NCBI GenBank assembly: GCA_001792895.1
Contig: MARA01000015.1
Span: 62,001 to 126,000 of the forward strand
Direction of reading: 5' to 3'
Source of the DNA: Lentinus brumalis
Lineage: Eukaryota > Basidiomycota > Agaricomycetes > Polyporales > Polyporaceae
DNA length: 64,000 nucleotides
In this document: piece after piece, positions 1 to 64,000 of the stretch
How the letters are laid out: each line of letters opens with the position of its first letter
Position numbering within the stretch: the stretch's first letter is position 1
Program-made: the position numbers and the translations under genes
Notes under the pieces: model-generated
Database searches by the model: none
Seen by the model: the letters and a program-made list of their open reading frames with translations, nothing else
Told to the model about the DNA's origin: nothing

Positions 1-163
1 ACGCTCGAATCGCGTCCTGCCGACAAACAAAGTGGTTACGCTTCCTCCATTGTGCTGGCCGGCTTGGCCCTCGTAAACATTCTACGTGAACCTACGCTAA
101 TTATGAATGAGAACGAGATCAGATGATAGCCAGGTTTGAAAAGCGGGGAGCACACAAACACGG

Positions 164-1462
164 TCACAACCTGACGATGCTGCACCGCAGTATGCCACGA
201 CTCTCACATCCTTTCAACCGCTCCCTGATCCCGTTCTTCCACAGCGGGTCCGCAGCATCGTGCTCGCGGCCCGGACGCACCACAGTCCGCCATACCACCG
301 ATGTAAGGTCGAGATAGGGAGCAACGGCGAGCAGGTCGTCAAGCTGCAGTTTGCCGAGCTCGTCGAGCGCGGAGTCGCGACTTTGACTCTCGCACATGTG
401 CACAAACGTCAACTGTCTGATCGCTGTAGACCGCACATAGCGCAGAGCAGCGGCGACGAGGCGGATGTCTTCGTCCGTGAATGTCAGGTGCAGGCTTATC
501 AGTTGAGGAAAGCACGAAAGCCCTGTCGGGAAGCTACTCGTCAGAGGCGAAGCAGTGAGGGCCGGAGCGGCACTCGACATACCGGTGTAGTAATCCTCCC
601 TCGTTTGTTCATGAGGCACCTCGAGGCTGAGCTTCTGCAGGGACGCGCTCCAGCAGGGCAGGGTGAGGTCCCATCGCGACGCCCAGTAGGAGTCCCCATG
701 TCTCAACTGTCGGCGAGCATCCGTTAATGCTAGCACGGTCAGGTTCAATCGGTTGGAACTCACAGTGAGTGCCTTGAGGCTCTTCTGACTTCCAGTCTGT
801 GCGGGTCGCGCGGGCAGCCTTCCGAGAGATGTCACCGACACGCCGCGAAGCGACAACTCTTCGAGACAGACGAACTTCCCGGCAAGCTTGACGATGTCGG
901 CATACTCCTCAAACGATAGGATGCGCAGCGTAACCTTGGTCATCTGTCGGCACGAACAAGCGAGTGATAGAAGGAACGAGTAGATATGCGGGCTCGGGGG
1001 TGACTCTTCGTCCGACGACAGGCTGAACACTCCCGCCATGTCGGACTCCCGGAGGTTCGTCATCTGGGCGACAGCGCTAGCCTTGAGCGGAGGGGCCTTC
1101 ATATTGTCTACCGAGCCCCATGCTTGCAGAGAGGCCCAGAGCCTCCGGACGAGCGCACCCAGGTCCGCGCGACTTCGCAGTGTCCGACCGAACGACGAGA
1201 ACGCTTGGCGTCTTGAGAGGTACACCGTGGAATAGAGGTGCATCTGAGAGCGGGTGAGTGCACTTCGGCATGTGAGGGCGCAGCTATAGAGAGTGGCTTG
1301 ACGTTCCTCGCCCACCCCTTCCATTTCTGCAAAGCGGTCGAGCACGAGGAGGAAGAGGTCGAAAGGCAGGGGTTTGTCTCGACGTGAGTTTGAGATGGCG
1401 GTAGGTCGTTCCTGCTGACCTCGCGGTGCGGACGCGACGGGTTGTGTAGGGTTTCTTGACAT
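164..1462 (-). CDS. F-box/LRR-like protein (gene A)
   Basis: Putative substrate adaptor of an SCF ubiquitin ligase. After a short basic tail, residues about 25-70 carry an F-box-like motif (LPFDLFLLVLDRF, then YSCALTCRSALTRSQ and LYSTVYLSRRQ); the rest has leucine-rich repeat-like strands such as LEELSLRGV and LISLHLTF. The ATG at 1462 is preferred because the F-box follows at once. Two introns are inferred: 707-763 (57 nt; donor after an ACT codon, slightly atypical) and 523-582 (60 nt, GTATGT donor). The second matches the phase-1 intron of the paralogs and restores the family's G-L-S-x-F junction. Both introns are multiples of three and stop-free, so the locus also reads as one 432-residue ORF; spliced it gives 393 residues. 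A shared upstream element lies about 80 bp before the start. Family assignment is firm, substrate unknown. Confidence 0.8.
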   Translation of the reverse strand: MSRNPTQPVASAPRGQQERPTAISNSRRDKPLPFDLFLLVLDRFAEMEGVGEERQATLYSCALTCRSALTRSQMHLYSTVYLSRRQAFSSFGRTLRSRADLGALVRRLWASLQAWGSVDNMKAPPLKASAVAQMTNLRESDMAGVFSLSSDEESPPSPHIYSFLLSLACSCRQMTKVTLRILSFEEYADIVKLAGKFVCLEELSLRGVSVTSLGRLPARPAQTGSQKSLKALTVSSNRLNLTVLALTDARRQLRHGDSYWASRWDLTLPCWSASLQKLSLEVPHEQTREDYYTGMSSAAPALTASPLTSSFPTGLSCFPQLISLHLTFTDEDIRLVAAALRYVRSTAIRQLTFVHMCESQSRDSALDELGKLQLDDLLAVAPYLDLTSVVWRTVVRPGREHDAADPLWKNGIRERLKGCESRGILRCSIVRL

Positions 1463-1540
1463 ATTCTGCCGTTTTCTAGGAGATACGATGAACGTCGGAG
1501 TGAGAGGAGTGAAGATAGGAGTCGAGTCGTGCACAGTTTT

Positions 1541-1569
1541 CAGCCACAAGCGCGTTATTTACCTTTGTT
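1541..1569 (-). promoter_or_regulatory. Shared F-box upstream element, copy 1
   Basis: In the direction of gene A this ends with the 13-base core GCGCTTGTGGCTG, preceded by an AACA..GG..AAATAAC stretch. The same element, in the same orientation relative to the gene, precedes three other F-box genes (3538, 9476, 36540). It lies about 80 bp upstream of the ATG at 1462. It could be a transcription factor site, part of the core promoter or 5' leader, or a remnant of gene duplication. Confidence 0.6.
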
Positions 1570-1599
1570 ATTGCCGCCACAGCCGCGGTGATCTTCACG

Positions 1600-1940
1600 C
1601 AATGAAGGTTCGTTATGCGAGCGTCGATAGTTGAGACCTCAGACAAGCGGAGGTTGTGAATGGGCGTAGGTTTGCCAGCGCTGGAAGAGGGGACGAGGTA
1701 ATGGACAAGCGCACCGAGGTTCGAGCGTTGACGCGAAGGTGCGAAAGTGATTTCGCTTCTCGACATAGGAGTGACGATGCACCTCCGCAGGTCAGGGCGC
1801 AGCTACGAAAGGTGCTCCGACGATAACAGTGTCAACCTCTGCCTTTAGAGGATTAAGCGAAGCTGTCCAGCACGAGGTAGAAGAGAGCAAGATTTGTGGG
1901 TCGGTCGCGATGCTGAGGCGGTACGGAGTAGATTCAGCTT
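1600..1940 (-). pseudogene. F-box relic, N-terminal part
   Basis: Pieces of an F-box N-terminus can be read in shifting frames on the minus strand. Near 1870 there is LVLDSFA (compare LVLDRFA in gene A). Near 1790 there is SCALTCGGASS (compare SCALTCRSALT). Near 1700 there is NLGALVHYLV (compare DLGALVRRLW). Stops and frame changes lie between them and no leucine-rich part follows. It sits directly upstream of gene A, so it is probably a decayed tandem copy of it. Confidence 0.6.
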
Positions 1941-2179
1941 GTCCTTCAATATGAGAGATCGCTGAATAGGACAATACGTCGGCGTTGCATGTCGGGAGGC
2001 ATGGTAGGTAAGGTAGAGCCGCGACTCGCGAGCAGCCGCACGCGCTTCGTTACCTTATGTGGTCACACATAGCCACATGCCCGTCAGCACGAGTGGTTTG
2101 CTCGGACGAGCGACGGACTGAAATGCACGCCGTTGCACCAATACGTATATCAGGTACATATCGAGCTATGTACACTCTT

Positions 2180-3538
2180 CTAACCACCTAGAACCAGCAC
2201 AGACAGTAGATCAGAACTAGTCATGGAAGGCTCGAGCTGAAACGCAACAACATACCTGCGAGGTGAATGTTCAAACCGCCACCTGCCGACCAGTATCTTC
2301 CGCCTCGTGAGCCGTGCGAAGCATCGAGGTAAACCCGCAAGCCATACTTGCGCCTGTCCAAAGTTGCTGACGAAGCACCAGGTTACCATCGTGAGGGACT
2401 TGAAGGCCGGGCCGTCAAGTATCTCATCGAGCTTGAGGATCGCATACAGCTGGGGCATGTCATGGTTCATCTGGCAGTAGTGGACGACGCGGACTGTTCT
2501 CATGGACGTAGAGGTAATACTGCTAAGCACATAGGCGGCACCGCTGATGTCGAAGTCGGTGAAATGGAGGTCGATATGCGCAAGATGGGGAAGGGCGGAC
2601 AATCCTGTCGTTGAGGTCAGCTTGATGTTGGTTCACTTGGCGGCACGGAGTGGAACAGACCTGTGAGCTCGCTTTTATGAATTCCCTGCCAGTGGGCAAC
2701 TCGAAGGACAAGGCTTTGTACGGCGGCCCCCAATACAACTTCGTGAAATCCCAATAGGGGGTACGGTGCTCGTGCAGCAAGATCTAAAAGCGGGCCGCAG
2801 TCGTCAGCATCCACCTCAAGCCGGCCTGAGAGGAACTCACGTTCAAGATGCGAATCTTTGCAGGCAACGCCTTCTGGATATCGACCTTCGTAAGTCGCCC
2901 GATGTTCATCCACCTCACCCCTCCAACTCCAAGGTCTCGAGCGCGGGGAAGGCAGCGATGCAACGTACGAAGCCCGCGTGTTCCCCAAATTGCACCGTCC
3001 TCAGCCGCAGGCAGGTCAACTTCGGACATGAAGCCGCGAACGATTCGAAGAAGGCCTCGAGCACACTGAAATCCCTCGGCTCGTCGACGTCCCGGAGTAT
3101 GGTCTCGCGCAAACCACAAATGACGAGTTCTTGCAGGTTAGTCATGCTGCGTATCGCGTGAGATGATAGAGGGAGTTCATTCGCTAGAAGGCGGGACGCG
3201 TCGAGGTCCGCTGGAACAAACGTGGTATGGAGTGTCTTGACCATCAAAGCCAGCTCCGGGTTCCAAATCAGCGTTCTCCCGAAGTTCTTGAATTGCTGTC
3301 GTCGCGAGAGGACCACCGTGGCGTACAAGCGAACCCGGGACGGTCTGAGCATAGATTGGCAGCTCCGAGCGCATATACAAAGCGTCTTCCTGGCGTCGGA
3401 GGATGGTTCCAGGTTTCCGACAGTGTCGAGTATCAGTAGGACAACGTCGAGGGGTAAGGAGACAACCCCAGAGGCGAAGGGCGACTGTATCGACTCAGCC
3501 ATAGCCTCTGGAGCATACCGGGGCACGTCCAGCGGCAT
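2180..3538 (-). CDS. F-box/LRR-like protein (gene B), possibly frameshifted
   Basis: Starts at the ATG at 3538. The F-box motif LPLDVVLLILDTV, the cysteine-rich CICARSCQSMLRPSRVRLYA and VVLSRRQQFKNFGRTL are at residues about 28-90, followed by leucine-rich segments (LTCLRLRTVQF, LETLELEG). The middle exon ends in SLVLRVAHW..SELT. A phase-1 intron at 2605-2660 joins it to GLSALPHLAHIDLHF, as in gene D. A possible last intron starts at GTATGT after SPR near 2260. The frame is interrupted near 2915, where LELEG is followed by TGA while the family-like continuation (VRWMNIGRL) lies in another frame. Either a small indel has inactivated the gene or a short extra intron begins at the GTGAGG there. 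The shared upstream element lies 86 bp before the start. Confidence 0.65.
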
Positions 3539-3623
3539 GGCTCGTCGCTTGGAGGGAGGTTGGACGATGGTGGTTTCGGTTGGAAGAGTGCGCGGCGCTA
3601 CACGGAGACGGTGGTCCAGGATG

Positions 3624-3652
3624 CAGCCACAAGCGCGATATTTGTCCGTGTT
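3624..3652 (-). promoter_or_regulatory. Shared F-box upstream element, copy 2
   Basis: Read towards gene B, it contains CAAATATC followed directly by the core GCGCTTGTGGCTG, which is identical to the core upstream of genes A, D and the gene at 36540. It lies 86 bp upstream of the ATG at 3538. Confidence 0.6.
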
Positions 3653-3654
3653 TT

Positions 3655-4585
3655 CTTCACGGAAAGTGGCGGTCGCTATTGTCCAAGCTGCAACATTGTA
3701 AATGAGTGCTTAGAGACCACATGTGCTCGAGACCTATGGCGCGGAGTGCAGTCCGACCACGTAGGCGGGACAACTGAGCCGGCAGCCCGACCGCCATGTA
3801 TGAATCCGGTGAGCACGTACATTGTCTCCCTCTGTATAGATCCCCCTGGCGTAGTATCAAGATCTTCCACTTCTGATACAGGCGTGACGCTGGATGATCG
3901 GCTTTCAAGTGGATGAGTTCCCTGTACACTGTCATGGGTCTTAAACACGGGTAGATACCTTGCTCTTCGCAGCGGTTACAGTGCCAATTGAGTGGCCGTC
4001 CAAGACGTGACCATTGCGCACACTCACGACTACCGCCAGCCCGCATCGCAGGCAGGCGCGACTGGCATGGACTTCTGTGCTGTCGCAGCGTTATCCTATC
4101 TCCGCGGCGTACGGACACAACTGGTGCATACCTTCATCGCATCCGAGGAGTGACGAGAGGACGAAGCGTGTTGGGGCGTTGGCGGACATTATACTGGAGA
4201 CCGTGCGTAGGGGCCTGCGATGATCTCAAGTCGTCTGTGACGGGACGAGGGCATACCGGTAACCGTAGCAGGAGATCCGGGTCTTGACGAGCGAAACTCG
4301 CGCACGGCTTCATCGAGTCGTGACAACTGGCACTAACCTTTAGCTCATCATCCATATTCCGGCAATCCTCCGAGCTCCCAGTCAACCTCTCCTAAGTCTC
4401 CGGCAGGGACCGGCACCAGGTTGCAGAGTCCCGCTCGTGTTGCATGGACGATTTGCGCACCTCGCTTTGATGTATCGACAGTATTTGCCGATAGATAAAG
4501 CTTGGATAAAGCCCGGGCCATCTCCACGTGAGCGTAACGCTCTTCCAGCGAACTCCGAGCGTCGAGGATAGTCGATAAGCATCGG
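3655..4585. other. Intergenic interval, no gene seen
   Basis: Only short overlapping ORFs on both strands without recognisable motifs, and no paralog elsewhere in the window that I can see. Confidence 0.4.
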
Positions 4586-4593
4586 CTTCCAGT

Positions 4594-4934
4594 TAGGGCG
4601 TAGCACGGGTCGGGTACGGGTAACGAAAGGCCTACCCGTACCCGTACCCGTGCGGGTGAGATACCCGTGGGAGACGGGTACGGGTAGGGTAAGGTTGCGG
4701 GTGGGGGCCAAGTCCAATACTTTGCGACCCATGGAGGGTTGCGCGAACTGTGACCTAAGTCGACAGTTCAACCTTCCCGGTCCCGCTGTAGGGAGACAGT
4801 CCCGTTTCGGGGTGGAAAGTCACTGTCCCAGCGAAGGTTCTGTCCACGGGTAGAGGAAGGTCTACCCGTACCTGTACCCGCACGGGTTTCTACCCGTACC
4901 CGTGTCGGGTATACCCGACCCGTGCTACGCCCTA
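4594..4934. mobile_element. hAT-like non-autonomous element (MITE), 341 bp
   Basis: The ends are inverted repeats starting TAGGGCGTAGCACGGGTCGG on the left and, read in reverse complement, the same at the right end. The element is flanked by a perfect 8 bp direct repeat, CTTCCAGT (4586-4593 and 4935-4942). An 8 bp target duplication and a terminal YARNG pattern (TAGGG) are hallmarks of the hAT superfamily. The subterminal regions contain many ACCCGT/ACGGGT hexamers on both strands. No transposase ORF fits inside, so it must depend on an element elsewhere. The intact target duplication suggests fairly recent insertion. Confidence 0.8.
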
Positions 4935-4942
4935 CTTCCAGT

Positions 4943-5663
4943 ATCCAGACTGTCAGCACAGACAGAGCTTGCGCGGCGTCAAGAAACGTAAGACGGAGTC
5001 ATTGATCTAGAGAAGAGACATCTTCAGGAGTCGAGGCCGGTTGCTCGTGGTGGGCGGGAGTAGGAGTCGAAGTGGGCAGAGCGAACGGAAGCCGAGTGGT
5101 AGGCGCTTGAGATTCTCTGCATACGGAAGTACTTACTACAGGTCCTCCAGACTCGTGGATCAATCAGGCAGACTGGAAGCTCAATGTCTATCGTACGAGA
5201 TGATAACAAGAAGCGATGTATAGTACTCTACGGCGGCACTCTGTCACAACGAGTTGCGCGAATATGTTGACAACCTCCTCTCCTCCTCGAGCTCAGCCGC
5301 CGAGCCTCGCTGGGTACATAACTCAAACGGGCGACGAGCATGTCCTCCTCCGAAATCATAACAGCCTTGTGCTCCTATATTCGATGGCTCACACCGGAAC
5401 GCTTTCTGCGCAGTGCGTACACAAGACCGCTCCAAGACACGCCACACCGCACTTCTGAACGGCACGCGTCTCGCGTGCAAGTAGCTCCCCGGGCCCGTGT
5501 CCGTCCTTCTGCATAGCGGCGTACATCGAACGCCGGAACGTGGCGGTACCGTGAAGTGGGCCTAGTTGCGGACTGCCGTTCCGCCCGAACAGATAGGACC
5601 CATGAGAGGGCGGGTCGATGGAAAGCAAGTCGATATGATTGCGAGACGCGTCCGGAGCGCGCG
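4943..5663. other. Intergenic interval, no gene seen
   Basis: No ORF with family similarity. Short ORFs on both strands lack recognisable motifs. Confidence 0.35.
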
Positions 5664-7124
5664 CTACATCATACCGCGTGACAGCGGGGCGAGTGGTACG
5701 TATGAGAGCTTGAGATCAACGCGAGGTGCGTCGAACTTGCAAGAGAATATGGAAGCAGGGACTTCCGGGACCGAGCAATCGAGAGCGGCGCTGGAGATGC
5801 CAGGGACGGGTGAGTGCGCAATGACGGTCGTTGAACGACTTTGTGGCCGGGAGGCGGAGTAGTAGCGTACGAGCCCTGCCATACTAAGATTCTGCATGGT
5901 AAAGAAGAGCATGAGCTTGCGAGGAGATTCGTTAGACTGATAGTTCTGACCTTCAACGACGAACACTCCGCGCCGTGTCGCATTCGGCACCATTGCGCGG
6001 ATGTGATCTCCGAGTGCAACAAACTGGCGGACCCCCACGTGGCTGCAATTCCACAGAAGCCGTTCGAGACGACGCAGGGCCCCTTCGGAGAGAAGGCTGT
6101 CCAACTTGATTTGTCGGAATTTGGTCGCCACGAGGTCGAGCACCCGACCTTCGTCGAAGTTGTACCGGTGGTAGATGACATGACGCACAGTGATACGTCG
6201 AAGACTATCCGTGGCAAGGTACCGAATGACATCTGCTGTCAAGCCGAGCGGCCTGTCCAACAAGTCGAGTTCCAAGTATTCTAGACGAGGAAACAGAGAG
6301 GTACCTGCAAGACCCGTTGAGTCCCACGTGAACATACATCAAAAAGTTTCGCACTTACCTGAAATATTGACAATGACGCCTTGTGCCTCGTACCGATTTG
6401 CGACGACCGTCAGAGAGGTAACACGGGCACCCCATATTGGCAGCGAGAGATCCAAGGGGATGAACATCTCCAGCCACTGAAGGGATAGACGATCAGTGAT
6501 CATACTCCTATGAAGCTCCTGGGAGCTCACCGATAACGAGCGGAGATTGCGACAATGACCGGGATATGCTTTTGGGTCAGGGATAGTGTAGGATCTTAGC
6601 GAAGCTGCTTCGATGTAACAGTTCTCCAAAGTGAAGGATTGGACAAAAGGGAACGACCACACAAGGCGGATCATCTCAGCGAGGTTGGGGAAGCTGATCG
6701 ATGCGAAGGTGACGTCGGTGAGCGTAGTGAGCGAACCGAATAGCTTGAAGAAGGAAAAAACAATAGCCGAATTGTGGTAAGTATCCCTGCTGTTGCCCAG
6801 ACGCGCGAATTGGAGCCCCGTCAGTTGCGCCACGACATGAGGCGGCATAGGGAAATCATCTATTGCCCCATAGTCCATATAGATCGATAAGGTATTAACC
6901 ATGGCGGCAATATGCGTCGACTCGTGGATAGTACGCGTGAATGCCGACAACTCATCGACCGTGTGGCCGAGGTAGATATCGCCAAACAGTCGAGCTTGAG
7001 CGACTCGAGACAGGAGACGACATGTGAGAGCACAAGCTCGGAGAGTTGGTTGTGATTCAGGCTCATCGTCGATGGCGTCGAGGATGAGCAGGAGGATGTC
7101 GGTAGGTAGGGGAGTGGCAGACAT
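5664..7124 (-). CDS. F-box/LRR-like protein (gene C)
   Basis: The first ATG compatible with the family is at 7124, giving the F-box LPTDILLLILDAI and CALTCRLLSRVAQARLFG. Leucine-rich segments follow (VQSFTLENCYIE, LRSLSVSSQEL, LEMFIPLDLSLPIW). A GTAAGT intron at 6305-6358 (54 nt, phase 1) joins NIS to TSLFPRLEYLELDLL, the same place as the last long intron of the paralogs. After RRGVFVVE at about 5951 there is a possible GTCAGA donor, matching the position where relatives have a final short exon; without it the frame stays open to 5664, giving 468 residues, longer than gene D. The C-terminus is therefore uncertain. It is more diverged than genes A, B and D, and the shared upstream element was not found. 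Confidence 0.75.
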
Positions 7125-7249
7125 CGGAGTGTCGTGTCGGCGCCGAGTACCAGTGGTGGGACTTGGAAGTCCTGAAGCAAGGGGTCGCTCAGGAGCCGCT
7201 ACTGGCAGCGTGCCGAAGTTGCATCCGCGGTGTGACTGATTCACGTGCC

Positions 7250-8155
7250 TGTTATCCGTGACCAGTCGACGCTAAGTGTCCAACTCCCACCTCCCGCCAC
7301 CGTGTGCCGGATCTCGCTTGGTCCTTGATGCAGGGGCACCACCATACCGGGTTCGGCACGAAGTCCCGCTGTATGAAGCGGGTCTCTGAGTCGGGACTCG
7401 GCACCTCTACCGCCTTTTCTCCATACTACTGGATCGACTGTGCGATGTCCCCGCGGCCTTCGAGGATTATGCCAGTATGGCCCGCCTTGGGTGGCGCACA
7501 ATATTCTATGCTCCTCACGCATCGCGACCCCCATGCCACGGTACAGCGAGAGAAGTTCGAGTAGTGGATTGACTCCGGCGCATCTCTCCGTTGCCTCGAC
7601 GTCTCACCAGGAAGCATCGCTGACCGTGGATCTTCTAGAGCCTGCTTGCTCTCCGGCGCAACCCCGGAGAGGGCGCAATTGAGAGCGTCCGCAGGCCTCC
7701 AGAATGTCTTAATCACCATTGTTGCTGGCGGGGCGGCGGAAGACCAGGGACACCCGGCACGCAACGGGAAGGTGGCGACCTCCTAATGTTCATCCTGTAG
7801 TATTCCCTGTACGCGCTGCTTGTGAGCTTCAATGACGAGGATCGTACGCAGTAATTTGAAGGTAGCTGACGAACATGTTGAGTTCCTGTAAGGAGACCGA
7901 GTAGCATAGTGATGCGTCGACGGCATTGAAGCAGAGCTCAACTATCCTGCGAGGACGGCTGTATCTGTGTTCAAATCACAGGTGTCCCACGCTTACCCAA
8001 TTTACGAGTCTGTGGAGACGTGTCAACACGATAGAGAAGGACGATAAACTCACGGAAGAAGGAGCAGTCCCATCGACATTGTCGGACTTCAGCGTTAAGC
8101 GGACGAACTTCGAGCCTTTGAGCGACACTATGCCCATTCACGTTCTATCTAAGGA
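7250..8155. other. Intergenic interval, no gene seen
   Basis: About 0.9 kb between two F-box genes. No F-box, BTB or transposon pattern and no plausible splice-joined ORF was recognised. Confidence 0.35.
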
Positions 8156-8159
8156 ACAT

Positions 8160-9476
8160 CTACATCAGTAAAAGACCGATTCGCCACTCGGACGCTGTTC
8201 CAACAGAGCACGTCTCAGCACATAGCAGAAACAAATCAAGCGCAAGGCACGTACCTGGAATCTCCTGCAGCTCGCACACCAGTATGTTGCGCTTCGCTAG
8301 ACGAGAGAAGCACTTCGGAAGGCCTCGGAACCACTTCTTCACATCCGGTTCGCCGCTGAGCAAGCACCAGGTGAATCTGGTGAGGGACATGTACGGCGGC
8401 TCGGAGAGTATCTCGGCGAACCCGAGTCGTTCGTACAGCGTGGGGATATATCCACGCATGCGGGCCTCGTGGACTATACGGACCGTCTTGATGTTCTCGG
8501 ACCTGAGTTGACGAAGCGCGGCGGGAGCGCGACGTATATCATTATTCGCCAGATAAAGCTCGAAATGTCTGAGTTGCGAGAACGTCGATAATCCTGTCGT
8601 TTCCATCAGCAATCTCGACGGTGTTTCCCAATCTCAAAATGTACGCTCACCTGCGAACTCTCGAACATTGACTGTCTTATAAGGAATGTGCATGGTGAGA
8701 CTTTGTACCGAAGATCCCCAGGGAGGGAGCCGGTTGAAGTCCCAGAACGGACGACGGTGCTTATAGAGAGAGATCTGCAAATGGACGCGCGAGTTAGCAC
8801 CAAAACCCATTGAACACGGATGATTACTCACCTTCAAGCTATGCAATCCTGCACAGCACCCCTCAGCAGTATCGAGAGCCGCAAACTGACTGCCACTCGG
8901 ACCCCTCCAGGTCACGGAGTCCAACTCCAGGGTCTCAACGGCGGGAAACGCAGTGACGTGATATACGAAGTCGGCGTACGTCTGGAACTCGAGACGTTGA
9001 AGCCGGAGGAGCTTGATCTGTCGACATGAAGTTGAAAAGGACCCAATGAAGTTCTCGAGTAGTGCCGAACACATCTCATGGTCCGGGTCCTGACCCAAAC
9101 CACCGACTGTGAGCTTCCGCAAATTTGTCATGCCGCCAATCGCTTGGAGCGGTAGGGGAAGTTTGTCCACTTGCAGGGCTAGCACGTCATGCCACGCAGC
9201 GTACACACTCGTGTAGAGCTCCTTCACCATCGAAGCCAGTTCCGGGTTGCCAAGTAGTGCTCGCCCGAAGCCCTCGAATTCTCGTCGTCCGGAGATGAAC
9301 ACATCGGCGTACAAGCGGACTTGCGAGGGTCGAAGCATGGCTCTGCAGGTAAGAGCACATGAGCAGAGTGTCTCCCGGATTGTGTAGAACGAGTCGTCCA
9401 GTTCCTTGACGGCGTCCAGGATGAGTAGAATGATGTCAAGCGGTAAGGAGACGACACAGGGGGCGAGTGGCGGCAT
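8160..9476 (-). CDS. F-box/LRR-like protein (gene D), complete
   Basis: The best resolved member of the family. The ATG is at 9476. Inferred exons are 8832-9476, 8651-8774, 8255-8593 and 8160-8194, with introns of 57, 57 and 60 nt that have canonical ends (GTGAGT..TTGCAG, GTGAGC..GACAG, GTACGT..AACAG). The spliced frame is open and codes for 380 residues. The F-box is near the N-terminus (LPLDIILLILDAV, CALTCRAMLRPSQVRLYA, FISGRREFEGFGRAL). LRR-like segments follow (LRKLTVGGL, IKLLRLQRLEF, VETLELDSV), then the C-terminal LSTFSQLRHFELYL and VRIVHEARM. It is likely an SCF substrate adaptor. The shared upstream element is 118 bp upstream. Confidence 0.85.
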
Positions 9477-9593
9477 CTTCAACTCTGCTGGTCTTCGCAG
9501 CCGCGTTATCTTGTCTGGTAACGCTCAGGTTCGTCGCTTCCGCCAATGTATGAAGGTGGTTCAGGAGGAAGAGGTGGTGGATTTCAACAGGCG

Positions 9594-9624
9594 CAGCCAC
9601 AAGCGCGTTGTTTGTGTATGTTGT
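9594..9624 (-). promoter_or_regulatory. Shared F-box upstream element, copy 3
   Basis: In the direction of gene D it reads CAAACAAC followed by the core GCGCTTGTGGCTG. The core matches the other three copies exactly. It lies 118 bp upstream of the ATG at 9476. Confidence 0.6.
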
Positions 9625-9726
9625 GTTTGACGGCGAGCCCAGTGCAGCACGAGCGCCGTAACGTACGCGGTATCCCTGCTCGTCGTCGCCCTGCATCGTC
9701 GTCACCAAGGCATGCAATCACCGGGG

Positions 9727-10012
9727 TCACCCGGGTCCACGACCATTATCGCGGAGGCATAGCTCCATCAAATACTGCAAGAGCGTGCGCATGTTCGCAG
9801 AGACGAGACCACCTCGTATGCAGGAAGTTGCTTCGCGTAGACTTTCGAACATTGTTGGGCAGACGGCACGGACTGCGATTCGGAGGTCGTATACATTAGA
9901 GTTGACGGCAGCCGGTGGAGGAGTGCTGCAGGATGGGGGACAGAAGAATCCGTCTCCATATCGAATGAAGCCGGCGCTGAGGGAGAGGGACGGGACAGCG
10001 AGTACTGGCTAG
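9727..10012 (-). other. Possible coding fragment, unidentified
   Basis: An open frame without a clear start codon follows an acceptor-like CTAG at about 10012. It has a hydrophobic beginning (VLAVPSLSLSAGF) and segments such as YDLRIAVRAVCP and MRTLLQYLMELCL. It could be an exon of a small gene or chance. No family was recognised. Confidence 0.2.
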
Positions 10013-10072
10013 ATCTGAAGACAGGTTATCAGGTCTATGCACTCCATTACGGGACTGTAGCACTCACTAGCT

Positions 10073-11062
10073 TCACCGGTCGGTCTGAAGCGAGACATCC
10101 AACCCGGTCCACCAAATCTCCTTCGCTGCTCTCCACACAGATACCCGCTCATCGAGACAGCCGTCGCACCAGTTGCGCTCGAGCCTCAACTCCTCAATCA
10201 AGCGGACCACGTCGTCGACCGCGGCGATGTAGTCGTCAGGATCTTCATCGAACCAGTCAGCCACATCGCGCCCCCACGCGTCCGCGGCAGAATCGTCGTG
10301 TTGGCACTTGGGGCAAAGCGGAGCCTTCCGGGGATGCGAATTGAGGAGACAGGCCCATGCTTGACCGAGCTGCAGCTGCGCATCCTGCAGACGGGTCACG
10401 TCGGCATCGGGTAGGCCAAGTGTCCCCTTGCGCGGACCATAAATTCGATCCCAGAACGACCGCGTGCAGAGGAGGTGGTAGTACGCCGCTTTAAGCACCC
10501 CCGGAATGTCGTATTGTCGGGCGAGCGTGAGTACCGTGATGCTGTCTTCGACGTGGGTTGTGGAGACATAAGTGACGAAGAGCGGGTTAGCGCAGGGATG
10601 GAGAGCGGAAGGCCATAGCATCTCGATGTACTCTACTGCAAGTTTGCGGAGCGTCGCGCATGAGAGTGCGTCCGAGGCACGAAGAAGCGCGAACGCATTG
10701 CGAGCATTCATACCACGAGCGGCTTCCCTTGAGTTGGACCGGACCATCAGCACTCAAGCAACAGACAGACGACTAAGGGGCACAGGAAGAACTCACCGTG
10801 GCATATCTAGGTGCGTGAGGAAGATATCGAAGTCGTGTGGGATGACAACGGTAAGATTGTAGACATTTAAGCCGTTGTGCGTCCTTCGCTGCTTGGAGCA
10901 CGAGTGCGGTGAGGGTCCGGATCGTGTGTTTGTGTCAGCGAACACGTCTTTGAAGTAATGGCAGAACGCGGAAAGGCGCGAACGTGACAGCTTGTAGTCG
11001 GTCAACTGAATCTGAATCACGACATCTCCATCGGGATACCAAAATTGAGGAGATCGGCCCAT
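10073..11062 (-). CDS. BTB/POZ-like protein with C-terminal Cys/Trp module (gene E)
   Basis: Exon 1 (10797-11062) begins at an ATG followed by the BTB strand pattern FWYPDGDVVIQIQLTDYKLSRSRL and ends FDIFLTHLDMP. A phase-2 GTGAGT intron (10728-10796) leads to exon 2 (10073-10727), which begins EAARGMNARNAF and continues ALLRASDALSC, an alpha-helical region with LARQYDIPGVLKAAYYHLL, and the C-terminal cysteines LCPKC and NWCDGC before W..W..LD. The spliced product is 306 residues. The frame stays open upstream of the ATG, so more 5' exons may exist. BTB proteins often recruit substrates to cullin-3 ligases. The C-terminal module is shared by all BTB genes here and is not one I can name. Confidence 0.75.
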
Positions 11063-11221
11063 GAGGGATGTTTCCGTTGCACTGTCGCTGTTCGCCTTGA
11101 TCCGTGTTGGAGGGTGGAGCGGTTCAGATTCGAATTCGGATTCGGATGCAGATAAGACTTCCGATGAAACCTGGGACGAAGCACTTGTGAGCTGTGTAGA
11201 GCCCGAATAGAGGGTTTGAAC

Positions 11222-11614
11222 TTACTCGTATACACTGAAGGAAATCATGCATAGGATAGGGGAGGTCCTTTGCTCGCAACCTGTGACGGATGATCCCAGA
11301 GGAACCTGACGCGGTAGCCGTCGGTCTTGCTGGAAGATTTTCCCTGGCGGCCTGACAGCGTACTTATATCTAGTACGCCGCTCAGCAGTGTACGAGTACG
11401 TCGCAGTTGATAAGTAGTAAGAGAGTCCGGCACTACTTACAGTGACCAGTGGAAGCCAGTCGACGTCGTTCTTGAGGAACGCAACGACCAGCCTACGCGG
11501 GTCGTCGCGCGATTGACGCGGTGTGACAAAATCACGTGTACTCCGAGTCACAGTGAATAAGTATCCGGCAGGAAGGACTTTTACGATGGTTCGAACTGTC
11601 AGTGTCTCTTCCAT
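11222..11614 (-). CDS. Hypothetical ORF or upstream exons of gene E
   Basis: A 130-residue frame from an ATG at 11614 with no recognised motif; it is basic in its middle. A TATATA stretch lies about 40 bp upstream. Donor-like GTAAGT sequences inside it (after PLVT) and at its end suggest it may hold 5' exons of gene E rather than a separate gene. Confidence 0.25.
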   Translation of the reverse strand: MEETLTVRTIVKVLPAGYLFTVTRSTRDFVTPRQSRDDPRRLVVAFLKNDVDWLPLVTVSSAGLSYYLSTATYSYTAERRTRYKYAVRPPGKIFQQDRRLPRQVPLGSSVTGCEQRTSPILCMISFSVYE

Positions 11615-11776
11615 TGCTCCAGGCCCGTAACGAACAGCTCTACGAACGGACCATATATAACACGGAGGTCAAATAGACTGTACCAGAAGTAAGTAAAACT
11701 ACGCCTAGATCGTACTTGCACTACTCCGAAGTAAGTACTAAGTATACATGATCTCTAGTCAGTCGTATATATACGA

Positions 11777-13160
11777 TCAGGACTTGTTAGGAATGAGCCA
11801 AGCATCGAGCATCCCCCACCACTCGAGTCTCTTCTCCTCCCACGCGTTCCGTCGCTCCTGCAGACAATACTGACACCAAGACTTCTCCAGCTGCCCCGCG
11901 TTCCGCCCAATCGAGTCATACCGGAACGGGTCTTCTGCGCCTTCCTTCAACTGCCCCGTCCGAATCACGAAGTGCTCCCAAGAGCTGACCCGATCCCGAG
12001 CGCGCGGGGTCTTCTGTGGGGTAGGAGTCTGAGTCGAAAATGGCGACAAGTCGCAGTCCTTCCCCGGTGCGAGATAGCAGATTGAGTGCCCGCTCTGAGG
12101 ATCCGTGCACGGAGCCACGAGCACAAAATCGCGCCAGATGTCGCCGAGAGCGGACCGGATCTGGAAGAGGAGTGTGATGTCTCTGTGATGGAGTCCCGTA
12201 GCGTAGGGGTCCTTACGAAGGGCATCGCGGAACTTCTTGTCCCCGAGAAGCTCGTACACAGCCCGTTTGAGCATCCCGGGAAGGTTGTACTGTCGAGCGA
12301 GCGCGATAGCCTTGATGGCGGCCTCGCTCTCGCCGACAGGGGAATCTGGAGGCGGGAGTTGCGAGCCGTCCCACAGCTCTCCGAGGCGTTTCTTTGCGAT
12401 GGCCAATATAGGTTCGCAGGCTAGGGCATGAGCTACCCGCAGAAGAGATACGGCAATGTCCTCCGGGAGCGTTTCAGTCATGTGGGTGCTACGGGAAGAC
12501 TCTTAGTAGAGGCGGGTGCTGCATAGGATATGAACGATACGCACAATCTCTCCAACACCGCGAGGAAGCGTTCGAAGTCCTCCGACGAGATAACGGGTAT
12601 GTCATACACCGGAGTCTTGATGAAGCTCCGTACCCATGTAGACCAGCCGCCGTCCCCAGACGGGGAGAAGAGCTCTGCGAAGCGTCCGCATAGATCCGCC
12701 AGTTTTGAGCGAGACAGGCTATAGACTGTGCGTTGCACGCGGACAAGGACGACCTGGCCGTCATAGTAGAACGCTGACGACCGGACGTCGTCTGCGCTCA
12801 TAGATGAGATTGTGATGCTGTTGCCCCACGCAGCCTGAGGAACGGACATGTGGAGGCCCGGGACGGCCCTATCCATAGCGTCAGACGACGAACGAGCGCG
12901 ATGAGTGTTGACGGAAGGGGAGGAACAGGTCGTAGTGTCGGACGAAGCAGACGAGGATGGAACCCTGAAAGTGCTACGGGCAGCCGCGCGGGCACGCTTC
13001 GGCGGCGTAGACGGCGGCTCATCAGAGGGCGCACAAGACTGAACGAGAGTGAGAGGGAGTGATGTCAGATCTTGAGTTTCTGCATAGCTCTGAATAGCAG
13101 CCTCACACTCACCCGTTTGTTGGTCTTAGACGGCTTGAGTGGCGTGTCGGGAGGAGTCAT
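11777..13160 (-). CDS. BTB/POZ-like protein with C-terminal Cys/Trp module (gene F)
   Basis: Three exons can be read: 13113-13160 (MTPPDTPLKPSKTNKR), 12545-13038 and 11777-12488, with introns 13039-13112 (GTGAGT..TTCAG) and 12489-12544 (GTGCGT..GTAG, phase 2). The spliced frame of 417 residues is open. The N-terminal 70 residues are disordered and Pro/Ser/Arg-rich. The BTB-like region has FYYDGQVVLVRVQRTVYSL, LADLCGRFAELF and CPVY-like VYDIPVISSEDFERFL. The C-terminal part has LLRVAHALAC, ALARQYNLPGMLKRAVYELL, the cysteines APCTDPQSGHSIC and SWCQYC, and the closing LEWWGMLDAWL. It is a putative cullin-3 adaptor. The intron position agrees with all BTB paralogs here. Confidence 0.8.
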
Positions 13161-13535
13161 TGAGAGTAGCTTGATTGAGCGTTCCGGAGAGACGATAGAA
13201 CAAGATTTAGCGTTGTCGTCCGTCGTAGAGGGCGGCTTATGAATGAATCGAGGAATAATGTAGCACCAAGGATGTTGTCGCGGGTGAAGGAGTCACGCTG
13301 GAAGCCTGTTTGTCGTGCAGACACGACGTCACCAGAACTTAGCTATGATCAGAGCCTGCAATCAGAGGAAATACGCCGGATGCCGCACGAAGGTGAAGGT
13401 AAGTAGAGCAACGAATAGGCATCGAGCGCTACAACAAAGGAACACTGGGAGAACAAAGGGATAAGCACACGCTGCACTGTCAAGGTACGTCAGCAGAGTG
13501 GATGGAGAAAGGGTATTCCGGGACATGTACCTGTT

Positions 13536-15582
13536 TTAGATCGCAGTGCCCAATGGCACGTTATGCGGACCCGCAATCCCGAACAAATGATCCAATTCCT
13601 TCCACCAGAGATCCCGGGCGTCCTCCATCGCACGCGCACGATCGTCAACGCAGCCCCGACACCAATTCGTGAGCTTCCTCACAGCAGTCCTGACACCTTC
13701 GATCTTGCGGAGCGGGTCGCGAACCTCGGTCGTCGCGTATTGCGCCATCTGGCCAGCCCACAACGCCGAACGCGCTCCCTCGTTGGGCAGACATTGGGTG
13801 GTATGGCACGCTTTCGGGGGAGCAAGCACATGCACCCGCCACTTCTCCTGCATGGCGGCACGGGTGCGGTACAGCATAAGAAGATCCGCGTCGGAGATGT
13901 CGACGTCAGCCCGACGCGAGGCGACGTCCGACCAAAAGTGGTCGTTCGCGAGGAGCGCGTAGAGCACTTGTTTCCGGACGAGTGGTGCCTTGAGGCCCTG
14001 CACGACGCCGAGCATCTCGATTGCTTCGCGGTACGGCCGGCCTCCTAGTCCGTCTCCTGGCATAGGAACCGACACCGACGACCACGGCCCGAGGATGCGA
14101 GCTTCGGCGAGATCGCCTATGACTTTGCACGAAAGGACGCGGGACGCACGCAGGAGCGACATAGCGGTCTCCTTCGATGCGTCTTTGATGGAGTGCTCCC
14201 TAGATGCAAGAGTTGATTTTGAGCGAAAAGGAGGAGGACTGCGGCTTACATAGGTATCTCCAGGTACTTCAAGAACGTCTCGAAGTCCTGCAGCTTGAGG
14301 TCACGCACCTCGACGACCTTCTGCCCACTGACAACCGTCCACGCCCTGTTGTTTGACACGCGCTCGAAGTACCCGCAGTGCCGTTCGAGGCGCGAGAGGA
14401 GCAGTTTGAAGTACGTCCCCTCCACGTTGACGACGATGTTGCCGTCAACATACCAGAACTCCACCGAGCGCACGTCTGGAGCAGGGAAGATTGGCTGAGC
14501 AAGAGTAGGTTTGGCGGACAGACGTTGCTCGACAGGTGCTGGGCAATCGAGCGGTACAGATTCGGTCTTGATTTCCCGGGATTCAATAGGGGCGGGTGGC
14601 ATAGGTGCAGATGCAGTACGCACTTGCTGAGAAGACGCGAGCTCGGCAGCGATCACCGGAGTTTCTTTGACCACCTCCGGTTCTATGGCGGCGGATTGAG
14701 CATGTGAGGGTCGTTTGGGCTTGGGATGAGGGACAGGTGCTGATTCCGTGGTGGGTACCGGCGGTTCAGGGTCAAGTGGCGCAGCAGCTTGAGACAAAGA
14801 AGTCGCAACTGCAGCTTGAGCACGCCGGGATATATGTTCTGCTGCTAACACTGCAGCGTTCCGACGCGGGGGACGCGAATACGACGGGACTGGACGCAAA
14901 GGCGTTGCAGTAGGATGCGAAGATGCTGCAATAGGACGCAATGAAGGTGACGCAGGAACATCCGCGAGTGGAGTGGATGCCGATGGCGAGGGAGCACCAC
15001 GTCGCGAGATTGAGCGTCCAAGACTCGCTGCACCTGCGGGAGAGCCTGACGGATGCGCTGCCCTTTGCTTGGTGCCCATCCTGTCGATGAGTTTCGTGCG
15101 CTTCGGCGCAGACTCAATCAAGTCTCCGCTAGAACCTTCGGCACGCTGTTTCAAACCTCCCCGATGAGACTCGACTGCAATAGTGACAATTAAACCATCG
15201 GCACAAACCCGTTTCTCTATTCTGTCTGCCAGCGGAGGAGCATGTGTCGTGACCACGTCCGTCTTCCTGGTTGAGCCACCGCCGAGCTTGATAATAAAGG
15301 TTCCGGGGGCGAGCGGAGACCCTCTGCCACACGAGGTAACCGTACATGTAGTCGTGTCAGGGTGATGTCCTCTCGTGGAGCCTGAAGACTTGAATGGGGT
15401 GACTCACCGGACGAGTCGTCTTTGTTTTCGAGCCCTCTCGTCTCGCGCACGCCCCGAGCCCCCTGACGGGCGGATCTGTTTGTTTTCAACTGGTCAAATT
15501 GGAGCTCCTGTCATACGTGATGGTAGATATTCACGAACCGCTGCACGCCGTCCATTCCTTCTTGTGGCTGTTGCGGAGACAT
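13536..15582 (-). CDS. BTB/POZ-like protein with long disordered N-terminus (gene G)
   Basis: The large exon from about 15256 to 14250 encodes some 270 residues rich in Pro, Ala, Ser and Arg (for example RPVPSYSRPPRRNAA), then the BTB-like VEFWYVDGNIVVNVEGTYFK and DFETFLKYLEIP. A phase-2 intron (14200-14249, GTAAGC..CTAG) joins MEHSIKDASKE and the C-terminal half (13536-14199) with LLRASRVLSCKVIG, ACHTTQC, NWCRGC and LWWKELDHLFG. The true start is probably the ATG at 15582 (MSPQQPQ), upstream of one or two short 5' exons with GTGAGT and GTTTGT donors; their exact joining is uncertain. Its closest relative is the gene at 38118-40312, which also starts MSPQ and shares the MEHS..KDA..KE junction. 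Confidence 0.75.
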
Positions 15583-15893
15583 GGCGGTCGAAGTCAAAGC
15601 CATGCGTAGATCTCATCGATCTCAAGTGTCGCAATGCACAGCCACAATGTTATGAGGCAAATAATCTATCGCCGTCAGCCTCTCAAGTATGTATGCAAAT
15701 GCACAAGCAGTTCAACATCATCATATACAGTATATACAGGCAGTCGTGACTGCATTTAATGCAGATACTTCGTCCAATCGGCGCACAGTAAGAACTGACA
15801 TCGAGCTGTCGACCAAGAGGCCCCGGATGTATGCCACGCAGATATGATACACCTATGCCACTACATCTGGGGTACGTGCACCGAGGGAATCAG

Positions 15894-16154
15894 TTACTTC
15901 GCGACCTTCGTGTCGTCCTCGCGTTTGAGCGCTGCGGGTTTGTAGAGCGACGGTGGACGCGGGAGGGCGAGGGCCGGAGCCACCTGAGCGGTCTTTCCAA
16001 TGGGTAACTGCGAGTACTGAGACTGAGATGCAGTTTGAGTAGACGTCTGCTCGACGGTCGGATCCGTCTTCGCCTTCGGTCGTGCGGTCGGCGGCGCGTT
16101 AACGGGCGGTCTCTTGGGACCGAAAGCGTCCTTGACAGTGACTGCACGGGTCAT
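15894..16154 (-). CDS. Hypothetical small basic, disordered protein
   Basis: An 86-residue frame from an ATG at 16154 begins MTRAVTVKDAFGPKRPP and ends KREDDTKVAK. It is rich in Pro, Thr, Lys and Gln with no fold evident. It might be a separate small gene or an exon. No family was recognised. Confidence 0.25.
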   Translation of the reverse strand: MTRAVTVKDAFGPKRPPVNAPPTARPKAKTDPTVEQTSTQTASQSQYSQLPIGKTAQVAPALALPRPPSLYKPAALKREDDTKVAK

Positions 16155-16631
16155 CAGCGTGAGCGCAGCAGAGGACGCAATGGAAGAAAAAGGTGCGTAC
16201 GGGGTTTGCCTGGCATGGTGGAAGAAGTTCGGGCGGAGAGAATGTTGAAGGACCAGGGAGAGGGCGAGTACGTAGACCTTTATACTTGGCTGGACGTGTT
16301 TTGCCACACAGTTGGACAGCAAAGACAAAACCACGCATTGACCTTGATGGGAACGCCACTCCCGCTGGACAAAGGACTGCAAAGCGGGCCAGGTTTCGCG
16401 TGACTGAGTAACTGTTATGCGTTGGGAGGAGACAATAGACTCATCTGGGACGCGATTAATGGTCCAGCATTAAGAGGCAGCATGAATGCGTACCATACAC
16501 AGCATCTGGCAACAAGATGCACTACCGATTCATGAAGCATATATGATCAATAATAACAATATCGACCTAGCCAGGAGTGTATCAGCGATGGAGTCGTTCG
16601 AAGCACTCGTCGTACTCACCTCCGCCCAGCC

Positions 16632-18063
16632 TCACCTATCCTCGTCGTCGCCCTTCAGCCCGAGAAGTACATCCAGCCTCTTCCACAGCTTCTCCCGCTG
16701 CTCCGTCCACGCATCGCGCCGCTCGCGCACGCACCCGACGCAGTACCCCATATCCGCCCAGTCCATCTCGACGAGGCTCTGCAGGCCGCCAATCGGGTCC
16801 CTCATCCCCCGCTCGAACACCCCGTTGTCGATCAGCCGCAGCGTCCACTCGACCTCATCACCCGCGCGCGTCTCCGCACACGTCTTCGCACTCCTCAACT
16901 TCTCCTCTCCCGCGTTCTTGTCGTTAACGAACGGGGCGAGCGGGCAGGGCACGACGGACGGCAGGGGCGCGACACACACGACGGCCATCCACTCCTTCTG
17001 GAGCGCGTCCTTGGCGCGGACGAGCCGCACGAAGTCCGATGCGGCGAGGCGCGGCGGGGGCGAGTTCTTCTCGTCGTCCTCAGTCGCAATGTTCAATGGG
17101 TGCGGGTCGCCGGCGGACTCGGCGTGCAGGTACACGGCGAGTTCTTGCCCGAAGTTGCGCGTGCGCAGAAGCTCGTAGTAGGCGTTCTTGAGCACCTCGG
17201 GGACTTCGCACTGCTGGGCGAGATGGATCGTCTCGACTGCCGGGGCGCGCGGCTCGGAAGCCAACCGGGAGAGGTCCTGCGGCCACTGCTCGCGTAGGAG
17301 GTGGGTGGCGAAACCGAGGATGGTCTTGAACTTGAGCGTGTGCGCTGCACGCAGGAGTGATGCGAGCACGGGGAAGGGCGGCGGGTTGATCGCATACGCG
17401 CTAGCAATCCGTGTTACTCATCGAATACACATGATGCGATGAAGGTGGGACGTACATTCCGGCATCGAGGGCGGTCAGTAGTCGCTCGAAGTCCAGCACG
17501 CTCACACCTCGTGCTACATAGACCGGGCAACTGTCCACAACGTCGGGCTCCTCGCCACCAATGCTGTCCCTGCGATGTTCACCTACGAGGCTCGCGCGGC
17601 CATAGACACGGACACGTACCGTCCTTCACCGCTGAATAGCGCCGAGAAGTAGTCCGACTGTTGCATGAGTCGCGACCGGTGCAACCGGGAGAGAGTGTTC
17701 TGGACCTGCACGACGACCGACCCATCGAGATGCCAGAATTTTGCGCTTCGCTTGCGCGCGACCATCCTCTGCTTTCCTTTGTCTTTTGCCTTGCCGTTGA
17801 TCTTGGTGGTCGAAGGAGGCGGCATAGATGCCGTCGAGGCCGACGCTTTTTGAGGGGTGGCTACAGGACGCGGGAGCGGCTGCGAGGCCGGAGGAGGTCG
17901 TACATCGTTCCGACGAGGACGTTTTGAGGGCCTGTATACAAGTGCGTGAGCTGAAGATCGACGTTCCGTTCAAAGCGACTTGGAAGACGAGGGTGCATCC
18001 GAGACAGGACTCGTGGCCTTCTCACGGGGAGGTGGGACGACCTCTCCGTGACGGAGACAACAT
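16632..18063 (-). CDS. BTB/POZ-like protein with C-terminal Cys/Trp module (gene J1)
   Basis: Inferred exons are 18026-18063 (MLSPSRRGRPTSP), 17620-17931, 17456-17569 and 16632-17400. The introns of 94, 50 and 55 nt have GT-AG ends; the last is in phase 2 at the BTB/C-terminal border. The spliced frame of 410 residues is open. The BTB region has KFWHLDGSVVVQVQNTL, QQSDYFSALF, SCPVYVARGVSVLDFERLL. The C-terminal half has LASLLRAAHTLKFKTI, QCEVPEVLKNAYYELL, APLPSVVPC, GYCVGC and KLWKRLDVLLG. A 4-base length difference from its copy J2, followed by TAG, falls inside the 50 nt intron and does not break the gene. The upstream disordered ORF at 18592-19149 is phase-compatible with the exon starting at 17931, so it may be an alternative 5' exon. 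Confidence 0.75.
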
Positions 18064-18591
18064 GCTGTCATGCTGTCTTGAACGGACTATGCACCCGACC
18101 CTCATGAACGCGTCCATGACATGCCGATTAACCGGTATATTCATCGGGTGTGGACAGTCTGTGGCGTGTGCACCTCGGGTCGACCACCCAGGTTGTCTCT
18201 GAAGTCACGGCCACTGCGTGAGCGCAGCCAAGGAGAGTTTCTCCCGCTTGCCGCGGCAAATACGTACGACGGTGCCTTGTTCAGGAATCCCGCATGGAGT
18301 CCCGCAGCGAGCGTCGCAGCGATAGCGTTACAGACCCGGCCTGCTGCGAAGGCTAAACATCTGTCCCGCGCGGCATTCAAGGAGCAGACTCCTGAGCATG
18401 CAGAGTGTCGTATCCGCGGCGGCAGGCGGGAGCGGGAACACGCCAGCCATCCGTCACAGTAAGTCGTGTATGACTTTTGCGCAGGGCTCGATGTCTTTGA
18501 CAAAGTCTCCGGTCACTCGGACACTGTCCCACCGCACAGAGATGACGGAAAGAACAGGACCTCCAGGATAATAACACTTCAAGAGGAATAC

Positions 18592-19149
18592 TCACTGGGC
18601 GGATGCCGGCTGCGTCGCAGGTACCTGTGGCAGCTCCGAAGACCCTTCACCATCCTCCAACACCCTCTTTTTCTTCGACGCCGCGGTGCGCGACGGCTTC
18701 GCGGATTTTGGCGCTGCAACTGGAGCAGAAACAGCCATATCGCCGCTGTTCACCGATGCAGATGACTCTGCAGGCGACCCGTTCTCTTTGAGCTTCAAGT
18801 TTCGCGTCGACCTGCGCGGCTTGGGAGCCGGTGTCCGTGGCAGTGGCTGGTCCGCGTACTTGAGCTTGGGCGAGGGGTTTCTAGCAGGCGACGCGGCCGT
18901 CTGAGCTGCTTGCAGGAGCACGGCCGGCGGGTGAGACGCGATTGTGTTCTCTGAGCTCCTCGAGGCCGAGGATGTGCGCACCGACTGTCTGGTGTGCGCG
19001 AGAAGCTCCGAGACTTCAGGCAAGCTAGAGCCGCCGCTGGTGTCGCTTGCAAAGCCGTCGTCGCTGGCGATATTGGCGTCATCGTCAGGCTGAGGAAGTA
19101 CAGCGATCGAGACCTGGCTGAGGGCATTGTCAGCGTTGTCCTCGGTCAT
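18592..19149 (-). CDS. Disordered Ser/Pro/Lys-rich protein or 5' exon of J1
   Basis: From the ATG at 19149 the frame encodes about 185 residues: an acidic beginning (PQPDDDANIASDDGFAS), a Ser-rich middle, SPKLKYADQPLPRTPAPKPR, and a basic end (ASKKKRVLEDGEG). There is no folded domain. The stop overlaps a strong donor (CCCA|GTGAGT, phase 2) which could splice to the phase-2 exon of J1 at 17931 across about 665 nt, making a BTB protein with a long disordered N-terminus like gene G. A close copy lies at 27409-27966. Confidence 0.6.
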   Translation of the reverse strand: MTEDNADNALSQVSIAVLPQPDDDANIASDDGFASDTSGGSSLPEVSELLAHTRQSVRTSSASRSSENTIASHPPAVLLQAAQTAASPARNPSPKLKYADQPLPRTPAPKPRRSTRNLKLKENGSPAESSASVNSGDMAVSAPVAAPKSAKPSRTAASKKKRVLEDGEGSSELPQVPATQPASAQ

Positions 19150-19188
19150 GTTCACATGGAGCAGCGCGACACGCGTCCTCGTACGCCG

Positions 19189-19230
19189 CCGACGCGTCGC
19201 GCGGTGTCACGCATTCGTCACGCGCCACGG
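19189..19230 (-). promoter_or_regulatory. MluI-box-like upstream element, copy 1
   Basis: Contains GACGCGTCGCGCG followed by TGTCACGC and CGTCACGCGCCACGG, 40-80 bp upstream of the ATG at 19149. ACGCGT is the MluI cell-cycle box bound by MBF (Mbp1/Swi6) in yeasts. Matching sequences occur at 28026-28080 and 29468-29520, each upstream of a BTB-cluster gene. Confidence 0.5.
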
Positions 19231-19239
19231 CATTGTCCG

Positions 19240-22200
19240 TGTCGAGGCTCCCGCGCGACTCCGGTCCGCTCTCTGCTGTCGAACCCTGGGCACGTCCGAC
19301 TCGCCTCACTCGACGCTCCTGCCCCCTGTGCTTGCTCTCCACTTCGCTCGCCCTTGCATAGACCGGCAGCGACGTCTGCTCTGAGCTTCCTGCCCCCGTG
19401 TATGCGCCGTTGGATGTCCTATAGACCGGCCCAGCTGGTGCGCAGGCTAGATCAACATAACGGTGCGTCTACCTACAAGGGTGTGTCTCCGTCTACAAGG
19501 GTACGTCTGTCAGCGTCACCTCGTTCAACGCATCCATGTCTGTGCGCACGCCTCCTCGCCGCTCGACTCCTGCCGCCGCCCGCTCCCGACGTATCCCGCG
19601 CACTCTGTGCCTGCCCCCGTACTTCTCCCCCTCCGACGCGCATACACCGAACTCTTCGTGTGAATCCAAGGTCCCAGCCGCCCTCGAACACTGTCAATAC
19701 CTCCTCTGCGACTCTGCCCCGCTGCCGCTCTACTCTGACACAGCATATCTCGGCCGACGCGCATCGTTATCTCGTAGCTCGGGACCGCAAACCCTCTCCA
19801 TCCCGCCCCCTCTCGTCGCGTGCAATCTTGGAGACATGGTACACGTAACTCATATCTACTGTCACGACCACCGCCGGCGCACACCGCGGACCTGCAGCCC
19901 GCATCCCCGCGGCGCACGCCACGGCCAACACCGTGCACACGCTCGTGGCCGGGAGGCGACATGACACTGGCGGGCACTGTCAGACGTTCAGCGCGGGAGC
20001 AGCGAGGACAGCAAGGTGCGTACTCACACACCAATCAGCGACACGGTCTTGGCCCCGTCGCCGGCTCCCATTTGACCGTGTGGCCTCCAACGCGAGCGCG
20101 TACGCGTACTCGTCACCCGTAGTCGGTGAGTACTGGGCTGGACCGATCGCTGGCTCAGCGTGAAGCACGGACGGCACGACGGTGGGCGGAGTGCATACCT
20201 GGACTCGGACGCAGGCATAGCTGCGGACGCGCTCGCTCCGGAGACGCGGTCTGCGAGTGGCGGACTCTTACCGCGGGTCGGCTGCGTGCGAGCAGGCCAC
20301 AAAGACAGCAGCCGAGAGCTGGGCATCGACGGTGGAGGCAAGCACATCCGTCACGCGCACCAGTCTCGACGACCGTCGAGTCTCCGCACACAGCTCATCC
20401 CCCCGCACCCTGCAGAACGACCATACGACGTGTCAGCACAGTCAACACGCGGTGATTCGTGAACGCAGGAGGACGAACCGTAACGTACCACGGAAGAGGC
20501 GGGAGGAGAGAGGAGAGAAAGGTTGAGGGCGGGAGGCAGGTTAGAACGGGGGCGTGTCCGTCCCGCCCCTTGCTCATATGCCAGCGGAATGCAGGTGCGG
20601 CAGCCTCCGGACACGGCGCTCGGTTCGCAGCATGGCGGCGGGAACTCAGTACATAGTCAGAGCTCAGACTTCACAGCCAGCCGACTCCCGAGGCAGTCCT
20701 GCACGCCGCTCCGGGCCTCCGAGGCACGCACCGGACGCGCATGCAGCATACGTATCACGGTAGCAATGACACTGACAGCGACCCTCGGGCCGTCGATTCG
20801 AAGTGCAGGATCGAGTGCGTGTGCGTGTGCATGTGTCCGTCTCTGGCACGATGCATGCATGCAGGTCGAAACGGCCACGGGGCCCGCAGGGATTCCCGAC
20901 GCCCGACATGCATGCAGACACGAAGCACGGTCCTCGCTCGATGCGTCCTCGGCGACTCGCGAGTCGCGTTCGAGGGCACGACTCACGACTCACGAGGAGG
21001 TACTCGGGAGCGGCCATCGCGGCTTTCCGATTCGGTACCCTGGTGGCTTCCCAGCCTCCAGGGCGATGTCTGCGTGCGACCATAAGTACGATCAGTTGGC
21101 CGGGAAGTTGTGGCTCGAACTCGGATGTATGTATGTAGGCTCACGAGATAAGTAAGTAAGTACGAGACTCGCGTCAATTTCACGCCCTCGCGGCTTGCTG
21201 CGATTGCGCGCGCGCGCTGCGCTGTGTGTGCTTCAATCCTGCTATGTAGTCCCTGTGTGTTCGTGCTCGTGCAACGAAAGTCCGGCATGCTAAGCTGCTC
21301 TTGCGATACTCTTGAGTCTGCAGCCTCCAGTCTCTGGACGCCGGACGGGCGGAGATTGGATCCCATGTACGCGGACTTTGTGCCCGGAATAGCTTGAATG
21401 GTGTCGCGTTGTTCCGAGCTCGGTCCCTCGGACACCTGTGGGCGTTGCGGCCGAGGAACGCTCCGGATGTATGACGGTCAATATAGAGCTTCGAGAGGTC
21501 TTGCAGCATACATCAATGGAAGCGAGCAGGCAGCTGCACTGCAGGGACGCCTGTCGAGTATTTTATGTTTGCCTGGCATCTAGCCATGCATGGTCGCTCT
21601 TGGTGCACTCACGCAGACTGAGGCGGAACAAATGCAGATTGGAATGATTGGAAGATGTACTCGAGCCTCGCACCTCCTATGCATGTACAGCTTGTAGGTA
21701 CAGCTCTATCTACTCCGTAGGCTGGGAGGTCATATGCACGCGTCGTTGTGCCGCAGCTCAGATCTCGGAGTCTGGATGATTATCGACAGAACGAGGGACA
21801 TCACCGTGAACTCGAGTCTCCATGCTTGTCGGGACGCTGGTGAACCAGCAAGCAATCGACGCCGAAGAGCAGGCCGGTAAGAATGTATGGGGTGGCGGGG
21901 AAGCGGCACAGGTTAGATCTGGAGACGCAGTGTATATACGGGAAGCAGTCAGCGCCGATCGGGAACTTGGAAGGATAGAATTAGCCAGAAGTCAGGAAAG
22001 AACCCCAAATTGCAAGACCTCGGCAGCCAGCCGGCCGCAGTGACGTCTCAGTCTGCGGGACATTCAGATGTGGCACTGCACAATGTGTGGCCAGAACGGT
22101 GTGCCTGCAAGCTCTATTTGTATCATATCAATACGCTGCGCATAAGCCTGAACGCGCGCGGCGCAGGTGTGCACGAGAGAACTGGCCAGCAAACCGACTT

Positions 22201-25080
22201 GAACTGCAATCCGACGGCCTCGAGCCATGTATGTAGCCCGGGAGACATTGACTCGGCAAATAGCGCATATCATCGAGCCGCACTGTCATTGTATCCGGTA
22301 TAGCAGCTCGGTTCACGCGGTGGGTTCAGGATATTCACTAGGAACGCACCGCAACGGCAGCATTGGCATTACGTACCCGGGAATGTCTTCCTATTGCGAT
22401 CTGATTGCGTGCATCTTCTGCGTGTGCAGTAGAGAAATTTCATTGCATAAGTAGACAGGGCCCCACGGAGGAGTGCTTTGACGGGAGGATGATCCGCTAT
22501 TTACCCAGAAACAGAGCCCGTCAACCCAGTGACCATCCCAGTCCGAGTCGCCGAACCTGCCTTACAAAACAGGAACATACCGAGAGTAAGTAGACGGCGT
22601 GCGAATGGACGACTCGGACCCGCGTAACTCGCAAGTGAGCACGCAACAGTATCCTGGAGTCCCTGTGTAGCAGACGTCAGCGGCCCTCGAGTAATATCAT
22701 GACCGGACAGCTCACCATACTTGAACCGAATAACCTGCGAGGAACGTTCAAGGTCTCGGTCTTGATTTGCTCGCAGTACCCCAGCTGCGCGAGCTGAGCA
22801 ATCCTGTCTATGCGTACAGACCCTTCCGCATGCGACAGCGAGCCAGGAGACTGCGTTCCACTCGTCAGTCGTCTTCGGAAATGGCTGGAGGGAATATTAT
22901 ATACCTGTGCGAGTAAGATCGTGTGCGGTGCGAAGGTTGTACAAGGACCATCCCGGAAAGGTGCCGCCGCGCTGTGAACGTTTCCGGGAGACGTCATTGG
23001 CTGCCTGGACACACCGGGACCCGGTAGCACGGAGATGTACCCATAATGTTGAAACATACCGGAGGTGACCGTGCCGGCTGCAAGCAGCCGAGTATGACAT
23101 CGACATACGAGTCTTGAATATTACCGCCGCAACCCGCGTGTAGTGGGATCTGGTGCTCTGCCGAGCAAACCGCAGCGCGGCGCCGGGAAAGGGTCCCGGC
23201 CACAGTGATGTCTCTGCCAGACTGCGGTCAGTAGCCGTCGAGTCCGGGAGTCATATTTCAGTGAGCAAACAGCTTGTGCGACGGCGGCCGAGTCCGGAGG
23301 ACTGTGTAAGCGTCAAGCTCGTGCTCGTGCTCGTGCCCGTCTGCGACGTCTCCCTGCAGTCAACGCAGAGTCAGGGACATCGGGTGCATAAATTCTGGTA
23401 CATGCTCACCCCATTACGGTCCATGAGCGCTGTCCATGCGCTGGCATCTGGAGGGTTTGTGTTCGCTTCCGGGACGCGCGAGCCGCTGTAGAACCTTTCG
23501 CCGCTTCAGAGAATCGAAGCTCAAGGTTTGAGACACCGCTTACCTGGTCTAGTTGAGCGTCTGCTGGTGTGTGGCACCTCCTCTTTCCTTCCCCACTGCA
23601 TTGTTGCCCTCACGGTCTCCCATTCCCTCGTCATCTCATCCTTTCCGCTCGTCGCCGCTCTCCAGGCAAACCTCCCATGCCACCGAGCTCTTGCGACGCC
23701 TTTTGGCCGGCCTCTCCTGCGCTTTCAAGAGGCCGTCGAACGAGCAGACGAGCAAGGCTCGGGGAAAAGATGGCCTCTTCGCCCGGTGTGCATTCGGTTA
23801 GTACTGTTGCGCTGCTTGAGATCCGCGTGAGACTGACACGCCGCACAGGCTGCTTGTGCAAAAGGTGAGTCAGTCGAGAGGAGCTAGACGTAGAAGACCT
23901 ACGTCAAGGTAATTGCGGCCCACACACGCCCGTTGGAGTCCAAGAGACTAACGTGTTCGCGCGCCCAGATAATTTTGGCAGCCTAGCGGGTCTGCGGTAA
24001 TACTGCGTCTGGCAATGCCACGGACGACGACTCCAGCGAGCTCGTCGTGCAGTTAAGTGACCCTGTAAACAGCTTCTTCCTCACCGTCATCGACCTGAAG
24101 ACGCCGTGTTCGCGCTCCGCAGTCATCAAGACGCTGTCATTGCCTCTTGGAAGAAGAACAGCAACGAGCCAGCTTCCAAGCGGATGAGGGCGCGACCGAC
24201 GTACGCCGCATCGAGCGGGGCTGCGTCGTGCCGGAGATCGAGGGCTGGGAGGAGTCAGATCCCATCGAGTGGTGCGAGGACTGGCTTGCGGGATCCCATC
24301 GGTATTGGTTACAGCAAAGCACGTCCGGTAGCAGCGGTCGGGTCTCGAGCATGTATGTATGTAGTCGTGCTCTCCTCGAGCCCGTCGCGGTGGTGGTGGT
24401 CGAGAAGAGAGCGCCGATGCTGTGCAGCACGAACGTTCTGAGATCTTCCGTTCGACTGGTGTAGTACCGCACTCCATGTAAACCGTAGTCATTTTCGGAT
24501 AGACATAAGATACAAGCAGCTTAAAGGAATACTTGGGCGAGAACAGGAGGGGAGAGACAGACGAAATCGAACAATTGGCGACATCCGGCATGCTGCGATC
24601 CGCGTAGCGGTGGCTAATTCGTGTCGTACCGACATTCCCGGGCGTCCGTTCTTCGCCTCATGTCCGGCCGTCCAGGAACGAGCTCCGTACCAGCGCTCCC
24701 CCATGTCCTCCCCTGCCCCTCCTCTCGAGCCTTCCTCCTCTCCTGCCGTGGATTCTTGCCCTCTGCGCCGTGGAGTGTCGCAGTAGAGTGCCAATAGCAG
24801 TCGGTGTACTTAGCTGAGACATGTCGAGTCTGCCAGCCCGGTCTCCAGAGGGCCCTCTCATACGATGCAGAACAGCGTGTAGAACACATTGTATTATATC
24901 AATTCGAGACCCCCCACCCCGCAGCTGTACCCGGATATGCTGTAAGGCAAGGATTCGTGCTGTGGAGGGACATGCTCGCGTGCCCAGTGCGGCTGCGTGC
25001 GTGCATCAATGATCACCCGCGGACCCGTCCGACGCACACGAGGCTACTCGCCGGCGCGTAGAGTGCACGAGATATATTCT
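19240..25080. other. Gene-poor interval of about 5.9 kb
   Basis: No F-box, BTB, reverse transcriptase or transposase pattern and no convincing spliced ORF was found on either strand. Small features seen are short tetranucleotide runs such as ATGTATGTATGTAG (near 21125 and 24350) and AAGTAAGTAAGTA (near 21150). It separates the two copies of the segmental duplication and does not match other parts of the window by eye. Confidence 0.4.
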
Positions 25081-25099
25081 TGCTACGTACGCGCCCAGC

Positions 25100-26411
25100 T
25101 CACATCTCCTCGTCCTCGCCCTTCAGCCCAAGCAGCACGTCCAGCCTCTTCCACTGCTTCTCCCGCTGCTCCGTCCACGCATCGCGCCGCTCACGCACGC
25201 ACCCGACGCAGTACCCCATATCCGCCCAGTCCATCTCGACGAGGCTCTGCAGGCCGCCAATCGGGTCTGCCATCCCCCGCTCGAACACCCCGTTGTCGAT
25301 CAGCCGCAGCGTCCACTCGACCTCGTCGCCCGCGCGCGTCTCCGCACACGTCTTCGCACTCTTCAGCTTCTCCTCTCCCGCGTTCTTGTCGTTCACGAAC
25401 GGCGCGAGCGGGCAGGGCACGACGGACGGCAGGGGCGCGACGCACACGACGGCCATCCACTCCTTCTGGAGCGCGTCCTTGGCGCGGACGAGCCGCACGA
25501 AGTCCGATGCGTCGAGGCGCGGCGGGGGCGCGTTCTTCTCGTCGTCCTCGCTCGCGATGTTCAGGGGGTGCGGGTCGCCGGCAGACTCCGCGTGCAGGTA
25601 CACGGCGAGGTCTTGCCCGAAGGAGGGCGTCCGCAGAAGCTCGTAGTAGGCATTCTTGAGCACCTCGGGGACTTCGCACTGCTGGGCGAGATGGATCGTC
25701 TCGACTGCGTGGTCGCGCGGCTCAGATGAGAGCCGGGAAAGGTCCTGCGGCCACTGTTCGCGCAGGAGATGGGTGGCGAAACCAAGGATGGTCTTGAACT
25801 TGAGCGTATGCGCTGCACGCAGGAGTGATGCGAGCACGGGGAAGGGCGGCGGGTTGATCGCATACGCGCTAGCAATCCGTGTTACTCATCGAATACACAT
25901 GATGCGATGAAGGTGGGACGTACATTCCGGCATCGAGGGCGGTCAGTAGTCGCTCGAAGTCCAACACACTCACACCCCGTGCTACATAGACCGGGCAACT
26001 GTCCACAACGTCGGGCTCCTCGCCACCAATGCTGTCCCTGCGATGTTCAGCCACGAGGCTCGCGTGGCCACAGACACGGACAGACACGCACCGTCCATCA
26101 CCGCTGAACAGCGCAGAGAAGTAGTCCGATTGCTGCATGAGCCGCGAACGATGCAACCGGAAGAGTGTGTTATGAACCTGCACGACGACCGACCCATCGA
26201 GATGCCAGAAGTTTGTGCTTCGCTTGCGCGCGACCATCCTCTGCTTTCCCTTGTCTTTCGCCTTGCCATTGATCTTCGTAGTCGAAGGAGGGGCCATAGA
26301 CGCCGTGGAAGCCGACGCTTTTTGGGGAGTGGCTACGGGACGCGGGAGCGGCTGCGAGGCAGGAGGAGGTCGTACATCGCCCCGACGAGGACGTTTTGAG
26401 GGCCTGTACAT
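25100..26411 (-). CDS. BTB/POZ-like protein with C-terminal Cys/Trp module (gene J2)
   Basis: Copy of J1. Exons are 26092-26411, 25924-26037 and 25100-25868, with introns of 54 nt (GTGCGT..GCAG) and 55 nt (GTACGT..CTAG, phase 2). The spliced frame is open and codes for 400 residues from the ATG at 26411 (MYRPSKRPRRGDV). In J1 this ATG is GTA, and the aligned site is a splice acceptor (TACAG|G). Conversely, the J1 first-exon donor GTGAGA is GCGGAG here, so the two copies seem to differ in how they start. Motifs are as in J1: FWHLDGSVVVQVHNTL, SCPVYVARGVSVLDFERLL, APLPSVVPC and GYCVGC. Confidence 0.8.
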
Positions 26412-27408
26412 GAGAGCGTGAGCCGCGAAAGATTATTGAAGTTCCGTTCAGAATACGAGGGTACATCTAAGACATGACTCTCGCCTGCCATAGAGCACAA
26501 CCGTGGCCTTCTCCGCGAGTTGACACAACCCACGTGTCATGGCTACAACCTCCTGTTTGAAGCGGTCTTGTGTTCGCTCGTCATGAAGACGTCGGCGATG
26601 CACGAAACGAAAAGGCGGGCACTGGCAGTCCTTCATGCGTGAGGCTAGTCTCGCCAGACAGACACGATTCTGCGTCGTCCCAACAGCCGGGACCAAACAG
26701 AGGACGAGACAAAAGCATGCCGTTAGCGTCTGCAGGGTGAGTTTGGTACAGGTGGGAGTGAGATTCCGTCAGGTTCAGCGTCGTGGAACCCACTCACGCC
26801 CCTTGACAGCGTGATCTACCCAGAGTGGATATGGAAGTGCTCGCTCTCGCCGCCGCTGCTGCCAATGTCCAACGCGATGTCCGCTCTGTCTCCTCATAGA
26901 CGATTCGAGTATGGTTCAATGGGTGCATGTATGCACTACTGCGATCCAAGAACCCGCGAAACGCATCGCATCCCCGCGGCTCGAACTAGAGGACGTGGCA
27001 GAGTCGGGTTGCGCAGTGACCTTACAGGCCGAAAGTCGCTACTCACACCCATCTTTTACAGTCTCACCAGACGGTCAGAAACGGGATCTTTGATGTACTG
27101 ACAATGAGACTACAGATATCGGACGCCTACACGCGCATGGAGCAAGACCGCGGCCTTCTCATGGCAAGTTAAACGACGTCTCTGGCATGACAACATCGTC
27201 ATCTCTCGAACCGGACCTGCATGCGCCCGTCATGACCGTCCGAGTCTCTGATCATCGTTATAGATACCCGCCACCAGTCCTGATGATGCACGAAAAGAGA
27301 CGGCGGGCACCGCCAGAGGAACCGCGCGGCCTTGATGGGAAAGGTCTTTTGCAACGCCACACAGAGAGTAGGAGCGGAAGAGGAACTCCAACATTGGGGA
27401 AGGAACAC

Positions 27409-27966
27409 TCACTGAGCGGAGGCCGGCTGCGTTGCGGGCAGCTGTGGCAGCTCCAAAGAACCTTCGCCATTATCCAACACCCTCTTCTTCTTCGACGCCG
27501 CCGTGCGCGACGACCCCGCAGATTTCTCCGTCGCGACTGGAGCAGAAACAGTCATCTTCCCACTGTCCACCGACGCAGATAACTCCGCAGGCGACCCGTT
27601 TTCCTTGAGCTTCAAGTTTCGCGTCGACCTGCGCGGCTTGGGAGCGGGAGTCTGCGGCAGTGGCTGGTCTGCGTACTCGAGTTTGGGCGAAGGACTTCTC
27701 GCTGGCGACGCCTCGGCCTGCGCTTCTTCTACCGCGGCCGCAGGAGGTTGTTGTTGGGCCTCCGAGTTCGTCGTGGCCGAAGATGTGCGCATCGACTGGC
27801 TAGTGCGCGCAAGAAGCTCCGAGACTTCGGGCAAGCTAGAGCCGCCGCTGGTGTCGCTTGCAAAGCCGTCGTCGCTCGCGATGTCGGCGTCGTCGTCGTC
27901 GTCGGGCTGAGGAAGTACAGCAATAGAGACCTGGCTGAGGGCGTTGTCGACGTCGTCCTCAAACAT
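27409..27966 (-). CDS. Disordered Ser/Pro/Lys-rich protein or 5' exon of J2
   Basis: Copy of the ORF at 18592-19149, from the ATG at 27966 (MFEDDVDNALSQVSIAVL). It keeps the acidic start, the PKPRRSTRNLKLKENGSP block and the end SKKKRVLDNGEG. As in copy 1 the stop overlaps a GTGAGT donor in phase 2, compatible with the acceptor at 26404 (about 1 kb away). It is arranged head-to-head with gene H; the ATGs are about 195 bp apart. Confidence 0.6.
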   Translation of the reverse strand: MFEDDVDNALSQVSIAVLPQPDDDDDADIASDDGFASDTSGGSSLPEVSELLARTSQSMRTSSATTNSEAQQQPPAAAVEEAQAEASPARSPSPKLEYADQPLPQTPAPKPRRSTRNLKLKENGSPAELSASVDSGKMTVSAPVATEKSAGSSRTAASKKKRVLDNGEGSLELPQLPATQPASAQ

Positions 27967-28025
27967 CTTCACGCCGAGCAGCGCGACACGCGTCCTCGTA
28001 CGCGAAAGTTTGGGAGCGCCCGCCC

Positions 28026-28080
28026 GACGCGTCGCGCGAGTGTCACGCGTTCGTCACGGCACGTGTCACGCGCCACGGTC
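28026..28080. promoter_or_regulatory. MluI-box-like element in a divergent promoter, copy 2
   Basis: GACGCGTCGCGCG, TGTCACGC, CGTCACGG and TGTCACGCGCCACGG lie between the divergent ATGs at 27966 (minus) and 28162 (plus). A further ACGCGT is at about 27990. The arrangement suggests a shared bidirectional promoter. Confidence 0.5.
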
Positions 28081-28161
28081 GGTGGCGGCGACGTCGGAGT
28101 GCCCCTGATGCAGCGAAGTCTTGTCTAGCTTGGATTGTGAACGCTTCCACATCTCTACGCG

Positions 28162-29437
28162 ATGGCTATCAAAGACGAGCCCTCCTTCTCTGGTAAGCTA
28201 ACGAGCTACTCCAAGATGCACTCTGCCGACTCGCATGGCGACACGCTATGCCAGACTCGGAGGCAGACATCAAGCCTCAGAATCGGGCGCAAACGGCGGA
28301 CGCTGATGGCAACAAACGGGTGAGTCTCTCGTGCCTCACGCAGACGCAGGGGCTATCGCCTGAATTTCTGCAGAAACCGGATGAGGCGGGTAGACCTCAC
28401 GCGGCCGACACGAAGCGGATAAAGACAGGCGGACCCGCAGGGTCGAAGGATACACGACAAGAGTCCGACCCACCAAGGTCCAAGTGCGATGCCTTCTGGT
28501 ACAAGGATGGGAACGTCGTCGTCGTCGTCGGAAATACCGCCTTCAAGCTATACAAAGCCCGTCTCTCCAGATACTCCATAGTCCTCGCAGGCCAGTTCGC
28601 GGACGAAGGCGCAGGTCGTCCGACCATGGAGGGCTGTCCCGTCTACGAGCTGACGGGGCTGAAAGTCGAGGACTTCAAGCAGTTTCTCGAAGCACTGGAA
28701 ACCCCGATGTACGTCTCTCCGCTCATGTCCGAGTCCGCATCATGATCACGCCCGAAACGCCTTCCCGATTCCCCAGCGTGTTCGCCTCGAGATCCCCGTC
28801 GCAACCGACATTGATATCCATCCTCCGCGCATCTCAAGCGCTCGACTGCTCTACGACCCGTGCATTCGCACTCGAGAAGCTCCGCTCCATCTGGCCGCAC
28901 GACGATCCAACACTCCCGGGCGGGAAGCTGGGCGGTCCCCTCGCCGTCCGTATCATCCAAGTCTCGCGAGAATGTGCGGTGCCCGAGCTGCGCAAGCGGG
29001 CCTTCTACGAGCTCATCCGGAGCTCCAGCTTCTGGGAGCGAATTGCGACAAACCGGTCGTCAATCCACCTCCCCGACGCGGACATCATCGCGCTCTTGCT
29101 GGCGCGGCAGGAGCTGCAGCGGCTGTGGTCCGCGCTGGTGTTCGAGCCGCCTTTCGGGAAGGACACGGGGTGCCCGACAAAGACGTGTGCGCCGAACATC
29201 TTCAAAGGCGGACCGGCCGGTCGGACAGGACTCTGGCGGGCCCAGATGATTGAGGACGGAGACTTTGATGCGGGGAGTGCAGATCCGATAGGGCATCTGG
29301 AGATGCTGCTGACGAAGAGGGCGGGAGACTTGGCCGCTCAGGGATGGTGTGAGGGCTGTATTGTGAACCGTCAGAAGGCATGGACGGACGCACAAGTGAA
29401 CTGGTGGGGTGTGCTTGATCAGTGGTGTAAGTCGTAG
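28162..29437 (+). CDS. BTB/POZ-like protein with C-terminal Cys/Trp module (gene H)
   Basis: Four exons: 28162-28192, 28255-28319, 28374-28708 and 28777-29437; introns of 62, 54 and 68 nt all have GT-AG ends. The spliced frame of 363 residues is open. It starts MAIKDEPSFSDSEADI, has a basic disordered linker, then the BTB-like FWYKDGNVVVVVGNTAFKLY, GCPVYELTGLKVEDFKQFL. The phase-2 intron at the domain border is followed by ISILRASQALDC, ALEKLRSIWP, ECAVPELRKRAFYELI, GCPTKTC, GWCEGC and NWWGVLDQWC. Its neighbour, gene I, is a tandem paralog with the same four-exon layout. It is a putative cullin-3 substrate adaptor of unknown target. Confidence 0.85.
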
Positions 29438-29467
29438 CTGCTACTCTCCGTGTACTTCGACCCGAAT

Positions 29468-29520
29468 CCCGACGCGTCGCGCGACTGTCACGCCGCACGC
29501 GTGCGCCGTCCGCGTCAGGT
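29468..29520 (+). promoter_or_regulatory. MluI-box-like upstream element, copy 3
   Basis: GACGCGTCGCGCGACTGTCA and a later CGTCAGGTCACGG lie 135-190 bp upstream of the ATG of gene I. It is similar to the elements at 19189 and 28026. Confidence 0.5.
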
Positions 29521-29654
29521 CACGGTGGAGCTCCAGTAGGTCGGTGGCGGAAAGGAGGGCGGCTGAGCCCCTGTCTTATGTCTTGCGCTTGAGCTCCAGA
29601 AAAGTGCAGGAACTCGCCTCGAGAGCATGGCAAACTCTTCCCCGACTCTACGAT

Positions 29655-31000
29655 ATGTCTACCATCAAAGCCGAGCCTAAATTCGACCCATCCCTCTTCG
29701 GTAAGCTACCAGCCGTCAGACCGAGCTGCACATCGTGATTCATCCGACCCCCATGGCGTATCGTCCAGACATGGAAGCTGATGTCAAGCAGCAAGACGGC
29801 GCAGGTAGCGTGGCAGCGGCCGACGGGCGCAAACGAGTGAGTCTTGCTTCCACGCAATGTGCTCGGGACTGACTGACTGAGTGGACTCGCACTCGTGTAG
29901 AAGGGCGATGCGAGCGCAGGAGGGGCCGCCGAGGTCGATACAAAGCGGACCAAGACAGAGAAGACCGCAGGGCCGAGCACTCCACGACAAGACTCGCAGA
30001 AACCCAGGTCAAAGTGCGTCGCCTTCTGGTACGAGGATGGCAACGTCGTCATCGTCGTTGAAGAGACCGCGTTCAAGCTCTACAAGGCTCGCCTCTCCAA
30101 GTTCTCCACCTACTTCGAAGCGATATTCGCGAACGACACCGAGAAGAACCGGTCCACGATGGAAGGCTGTCCTGTGTATCGTGCGGAGGGCGTAGCCGTG
30201 AATGACTTCAAGCAGTTCCTGGAGGCGTTGGAGACCCCCTTGTACGTCGGTCCTCCGTTCTTCGCCACTCGCCGTCCCTGTCATCCTCACCTCCCGCGAC
30301 ACCTAGCGTCTTCGTCTCCAAGCCACCCTCCCAGGACACGGCCATCGCCATCCTGCGCGCCTCGCAGCAGCTGGGCTGCCAGACGACCCGTTCTTTCGCA
30401 GTGGAGAGACTGCGCGCGATCTGGCCCAACGACAAGCCGCGGCTTCCCGGGGGCAGCCGTGCCTTCGAGGACGCGATCAAGATCATGCAGGTCTCGCGCG
30501 ACTGCCAGGTCCCCCAGCTGCGCAAGCGGGCGTTCTACGAGCTCGTCCGCAGCGCCGCGTTCTGGACGACGCTGCGCGAGAACCGGCAGGCCGTGGGGCT
30601 CCCGGACTCGGACATCGTCGCGCTCCTGTCTGCGCGCGTAGAACTGCAGAACCTCTTCATGGTTCGGATCCTGGAGCCACCGCAGGGGAGAGAGGCGGAG
30701 TGCCCGGGGCTGCAGGCGGCGAAGCAGGGCGGCGATCCGAAGACGGCGAAGCTGTGTGCGCCGAGGATCCAGAAGGGGTGGGGGCGGAAGGCGAACTGGG
30801 TGATGAACATGTATGAGAACGGGGACCTGATGGTCGGGAAGGCGGATCCGCTCGGACACCTTCAAAACCTCCTTACCGAGAGGCTGAAGGTCGTTGCAAA
30901 CGCGGGGTGGTGCTCGAGCTGTTTGCAGGAGCGGGTCAAGGCGTGGCAGGATGCTCAGGTAAAGTGGTGGGGCATGCTTGACGATTGGCTCAAGACTTAG
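29655..31000 (+). CDS. BTB/POZ-like protein with C-terminal Cys/Trp module (gene I)
   Basis: Four exons: 29655-29700, 29769-29836, 29901-30241 and 30307-31000; introns of 68, 64 and 65 nt. The spliced frame of 382 residues is open. It starts MSTIKAEPKFDPSLFDMEAD, then a Lys/Ala-rich linker (VDTKRTKTEKTAG). The BTB-like part has FWYEDGNVVIVVEETAFKLY, FSTYFEAIF, GCPVYRAEGVAVNDFKQFL. After the phase-2 intron come AIAILRASQQLGC, ERLRAIWPNDKP, DCQVPQLRKRAFYELV, ECPGLQ..LCAP, GWCSSC and KWWGMLDDWLK. It arose by tandem duplication with gene H, as shown by identical exon phases and linker style. Confidence 0.85.
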
Positions 31001-31009
31001 TTGCGGCTG

Positions 31010-32245
31010 TAGACGAGCTCACCGGTAGTATTCATTCTATGCAAAGCCCAGATTGATCCGTGCATGGTGAAGTGTCTGTGCAGTAGGAGGCGTTCTTCGT
31101 TCCTTCTTCTAGACAGCCCGTAGCTGGTACTGGTGACAAACAACCCGTCTGGGCGCATCGATATCGCTGACTTACTGCAAGTCAAGTTGAGATCAGTACG
31201 CATTTCGTAAGTGGTTCATGATGGCTCACCACGGTAGTGTTGAGTCCCACGGAGAGCGTCGAGGTCAGGCGTATGGTGGACGAAGAACAACTTTGGGCGG
31301 TCGTGGACGGTCGTCGTGGACGCGATGATGGCGGGCGCCCATCTCTTGTCTTCTACGTCCATCTCCTCGAACTCCTCCTCCTCGAACTCCCGCCCGACGG
31401 GCTCTGCATGTTTGTTGCGAGCGAAGCGAGCATCCCCGGTTAGAGCCCTCGCGTTGACACTTCCCCGGAACAAACATGTACAAATTCTACGCGGCGCACC
31501 TATATTTGGTATTGAAACAATCCAGCGGGTATTTGTCCCTTGCATCCTATGAGACTCCATTCAAAATAACCCATAAAGTAGTGCCATGCTGTATAGAGTA
31601 CGCATGAGGAGTTTCCGAGAGGTACGTGCACAGGAGAGCGTGTTCTGAGCCAGAGCAGCCTCCCACCACCTCCAACCTCGGTTAAGCGCCTAAACTTCGA
31701 ACTTCGAAACCACCTTGCCCTGCACATATTCAGTACAGATGCTCAGGCAAGCCTACTTTCTATAGATCGCGCTCTGGATGTCTTGTGATTATCTATGAGC
31801 TGAACTTGGATCTCACACGGAAAGTAGCGCCAGCAGGACATCGCACTAAGTATCCTGTACTTCAAGAAGTTCCATAGTCTGTACTAAGAAACATCACGCA
31901 CACCATTCCCTTGCATGAAACATGTTCTACTCGACACACATTCAGTATTGCGTGCGTTGTGCTTGACTGCGCAGCGAGCTATTGGTCTCTGACTGAATGC
32001 TAGTACATATCTCCTTGTGAATGCTTATCATTCCCGCCTATGCTACTCGAACGTCCTGGACCTCGGCTTACGATGTCCTTTGCTCATGGACGAGAAGGGA
32101 CAGTAGGTAGAACGCCATGCTCGTTCTCTTTCCTCATGAGGTCTGCGGTGCGCATACATTTCCACCATGCAGTCGACATTGTTGGCTTGTCATTGCTTTG
32201 GTTTTCCTACGCTTCCACCTGCCGTCCGAGTTCTAGTGCTCAAAC
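31010..32245. other. Interval with one weak ORF
   Basis: The only candidate is a minus-strand frame at 31216-31560 (ATG at 31560), 114 residues, with an acidic run GREFEEEEFEEMDVED and then WAPAIIASTTTVHDRPKLFF. A GTGAGC donor near its end suggests it could be an exon. No family was recognised and no paralog is in the window. Confidence 0.25.
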
Positions 32246-32247
32246 GT

Positions 32248-33427
32248 TCAAGTCTCCCAGCTCCTCGACAACTTCCACACCCGCATCTGAAACCCCGTCA
32301 CCTTCGCCAAGATCTCCTTCGACCATGGCGTATCCACGGCCGCCTTGAACTCCTCCGTCTCCTCCGCACCCGCCTCCGCATACTCGTGAATCGCGAGGTA
32401 CTTCGAGACCTTCCCCTCCCCATACTGCGCCACAAGAGTCTCGTCATTCCCCCATACCCGCGCGACCTTCAACACGAACCATCTCGTGCGAACCCACTGC
32501 GGGATCTTCGCCAGCATCGGGATGTGCTCCCCAACATACCAGCGTTCGAACTCGTCCGCGAGCTCGGGAGGGACGTCGAACTCGATGAACGTCGCATACG
32601 GCCCGGGCTTCGTCACATCGTACCCAGCACCCGCGCGCGGCGGGTAGACGGGCTCGCGCAGCTCGTAGGCGCGCCCGTCCATACAGCTGTCGTCAAAATC
32701 AATGCCCGACGCACGGAAACGCGCGATGCACGCCAGAAAATCTCAAAATTCGGGAAAATTCCTCATGAGTCGTACGGCTCTCAAACTTCATGAATTACCT
32801 CGTAGCACCCTATACTCTTGTTTCACCAAGATTTGATTGTCTCACTATGGCCCAGGAGGACGATTGTGCTCGAGGATGTTGACACGTCCACGGGCGCTAA
32901 CCCGCTGCACAGCTCATCTGGTGTCTAGCGCCCGTAGACGTGGTCTCGTCATGAGGCTTGACCTCCTCCAATTCGCGTCATTGCTCGCAGCGAAGGTGCA
33001 GTAGAGCATGCTGATGTGCAACTGAGTTCGCTGAGAATGAGTTTGAGGCAGTCTCAGGCGGGAGGGCAAGTTTACGATTTTTCTGAATTTCTCGATTTTG
33101 TTCGCGCGTTCGGAGTTGTAATGCGCGTCGGGCATTCATTTTGATGTTAGCTGTAAGCGCGATGCGCGACATGATGGACACCTCGCGTTTGCTCGGGTTC
33201 TTCATGAGCGCGAGGTGCGCGGGGTCGTCGATCGACTCGGGCGTCGCGAGGTCGTAGAGAGCGAGGTGCGTGGGTGGGCCTGGGGTCTGGGACGTCCAGC
33301 GCGACCAGGAGTGGAAGCAGGGGAGCGGGATGCGGTCGGGGACATGCTCGGTGTCGTACCAGTCGTTGAATTCCGCCTCCGGGATGGCAGCGCCTGGTTC
33401 GGCCCGGACGACGAGGAGGCCAGACAT
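32248..33427 (-). pseudogene. EthD-like alpha/beta-barrel gene split by a transposon
   Basis: The N-terminal half (33427 down to about 33155) reads MSGLLVVRAEPGA, FNDWYDTEHVPDRIPLP, FHSWSRW and MSRIALTA. The C-terminal half (32682 down to 32248) reads GYDVTKPGPYATFIEFDVP, FERWYVGEHIPMLAKIPQWV, KYLAIHEYAE and WKLSRSWET. Together they cover the intact 233-residue paralog at 60291-60992, with its two repeats of a dimeric-barrel fold (NDWYDxEHxP). The halves are separated by a 458 bp element. Even with the element removed, the frame does not appear to match the paralog, so the gene has probably decayed further. EthD-like proteins are small and mostly of unknown function in fungi. Confidence 0.8.
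32691..33148. mobile_element. Inverted-repeat (foldback) DNA element, 458 bp
   Basis: The ends are imperfect inverted repeats of about 75 bp. On both sides TCAAAAT is followed by AATGCCCGACGC, then ACGCGCGA and further matching AT-rich parts. The 6-base AGCTGT occurs just outside both ends (32685-32690 and 33149-33154) and fits a target duplication. A stem of about 17 bp is formed by CACGTCCACGGGCGCTA (near 32884) and TAGCGCCCGTAGACGTG (near 32924). No transposase is present. It lies inside the EthD-like gene. Confidence 0.7.
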
Positions 33428-33685
33428 AGTGCGGAGGGTTGGGTGCGTGGGCGTGTGGGTATGAGCTTCTGTGGTAGGAATATCGGTGAGTCTCTCGCTT
33501 TTATATCTCCTCCGCAGGCTGCTGAACAGATGACTGACATCAGAACATGTTGATAGTCCCTAAGACGTCCTGCAGGTATGCATCCTTCAGCGGAAGCATG
33601 CGCACCTGAGTAACGTCGTTTCGAATCCTTACTCAGCAGTCTCTCACCAGGCCGCATTGGCCCACTGCGCCGTCCGAACGGCAAC

Positions 33686-33960
33686 CACGACGGGCAATCG
33701 CCCGTACCACCCCCCAGAACAGGCCCGGAATATCGCCCGAATTGGTCTCCTGTTCTGGTCCAGAACAGCTTTGGAAATCGGACCGGAACCTTTGTAAGCC
33801 GTATAAGTAGCCGGTACTGATGAGTACTTTCGGAGCTACAACTTGTTGTATCCGGCGCTCCGGTCCTGTCACCAAACTATTCTGGACCGGAACCAGGAAT
33901 ACATACTTACGTATATTCCGGGCCTGTTCTGGGGGGTGGTACGGGCCAATGCCCGTCGTG
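33686..33960. mobile_element. CACTA-like non-autonomous element, 275 bp
   Basis: The ends are inverted repeats of about 47 bp: the left starts CACGACGGGCAATCGCCCGT and the right, read in reverse, CACGACGGGCATTGGCCCGT. Both continue ACCACCCCCCAGAACAGGCC. The trinucleotide AAC lies directly outside both ends (33683-33685 and 33961-33963). A 3 bp target duplication and a terminal CAC fit the CACTA/EnSpm superfamily, although the fourth and fifth bases are GA, not TA. It has no coding capacity. Confidence 0.65.
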
Positions 33961-34382
33961 AACGCTTCTCCAGATGTCTGAAGCGCTCTAAGACGTCCGG
34001 TCGGGATGCTGACATTTAGAACTCATCGTGAGTGAAGCTTCGTGAAGCTCGAAGAGCGACTGCGTTCACGTCAGTACATATACTTACTCCCAGTTCTGCT
34101 ATATGGTTCATGCTGCCGTCCTCGTATGACGTCACAATATCGCAGCCACCTTGAGCCACCGCCATTGACGTCCCTTCATGGCGGACAAAAGCGTCCGAAT
34201 GCTAAGAAAGACAATTAACGCCCATTGGTTGCAACCACCATGGCTATGTCCGCTGGGTATAAGGGCGTCCTCGCCTGCGCTAACTCTTCTCTTCACTCCC
34301 AACCTGTAAGAACGAGCGGTGTCTCGCTGCTCAAGAACTTTCCGCCTCCGCATCCGTATCTCACCACGACGAGCATTACACG

Positions 34383-36327
34383 ATGCGGCACTGCAGCATC
34401 GAAGACGTGAGGCCAGGTGAGCGTGGTAGTGGTAGTGATTCACATCCGGGACAGTGGTTCATGCTAACCGTCCGACAGACCTGCGTCGCGAACTCGAACA
34501 CCTCCACACCTTCTCCCAGGAGCGTGGCATCGCTGTCGCGGTGGAGATCGAGGAGCTCTGCCTGCTGAACGTACCTCAAGCCGCTGCGGGCCTTGAGTGG
34601 CTCTACGACGTCCCTGAGGGACAGAAGCACCGGATCGTCCCCTCGCCAACCGGCACATCGCAGCACTACCAGTGGTTATGCTTCTCCACGCCCTCTGTGG
34701 CCCCGCCTCCTGCAGAAATCGGCCTCCCTGGCGACGTCTGGGTCATCACCAGTTCGAAAGCGCAGAAGATTTACCACCGTGTCGACCGGCTCGGATGGAA
34801 GCTGGTACCCCCCAGAGTATGGATCCCGCACCCGTTTGCACCAGAGTTACATCTCGCTTTCGGCATTTCCAAGCTCGGATGGTTCCCCATGGAACTTATG
34901 ACGGACGTCTTCCCGGCTGTGTGGAAGTATCAAGGGGCGCCGAACGAGTATGCACGCGTGCCGCCGTCGGCGGCGGTCAAGGCGTTGTACGAAACCACCG
35001 GACGGCCCATCGACCACGGAGACCTTGCGTCGCTCGCGGCCGTGTCGCACAGCTGCGGGGACTCGCGTGCGTCGAAGCAGTGGGATGCTGACCGTGTTAG
35101 GTTCTACATCAACTTCAGAGACCGCCCCGTCGATAACCGTGCGTTGCAGCCTCATACTGGCTCGCTTCCGCTGGCTGCCGGAGGACACCCGTCGACGACG
35201 CTCGTCCCTCGCGCGTCTGGCCACGACTACCTCAAGGACGCGCCTCCCGAGTGCCTGCCCGTCGCTCAAGGGATTAGCATCCTGCGCATCAACGGCGTGT
35301 TTCGCAAAGTCAACCTTCAGCGCATCCGGACGTATGCGAAGAACTTCGAGTCCGCCCTTACGGCACCAAAGGTCTTAGCTGGACCGACCGGTCCTATGCT
35401 CTTGTGTGACACTGACACTGACCGCGACCTGCGCCCCGCCACCTTGCACTGTTTCATCAGTCTAGTCGAGAATGATATGTGAGTTGTCTTGTTTGCTTCC
35501 AGTGAAGTGCGATACTTACCGCCGCGTTAACCAGCGAGTGCAAGAAGTACGACTACAGCACATCGGACCTTGTGAGCGTGCTCCGTATCTGTGCGAGCGA
35601 CAAGCTCGGTGCTCCACTGGTGAAGAAGTCCATCAAGCGTCGCCTCCGCAGGATGTGGGTCTTCTCCTTCGAGCGCGTATCCCGAGGCAGGCTCGCCGAT
35701 GCCCCGGACGCTCTCGTGGCCGCCCGCTGGTACGGTCTCACCAAGATCAAGAAACGCGCACTCTTCGAGTTCATGCGCAGCCCGGACGCGCTCTGCGACA
35801 TCCTGAAGAGCGACTATCCGCAAGAGTGGTACCTTGGTAACAGCGGGGTCCCGCGGCTCTGGGAGGTGCGCGAAGTGCTGGAGGCGACGTGGAGCGCATT
35901 CATCATGGATCCTCCGCAAGCCCTGTGCCGTCCCTGCCCTACGTACGGCGGACAGAGCCCGTGCAGCGCTGCACGTCGTCAGCTTGTGGACGAGTGGGCA
36001 GACACCGTCGGGCAGCCGATGGTGGAGGGTGAGTACCAGTTCGACCCGATCGGGGGCATGCAGGAGTTGGCCCGCATGGACTGGCGGTCGTACGGGATGT
36101 GCATTGGGTGCGTGCGAGCGATGCTGCAGCTGTGTGAGGGGAAGAAGGTGGAGTGGTACGGGCGGTTCGACGCGTGGATTCAACCTGAGTTGTGGGGTGT
36201 GGATGAGGGCGAGGTCGGGCCTGACGATTATGACAACATGCCGTATGTCGACTCGGATGACGAAGGGGAAGGCAGTGAAGACGACGGTGATGATGACGAT
36301 GATGAGATGGACGCAACTGAGTTCTGA
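34383..36327 (+). CDS. Large divergent BTB-like protein with acidic tail (gene L)
   Basis: Exons 34383-34416 (MRHCSIEDVRP), 34479-35478 and 35535-36327, with introns of 62 and 56 nt, give an open frame of 608 residues. The region before the phase-2 intron (GISILRINGVFRKVNLQRI..LHCFISLVEND) takes the place of the BTB domain in the paralogs. The part after it is clearly homologous: VSVLRICASDKLGAP, YGLTKIKKRALFEFM, LCRPC..SPC, GMCIGC, VEWYGRFDAWI. Unlike the others it has about 270 extra N-terminal residues (LPGDVWVITSSKAQKIY, LGWFPMELMTDVFPAVW), perhaps a second degenerate BTB-like unit, and a C-terminal run of Asp/Glu (GEGSEDDGDDDDDE). Function unknown; a role as ligase adaptor is inferred only from the family. 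Confidence 0.75.
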
Positions 36328-36433
36328 GTTCAAACCACCCTATCCTTCGACTTATTCTCAATGTACGATCGTGGTAGTGTACGCAATCCATCAAGTACAC
36401 CGAGTTCGGAGTCCTGGTTCGCCTTTCGCGCTG

Positions 36434-36475
36434 CAGCCACAAACGCAACAAAGGCAAATAACGCGCTTGTGGCTG
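36434..36475 (+). promoter_or_regulatory. Shared F-box upstream element, copy 4, palindromic form
   Basis: The left arm CAGCCACAAACGC and the right arm GCGCTTGTGGCTG form an inverted repeat with one mismatch, spaced by AACAAAGGCAAATAAC. The right arm with the spacer matches the elements before genes A, B and D in the same orientation relative to the gene. It lies about 65 bp upstream of the ATG at 36540. Confidence 0.65.
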
Positions 36476-36539
36476 AGCGCGTTCGAATGTCCTCTCCGTC
36501 ACGGCTCACCCACTCTTGACTCTCAAGTCTTCCGCCATC

Positions 36540-37848
36540 ATGCCCCCACCGTGCAAGCGACGCAACATCCAGGAGTCCGAGCCAAAGGCAGTCGAGAGCA
36601 CAGACTCCCACTTGCACCGGTCGCCACACGCGTCGAATGTTTTCATACCACTCGACATCCTCTTGCTGATCTTAGATGCTGTCGAAGAAGGGTGGTCCCC
36701 GCATATATATGCTTCGTGCGCTCGGACCTGCAGAGCTATGCTGAGGCCTTCACAAGTGCGCATGTACCGCAACGTACTCATCAACCAGCCGCACCACTTC
36801 GCATCGTTCTCAAGAACAATGCTCGGCAACATGGACCTCGCTCTGCTGGTGAAGAAGCTCATCGCTGATGTAGATACGGGGTGGCCCGCCGTTCAAGACC
36901 TTCCAGCTGACCAACTGCTCTTGTCGTCTCATGCGATAAGTCGTCTGCAGAATCTCCAAGAGCTTACCGTGATTGGCTTGTGCCCCAACATATTCCACCC
37001 AAAACAGGCGATGTCGTCTCCGGTTATTGAACGGTTCCTGGGAGCATTTGCGGCTTCTTGTTCAAAGCTCAGGTGCTTGCGCTTGAAACAGCTGGAGCTC
37101 CAGGAGTACGCAGGCCTTGTCCGACACATCGTTTCGTTCTCCGAGATGGAGACCTTGGAGCTCGACTGGGTGACTTGGACTCGGCATGGGAGGCTCCGAT
37201 CCCCGGAGAGGTATATCCGTGACGGCGCGTGCACAAATCTGCACACTCTGAAGGTGAGTGCCGTGCACTTGTCGTTGGCCGCTGCTGATGGTGGCGCGTA
37301 TCCGGCAGATATCATTCTGCGGCACACACCGTCGCAAAGCCTGGAACTTCATAACATTTTCAGGTTGGGGCACCTCGATACAACAGCTCGTCATACGCGT
37401 CCCCCACACGAAGCTCCTCAAACGCGAGTTGAAAGGTCAGCATCCGTCCCCGGCGTCGGCGCACATCTTGCAGCTAATACTGACCGCGTATACAGGCCTG
37501 TCGGCATTCTCGCGCCTGTGCTCCTTCGAGTTGCACCTCTCAGACGAAGACATCCGTGGCGCCACCGTTGCTCTGCACCATATCACTTCTGCTGCCATCA
37601 GGACCGTCCGCGTCGTCCACCACTGCCAGATGCAGGGCGATGTGCTCGCGCTGTACACAGGACTCGGTCTCGACGACGTCCTCGCCGGACCGCAGTATAC
37701 GTCCCTCGAGTCAGCGGCCTGGTGCTTGGTGAGCGACCTGTCCGACGCAGACGATTGGTTTCAGGGTATACCTAGGTGCTTCCCGGGTTTAGCGAAGCGG
37801 GGCATACTGGTTTCAGAGCGGCGGAGACTTCCCGGTATGTGCTACTAG
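36540..37848 (+). CDS. F-box/LRR-like protein
   Basis: Same architecture as gene D on the opposite strand. Exons are 36540-37253, 37309-37435 and from 37496, with introns 37254-37308 (GTGAGT..GCAG) and 37436-37495 (GTCAGC..ACAG, phase 1). The frame may stop at 37848. It may instead use a GTATGT donor at 37835 to reach a 14 nt exon ending at 37908; either way the product is 397 residues. The F-box is IPLDILLLILDAV, SCARTCRAMLRPSQVRMYR, VLINQPHHFASFSRTM. LRR-like segments are LQELTVIGL, LRCLRLKQLEL, METLELDWV, LCSFELHLSDEDI. It follows gene L closely. It is likely an SCF substrate adaptor. Confidence 0.85.
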
Positions 37849-38117
37849 GCGTTGAATCATGCGCGGAACGGTACACTGAATCTATTTGCGATAGAGCGAC
37901 TTCCATAGACTCAGAGTCTCCGTATCCTTACGCCTTGATTTTTGTACCAGCGGCCTAGAATATGCACATCACTTGCTCACGCTCGGAAGTCTCAGCCTCG
38001 AGGCAGAGTGTAGAGACTCCGGTTATAGCCCAAGGTTCGAGCTTATGTAACGGCGAACACTGATATCGATTGCTCACCGTGGCGAGAGCGTTTCCCGCAC
38101 TTCATACTCGCACCGTC

Positions 38118-40312
38118 ATGTCCCCGCAACACCAGCTAGGCGAAACAACAGAGGGCACGACAACGCAGTGAGTTGTCTCGGAATTCTGTTGCGTGTTGAC
38201 TGACCAGGGAACAGGAACATATCTGCGCGTCTGAGACCTCGTGTCCACCCAGTCCCGGCGGTCCCACAGTAAACCCTCCCTCCCTTCGTGTGCTACGGGC
38301 AACGCTGACAAGTAGCAGATACAAGTCCGCTCGACTGAGGGCTCGGGCACAGCCTCTTGTGGGCCAGACGAGGCATCATTCGTGCGATGACGGGACTGAC
38401 TCCGGTGAGTATCCAGTGACTCGTCAACGCTTGAGAGTAGCGACTGACGTACGAATCGATAGACCACGAGCGGCCTTCGGACTTGCACGACGTGGAAGCT
38501 GTGGGGGCACCGCAACTTGACCAGCGCATGGCTTCGACGAGCAGTCGTGCAGGTCTTTCCGCGGTCAGTACCAGTATTCTCAAGCAAACAGATGCGGCCT
38601 CCGGGACAGATGGTCGGCGTTCCGGTGAGGCGGCTATCCCTGCCAAGCGGGTAGGTGCCCACTGTATGACATTCTGGGTTTATACTTATGGTGCACATCA
38701 GACAGCAGATAACGAGTTTACAGTGTACAGAGAGCCTCTCCTGATGACGGATACAGCCATCGAGCGTGCGCACAAGAAGCGGAAGGGCGTTGATTGGTCT
38801 GGCGTGAAGAAACTAGGAGACGGGACCTCGACGACAGGTCCCCACGCTATGCGGCCTCCCTCACGACCTGGACATGCCCTGCAAGATCGTCCAGAGGAAG
38901 TGGTTCAGTCTGAGGGCCGGCACAGAGCAACGGGCAACTCGTGCTCGTCATCATCCGCACTCCCTCGTGGCCTTGTATCCGTCCCGGCCGAATCGTCGCA
39001 TCGCCGTGACGTCCCCGGCTCTTCAATGCCCATAGCAGGACCGAGTCCAACGATACGCTGCGAAACCCAATTGGAACCTCACGCATCCGTAGATTCTGGT
39101 CCTGCGGCATGGACACGGCCGGAAGCTATACCGATCCCTGTGCCACTTCGTACCATGTCCATGTCTGCGAAGTCGACTGCCTCCGCAAGACCCGTGTCCT
39201 CGAACAAGCCGCAATCCCGCATTGCACTTTCCCAGATCGTGCGCGCTGGGGGTGCGGATGTGCGTTCCCGGGGCGTGCAGACGGAAGCGGAGGCACATCC
39301 GCCACCTGTTCTACCAGAGAAGATTCCGCCGCTGTCGCCTGCTCGAGGGGATCCTGCACCACCCGCGGCCTATCCGGAATTCCCCCCTCGCACAAACGAT
39401 CTGTAGAGTTTTGGTATCGCGACGGAAACATCATCGTCAATGCGGAGGGGACGTACTTCCAACTGTTTCTTTCGCGCCTCGAGCGGCACTGCGGATACTT
39501 CGAGCACGCTTCGATCGACCGGGCGCGGACGGTTGTCAATGGGCAGAAGGTCGTCGAGGTGCATGACCTCAAGGTGCGAGACTTCGAGACGTTCTTGAAG
39601 TATCTTGAGGTACCCATGTAAGCTGTAGCACTCCTCCTGCTTCTCTCAGAACTCACCCGGTGCATCCAGGGAGCACTCCGTCAAGGACGCACCGAAGGAG
39701 ATGGCTATGTCGCTGGTGCGCGCATCCCGCGTCCTTTCGTGCAAAGTCATAGGTGATCTTGCCGAGGCGCGAGTCTTCGGGCCGTGGTTGTCGGCGTCGC
39801 TTCCTACTCCAGGAGACGGACTAGCTGGCCGGCCTTACCGCGAGGCTATCGAGATGCTCGTTATTGCGCAGGGCCTTAACGTACCGCTCGTTCGGAAGCA
39901 GACCCTCTACGCGCTCCTCGCGGACGACCACTTCTGGTCCGACGTCGCGTCACGCCGGGCTGGCGTCGACATCTCCGACGCGGACCTCCTCATACTATAC
40001 CGCACCCGTGCGGTTATGCAGGAGAAGTGGCGGGTCCACATACTGATGCCGCCGAACGCGTGTCTGGACAGTGGATGTCTCCCGGACCCTGGAAGTCGGG
40101 TTGCTCTGTGGTCCGGCCAGATGGCGCATTTCACGACCACCGAGGTTCGCGACCCGTTGCGGAGCATTGAAGACGTCAGGACGGCTGTTGGGAAGCTGGC
40201 TAACTGGTGCAGGGTGTGTGTTGATGAGCGTATGCGCGCCTTGGAGGATGCCGGGGAACTCTGGTGGAAGGAGTTGGATCCCTTGCTTGGAATCGTGGCG
40301 CCCGTTGCATAA
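38118..40312 (+). CDS. BTB/POZ-like protein with long disordered N-terminus (gene K), frame break
   Basis: Inverted paralog of gene G. The likely start is the ATG at 38118 (MSPQHQLGE), followed by short exons with GTGAGT/GTAGGT donors. A long disordered Pro/Ser-rich exon runs from about 38731 to 39400 (SARPVSSNKPQSRIAL, PPVLPEKIPPLSP). The BTB-like part VEFWYRDGNIIVNAEGTYFQ ... DFETFLKYLEVP lies in another frame; the shift occurs at a run of six C near 39385, so a one-base deletion or an unrecognised intron is needed to join them. A phase-2 intron at 39618-39669 leads to MEHSVKDAPKE, LVRASRVLSCKVIG, ACLDSGC, NWCRVC and LWWKELDPLLG (39670-40312). Confidence 0.65.
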
Positions 40313-40319
40313 GCTTTCA

Positions 40320-42380
40320 TTGCGCGCTGCAGGGCAAATGAACGCACAGGTCTGTTCTTCTCCCGCTTCCCATTATTCACGCTGACGACCCTCTTCGACA
40401 GCGCAGGAGATCGTCATCGTCCGCAGTCACTTTGTACGATACTTATGTACTTAGTCGTTCATACTTACTTACTTACTTACTCATCATCAACTCTGCTTTC
40501 CTCATACACAGCTACTACAGTCAAATGGCCGTTGTAAAATGTCCGGAGGGACGAACAGACTCGCTGAAGTGGACTATCGCGACTGCCCACGAGGAGCGGC
40601 GGAGCGGCAGAGTTCGACGGTCCCGCCGGCTAGATCTGTCATGAGCTGGCTGTTGCGTAACTAGAGAGGGTATGATTACATACGAGGTGGTTCATTGATA
40701 ATTTGGATCAAGGGAGCGTACGACAAAAGTGCTGAGTCACATGGGTTTTCTGCGGTATGTCACGGTCGGACTAAGAGCATGCTGGAGGTTTGGATTCCGA
40801 CTTGTAGAGTATATGGTCGCATATGAGTTCTGCGAGCGTCGTAAGTGCCATGAGGAGTCCGTGGAGCTCGGAGGGAGTCGCGATCTCTACTGCCAAGAGG
40901 GACGGCATGGGGCCGGTCTGCACCCCCGTCAGGCCAACAAGGATTGGATGATGGCGGTCTGAAGGATAGTGGATGGACACTCCCGCCTTCTCCTTGAGAA
41001 AGGTGAGCGATACATATATAAGATTACATACGCGAAGTAGCCGTGTCGGCTCGAGGTCCCGACGGCTTGCACTAATGGTGATCGAGCGAACGACGATGTA
41101 CAGAGACAGACGAGGTCAGAGCTAAGAGTTGATCTCATGCCGCTGCTCGGATGCTTCAAACTCGTATGGCAGATGGAGGCGGTGTGGCACGTAAACGGCG
41201 GAGATCCCGGACGTCGTCTTGCAACGGGTCGATTATGCGCTTCTGGACCTCATCGAGAAGTTGCCGGCCCAGCTCATACAACACTGGCGGATGACGGACG
41301 CTGATAGTCACGCGAGGACGCGCGGGGCTTGCGAATGCATCAAGAAAAGGATGAGTTGCAAAGGTGAGAAGTCAGGACGCGGGATGAGACTAGTTTGCAC
41401 GTACACTTAGCTCCGTCTGCTGAGCCTGCGGTCAGAGAATGAGAGAAATCCGTAGGAGCTTGGGGAGGCCGAACGCGGAGGCGGCGCTGGAGGAGCCGTT
41501 AAGAGGTGAATGGTGAGCACGCCTACGGGGTCAGTTGCAAGGTACCCCTGCCAATACACTGTGACTACTGCTCCTCTTCGCTCTCTTCCCCGCCCTCCTC
41601 CTCTCGATATCGTCGTGCGGGCAGTGCGACTGCGTACCGAGGACGGATTGACGTTTGCTATGTCGACGGGTCAGAAGCGTCGAAGGGTATGGTGCAACAA
41701 GCAGTAGGTAGACGAGCGAAGGACTCCTCTAGCGTCACTTGGACGATGATGGAGGTCAGGAAGGTAAGTAGTAAGTACAGTACACATGGATAACTTGTGG
41801 ACGAGCAATCATTTTGCGCGCTTGGGCCACGTGGGCGCGTCAGAGGCTCCGCTGTCGCCAGTTTGAAGTTGCACTCGTCCACAACCGTGCTTGGCTCGCT
41901 CTTCCAGTCCTATTTCTCAGCTCTGCTACAAAATAAAAGGATTCCGATACTACGCTCTCATCTACTCTATCTCGACACTAGCTGGCTCCGGTCCTATTCT
42001 GTGCATCATGATATGGATGGTCCCGCCCTCTCCCGATGCCGTATCTGCCGCGGTGATTCTGTCCTCCTGACTGGACCCCAAGTTCATGAGATGTCGCTAC
42101 TTGTGCACTGCAGCCTGGACCGCAGTGCCGCACAGTGTAGCTGGTAATTCCTCGGAGGAGAGCTATGCTGGCATCTGACGTACGCTTCTTTCATCGAGGC
42201 TTCTCACGTCCACGCGCCTTGCCAACCCTATTCGTTGCCAGCCGCCCGTCACCTGGCTTCTACTTACATCTAGGATACTGAATTCTGCACGCTAACGTGG
42301 ACGCTGTAGCTGTGATTACGCTGGACGTGACCGCACTGCAGAGGCAGGGAGCATTGTTGCAGGACACGGTACGTTTACTT
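40320..42380. other. Intergenic interval, no gene seen
   Basis: About 2 kb without a recognisable gene. It contains a short ACTT tandem run at 40463-40480. The stretch near 41828 (GCCACGTGGGCGCGTC) also occurs near 52771, perhaps marking the upstream extent of the duplicated modules. Confidence 0.4.
40463..40480. repeat. (ACTT)n microsatellite
   Basis: Four and a half uninterrupted ACTT units in an otherwise unannotated interval. Confidence 0.7.
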
Positions 42381-42383
42381 TAG

Positions 42384-43900
42384 GTGCGTTATCTTCCTCC
42401 ATGCTCAAACGTCGGCCGGCTCATTGGCATATTCAGGACTTCTTGCCGCTCTTTCTGGCCACCTTGTCTCCCTTTACTCCGACGGAGGTCCGGGCTTCCA
42501 TCGCTACCTCCTGTGACGGCCGTATCGGCAAGGTGCACCCACAGTACGCGAGCACGTCCTCTCCCGTTCCTCGTACAACACTTTTTCAACCATTCGTATG
42601 TCAAACCAGTTATGTCCACAACACCTTCAGATTACTGGCAGTATCGATTCCCTACCCCGACCTTTGCTCACTATCGGCGACATCCCCGCGAGTTCTCCGC
42701 ACAATTGCCTCACGCCGATGCCACCTTGACGACTTCACCTATTGCTGCCTACACCGCTGTGCCGAGGGTCTACCCAGTACACGATGACAGTGGTCAGCTT
42801 CCCCCCTGCATCTTTCCTCCCCCACCCTGTCAAGGCCCCGATTGCGCCGCGAGCCCGTTGCCTCCGTGCATCCCGTTCTCGAGCCACCACCCCCCGACCA
42901 GCACACCCACCTTCAGTTCATTCCCGACCACCAGCACGCAGTACCCTTCCAGCACACCAGGAGGCACAAGCACGACGACATCGACATCCACCGTTCTCTC
43001 GACCGGGACCAGCATACCTGCCGCTGAGCCTCAGACGCACGATCCAGCGCATCCGCTCACTGCCGTGCAGATCGCGGGTATCGCACTCGGCGGTGCGCTT
43101 GGTGTGCTCTAACTCGGCATCTCTCTCTGGCTGCTGAGACGAGGGACATTCGGGAGCGGGACGCTTTTCGGGCTCAAGTACGGTGACGTGCGTCATGCGG
43201 GTTGGAGACCCGATCTCGGAGAGGGCAACGTCGGGGCGGAGATGAGCCAGACTGGGAAAGGAACGCGATCTGCTGGCGACCTGAGATCGCCGTTCGGTGA
43301 GTACTGTCACCATCGCTCGTCTTCCCGGCTCACGAAGTCTCTCCACCTCATGCAGCCGATCCGAGCACATCGCTCCCTTCGTACTCGTCTTCCACGGTCG
43401 CTGCCTCCGTCGTTTCGCTTCCCTCCGTTCCCAACCCGAAGTTTCTGCATGCACCCTCGCTGTCTTCCTCGATATCTCAAGCTCCAGAGCCGCCGCCTCC
43501 ACCGCGGAGCCCGGCAGCGTGGTCAACATCCCCCTCCGCCTTCGATAATGCATATGGCTCGATCGTCGCAGGCTGCCCATCGACGACGGCCTCAGCGCGG
43601 TCGCGCGCTACCACGTTGGACGCGCTGTCCGACGTGTTGACGCTCGTCTCCGGGCGTATGCACACCCCGCAGTCGACGCGGACATCCTCCGCGTACGGCC
43701 CCCGCCTATCCACGTCCACGTCCGGTCTGGCAGCGGCACTCGAGCGAAATTTGTCGGCTGCTTCGACGGAGGAGGAGGTGATGACGCGCACACCGAGTCC
43801 GGCGCCGACGTCGAGCGCGGCAAGCACGACTGAGGGCGTGCGGATATCTTCTTGGCACTCGTCGGATAGCGAGGAGACTGGGCTCATCGTGCGGCAATAG
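42384..43900 (+). pseudogene. Ser/Thr/Pro-rich single-pass membrane protein, module 1
   Basis: From about 42612 (MSTTPSDYWQY) the frame runs through a Pro/Ser/Thr-rich, probably extracellular region (TSTPTFSSFPTTSTQYPSS, GTSTTTSTSTVLSTGTS) into a transmembrane segment VQIAGIALGGALGVL. TAA at 43111 interrupts it; beyond the stop the same frame continues LGISLWLLRR and a cytoplasmic part (GWRPDLGEGNVGAEMSQTG). A GTGAGT intron starts at about 43296, and a Ser/Thr/Pro-rich tail ends at about 43899. This layout is common in basidiomycete membrane proteins of unknown function. The stop lies in the middle of the membrane helix, hence pseudogene, unless it is read through or is a sequence error. Copies are at about 53160-54860 and 61860-62520. 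Confidence 0.65.
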
Positions 43901-44337
43901 TCGCGTCGGACCTCGACTGTTGAAGACGGTGCTTTTGTAGTATACACGCGTGTTTTTCCCCGCTCCTCGTTGCTTTCGCGCTGTCTATGCGTATTCATGC
44001 ATCATGTAGAGTACTACGGACTCAAATCGCTGGTTTTTCATATTCACCCGGCGTCCCTGCGCGTCTTCACTGCCTCGCATATGAGCTTTGGGCTGCTGTC
44101 AACTCAGGCAGGCAGTGCGGACCGCTGCCCACGTGCATGCCATATAATGGTCGATGTGGCCATCGATTGCTCCTCGTCCTCGACGCTCCCCTCTCTCTCT
44201 CTCCATCCATCACTGTCTGCACCTGGACCTCAGCACGCCGAGAGTTATACGACTACGCGGTCTTGGTGAGTACTGAATACCGTTATCACGAGCGCAAGGT
44301 CACGCCGGAGCTGACATAGATCGTCTATCTGTAGGAC

Positions 44338-45678
44338 ATGCCTACGTTCCCGACGGAGCTGACCGACGAGATCATCGCATGGATTCCAGTTGTGCATCCG
44401 TTCATGCGCGACAAGTACGGAACCCTGCTCAGCTGCTCTTTGGTCTGCAGCGCATGGCTGCCCGCCAGCCGCCACTACCTCTTTCAAACGCTCTGCATTA
44501 GTCCAAAGCAGTACGATCTACTCGTATCCCGGGTTTTGCACTCGGACAAGATGAGGATCTATCTGTTGTCTGTCCGCACAGTAAAGCTGTCCCCTTCTTC
44601 GGGCATTCCTGTCGGGAGACCGTTCGTGCTCGAATTCGCAGGCCGTCTTCCCAATGTGACAGATATGCGTCTCTACTCCGGGAGTGTCGAGGCATTCTTA
44701 TCACACCCCACCTCCGGGGTGGTCATATCCCGGTTCGCATCGGTGCAATCATTGTCACTCTTCCCCTGTAAATTCCCTTCCTTCGGAGTGTTTCGTCGCA
44801 CCCTCACCTCGTTACCCTCCTTGAACAATCTGCTTCTATATGAACCATCATGGCCAGACCCTGCGGCCGACCTCTCCCCTAGCCTTTCGCATGGCGCGTC
44901 CACCGTCCGTAGGCCAGCGCTGTTATGCTTGACCGTCCGGTGGGATACCAAACCTCTTGCTAGACGTCGTGCTCAGCAGTTCATGGCTTGGTTGTCAGAG
45001 ACGGCGACATCATCATCGCTACTTGATCTGAACCTTGGGGTCTTGCACTGGACGCGTGACGATCAAGACGGATGCATCGCGACCTTCGGTCCGTCCTTGT
45101 TGCGCTTCGGACGAGGCTTACGCAAATTGGAGATCGATATTGATGGAGGGTATGATCCAGGTCAGTGAGGGTACTCCTCCGTCCTCTCGTGTCCCTGATC
45201 GTTAACTGAGATTCTCCTGATAGAGCTCGAAATCGTTTTCTGCACCCTTACAAGCCTCAACGTCCTTTACCTGAAGCTCCCATGGGCCATCCAACCTGAT
45301 ACCTGGGTCAAGTTGGAGAGACTCGTGCACTCCCTCCCTTGTCCAAAACAGCTCGTGGAACTCGAAATCGACGTTGGGTCCACCGATAGGCCGCTCTTGC
45401 TTTCACAGTTCGATGGTTTGGAAGCTCTCGATGCAGCTCTACGGCATGAGCTGTTTACAGATCTTCAGGCCGTGAAGCTTGAAGTAGAATATCGCGCAGG
45501 CAAGGGTGACCCGGAGGAGGGACCAGATGTCACGGAGCCTATGCTCGCTGTGATCAAGAACAGATTACCAAACCTCTTCGCCCGTAATATCATCGAAGTG
45601 TTCGCTGTCCGGTACAAAGTAAGTTCTGGGACCGAGCTACAACCTATTACCAATTAACTGCTCCTCCAGCCCCGATAA
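44338..45678 (+). CDS. F-box-like protein, second family (module 1)
   Basis: The F-box-like N-terminus is FPTELTDEIIAWIP, then CSLVCSAWLPASRHYLFQTL. Next come VLEFAGRLPNVTDMRLY, LPSLNNLLLYEPSWPDPA, GASTVRRPALLCL, QQFMAWLSETATSSSLLDL and other LRR-like repeats. Exons are 44338-45160, 45224-45618 and 45670-45678, with introns of 63 and 51 nt; the product is 408 residues. A further intron probably lies in the 5' UTR: GTGAGTACTG at about 44271 and CTGTAG just before GACATG, and the same arrangement precedes both other copies. This family differs clearly from genes A-D. It is the only intact complete member in the window and a putative SCF adaptor. Confidence 0.85.
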
Positions 45679-45689
45679 CCTCCACCTGT

Positions 45690-46496
45690 ACTCGACGTCG
45701 AGCTTCCACCCGAGCCCAACGCCGCGCTGTCCGACTGATGCCGCGTATGCTATTTGCTGTCACTTGGTCGTCCATCAGAATCTGCATCCATTATGGTGGG
45801 GACTGGATATGTTCGTTGCCTCTCGGTGTCCTGTTAGTTGTGTCTTGTACAGGCTATAATATTGTAAGAGTCCCGAGATGCTAGTAAATGAAGCGATCGT
45901 TAGCCTTCTTTGCGGTCTGCGCGGCTTGACGTGTTCGTGCGCACGCGTTACTCACCTTGAGTAAAGTCGCTCGTAGCCTAACTATCGTGGTCCATCGGTG
46001 TCGTACGGAATGCTGAGAGTGCCCACGTCCGGGCGGACTAAATGTTGATCTGTCCGAGGTCGTTGACGAGGTGAGCGGGTATTTAGGAGCCATGAAGAGC
46101 TACTACTGCGAGCACTACGTACCGTCTACGGTCTGTAGAGGACTCGCTCACCAGTGGCGACTGATCAGGGAGCGAATCACATCAGTCTCACAGATAATAG
46201 GGCTCAGTGGGTTTTACTAAGAAAATATAGGAGTGAGACATCCTGCGTTGAGTTGAGCGCAACAAGAGGCAGAAAAATGGGCGTGGAAGGGACACGAGGC
46301 AGCTGTTCACCGGTTCCCAAGGGCAGCGAGTTTTTCTGGAACAGCGTTAGGACTGTCGAACTGTCGAACTTCGTGGCAGCAATATTTCTGGAGCTTTGCG
46401 TAGCGCGACGCGGCCGTAGTAGCCAGGGAGGTAGACGAGGGTCAATTACACCCGAGTACCAATCTGAGTACGTACAGGGTAGTTGAGTACTAGATC
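45690..46496. other. Intergenic interval, no gene seen
   Basis: No recognisable ORF between the module-1 F-box gene and the retrotransposon. Confidence 0.4.
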
Positions 46497-46501
46497 ATAC
46501 C

Positions 46502-46868
46502 TGTTACGACTGATCGTCGAGGGAGATCAGGGAGGACTCACGAGACGAGCAGGGGCGTCGACGAGCACTTGTGCAGCGAGAGCGGAGCAATGCTCGACGA
46601 TCAGGGCTGGGGACAAGATGTATTGAGAGAGGTATCTACAGAGCGAAGTACAGCTTGGCTTACCTGGGGACAAGAGGTCGAAACTGAGGGTCCCCAGGTA
46701 GCGCTGGTGGTCTTATATACATGAGGGAACAATAGTGTCAGAAGACAATAGCGTGAGAGACATCATGGATGAAGACAATAGCGTGAGAGGGACCATGGGA
46801 ATCATGGTGATCGAACAATAGGATGACTGGGAAAGGAAATGATAGTACCGGGGAGGCTGTTCGTAACA
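46502..46868 (-). repeat. 3' LTR of the retrotransposon
   Basis: 367 bp, bounded by TGTTACGA and TCGTAACA. The element reads on the minus strand, so this is the 3' LTR. A purine-rich tract (GGGAGGGGGG on the minus strand) directly precedes it at about 46871-46882. Confidence 0.9.
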
Positions 46869-46901
46869 GTACCCCCCTCCCAAGGGTCGTGTCCGCACGA
46901 C

Positions 46902-47404
46902 CTAACGGTGGGATGTTGGGTGTTGCGCGTAGAATTCCATAACCCGCTGTGGAGCATGGGTCAGGTTTTCTGCAGGCTCCCAGCTGTCGTGTTCGGGACC
47001 CCATCCCTTCCACCGTACGAGGTACTGGAGCTTCCTTCCTCGTCCGTAGCGGCGAGACTCCAGCACCCGTTCAACTTCGTACTCCTCTTCTCCTTCCACT
47101 TCAATCGGTGCAGGCTCTGGTGGGTGCCGGCCCGGCAGGGAGCTGTGCTTGTGTGGCAGCAGCAGCGACACATGGAAGACTGGATGGATGGGTAGGTCTT
47201 TTGGTAGACGGAGTTCATAGGCAAGGTTGCCAACTCGGCGTACCACTGGATAGGGACCTGCATACCTGTCCACCAACTTCCGAGGCATCCTGTGACTCGC
47301 AGGTTGCGAGTGTCCAGCCACACCTTCTGACCTGGCTCAAAGACCGGAGCGTCTCGAGCATGCTGGTCAAAGTGTGCCTTCATGCGTTCCGCAGTGAGCG
47401 TCAA
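46902..47404 (-). pseudogene. Integrase C-terminus and chromodomain
   Basis: The first frame has LTAERMKAHFDQHA and VWLDTRNLRVT, typical of the integrase C-terminal part. After a frame change come RKLVDRYAGPYPVVRRVG and HPVFHVSLL. A chromodomain follows (YEVERVLESRR, LQYLVRWKGWGPEHDSWEP), ending at 46902. The chromodomain is thought to guide integration to particular chromatin. A one- or two-base indel near 47290 breaks the frame. Confidence 0.85.
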
Positions 47405-48083
47405 GCTGCAGTCGCATCCTCCCGGGCCCGTCGGAGTTCCTCGCGACGACTGTCTGCCGCAGGAACCTCAGTGGGTAGCATTGGGATGTGGAACTGTGGC
47501 TCGAACCCATAGAGCAGGTAGAAGGGTGAATACCCCGTAGAGGAGTGGACATGAGAGTTGAACGCAAACTCTGCAATGGGCAACCACTGCACCCAGTCGT
47601 CTCGGCGGCGTGAGCAGAACATCCGCAAGTAGGCTTCTACCTCCTGGTTCCACCTCTCTGACTGTCCGTCGGTCTGGGGGTGGTACGCAGTGGACAGTGC
47701 TCTCAATGCCAGACCCTTAAGAATGGCACGGAAGAGCTTGCTGGCGAACTGGGGACCACGGTCGGAGATGATCTTTCGTGGCAGTCCATGGAGGCGGAAA
47801 TACTCCCGTATGAAGTTGTTCGCCGCACCTCGGCATCGATCTCGTCTCGACATGGAATGAGATGCACTAGCTTCGCATGCCGGTCCGCAATGAGCTGCAG
47901 CGCGTTGTACCCATCAACCTCTGGTAGGCCGGTGATGAAGTCACAGGTCACAACCTGACCAGGGCCGTCTGGGATCTCGTTTGGCTGCAGCTGACCGTGC
48001 CGTTTGCCATGGATTGGCTTGCCTCGTCGACAGGTGTCACAGGTCTCACATAGTTTTTGATGAACTGTGTCATACCCGGCCAC
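47401..48083 (-). pseudogene. Integrase core, frame-broken
   Basis: Two overlapping frames together cover the core. 47703-48083 has CETCDTCRRGKP (part of the zinc-binding HHCC) and VTCDFITGLPEVDGYNAL with the first catalytic Asp. 47401-47853 has IISDRGPQFASKLF with the second Asp and AYHPQTDGQSERWNQEVE with the Glu. Frame breaks lie near 48050 and 47830. Confidence 0.85.
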
Positions 48084-49717
48084 CAGTAGTTGCGGCTTAC
48101 TAGCTCAATGGTCTTCCACTGGCCTGGGTGCCCAGTGGGTGGTAGGTCGTGGTGCAGGCGAACAATATCTGCCCGTAGTGCGCGATCGTTGGGGACGTAG
48201 ACCTTGCCTCGATAGAGGAGAAGACCTTGCTCGACGTTCCAGTCCACCAGATCATTCTGCAGCCGTGCTGGCCCGAGTTGTTCCACCTTGCGCAGTGCCT
48301 CTGCCACCTCTTTCTCGCGGTCTCCACACTCTCGGATCCGACGCAGAAGTGACTTCTCCGGTACAAGGGCCAGATGTCCACGTCTAGCAGCCAGAGAGCG
48401 GAAGTGACTAGGCTGTAGCACCGTGCGACCTTGGTTGTCATCTGCGTCGTCTCGCTGGTGGTCAGGGCGACGGGATAGTGCATCTGCTCGACCGTTAGAT
48501 GTGCCCGGTTTGTGTGTGATGACGAAGTCAAAACGAGAGAGGTAGAGAGCCCATCGAGCCTGCCGTCTGGTGAGGTTCTGCGTACGCCAGTATTCAAGAT
48601 TCTTGTGATCTGACTGAATCTCGAATGTACTGGGCAGTCCTTCGAGGTAGTGGCGCCACGCCTGGAGGGCACGAATGATTGCGAGCATCTCTTTGTCATA
48701 GATCTCGTAGTTGCGCTCAGCATCATTCATGGATTCGGAGTGGAAGGCGATCGGGTGCCACTTTCCATCCTCCCCCTCCTGCGACAGCACCGCTCCTGTG
48801 GCAAACCCAGAGGCGTCGACTTCCACTCGTGTGGGACGGTCCGGGTCGTAGATGCGGAGTACGGGACTTGTCAGGAAGCACTGCTTCAGCTCCTCAAATG
48901 CCCGCTGCTCCTCCTCTCCCCATTGCCAAGGGACATTGCCGGTCAGCCTGTCTAGAGGCTTGCAGATGGCGCTGAAGTTCCGGATGAAGCGACGATAGAA
49001 GTTCGCAAAGCCGCGAAACTTCCTGATGTCTGACACATTGCGGGGAACTGGCCAGTCTGCGATGCCCTTGACCTTCACCGGGTCCATCTCGACCTGGTTC
49101 TCGGACACGAACATCCCGAGGTACTCCACTTTGGTCTGCTCGAATTCGCACTTCTCTGGTTTACAGAACAGGTCATGCTCCTTCAGACGCTTCAGGACCT
49201 CTCGGACAAGGGTGCGATGTTCAGCAAGGTCATTCGTAAAGATGAGGATGTCGTCGAGATAGACGGTGACCTTGCCAAGAACGATGAGGTCCTTGAAGAT
49301 GTCGTTCATGAATGCAGAGAAGGTGCTGGGGGAGTTGGCCAGACCAAAGAACATGACTGTGGGCTCATAGAGTCCCCGGTTGGTCACGAAGGCCGCTTTC
49401 CACTCGTCGCCTGTCTTTATGCGAACATTGTTGTACCCCCAGCGAATGTCGAGCTTCGTGAAGTACTTGGCCTTCTTGAGTCGATCCATCAGTTCCGAAA
49501 CCAGCGGCAGCGGGTAACGGTTCTTAATGGTGATGTCGTTCAGCCTCCGATAGTCCTGCACAGGGCGAAGACTGCCATCCTTCTTTTTGACGAAGAAGAA
49601 GGGAGGACATCGGTGACTTCGACTCACGAATGTAACCCTTGGCCAGGTTTCTTCAAGAAACTTATCAAGCTCGACCTGCTCGTTCGGGGATAGAGGGTAC
49701 ACCTTGGAGTGGAACAT
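47948..49717 (-). pseudogene. Reverse transcriptase, RNase H and integrase N-terminus
   Basis: The longest open pol segment, 589 residues. RT motifs: KKDGSLRPVQDYRRLN, TKLDIRWGYNNVRI, FFGLANSPSTFSAFMN and the active-site VYLDDILIF. RNase H: VEVDASGFATGAVLSQ, NYEIYDKEMLAII, FEIQSDHKNLEYW. The integrase zinc-finger start is HHDLPPTGHPGQWKTIE. A stretch near 49650 (WPRVTFVSRSHRCPP) looks like two compensating frame shifts compared with usual chromovirus proteins. Confidence 0.9.
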
Positions 49718-49736
49718 CTTGGCATCGGGAACCAGC

Positions 49737-50550
49737 TCATAGCGTGATCATAGGGGCGATGGTTGGCAACCGTTCTGACGCCTCCTTTGAAAACACACTA
49801 AGATACTCATGGTAGTGTTCCGGCACCAGTTGTTCGACAGGACGAGCTGGCCCCCGTTTCTGGTACTCCTGTTCCGCGAGCTCTGGGAGTAGGTATGGCT
49901 CGCAGAGACAAAAGTTGAGGAGCGCCTTGTAGGCTGCGCCCCTCCATCCAGGCATCCAGAAGGGTTTGCTCAGATCCATCCCACTCCTCCTCGTTCGCAA
50001 TGGTGGCTCATCAACATCCTCCACCTCTTCAACCATCACCGCTGCGCACACCCTGCCAATCTTCTTGGCCTTCCGGACCCGATCTGAACGTGAACGCGCC
50101 GTGAGCCTGACCTCCGTATCACGCGTCACAGTTGCAGCAGGTCCGGTGCCTTCTTACTAGCATGGCATGTTGAGGGCAGCGGGATAGGCGCAGCGAGCCA
50201 CGTTCCCAGTCAATCTCCGGATTGTGTTCGCGCAGCCAGTCAAGGCCGATGATCACATCCTCGTCACCTACGTCTGTCACCATAACACCACCTGCTCCTG
50301 GTGGTCCCCAATCGTCATCCCTAGCACGGCTACCTCTGCAATCGTGCCATCGCGGTTCTCTGTACCGTCGATGTTGTATAAACGGATGGGGGATGCTAGC
50401 TTCCGCGTAGCGACACGGTTCTCCTCCACAAACCGTCGATGTAAAAACTTTGTAGTGGCCCACTATCAACCATGGCCACCACATCCTTCTCTCGCCGCTT
50501 GCCGCTCAGTCGTACTGGGATGTGGAAGTGTTGTCCATCATGATTGAGCT
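49737..50550 (-). pseudogene. Retropepsin-like protease and linker, frame-broken
   Basis: A VDSG active-site motif is visible near 50470 and VIIGLDWLREHNPEIDWE, the typical end of chromovirus proteases, near 50230, but in different frames. The linker to RT (PEHYHEYLSVFSKEASERLP) ends in a stop at 49737 just before the RT frame. Confidence 0.75.
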
Positions 50551-50629
50551 CATAAATAAACGACGATCCCAGTACAGCATAGCGACTATTGGTACATGAG
50601 CGTGCGCGCGCGGCATTAGCGCAGCTCGA

Positions 50630-51462
50630 TCAAAAACCCTCCTTCTCCTTCATCGTCGTCAGCGTGGCAATGCGCTCCTCCAGTGCCTTGAGCTGCAACT
50701 GAAGGGCGACCACCTCATCCGACGTCGTGGAGGATGACGAGGAGGCTGCGGCGCGTTGACCGCCTTTCCTCTCCGGGCATGGGCAGCCCTGTGACCGTTT
50801 CGTCCGCAGACGAAGCAACCGGTGGGACCGGAGGTAGGAGGACGTTCCTTATTCGCAGCCACCTTCTCGCCGCGTTTTGGGAACTTCCCGGTGCGAGGTC
50901 GCTCCTCCGACCGCCGTGCCAGGTGCTGGTCCATCTGCAAGGCAACCGTCTGCATCTTGACAAGGGTGGAGATGTCGTGAGCAGTGGTGGCAAACTCGTC
51001 CTTGATGCGATAGGGGAGTCCTTCACGGTAGCGCTCGCGCTTGTCGTCATCGGAGAACCCAGTCCGAGCAGCCACCGCATTGAACTCAGCAGTGTACTCC
51101 TTGACCGTGCCAAGTCTGTGCGAAGCCTTGCAAAGCTTGACCAGCTCAGCAGTGGCTGCCTCCTTGTCGTCTACGGCGCAGAAGTGGGCCTTGAACGCAT
51201 CTTCGAATGCAGCGACATTCGGCCAAGGAGTCGTTGTGGCTGCCGTGATGATATGCGGCCCGGCCCAGCTTGCAGCATCGCCTGTGAGGCGGTTCAAGAC
51301 GACCATCCAGATCAGGTTTGCGCCTACTCCTGCCGTGGTGGCAACTCCGTGATAGGCTTTGGCGCCGCTGATGAAGGTGAGGCCTTCCTGAGCATTCTTG
51401 CCATCGTACTCTCGAGGCAGTAGAACTGGCAGAAGCTTGGTGACGTCGAAGGTAGTTGTCAT
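50630..51462 (-). pseudogene. Gag with zinc knuckle, one frame break
   Basis: ATG at 51462. Capsid-like region with LPREYDGKNAQEGLTFIS, SWAGPHI, AFKAHFCAVDDKEAA, VKEYTAEFNAVAARTGF, and a zinc knuckle CFVCGRNGHRAAH whose last Cys is in the next frame. In that frame the protein continues to 50630 with a coiled-coil-like end (VVALQLQLKALEERIATL). The frame therefore breaks inside the zinc knuckle, near 50775. Confidence 0.85.
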
Positions 51463-52241
51463 GGTAGGGAGAGTGGGGGTGGTGGGTGGTGGTGTGGTGG
51501 GGTGCGAGGAGCCTTGCGACGGAGCACTAGGGGTAGTCGTCCGCGAAGGGTTCCGTGGAGGAAGAGGTGGTGGGGAAGTCCGAGGCGGGGAGTTGAGGAC
51601 GATGTCAGGTTGTCGTCCCTCCGGCTGGGATTGAGGGGGTAGTGCCGAGGTGGTGGCAACTGGGCTAAAGGATCCTGATGCTCGACGTTGCAGGCGCTCG
51701 CTGGCAAGAACAAGCGCGGTGGGGAGAGGGATACGGGATCCGCCGTGTGGAGACTCAGTGGGGGGGTGTTGGTGCGGCTAGGGATACGACTAGGTGGGCG
51801 AGTACCTGGTCTGCTAGATGAAAGGCGGACTGCCTCACGTAGAGGGCGCCCACTAGCGGTAGTAGTGGCAACCGGTCGCTCTAGTCGCCTTCGGATAAGA
51901 GCCTCCTGTTCTGGGTTGGTGCGGATGAGGGGTGCAAGACTTTGCCACTCCCAGGCTTCAGCAGAGAGACGCCGGTTGGGGCACGGCTGTTGTTCGCAGA
52001 TATACCACCCGTTCTCGCCTCCGTCCCAGTGTTGGTCTTCGTGGGCAGTCGCGTGGAAGGCGTGGAACAGCTGAGGGCAACGTAATGGGGGTGGGTCCCT
52101 GTCCAGTGTGTAGAGGTCGGTGTCAGGTAGAACACAAGTTCACCTGACCTTCGCCTGCCAGTGGACTCAAAGTCGTACTGCACAGCGGTGGGGGGGAAGG
52201 GGGGGGAATACGCCAGTGCTCGTGTTGAAGTTTCGACCTAA
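51463..52241 (-). other. Retrotransposon 5' leader
   Basis: About 780 bp between the 5' LTR and gag. The sequence next to the LTR does not begin with TGG, so I could not name a tRNA primer site. The gag frame stays open upstream of its ATG as a Pro/Thr/Ser-rich stretch. Confidence 0.6.
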
Positions 52242-52609
52242 TGTTACGACTGATCGTCGAGGGAGATCAGGGAGGACTCACGAGACGAGCAGGGGCGTCG
52301 ACGAGCACTTGTGCAGCGAGAGCGGAGCAATGCTCGACGATCAGGGCTGGGGACAAGATGTATTGAGAGAGGTATCTACAGAGCGAAGTACAGCTTGGCT
52401 TACCTGGGGACAAGAGGTCGAAACTGAGGGTCCCCAGGTAGCGCTGGTGGTCTTATATACATGAGGGAACAATAGTGTCAGAAGACAATAGCATGAGAGA
52501 CATCATGGATGAAGACAATAGCGTGAGAGGGACCATGGGAATCATGGTGATCGAACAATAGGATGACTGGGAAAGGAAATGAATAGTACCGGGGAGGCTG
52601 TTCGTAACA
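52242..52609 (-). repeat. 5' LTR of the retrotransposon
   Basis: 368 bp, nearly identical to the 3' LTR. On the minus strand it contains TATATAAG at about 52453-52460, a likely TATA box for the element. Confidence 0.9.
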
Positions 52610-52614
52610 ATACC

Positions 52615-53155
52615 CAGGCTGGAGCGGCGATGTCTTCTGAGTCGCCGCATGGATCCTACTACATAGCTTCTAGCCTCAACAAAAGGTAGGGGATATCGCG
52701 GTCTCGGGCGAGTTGCGCGTGTAGCAGAGGAAAAGACGTCCCAAACGACTTGGACTTCGCGACGGGCGGCCACGTGGGCGCGTCGGTCACGCCTGCGCAG
52801 CCGCCCACGCGTCTCGCTCTCGTCCAGAATCCAGATATCACCAGTCTCTTCTTGCTTTCCAACGTGTACTCTTGGAGACGGCTACGCTACATGGAGTGAA
52901 GAGATTACGCTCTGCTGTTGGCAGACATATCACTCGACTTCTCTAACGTTGGTGAGAGCTTTTCAAGAGATTTGTCCGTCTGCATCTCCTTCGGCAGTAC
53001 CTGTCTCTGCTTACTGAATTACTCGTGCACCTGTTGACGTCTGCACCGCCGTCTGCGTTACCTGCCGGCCGGACCGTATCACAGCAGCCAGCACATGTTC
53101 CGTGCTTAGATCCGGAGACTACTCTGCGGGCAGAAAATGAAGAGATGCAGGGGAA
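52615..53155. other. Intergenic interval, no gene seen
   Basis: Lies between the retrotransposon and the recognisable start of module 2. Short ORFs only. Confidence 0.35.
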
Positions 53156-53159
53156 CGGA

Positions 53160-54860
53160 GAGCTCATGGCTAAGGACATAGACACAGGTGCGTAATCTTC
53201 CTCCGTGTCCACAGTCGGATCGCTCCTGCTACTACTGATGAATCTCTCGACATCGACACCACGGCCCGTACACCCAGACTACGCGAATAGACCATCCTCC
53301 AGCATGAACGTCGTTCACTCCTGACCTCCTCCTCGCGCAATAACTTCGGACTCGCTTCCTCTGTCAACACCTGCACAGATCCGCCGACATAGCGAGGTTA
53401 CCCGGGACTAGACGACAGTGGTCATATTCCGCCCTGCATCTTTCCTTCACCGCCATGTCAAGGTGGATCGAGCCGGGCCTTTCCTTCTTGACCACCATTC
53501 TCGAGCACTATCCTATACCCCCATCAAGATTGAAGTCCAATCTGGATCTCGTTCAGGACAGTCCGACGCGAAGCGACACACGAGGTGCGACGGTGACGCG
53601 CCGCATCCGCATCCGCGCCCAGCTCTCCAGCGGTCTCCGTGCCCCCGCGCACTTTGCCCGGGACGAAGATGCCCGCAACTCGGACGTATGCAGGACTCGC
53701 CTCATACGCCCATCGGCCACGATCTCCAGCATCAGACTCTCTGGTGACCTTCCTCGGTGTGGCTGATGTGAAGCGGAATATTCGGGAGCACAACACTCTT
53801 CAGGCTCAATATGGCGTTGCGCGTAACGTGAGGCGGAGACTCGCGAGCAGGTAGAGTGGAGATGAGCGGCGGAGAGCTAGACGAGGATACCGGACATCGG
53901 TGAGTATCCGCACCTTCACTATGAGGACTCAACTGACGACGTCTCTCCGATATGTACAGCTCACAGACCGTGGCTCCCTTCCTACCATCGTGCACGCTCC
54001 GCTCGTCTTCAATCTCTCCCACCCCAGAGTCTGCGCGCCGTACAGCGGTGTGCTCGCCTACCTCGGCCCCGTCCGCGTTCGATAACGCATGCGGCGCTGC
54101 TGAGACGAGGGTCATTCCGGAGCGGGACGCTATCCAGGCTCAAGTACGGTGATGCGCGTCATGCGGGTTGGAGACCCCACCTCGGAGAGGGCAACGTCGG
54201 GGCGGAGATGAGCCAGACTGGGAAAGCCACGCGATCTGCTGGAGACCTGAGATCGCCTTTCGGTGAGTACTGTCACCATCACTCGTTTTCCCGGCTCACG
54301 ACATCTCTCCGCCTCATGCAGCCGACCCGCCCACATCTCTCCCTGCGTACGCGTCTTCCACGCTTGCCGTCTCGATTGTATCACTCCCCGTCGTTCAAGA
54401 CGCAAAGCCGCATCATGGACCTTGCTCGATCTCTCAAGCCGCAGAGCCCTCACCCACCGCGGAGCCCGGCAGTGTGGTCAACATCACCATCCGCCTTCGA
54501 TAACGCATACGACTCGATCGTCGCCGGCTGCCCATCGACGACGGCCTCAGCGCGCTCGCGCGCTACCACGTTGGATGCGCTATCCGACGTATCGACGCTC
54601 GTCTCCGGGCGTATGCACACCCCGATGTCTACACGGACGCGGCACGCCCTCCGCGTTCATCCCCGGCATAGCTACCTCCGGGTTGGCCCTCGAGCGCTAT
54701 CTGTCGGCTGCTCCTGTCGGCTGCTCCGATGGAGGCGAAGGTGGCGACGCGCATACCAAGTTCTGCGCCGACATCGAGCACGGCAAGCATGATTGAGGGC
54801 ATGCAGATCTCGTGTTGGCAGTCGTCGTATAGCGAGGAGAATCGGCTGATCGTGCGATGA
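53160..54860 (+). pseudogene. Decayed membrane-protein gene, module 2
   Basis: Blocks of nucleotide similarity to module 1 occur in the same order: GGTGCGTAATCTTCCTCC (53189; compare 42382), GACAGTGGTCA and CCCTGCATCTTTCC (about 53410; compare 42785), the cytoplasmic GGAGACCCCACCTCGGAGAG with GAGATGAGCCAGACTGGG and GTGAGTACTGTCACC (about 54170-54280; compare 43205-43315), and the Ser/Thr-rich end. The reading frame is broken many times and the transmembrane part is mostly missing. Confidence 0.65.
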
Positions 54861-55069
54861 TAGTGCCAGCGGGTCTCGTCCGTCCCTGCTTCTCATTGCT
54901 CTCATGCTGTCGATGCGTATTCATGTACCAGGAGCTCCGAGTCAAGTAGCTTGTTTATCCTGCTTACTCTGTGTCTCTGCGCGCCTTCACCGCCTCGTAT
55001 ATAAGGGGCTGTCGTCTCAAGCAGGAAGTGTCCACGTGCGTATCATTCAATGGTTGACGTGGCTGCACT

Positions 55070-55670
55070 TGGTTGTAGAGGCGGGCCGGCCCCGCCAGTT
55101 CCGATTCCAAACTGGGGACGGTGAGACGGCTGGAGTACTAGTACAGCAACATCCCCTAAACCAACAGTACTGAACTTCCGAGTCGCGAACAAGTACCAAT
55201 TCAAGTTCAGTCACCGGTCGGCGGAGTCAGATTATGGCACGCATTGATTACAAGGAAATGAGAGCACTACCTATAGAGGAGACGCAGTACATGTGAGTCA
55301 ATCCGTGACTCAAGCAATGAACAGGGCGTGCCCACCCAGCTCACGATTAACGACGGAAATCCCGGGCTACTAAGTACTTAGTCCGAGAGACTTGTGCTTG
55401 TAGTAGTACGCAGGGCAGCGGGCGAGCTCGAATCGGGGCTATTGCCCGCTCGTCCTCGCTCGCAGAGCTGAAAGCTCAAACAGCGCGATGCGATTTGAAA
55501 ACAACGCAGAAAACGTCCTCAACTGAGGAGAGACGACCTTTTATTGTGGGGGAGCCATATATGGTCATAAAATGGCCAGCCAATCAGATCACTCCCTGGT
55601 TGCACGCCCTGTTTACTAATCACACTCACAAGAACCAATTCCATATTAGTGGAATTGGAATCGATCGGTC
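55070..55670. other. About 600 bp insertion specific to module 2
   Basis: Modules 1 and 3 run directly from the CACGTGC..TGG block to the CAGCACGCC/GTGAGTACTG block. Module 2 has about 600 bp more here. It contains TTTTATTGTGGGGGAGCC and a small AATTCC..GGAATT inverted repeat near 55640. Clear terminal repeats or a target duplication were not found; it may be a mobile element or solo LTR. Confidence 0.4.
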
Positions 55671-55841
55671 CTTGTCCCCGCCGCCGCTCTCCAAGTCTCT
55701 CCCTCTATCCGCCGTCATCTGCGCCTGAACTCAGCACGCCCACTGCTGTAAGACTGCGTGTTCCTGGTGAGTACTGAGCCGTGTCGTAGTGATCGCAATG
55801 AGACGCGGGAACTGACTTCGATGGCCTATCTATCGGTAGAC

Positions 55842-57230
55842 ATGTCTACATTCCCGCTGGAGTTGACGGACGAGATCATCGCATGGATCCCGGTTGTGTG
55901 CGACGGCGCGTGGTACGATCAAAGCGAGAGGTACCGCACCCTGCTCGACTGCTCTTTGGTCTGCAGGGCATGGCTGCCCGCCAGCCGGCATCAACTGTTC
56001 CAGAAGCTCTACATCGACACTCCAGAACGGTACGATCTACTCGTATCCCGGGTCTTGCACTCGGAGAAAATGAGGATCCATCTCCTTTCTGTCCGCTCAG
56101 TAGTGTTGTTCACCGACCGCCCCCGGGCGGCCCTCCCTACCTTCCATCGGAGACCGTTCGTGCTCGAATTTGCCGGACATCTTCCCAATCTGACATCCAT
56201 GGATTTTCGCGGAAGCGTCGAGGCATTCTCATATCACACCAGCTCCTTTCTGGCCATATAACGGTTCTCGACTACTCGAACGCTGATGATCATGAACTGC
56301 ACATTTCCTTCTTTTGGAACTCTTCGTCGCACTCTTACCTTGTTACCCTCCTTGGACAGTCTCCAGATTTGCAACGCATCATGGCCAGACCCGGCGGTGG
56401 ACCCCTTGCCTGTGCTGTCGCATGGTGCGTCTACCGTTCGTCGGCCAGTCCTATCACTTTTGAATATCCTCGGCTGGGAAGCCGATCCTCCGAGTCGACG
56501 TTGTGCTCAGCAGTTCATAGCGTGGTTGTCGGAGACGGCGACATCGTCGTCTCTCGTTGATCTGAGGGTCAGCGGCCATCATCCCAGCGTGGCGCAGCTC
56601 GGAAGCATGGCCATGTCTGGTCCGTCTCTGTTTTGCCTTGGACGCGGTGTAAGGAAGTTGGACATCGAGGTCCGCCAAGCTGATACTGGTCAGTCACGGT
56701 TTCTATCTTCCTTCCTGATCGTTGACTGAACTTTCATAAATAGAGCTCGGAATGGTTCTGTGCAGATTTACCAGCCTGGAGACCCTTCACCTGCGCTTCG
56801 AATACGCCCTCCAGCCTGATACCTGGGTCCAGGCAGAGACACTTGTGCGCTCCCTTCCTCGTCCAACACAGCTCGTGAACCTCTACATCTCTGCTAGTTC
56901 CTATGATCATGGCCCGCTTGAGCTTTCGAAGTTCGAAGGGCTCGAGGCTCTGGACCAGGCTCTACGGCTCGAGCTATTCCGAGGCCTTCAGGCCGTGAAG
57001 CTTCATGTAGAATATCGCAAAGAAGAGGGCGACCCGGAGGAGGGACCAGCTCTCACGGCAACCATGCTGGCAGTGATGAAGAACAAATTACCACAGCTCG
57101 TCGCGCAAAATATTATTGAAATATCCGCTGAAGTGTATTACCTAGTAAGTACGGGCACCGGAATGCAACTTATACCAATTAACCGCTCGTGCAGCTCTCG
57201 CCAGGGCCGGCTCCCCGCCCGAGGCCCTGA
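55842..57230 (+). pseudogene. F-box-like gene of module 2 with one nonsense codon
   Basis: The F-box-like start is FPLELTDEIIAWIP and CSLVCRAWLPASRHQLFQKL. The frame is open from 55842 except for TAA at 56259-56261, where the sister copies read ISR (ATATCCCGG; here ATATAACGG). Downstream the same frame continues CTFPSFGTLRRTL, GASTVRRPVLSLL, QQFIAWLSETATSSSLVDL. Exons by analogy are 55842-56688, 56744-57144 and 57195-57230. The single stop truncates the product after about 140 residues, leaving the F-box but not the repeats. Confidence 0.8.
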
Positions 57231-57252
57231 GCTCCCGCTGCAGAATGCATAT

Positions 57253-57898
57253 CTAGACGTCCACTCGTGCAACACGCTGATAGACCTCCCACCGCATCCA
57301 CTCGTGAGGTCGGGCTCGCGCGTCCTCTCGCTCACGCCCACACCAGAACCAAGACGGCGGATCTGCTGAACCGTCTTGAGCAAGAGCTGCGGGCTCTGTA
57401 CGGATCCGGCCCCGGACGCCCGCGAGGAGCTGGCTATGCTCCGTGTCGTACCAGCGACTGAACTTCCCCATTGCGACATTCTTCATCTCGACCTCGAATA
57501 CGGCCATCTCCCCCGGCGCACTCTCGCTGACATTGCCGCCTCCGTATGCTTCTCATACATCGCTCTCTCCCACTCGTCGCTGCTCAGCGATGTCCGCGCG
57601 GCTTCTCTTCGACCGGTACATAGACACTCTGCTCCAACACCTCGAGCTTGTCAGGTGGACGCGTTGCTTGGTCACGTCGGCAGCGCTCCGTCACTGCTCT
57701 CGATGCCGAGCTCAATAACCTTCTGGTATGCCGGGGCTCGGGTCCGGGAGAGCCCCGGTCGTAGAGTGCCAAGTGCGCGGGCGCGATCTGGTGCTGAGTG
57801 TCGCGGAGAGAAAACGCGAGGCGGCCGGCCTCCGTGTCATCCCACTTCTTGAACGCGGATGAGCAAATTGTAGACCCAACGTCGGTGTAAATTAGCAT
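57253..57898 (-). pseudogene. Degenerate EthD-like gene
   Basis: Read from the ATG at 57898: STICSSAFKKWDDTEAGR, then PAHLALYDRGSPGPEP and VYVPVEEK, matching the N-terminal half of the intact paralog (NDWYDNEHVP, PAYFALYDVAD). From 57507, MAVFEVEMKNVAMGKFSRWYDTEHSQLL and PHEWMRWEV match the C-terminal half (LNKWYNEEHIELL, LHEW). Frames do not connect and parts are missing. It lies tail-to-tail with the module-2 F-box gene. Confidence 0.6.
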
Positions 57899-57904
57899 GA
57901 GGAC

Positions 57905-58825
57905 ACAGGGGGGGACTGGAATGGTTGTATAGAGAAATTCGGTGGAGGTGAGGCAGGGAGCGACTCGGAAGGGCTTGAGAAGGGATTGATTTCGGTGTCG
58001 TCGGTCGACAGATCGTCTTGATGATGAAGAGAATGAACTCGTAGCAAGATTACAAGGCACGGATATGATGTCGAGACGTACATGGTAGTCTCGGACGTTT
58101 TAACAGGTGGTACTATGAGGAGCATGTCGTGCTGTGCTCGAAGGTGCTGTAGAGGGTCCGTATTACTCCGGATCGGGGCCGCAACCGCCACCGACAAACG
58201 CTCGAAGGCCAAGAAACTAGCTCAAGGCTGCGCAATTGATGCCGTAGACGAAGAGGGAGCTGGAGCGGGGGCGTGATGACGACCTTCGGCCAATCCCCTT
58301 ACGACCGTGTATGGCGGTCGCAAATCTTGTACGCTCGCTTCAAGACTTCAAAAATACGTGTCATGTATTATACAGTTTGGAATACATTCGGTTTCGCATC
58401 CAAAACGCGTTCGTATCGCGTCGGGTACAAGTGCGCGTACGACTGGGGCGGCAGCCGAGACACGCCTGCCTAATCCGGTGAGAGCGGTCGGGCGGGCGCC
58501 AACCTGCGCGTCGGGCATCGCTACCACCTGCGTCGGCGTCCCTCCTGACGTCCCCCTCGGCTAACCTATCTTCGCCATACGACGTACATATTCCAGGAGG
58601 GAAGGGCTTGGGGAGGGACGCGCTTTTGCTGCTCGGCAACGCAGGTCAGTCACATCAGCTCGGCTGAATCCTGATGTCCCCGCGCACAGCCTCAAAAGTG
58701 GGGCTATAATATGTCTCCTCCAGCTGATCGGTCTCACTTCGGTCTCCAATGTCCGTAGGTGTCGATCTGTCTCCATGCCGCTCGTTCGAGGGAAGCAATG
58801 TACTAGCTAGCGCGCAACACGTCGC
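57905..58825. other. Intergenic interval, no gene seen
   Basis: Short ORFs on both strands without motifs. The right end forms the promoter of the secreted-protein gene. Confidence 0.35.
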
Positions 58826-58831
58826 GACAGG

Positions 58832-58837
58832 TATAAG
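58832..58837 (+). promoter_or_regulatory. TATA box of the secreted-protein gene
   Basis: TATAAG about 80 bp upstream of the ATG at 58916. Position and sequence fit a fungal TATA box; the leader between them is C/T-rich. Confidence 0.55.
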
Positions 58838-58915
58838 AGCCGTCTCTTGAGCGACAGTTGCTTACATCCACGGGCCTCACCTCTTTCACGACTCAGCACA
58901 CTCCTCTCAGACACG

Positions 58916-59604
58916 ATGCGCTTCTCCCTCTCTGTCGTCCTCGCCATGGCCGCTTCGGTGCTCGCTCAGGGTGACCCCATCGTCATCGACACGCCGTAGG
59001 TGCAAGCCCTCATGGCCGATTCGTCGATGCTGATCTCGTTCTAGGGCCTCTGCTGTGCAGTGCCAGACCACTTTAGTGACCTGGACGGGCGGTGTTGGTG
59101 AGTCTTCGTTGTGCCGTCGCATGCTACCGCGGTGTTGACCTCTTTCGCTCACAGCCCCCTTCAACCTGGTACGAGCAGCCGCCGCCCTTTCCTTTCCTAG
59201 GCTGTTCCGCTGACGTTTACTACGTTGCCGCTCGTCTCGTCTCTAGTCGTGAGTGATATATGTCTTGCCTCCCTAGCGCGTCCCTCACCTGACCGCATCG
59301 TCCATCTCCTAGCATCGTGCACGACAGGACCGCCGAACATTACAACGGTCTGACGGAGCGCACCTTCGCGTGGAACACCGACCTTCCCGCCAGTAAGCAC
59401 TCCGCTCGTCTTCTGCTTTACTGTGCGACGCGCTGATGGTGAGCGACACGACAGACACCGACCTCTTCTTCTTTATCATCGACAGCACGAGCCACACAGG
59501 GCAGTCTTCGCTCTTCCTCATCCAGCCGAGCGGTGCGTGTGATGCTTCCTCGACATGCGGAGATGTGCTGACGTGTCGTAGAGGACTCCTCCTGCCTGAA
59601 CTGA
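58916..59604 (+). CDS. Small secreted Kre9/Knh1-like (Ser-Thr-rich family) protein
   Basis: Signal peptide MRFSLSVVLAMAASVLA, with cleavage probably before QGDPIVIDTP. Then VQCQTTLVTWTGGVAPFNL, which resembles the first strands of the fungal Kre9/Knh1-type N-terminal domain of surface proteins, ERTFAWNTDLPANTDLFFFIID and LFLIQPSEDSSCLN. Exons read from splice signals are 58916-58995, 59045-59097, 59155-59168, 59247-59248 (a 2 nt micro-exon), 59313-59392, 59455-59532 and 59582-59604; the product is 109 residues with an open frame. Without the 2 nt exon the phases do not fit. There is no Ser/Thr-rich stalk or GPI signal, so the protein is probably secreted free. Two cysteines are in the mature part. 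Confidence 0.7.
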
Positions 59605-60290
59605 GAGGGTCTGCACCCGGGCGCTGGGGCGGGAGGGTTCTTGCCCTACCCCAGTTGTCGGCCGTAGCGAGGATCCTTATGAGCATCCTGTATCGTCGTC
59701 GAGGTTCTCGATGTCAACGAGTAGCTCGAATGCACAACTCTAACTCACCAGTCTTAGAGGTTTGGCGTAGTGCATCCTCGTAGCTCTGGCGCAGTTAGTC
59801 TGGGGTCGTACGCATGATTCAAAGTAGCATGGTCGTTTACACAGACACCAGTAGGCACCGCAGAGCGGCAGGCGAGTGACCGGAGAATCGACAATGCGGT
59901 CAGGGATGGGAACCTAGGCCCGGGATAGCCAAGACCCTACTTCGTACCTAGGTCAGTAATTGCCACGACGAGACGCGACTCCTCTGAGCGATCGTTGCCA
60001 TCCTGTCACCCGGATGGTGCCGCAACTGTATCGCACAACCAGAGACGGAGACGGAGGCGGGTAGCGAGGAAGGGACCTGGCAATTTTGACTTGCAGGTGC
60101 TCGATCAGTTACGGCGATGCGCAGCCGTATCACGGACAAGCATGCACGAGTGGTGCAGTCGACGAACAGATCATTGATCTTGCACAGCACGGACTACATG
60201 ATATCGTACACCCTCCCATATCCTACGCCATCACAGTGAGTGTTCTGCACATCCGAGCACATCATCGGAGACACACACCTGATACACGCG
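59605..60290. other. Intergenic interval, no gene seen
   Basis: 3' flank of the secreted-protein gene and 3' flank of the EthD-like gene; no recognisable ORF. Confidence 0.4.
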
Positions 60291-60992
60291 TTACTTCCGC
60301 TCCCAGCTCTTGTGAAGCTTGAAAAACCGCCGGTCGAACTCCGTCGCGTACTCCGTGACCTTCTTCATCCACGGCGTCGCGACCGCCGCCTTGAACTCCT
60401 CCGCCTCCGCGAACGACGGGTCCGTCCACTCGTGCAACGCGAGGTACTTCGCGACCTTCCTCGGCTTCAGGCTCTCGTCTATCCCGCTCGCCCCGCCCTC
60501 CCTGAAGACGTATCGCGTAGTGCGAACCCACTGCGGCGCCTTCGAGAGCAGCTCGATGTGCTCCTCGTTGTACCACTTGTTGAGGTCCTCCTCGAGCTCC
60601 GGAGGGACGTCTATGAGGACCGGGCTGACGAACGGACCCGGGCTACGCACGTCGTACGCATCGCCCTTGCGCGGCGGCACAGGTACATCGACCTTCTCGT
60701 AGATGCGGCGATCAAGGAGAGCGATGCGGGAGAGGATGTCCTTCTCGCGATCGCTGCGTGTCTCCGGGAGGAGCGAGTATGGGGGCTGGTTCACCGCATC
60801 GATGTCGGCGACGTCGTAGAGCGCAAAGTACGCGGGCTTCTGACCGTCGAGAGCGACCCAGCGCGACCAGGACTGGAAGGCGGGGATCGGGATGCGGAGC
60901 GGGACGTGCTCATTGTCGTACCAGTCGTTGTACTCCTCCTCGGTGACGGCAGAGCCGGGCTCGGAGAAGACGAGGAGGATGCCTTCAGGCAT
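60291..60992 (-). CDS. EthD-like dimeric alpha/beta-barrel protein
   Basis: Intronless frame of 233 residues from the ATG at 60992. It is built of two similar halves. The first has ILLVFSEPGS, YNDWYDNEHVPLRIPIPAF, SWSRWVALDG and YFALYDVADID. The second has VLIDVPPELEEDLNKWYNEEHIELL, APQWVRTTRYVF, KYLALHEWTDP and a basic end FKLHKSWERK. The DWYDxEHxP pattern is that of EthD-type stress-responsive barrel proteins, named after a bacterial ether-degradation cluster; their role in fungi is mostly unknown. Two other copies in the window (32248-33427 and 57253-57898) are broken, so this is the only functional-looking one. No signal peptide. Confidence 0.85.
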   Translation of the reverse strand: MPEGILLVFSEPGSAVTEEEYNDWYDNEHVPLRIPIPAFQSWSRWVALDGQKPAYFALYDVADIDAVNQPPYSLLPETRSDREKDILSRIALLDRRIYEKVDVPVPPRKGDAYDVRSPGPFVSPVLIDVPPELEEDLNKWYNEEHIELLSKAPQWVRTTRYVFREGGASGIDESLKPRKVAKYLALHEWTDPSFAEAEEFKAAVATPWMKKVTEYATEFDRRFFKLHKSWERK

Positions 60993-60994
60993 TG

Positions 60995-61410
60995 TGTGCT
61001 GAGTGCAAGACGTCGGTGGGTAAGTGGGGCTTTATTCGATGAACCTTTATATCGATTCTCATGCTTGCTTACGGATTGTTCTGCGGAGGAGTCATCTGTC
61101 CCACATTCCGGTCCGGCGAGGGTGATTGCAGGCGTTCGAGTCTTACGCTTTGAGTTCACGTGTATACGCGTCGTGTGTTTCGTAGTATGTTCGCTGCCAG
61201 GTAGATTGAGGAAGACGAGCTCGTGAATTGCGCGCGGAAGTAGAGAGACATGCTGGTAAGATGGGATAAGCACGAGTAAGTACCGTCCAGACTTTGAGTA
61301 AACACGGGCAAGCAACGCGTCTGTGGCTGAACATTCTCACGGTAGCACGCGCGCACTACCCCCGGCGCTGACTGGCTCATACGGATTCATACCTCTTCAC
61401 TACCACCGCG
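60995..61410. other. Intergenic interval, no gene seen
   Basis: Promoter side of the EthD-like gene; AT-richer around 61180, no motif recognised. Confidence 0.35.
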
Positions 61411-61413
61411 ACC

Positions 61414-61795
61414 ATGACAGACCACGGCGCAAGCGTGGTTAAGAGGGAGAAAACGTGAGTAGAAGCTCTCTATGTCTACTAAGACCTGTGTGCTAACTCG
61501 TAACACAACCACAGCGCCGAGAGCATCCCGAATTCTCTTCCGGCTCCCCAGTTTTTTTCGCGCTTGCCCCTTGCAGTTCTCGATGCCATCACGGGAGCCT
61601 TCGATTCTCCAGAACGCAAAACCAGTATCTGTACACCGCTTGCATGGGCTCTCACATGTCGCGCCGTGCTCCGACCAGCCCAGACACGCCTCTACAAGTA
61701 GGTTCTCCTTCCGGCCGTCGACGAACAAATCTTGGCCTTCTCGCCCACCATCGACTCCGATCCTGAACCGGGATTGCTCGTCGAGACCCTTTAAT
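61414..61795 (+). pseudogene. Truncated F-box gene
   Basis: ATG at 61414 (MTDHGASVVKREKT); a 60 nt GTGAGT intron (61455-61514) leads to LPLAVLDAITGAFDSPERK and ALTCRAVLRPAQTRLYK, a good match to the F-box of genes A-D (CALTCRAMLRPSQVRLY). TAG follows at 61699-61701; beyond it the frame reads VLLPAVDEQILAFSPTID and soon ends. The leucine-rich part is absent. A GTAGGT donor overlaps the stop, so a short F-box-only product cannot be fully excluded. Confidence 0.65.
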
Positions 61796-61859
61796 TCCAG
61801 TTGTAACCCTCGTTATTGTTCTACCCGCTCCCAGCACACCTCATCGGGGGCCTGCTGAA

Positions 61860-62520
61860 CCTCCATGGCCAAATTCGCCGGACTTGCAAGGCAGCATCAA
61901 TATTTATTGCATTCTTCAGGTTCCTCGCGAGCAGGTTGGGAGCAGAGACGAGCTCAACGAGGATATCGAAACTCGATGAATACCATCACCTTCACCATCA
62001 TAACTCAATCGACGACGTCTCCCGACCTGTGCAGCTTATGGTCACGCTCACCGCCTCTGTCTCGTCACTGTGCTCCATCCCGACCCGAAGATCCATCACG
62101 CATCCGCTCTGTCGTCTTCGATAACTCGTGCCTCGGACCCTCCGCACAGTACGTACAGCGGTCGGGTACGTCTCCATCCGTTAACGCGTTCGATAACGCA
62201 GGCGGCGGGTTTCGCTTGCTGCCCTTCGACGACTATGTCCGGGCGGTCTCGCGCTACGCGCTAGGATGCGCTCTCCGACCTGTCGACGGTCGTCTCTCGG
62301 CGTATGCTGACCCTGATGTCGATACAGATGCGGCATGCCCTCCGCGTACATCATCCCCCGCATATCTACTTCTACGTCCACCTCCGGTGTGGCACTCGAG
62401 CACTATTTGCCGGTGGAGGTGCGGGCGACATCGACGATGACGAAGCGGATCCCGAGTCCTTCGAGCGCGGCGACCACGATTGAGGTCGTGCAGATACACG
62501 TCGGACTGCGAAGTGACTGG
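61860..62520 (+). pseudogene. Decayed membrane-protein gene, module 3
   Basis: Only the end of the cytoplasmic part is recognisable, with similarity to modules 1 and 2 around 62180-62500 (TTCGATAACGCA, the CTCGAGCA..GGAGGTG block, and the ACGATTGAGG end). The frame is broken repeatedly and the extracellular and membrane parts were not found. Confidence 0.5.
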
Positions 62521-62950
62521 GCTCAAGGCGCAGCCATAGTCCAGTCAGGTTTCGATGGTGGCGGGATTGATCGCAGGGGTTATGTGTCAGTTGAAGACGA
62601 TGCTGCGATATCTACGTGTGTCCGTCCCCGTTCCTCGTTGCTTTCGTGCTATCGAGGCGTATTCAATGTTGATGTATCAGGAAATCAAATGTCTCGTTTG
62701 GTCTTTCACGCTGCGTCTATGACTCAAGCAGGCAGTAGCCACGTGCGTACCATTCAACGGTCGACGTGGCCATCCGCGACGTTGCTCTCTCGCCCTCCAA
62801 CCACCACCATCTTTTCATCCACCGCCATCTGCCCCCACGCCCGCTGTCATACGACTACCTGTTTCTCAGGCCGGTGAGTTCTGTGTACTCGTACTGTTCA
62901 GTGGTCGCAAAGTGACGCCGAAGCTGACCTGGAGGGCCAATGTGTAGGAC

Positions 62951-64000
62951 ATGCCCACGTTCCCGACGGAGCTGACAGACGAAATCATCGCATGGATCCC
63001 CGCTGCGTACAAGTTGCTGATAGAGAGGTACAGCACGCTGCTCTGCTGCTCTTTGGTCTGCAGCGCATGGCTGCCCGCCAGCCGGTACCAACTTTTCCAG
63101 GAGCTCTGGATCGGTACCGCAGAACGGTACGATCTACTTGTATCTCGGGTTTTGCGCTCCGAGAACATGAGGAGCTATCTCATGTGTGTCCGCAAAGTAT
63201 ATTTCTACACCGCTCGGGACACGTTCAAGGGGAAGCCATTCGTGCTCGAATTTGCCGGACATCTTCCCAACGTGACACTCATGACGTTTTATGACGGGAC
63301 TGTCGAGGGACTCTCGTCGCACCCCAGCTGCGTTGCTGCCATATCCCGGATCTCAACTGTACGAACATTGTCGATCACAGACGGCAAATTCCCTTCCTTT
63401 GGGGATCTCCGTCGCACTCTCTCCTTCTTACCTTCCTTGACCAGTCTCCAGCTCTATGACCCATCATGGCCAGACCCTGCGACGGCCCTCTCGCCTCGGC
63501 TCTCACATGGTGCCTCCACCGTCCGTCGGCCGGCCCTATTAGGTTTGAACGTCAGCTTGGGTACCAATCCTCCTAATCGACGTCGTGCTCAGCAATTCAT
63601 AGCTTGGTTGTCGGAGACGGCCACATCATCAACATTACTCTTTCTGAATATGAGTTGCGTGGTGGTCCTTGGTTCGTCTTTGAAGGGCTTCGGACAAGGT
63701 GTACGCAAAATATATATCACGGCTTATGAGGATGATACAGGTCCGTTGAATGATTCCTCGGGTCATCCCTGAATTAGAAGCTAACACTTAACGTTAAAGA
63801 AGATCTTGAACTCTTTCTATCTGGCTTGACGAGTCTCGAGGTCCTCCACATGACTAACGATGGCGCCCTCCAGCCCGATACATGGTTACGGTTTGAGAGA
63901 CTCGTGCACTCCCTTCCTCGTCCAACGCAGCTCCTGGAACTCCACATTCATTTTGTCTGTCTTGGCCCGCCCGAGCTTTCGAAGTTCGATGGTCTCAAAG
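62951..64000 (+). CDS. F-box-like protein, second family (module 3), cut by window end
   Basis: ATG at 62951; FPTELTDEIIAWIP and CSLVCSAWLPASRYQLFQEL form the F-box-like start, followed by LEFAGHLPNVTLMTFY, ISTVRTLSITDGKFPSFG, LPSLTSLQLYDPSWPDPA, QQFIAWLSETATSSTLLFL. The first exon ends at 63740; a 62 nt intron leads to an exon from 63803 (DLELFLSGLTSLEVLHM) that is still open at the window edge. No stop is present in the visible part, so this copy looks intact, unlike module 2. A conserved GTGAGT..GTGTAG intron precedes the start in the 5' leader. Confidence 0.8.

What the first reader, a model, noticed from the sequence alone, without database searches (positions are those of the whole stretch)
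10073..40312. Uncharacterised C-terminal Cys/Trp module shared by all nine BTB-like genes
After the BTB-like region every gene (E, F, G, J1, J2, H, I, L, K) encodes a helical region with a (V/L)P.(L/M)(R/L)K.A.YELL-like motif. A first Cys pair follows (GCPTKTC, ACHTTQC, LCPKC, APLPSVVPC), then a W/G-x-C-x2-C (GWCEGC, NWCRGC, GYCVGC) and a closing WW..LD.W. Four cysteines in this layout suggest a small zinc-binding fold. The module is better conserved than the BTB part in the divergent gene L. I know of no named domain with this layout.
Basis: partly seen in the sequence, partly recalled or inferred. Interest (0 to 1): 0.8.

Follow-up and report, generated by a model that had tools for sequence, protein, structure and literature searches.

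The report
Unnamed four-cysteine domain in mushroom BTB proteins
Nine neighbouring genes of a polypore fungus end in a small, possibly metal-binding helical domain that has no name in the databases searched and also stands behind the BTB domain of many other proteins of mushroom-forming fungi, where it may help choose which proteins are sent for destruction.

Summary
In detail: the nine spliced genes encode a BTB-like region, helices with a VPxLRKxAxYELL-like motif, and a C-terminal piece with two Cys pairs and a closing WxxL. The module is not private to them. Two more copies lie upstream on the same contig. The last-exon profile finds a BTB paralog on another contig and joins, over 206 columns, a BTB family of Polyporales and Agaricales (97.6%, E 3.4e-12). 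In 52 rows the four Cys columns are kept in 52, 52, 50 and 44. Pfam and NCBIfam matched no model to it. Predicted alone, 134 residues fold as an all-helical domain (pLDDT 93.4) without a significant PDB or BFVD match. What precedes it resembles BTB plus the first BACK-like helices of CUL3 adaptors; the genome has a CUL3. Best reading: CUL3-adaptor-like proteins with an uncatalogued Cys4 domain, probably zinc-bound. Zinc, CUL3 binding and targets are inferred; sulfur distances could not be measured.

The parts
10073..10727 (-). gene E, last exon: BTB end, BACK-like helices, Cys module (LCPKC ... NWCDGC ... WWTGLD)
   Evidence: splice model; alignment
10797..11053 (-). gene E, BTB exon (core part)
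11777..12488 (-). gene F, last exon: same module (C-x7-C ... SWCQYC ... WWGMLD)
12545..12780 (-). gene F, BTB exon (core part)
13536..14199 (-). gene G, last exon: same module (ACHTTQC ... NWCRGC ... WWKELD)
14250..14467 (-). gene G, BTB exon (core part)
16632..17400 (-). gene J1, last exon: same module (VPC ... KTC ... GYCVGC ... LWKRLD)
17456..17747 (-). gene J1, BTB exons (17620-17747 and 17456-17569)
25100..25868 (-). gene J2, last exon: same module, 94% identical to J1
25924..26219 (-). gene J2, BTB exons (26092-26219 and 25924-26037)
28485..28708 (+). gene H, BTB exon (core part)
   Evidence: relative P0002
28777..29437 (+). gene H, last exon: same module (GCPTKTC ... GWCEGC ... WWGVLD)
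30015..30241 (+). gene I, BTB exon (core part)
   Evidence: PF00651 matches
30307..31000 (+). gene I, last exon: BTB end, BACK-like helices and Cys module
30596..30997 (+). gene I, the 134-residue Cys4 module folded alone
35270..35478 (+). gene L, BTB-like exon (core part, divergent)
   Evidence: relative P0010
35535..36327 (+). gene L, last exon: same module plus acidic tail
39400..39617 (+). gene K, BTB exon (core part)
39670..40312 (+). gene K, last exon: same module (ACLDSGC ... NWCRVC ... WWKELD)

Best explanation
Each gene encodes a three-part protein: an N-terminal BTB domain, a short BACK/3-box-like helical region, and a C-terminal all-helical domain with four kept cysteines (C-x(n)-C ... 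CxxC). It most likely works like a substrate adaptor of a CUL3 ubiquitin ligase: the BTB and following helices would dimerise and dock on CUL3, and the Cys4 domain, probably folded round one zinc ion, would contact the protein to be tagged or cap the adaptor. The nine genes are a tandem, diverging part of a large agaricomycete BTB family. Shown: gene structure, family relation, kept cysteines, predicted fold, presence of a CUL3 gene. Inferred: zinc, CUL3 binding, substrate recognition, and nuclear work in those members that carry a basic N-terminal motif.
Confidence: 0.45

Rival explanations
1. The proteins are nuclear BTB scaffolds or co-repressors that do not bind CUL3; the Cys4 domain is a protein- or DNA-contact domain in a transcription complex.
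For: Basic [KR][KR]x[KR] motif ahead of the BTB in 30 of 52 usable N-termini, shuffled mean 4.6. Sequence profile hits in PDB are led by the BTB domains of zinc-finger transcription factors (ZBTB7A E 1.3e-4, then BCL6 and others). BCL6 BTB chains tie with CUL3 adaptors in VIA-align.
Against: Foldseek ranks SPOP chains first, and the longer matches that pass the BTB are to KBTBD2 and SPOP. No C2H2 finger or other DNA-binding family over cut-off.
Confidence: 0.25
2. The cysteines are not a metal site but redox-sensing thiols, as in KEAP1, which regulate an adaptor.
For: KEAP1 is a BTB-BACK CUL3 adaptor regulated through cysteines (recalled); KEAP1 BTB entries are among the fold matches.
Against: The CxxC is kept in 52 of 52 rows and the first Cys in 50 of 52, at or next to helix starts in a confident compact fold, which looks structural.
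Confidence: 0.12
3. The module is a structural cap only: it stabilises or oligomerises the protein and substrate choice lies elsewhere.
For: In the full-length model it is predicted with high confidence together with the rest (most blocks over 90, pTM 0.77); nothing found points to a ligand.
Against: Besides BTB no other Pfam domain is shared by the proteins scanned, so little else is left to choose a target.
Confidence: 0.18

Closest known systems
SPOP (MATH-BTB-3-box/BACK CUL3 adaptor)
   Same: BTB fold followed by helices; best Foldseek match, aligned up to model residues 269-272.
   Different: SPOP has an N-terminal MATH domain (recalled and in entry titles); no counterpart of the Cys4 module was reported in the alignments.
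KBTBD2 / KLHL11 / gigaxonin (BTB-BACK-Kelch CUL3 adaptors)
   Different: No Kelch match in Pfam; a short Cys4 helical domain stands in that place.
BTB-ZF (ZBTB7A, BCL6, PLZF)
   Same: BTB domain by sequence profile and a C-terminal part with paired cysteines.
   Different: No C2H2 finger match; one Cys4 set in a predicted all-helical domain.
Agaricomycete 'BTB domain-containing protein' family (e.g. P0015, P0017, P0060, P0061)
   Same: Same order of parts and Cys layout C-x~5-C ... CxxC ... WxxLP; homologous over the last exon.
   Different: The window subfamily ends in W(W)xxLD or a variant of it instead of WxxLP and some members have a longer first-pair loop.

Membership tests
BTB/POZ (PF00651) | Pfam BTB profile match over cut-off | tested here: inconclusive
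   Window cores: over cut-off in 2 of 9 (I, J2), weak below cut-off in 4 (E, G, H, J1), none in F, K, L. Database relatives: over cut-off in 3 of 9; wider family 29 of 31 at E<=0.1.
BTB/POZ (PF00651) | BTB fold | tested here: met
CUL3 substrate adaptor (BTB-BACK) | helices after the BTB superpose on the 3-box/BACK region | tested here: met
   Alignments of P0001's model to KBTBD2 and SPOP reach model residues 266-272.
CUL3 substrate adaptor (BTB-BACK) | Pfam BACK profile match | tested here: not met
   No BACK hit at E<=10 in the nine last exons, at E<=1 in the nine cores, nor at E<=0.1 in 31 relatives.
CUL3 substrate adaptor (BTB-BACK) | CUL3 encoded in the same genome | tested here: met
   C1:1209108-1211416; one open frame of it best matches Cullin-3, E 4.9e-19.
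CUL3 substrate adaptor (BTB-BACK) | physical binding to CUL3 | not testable with these tools
   needs an interaction assay
zinc-binding Cys4 domain | four cysteines kept together | tested here: met
   52, 52, 50 and 44 of 52 by column; two or more Cys in the first-pair segment in 50 of 52.
zinc-binding Cys4 domain | four sulfurs close enough for one metal ion | not testable with these tools
   no model coordinates are given
BTB-ZF (C2H2) transcription factors | C2H2 fingers after the BTB | tested here: not met
   no such Pfam match at E<=10 in the nine last exons
known PDB fold for the Cys module | significant structural match | tested here: inconclusive

The most novel reading that the evidence does not exclude
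The C-terminal Cys4 helical domain is an uncatalogued zinc-binding domain that serves as the target-recognition part of an expanded, partly nuclear class of CUL3 adaptors of mushroom-forming fungi, comparable to the lineage-specific MATH-BTB or F-box expansions elsewhere, and the cluster here is a site of ongoing diversification of that recognition part.
Probability: 0.28. Interest if true: 0.65.

Novelty: new variant of a known kind. Interest (0 to 1): 0.45.

Why it matters
BTB/POZ proteins are listed among the ubiquitination genes of orthogroups particular to complex multicellular mushroom development (PMC8893723, one passage read), yet what follows the BTB domain in the family seen here has no name in the libraries searched. 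A compact, confidently predicted Cys4 domain shared by Polyporales and Agaricales gives the family a defining feature, makes members recognisable where Pfam's BTB model is below its cut-off (7 of the 9 window cores), and gives a small piece (134 residues) for structure and binding tests.

Full report
What the window is. It is C44:62001-126000 of a 53.4 Mb assembly. Gene I is 96% identical to P0001 of Lentinus brumalis; H sits next to P0002 of the same species and L next to P0010 of Polyporus arcularius on very short branches. The host is therefore a Lentinus/Polyporus-type polypore (Polyporales).

The observation. I built spliced cores for the nine genes; the junctions of H and I agree with annotated relatives. 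The earlier exons hold most of the BTB; the last exon holds the last BTB helices, a helical region with the VPxLRKxAxYELL-like motif, and the Cys module. The nine last exons share 12 invariant columns, among them the first Cys, both Cys of the CxxC, two W, two D and a P. J1/J2, G/K and H/I evolve under purifying selection (dN 0.031, dS 0.193; 0.139, 0.679; 0.362, 1.239). The closing motif is in 63 of 74 sequences, 11 misses of which 9 are 162-307 aa long, against 287 of 7400 shuffles. For gene L, exon 2 is better kept than the BTB exon in 6 of 8 comparisons, but over all 36 pairs the means are 33% (BTB exons) and 31% (last exon).

Not only nine. Single-protein searches of the own genome with the last exons of I and F find the same 11 genes, all on contig C44 between 26.8 and 102 kb: the nine and two upstream (only the best candidates are scored there). 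With J1 one further short match appears on C75. A profile of the nine, run on frames of 20 fetched loci, finds besides the two upstream genes a BTB paralog on C48 (E 4.6e-9) with the CxxC ... WxxLP end; other loci score weakly (3.6e-5 and worse). The closing pattern CxxC-x(10-18)-WxxL (last position L, I, V, M or F) occurs in open frames of at least 100 aa in 14 of the 20 loci; by eye nearly all of these sit in the expected place. 18 of the 20 loci were chosen for a BTB match, and 14 further BTB regions could not be read. A search with one paralog (L051) returned 51 proteins, mostly BTB domain-containing or hypothetical proteins of Polyporales, with Coprinopsis, Mycena and Roridomyces among them (Roridomyces is in Agaricales, the other two from memory). 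Asterophora parasitica (Agaricales) has a member found with the window profile (E 3.1e-31). hhalign aligns the last-exon profile to the 31-row profile of this wider family over 206 columns (97.6%, E 3.4e-12); the second Cys and the CxxC are in register, the first Cys is offset.

Conservation of the cysteines. In a 52-row alignment the CxxC is in 52 of 52, the first Cys in 50 and the second in 44; the other positions among the best eight are a D, a W and two L. Of the eight rows without the second Cys in its column, seven have two or more Cys in the segment; in all, 50 of 52 rows do, P0034 and P0042 do not. First-pair spacing is 5 residues at the median and 1 to 45 in range by a crude count in 51 rows.

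Known families. Nine last exons: no Pfam match over a cut-off and no weak match shared across the genes; NCBIfam likewise. Spliced cores: PF00651 over its cut-off in I and J2, weakly below in E, G, H and J1, none in F, K and L. Of 31 wider-family proteins 29 match PF00651 at E<=0.1 and nothing else is shared. The PDB by sequence profile gives BTB-containing chains only (35 at E<=1).

Mechanism. The genome encodes a CUL3 and at least one CUL1-like cullin, in line with three cullin types in fungi (PMC2785787, passages read). S. pombe Btb1-3 interact with Pcu3, a Cul3 homolog (PMC1257465, passage read). I therefore take the proteins as probable CUL3 adaptors with the Cys4 domain as target-binding or capping part. 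A basic motif ahead of the BTB in 30 of 52 usable N-termini (14 of 66 entries had no usable segment, one of them the window piece itself; shuffled mean 4.6, maximum 12) suggests the nucleus for many members; these sequences are related and so not independent. Zinc is inferred from paired cysteines; neither metal nor secretion signals were tested.

Evolution of the cluster. J1/J2 are a recent repeat (16623-17951 and 25092-26423, 92.9%), G/K an inverted pair (80.6%), H/I a tandem pair (70.7%). A tree of 23 rows places I and H with L. brumalis, L with P. arcularius, Cerioporus squamosus and L. tigrinus, and J with the Agaricales protein P0013 (96/89); the branches of E, F and P0013 are long and their places unsure.

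Verdict. Real, conserved, uncatalogued in the libraries searched, but part of a known kind of protein. New variant of a known kind; moderate interest.

Noticed in passing
16623-17951 / 25092-26423 and 18584-19186 / 27401-28003: Two-gene block repeated: J1/J2 (92.9% identity) and an upstream uncharacterised gene (82.6%), no Pfam match at E<=0.1 for the latter.
   Followed up: partly
8637-9524 (-): F-box-like gene (PF12937 E 0.0041, below cut-off) beside the BTB cluster; the frame 36477-37775 (+) holds a similar PLDIxLLILDAV stretch but matched no Pfam family.
   Followed up: no
34439-35479 (+): Gene L has a long N-terminal part shared with about 600-aa proteins P0010-P0012 of other polypores and no Pfam match; its C-terminus is an acidic tail.
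   Followed up: no
G000:C35:158-252 kb: Another BTB cluster: several open frames of about 500-690 aa are listed, some with two BTB matches each, a tandem-BTB type.
   Followed up: no
G000:C55:279-305 kb and C60:1712-1744 kb: Cullin matches in three places on C55 (one tested: CUL1-like) and two on C60, suggesting cullin copies.
   Followed up: partly
33686-33960: Imperfect inverted repeat (275 bp, 74% identity to its own reverse complement).
   Followed up: no
46502-46874 / 52242-52615: Near-identical direct repeat (99.2%, 374 bp), possibly a recent mobile element; further repeated stretches at 43-46 kb, 54-57 kb and 62-64 kb.
   Followed up: no
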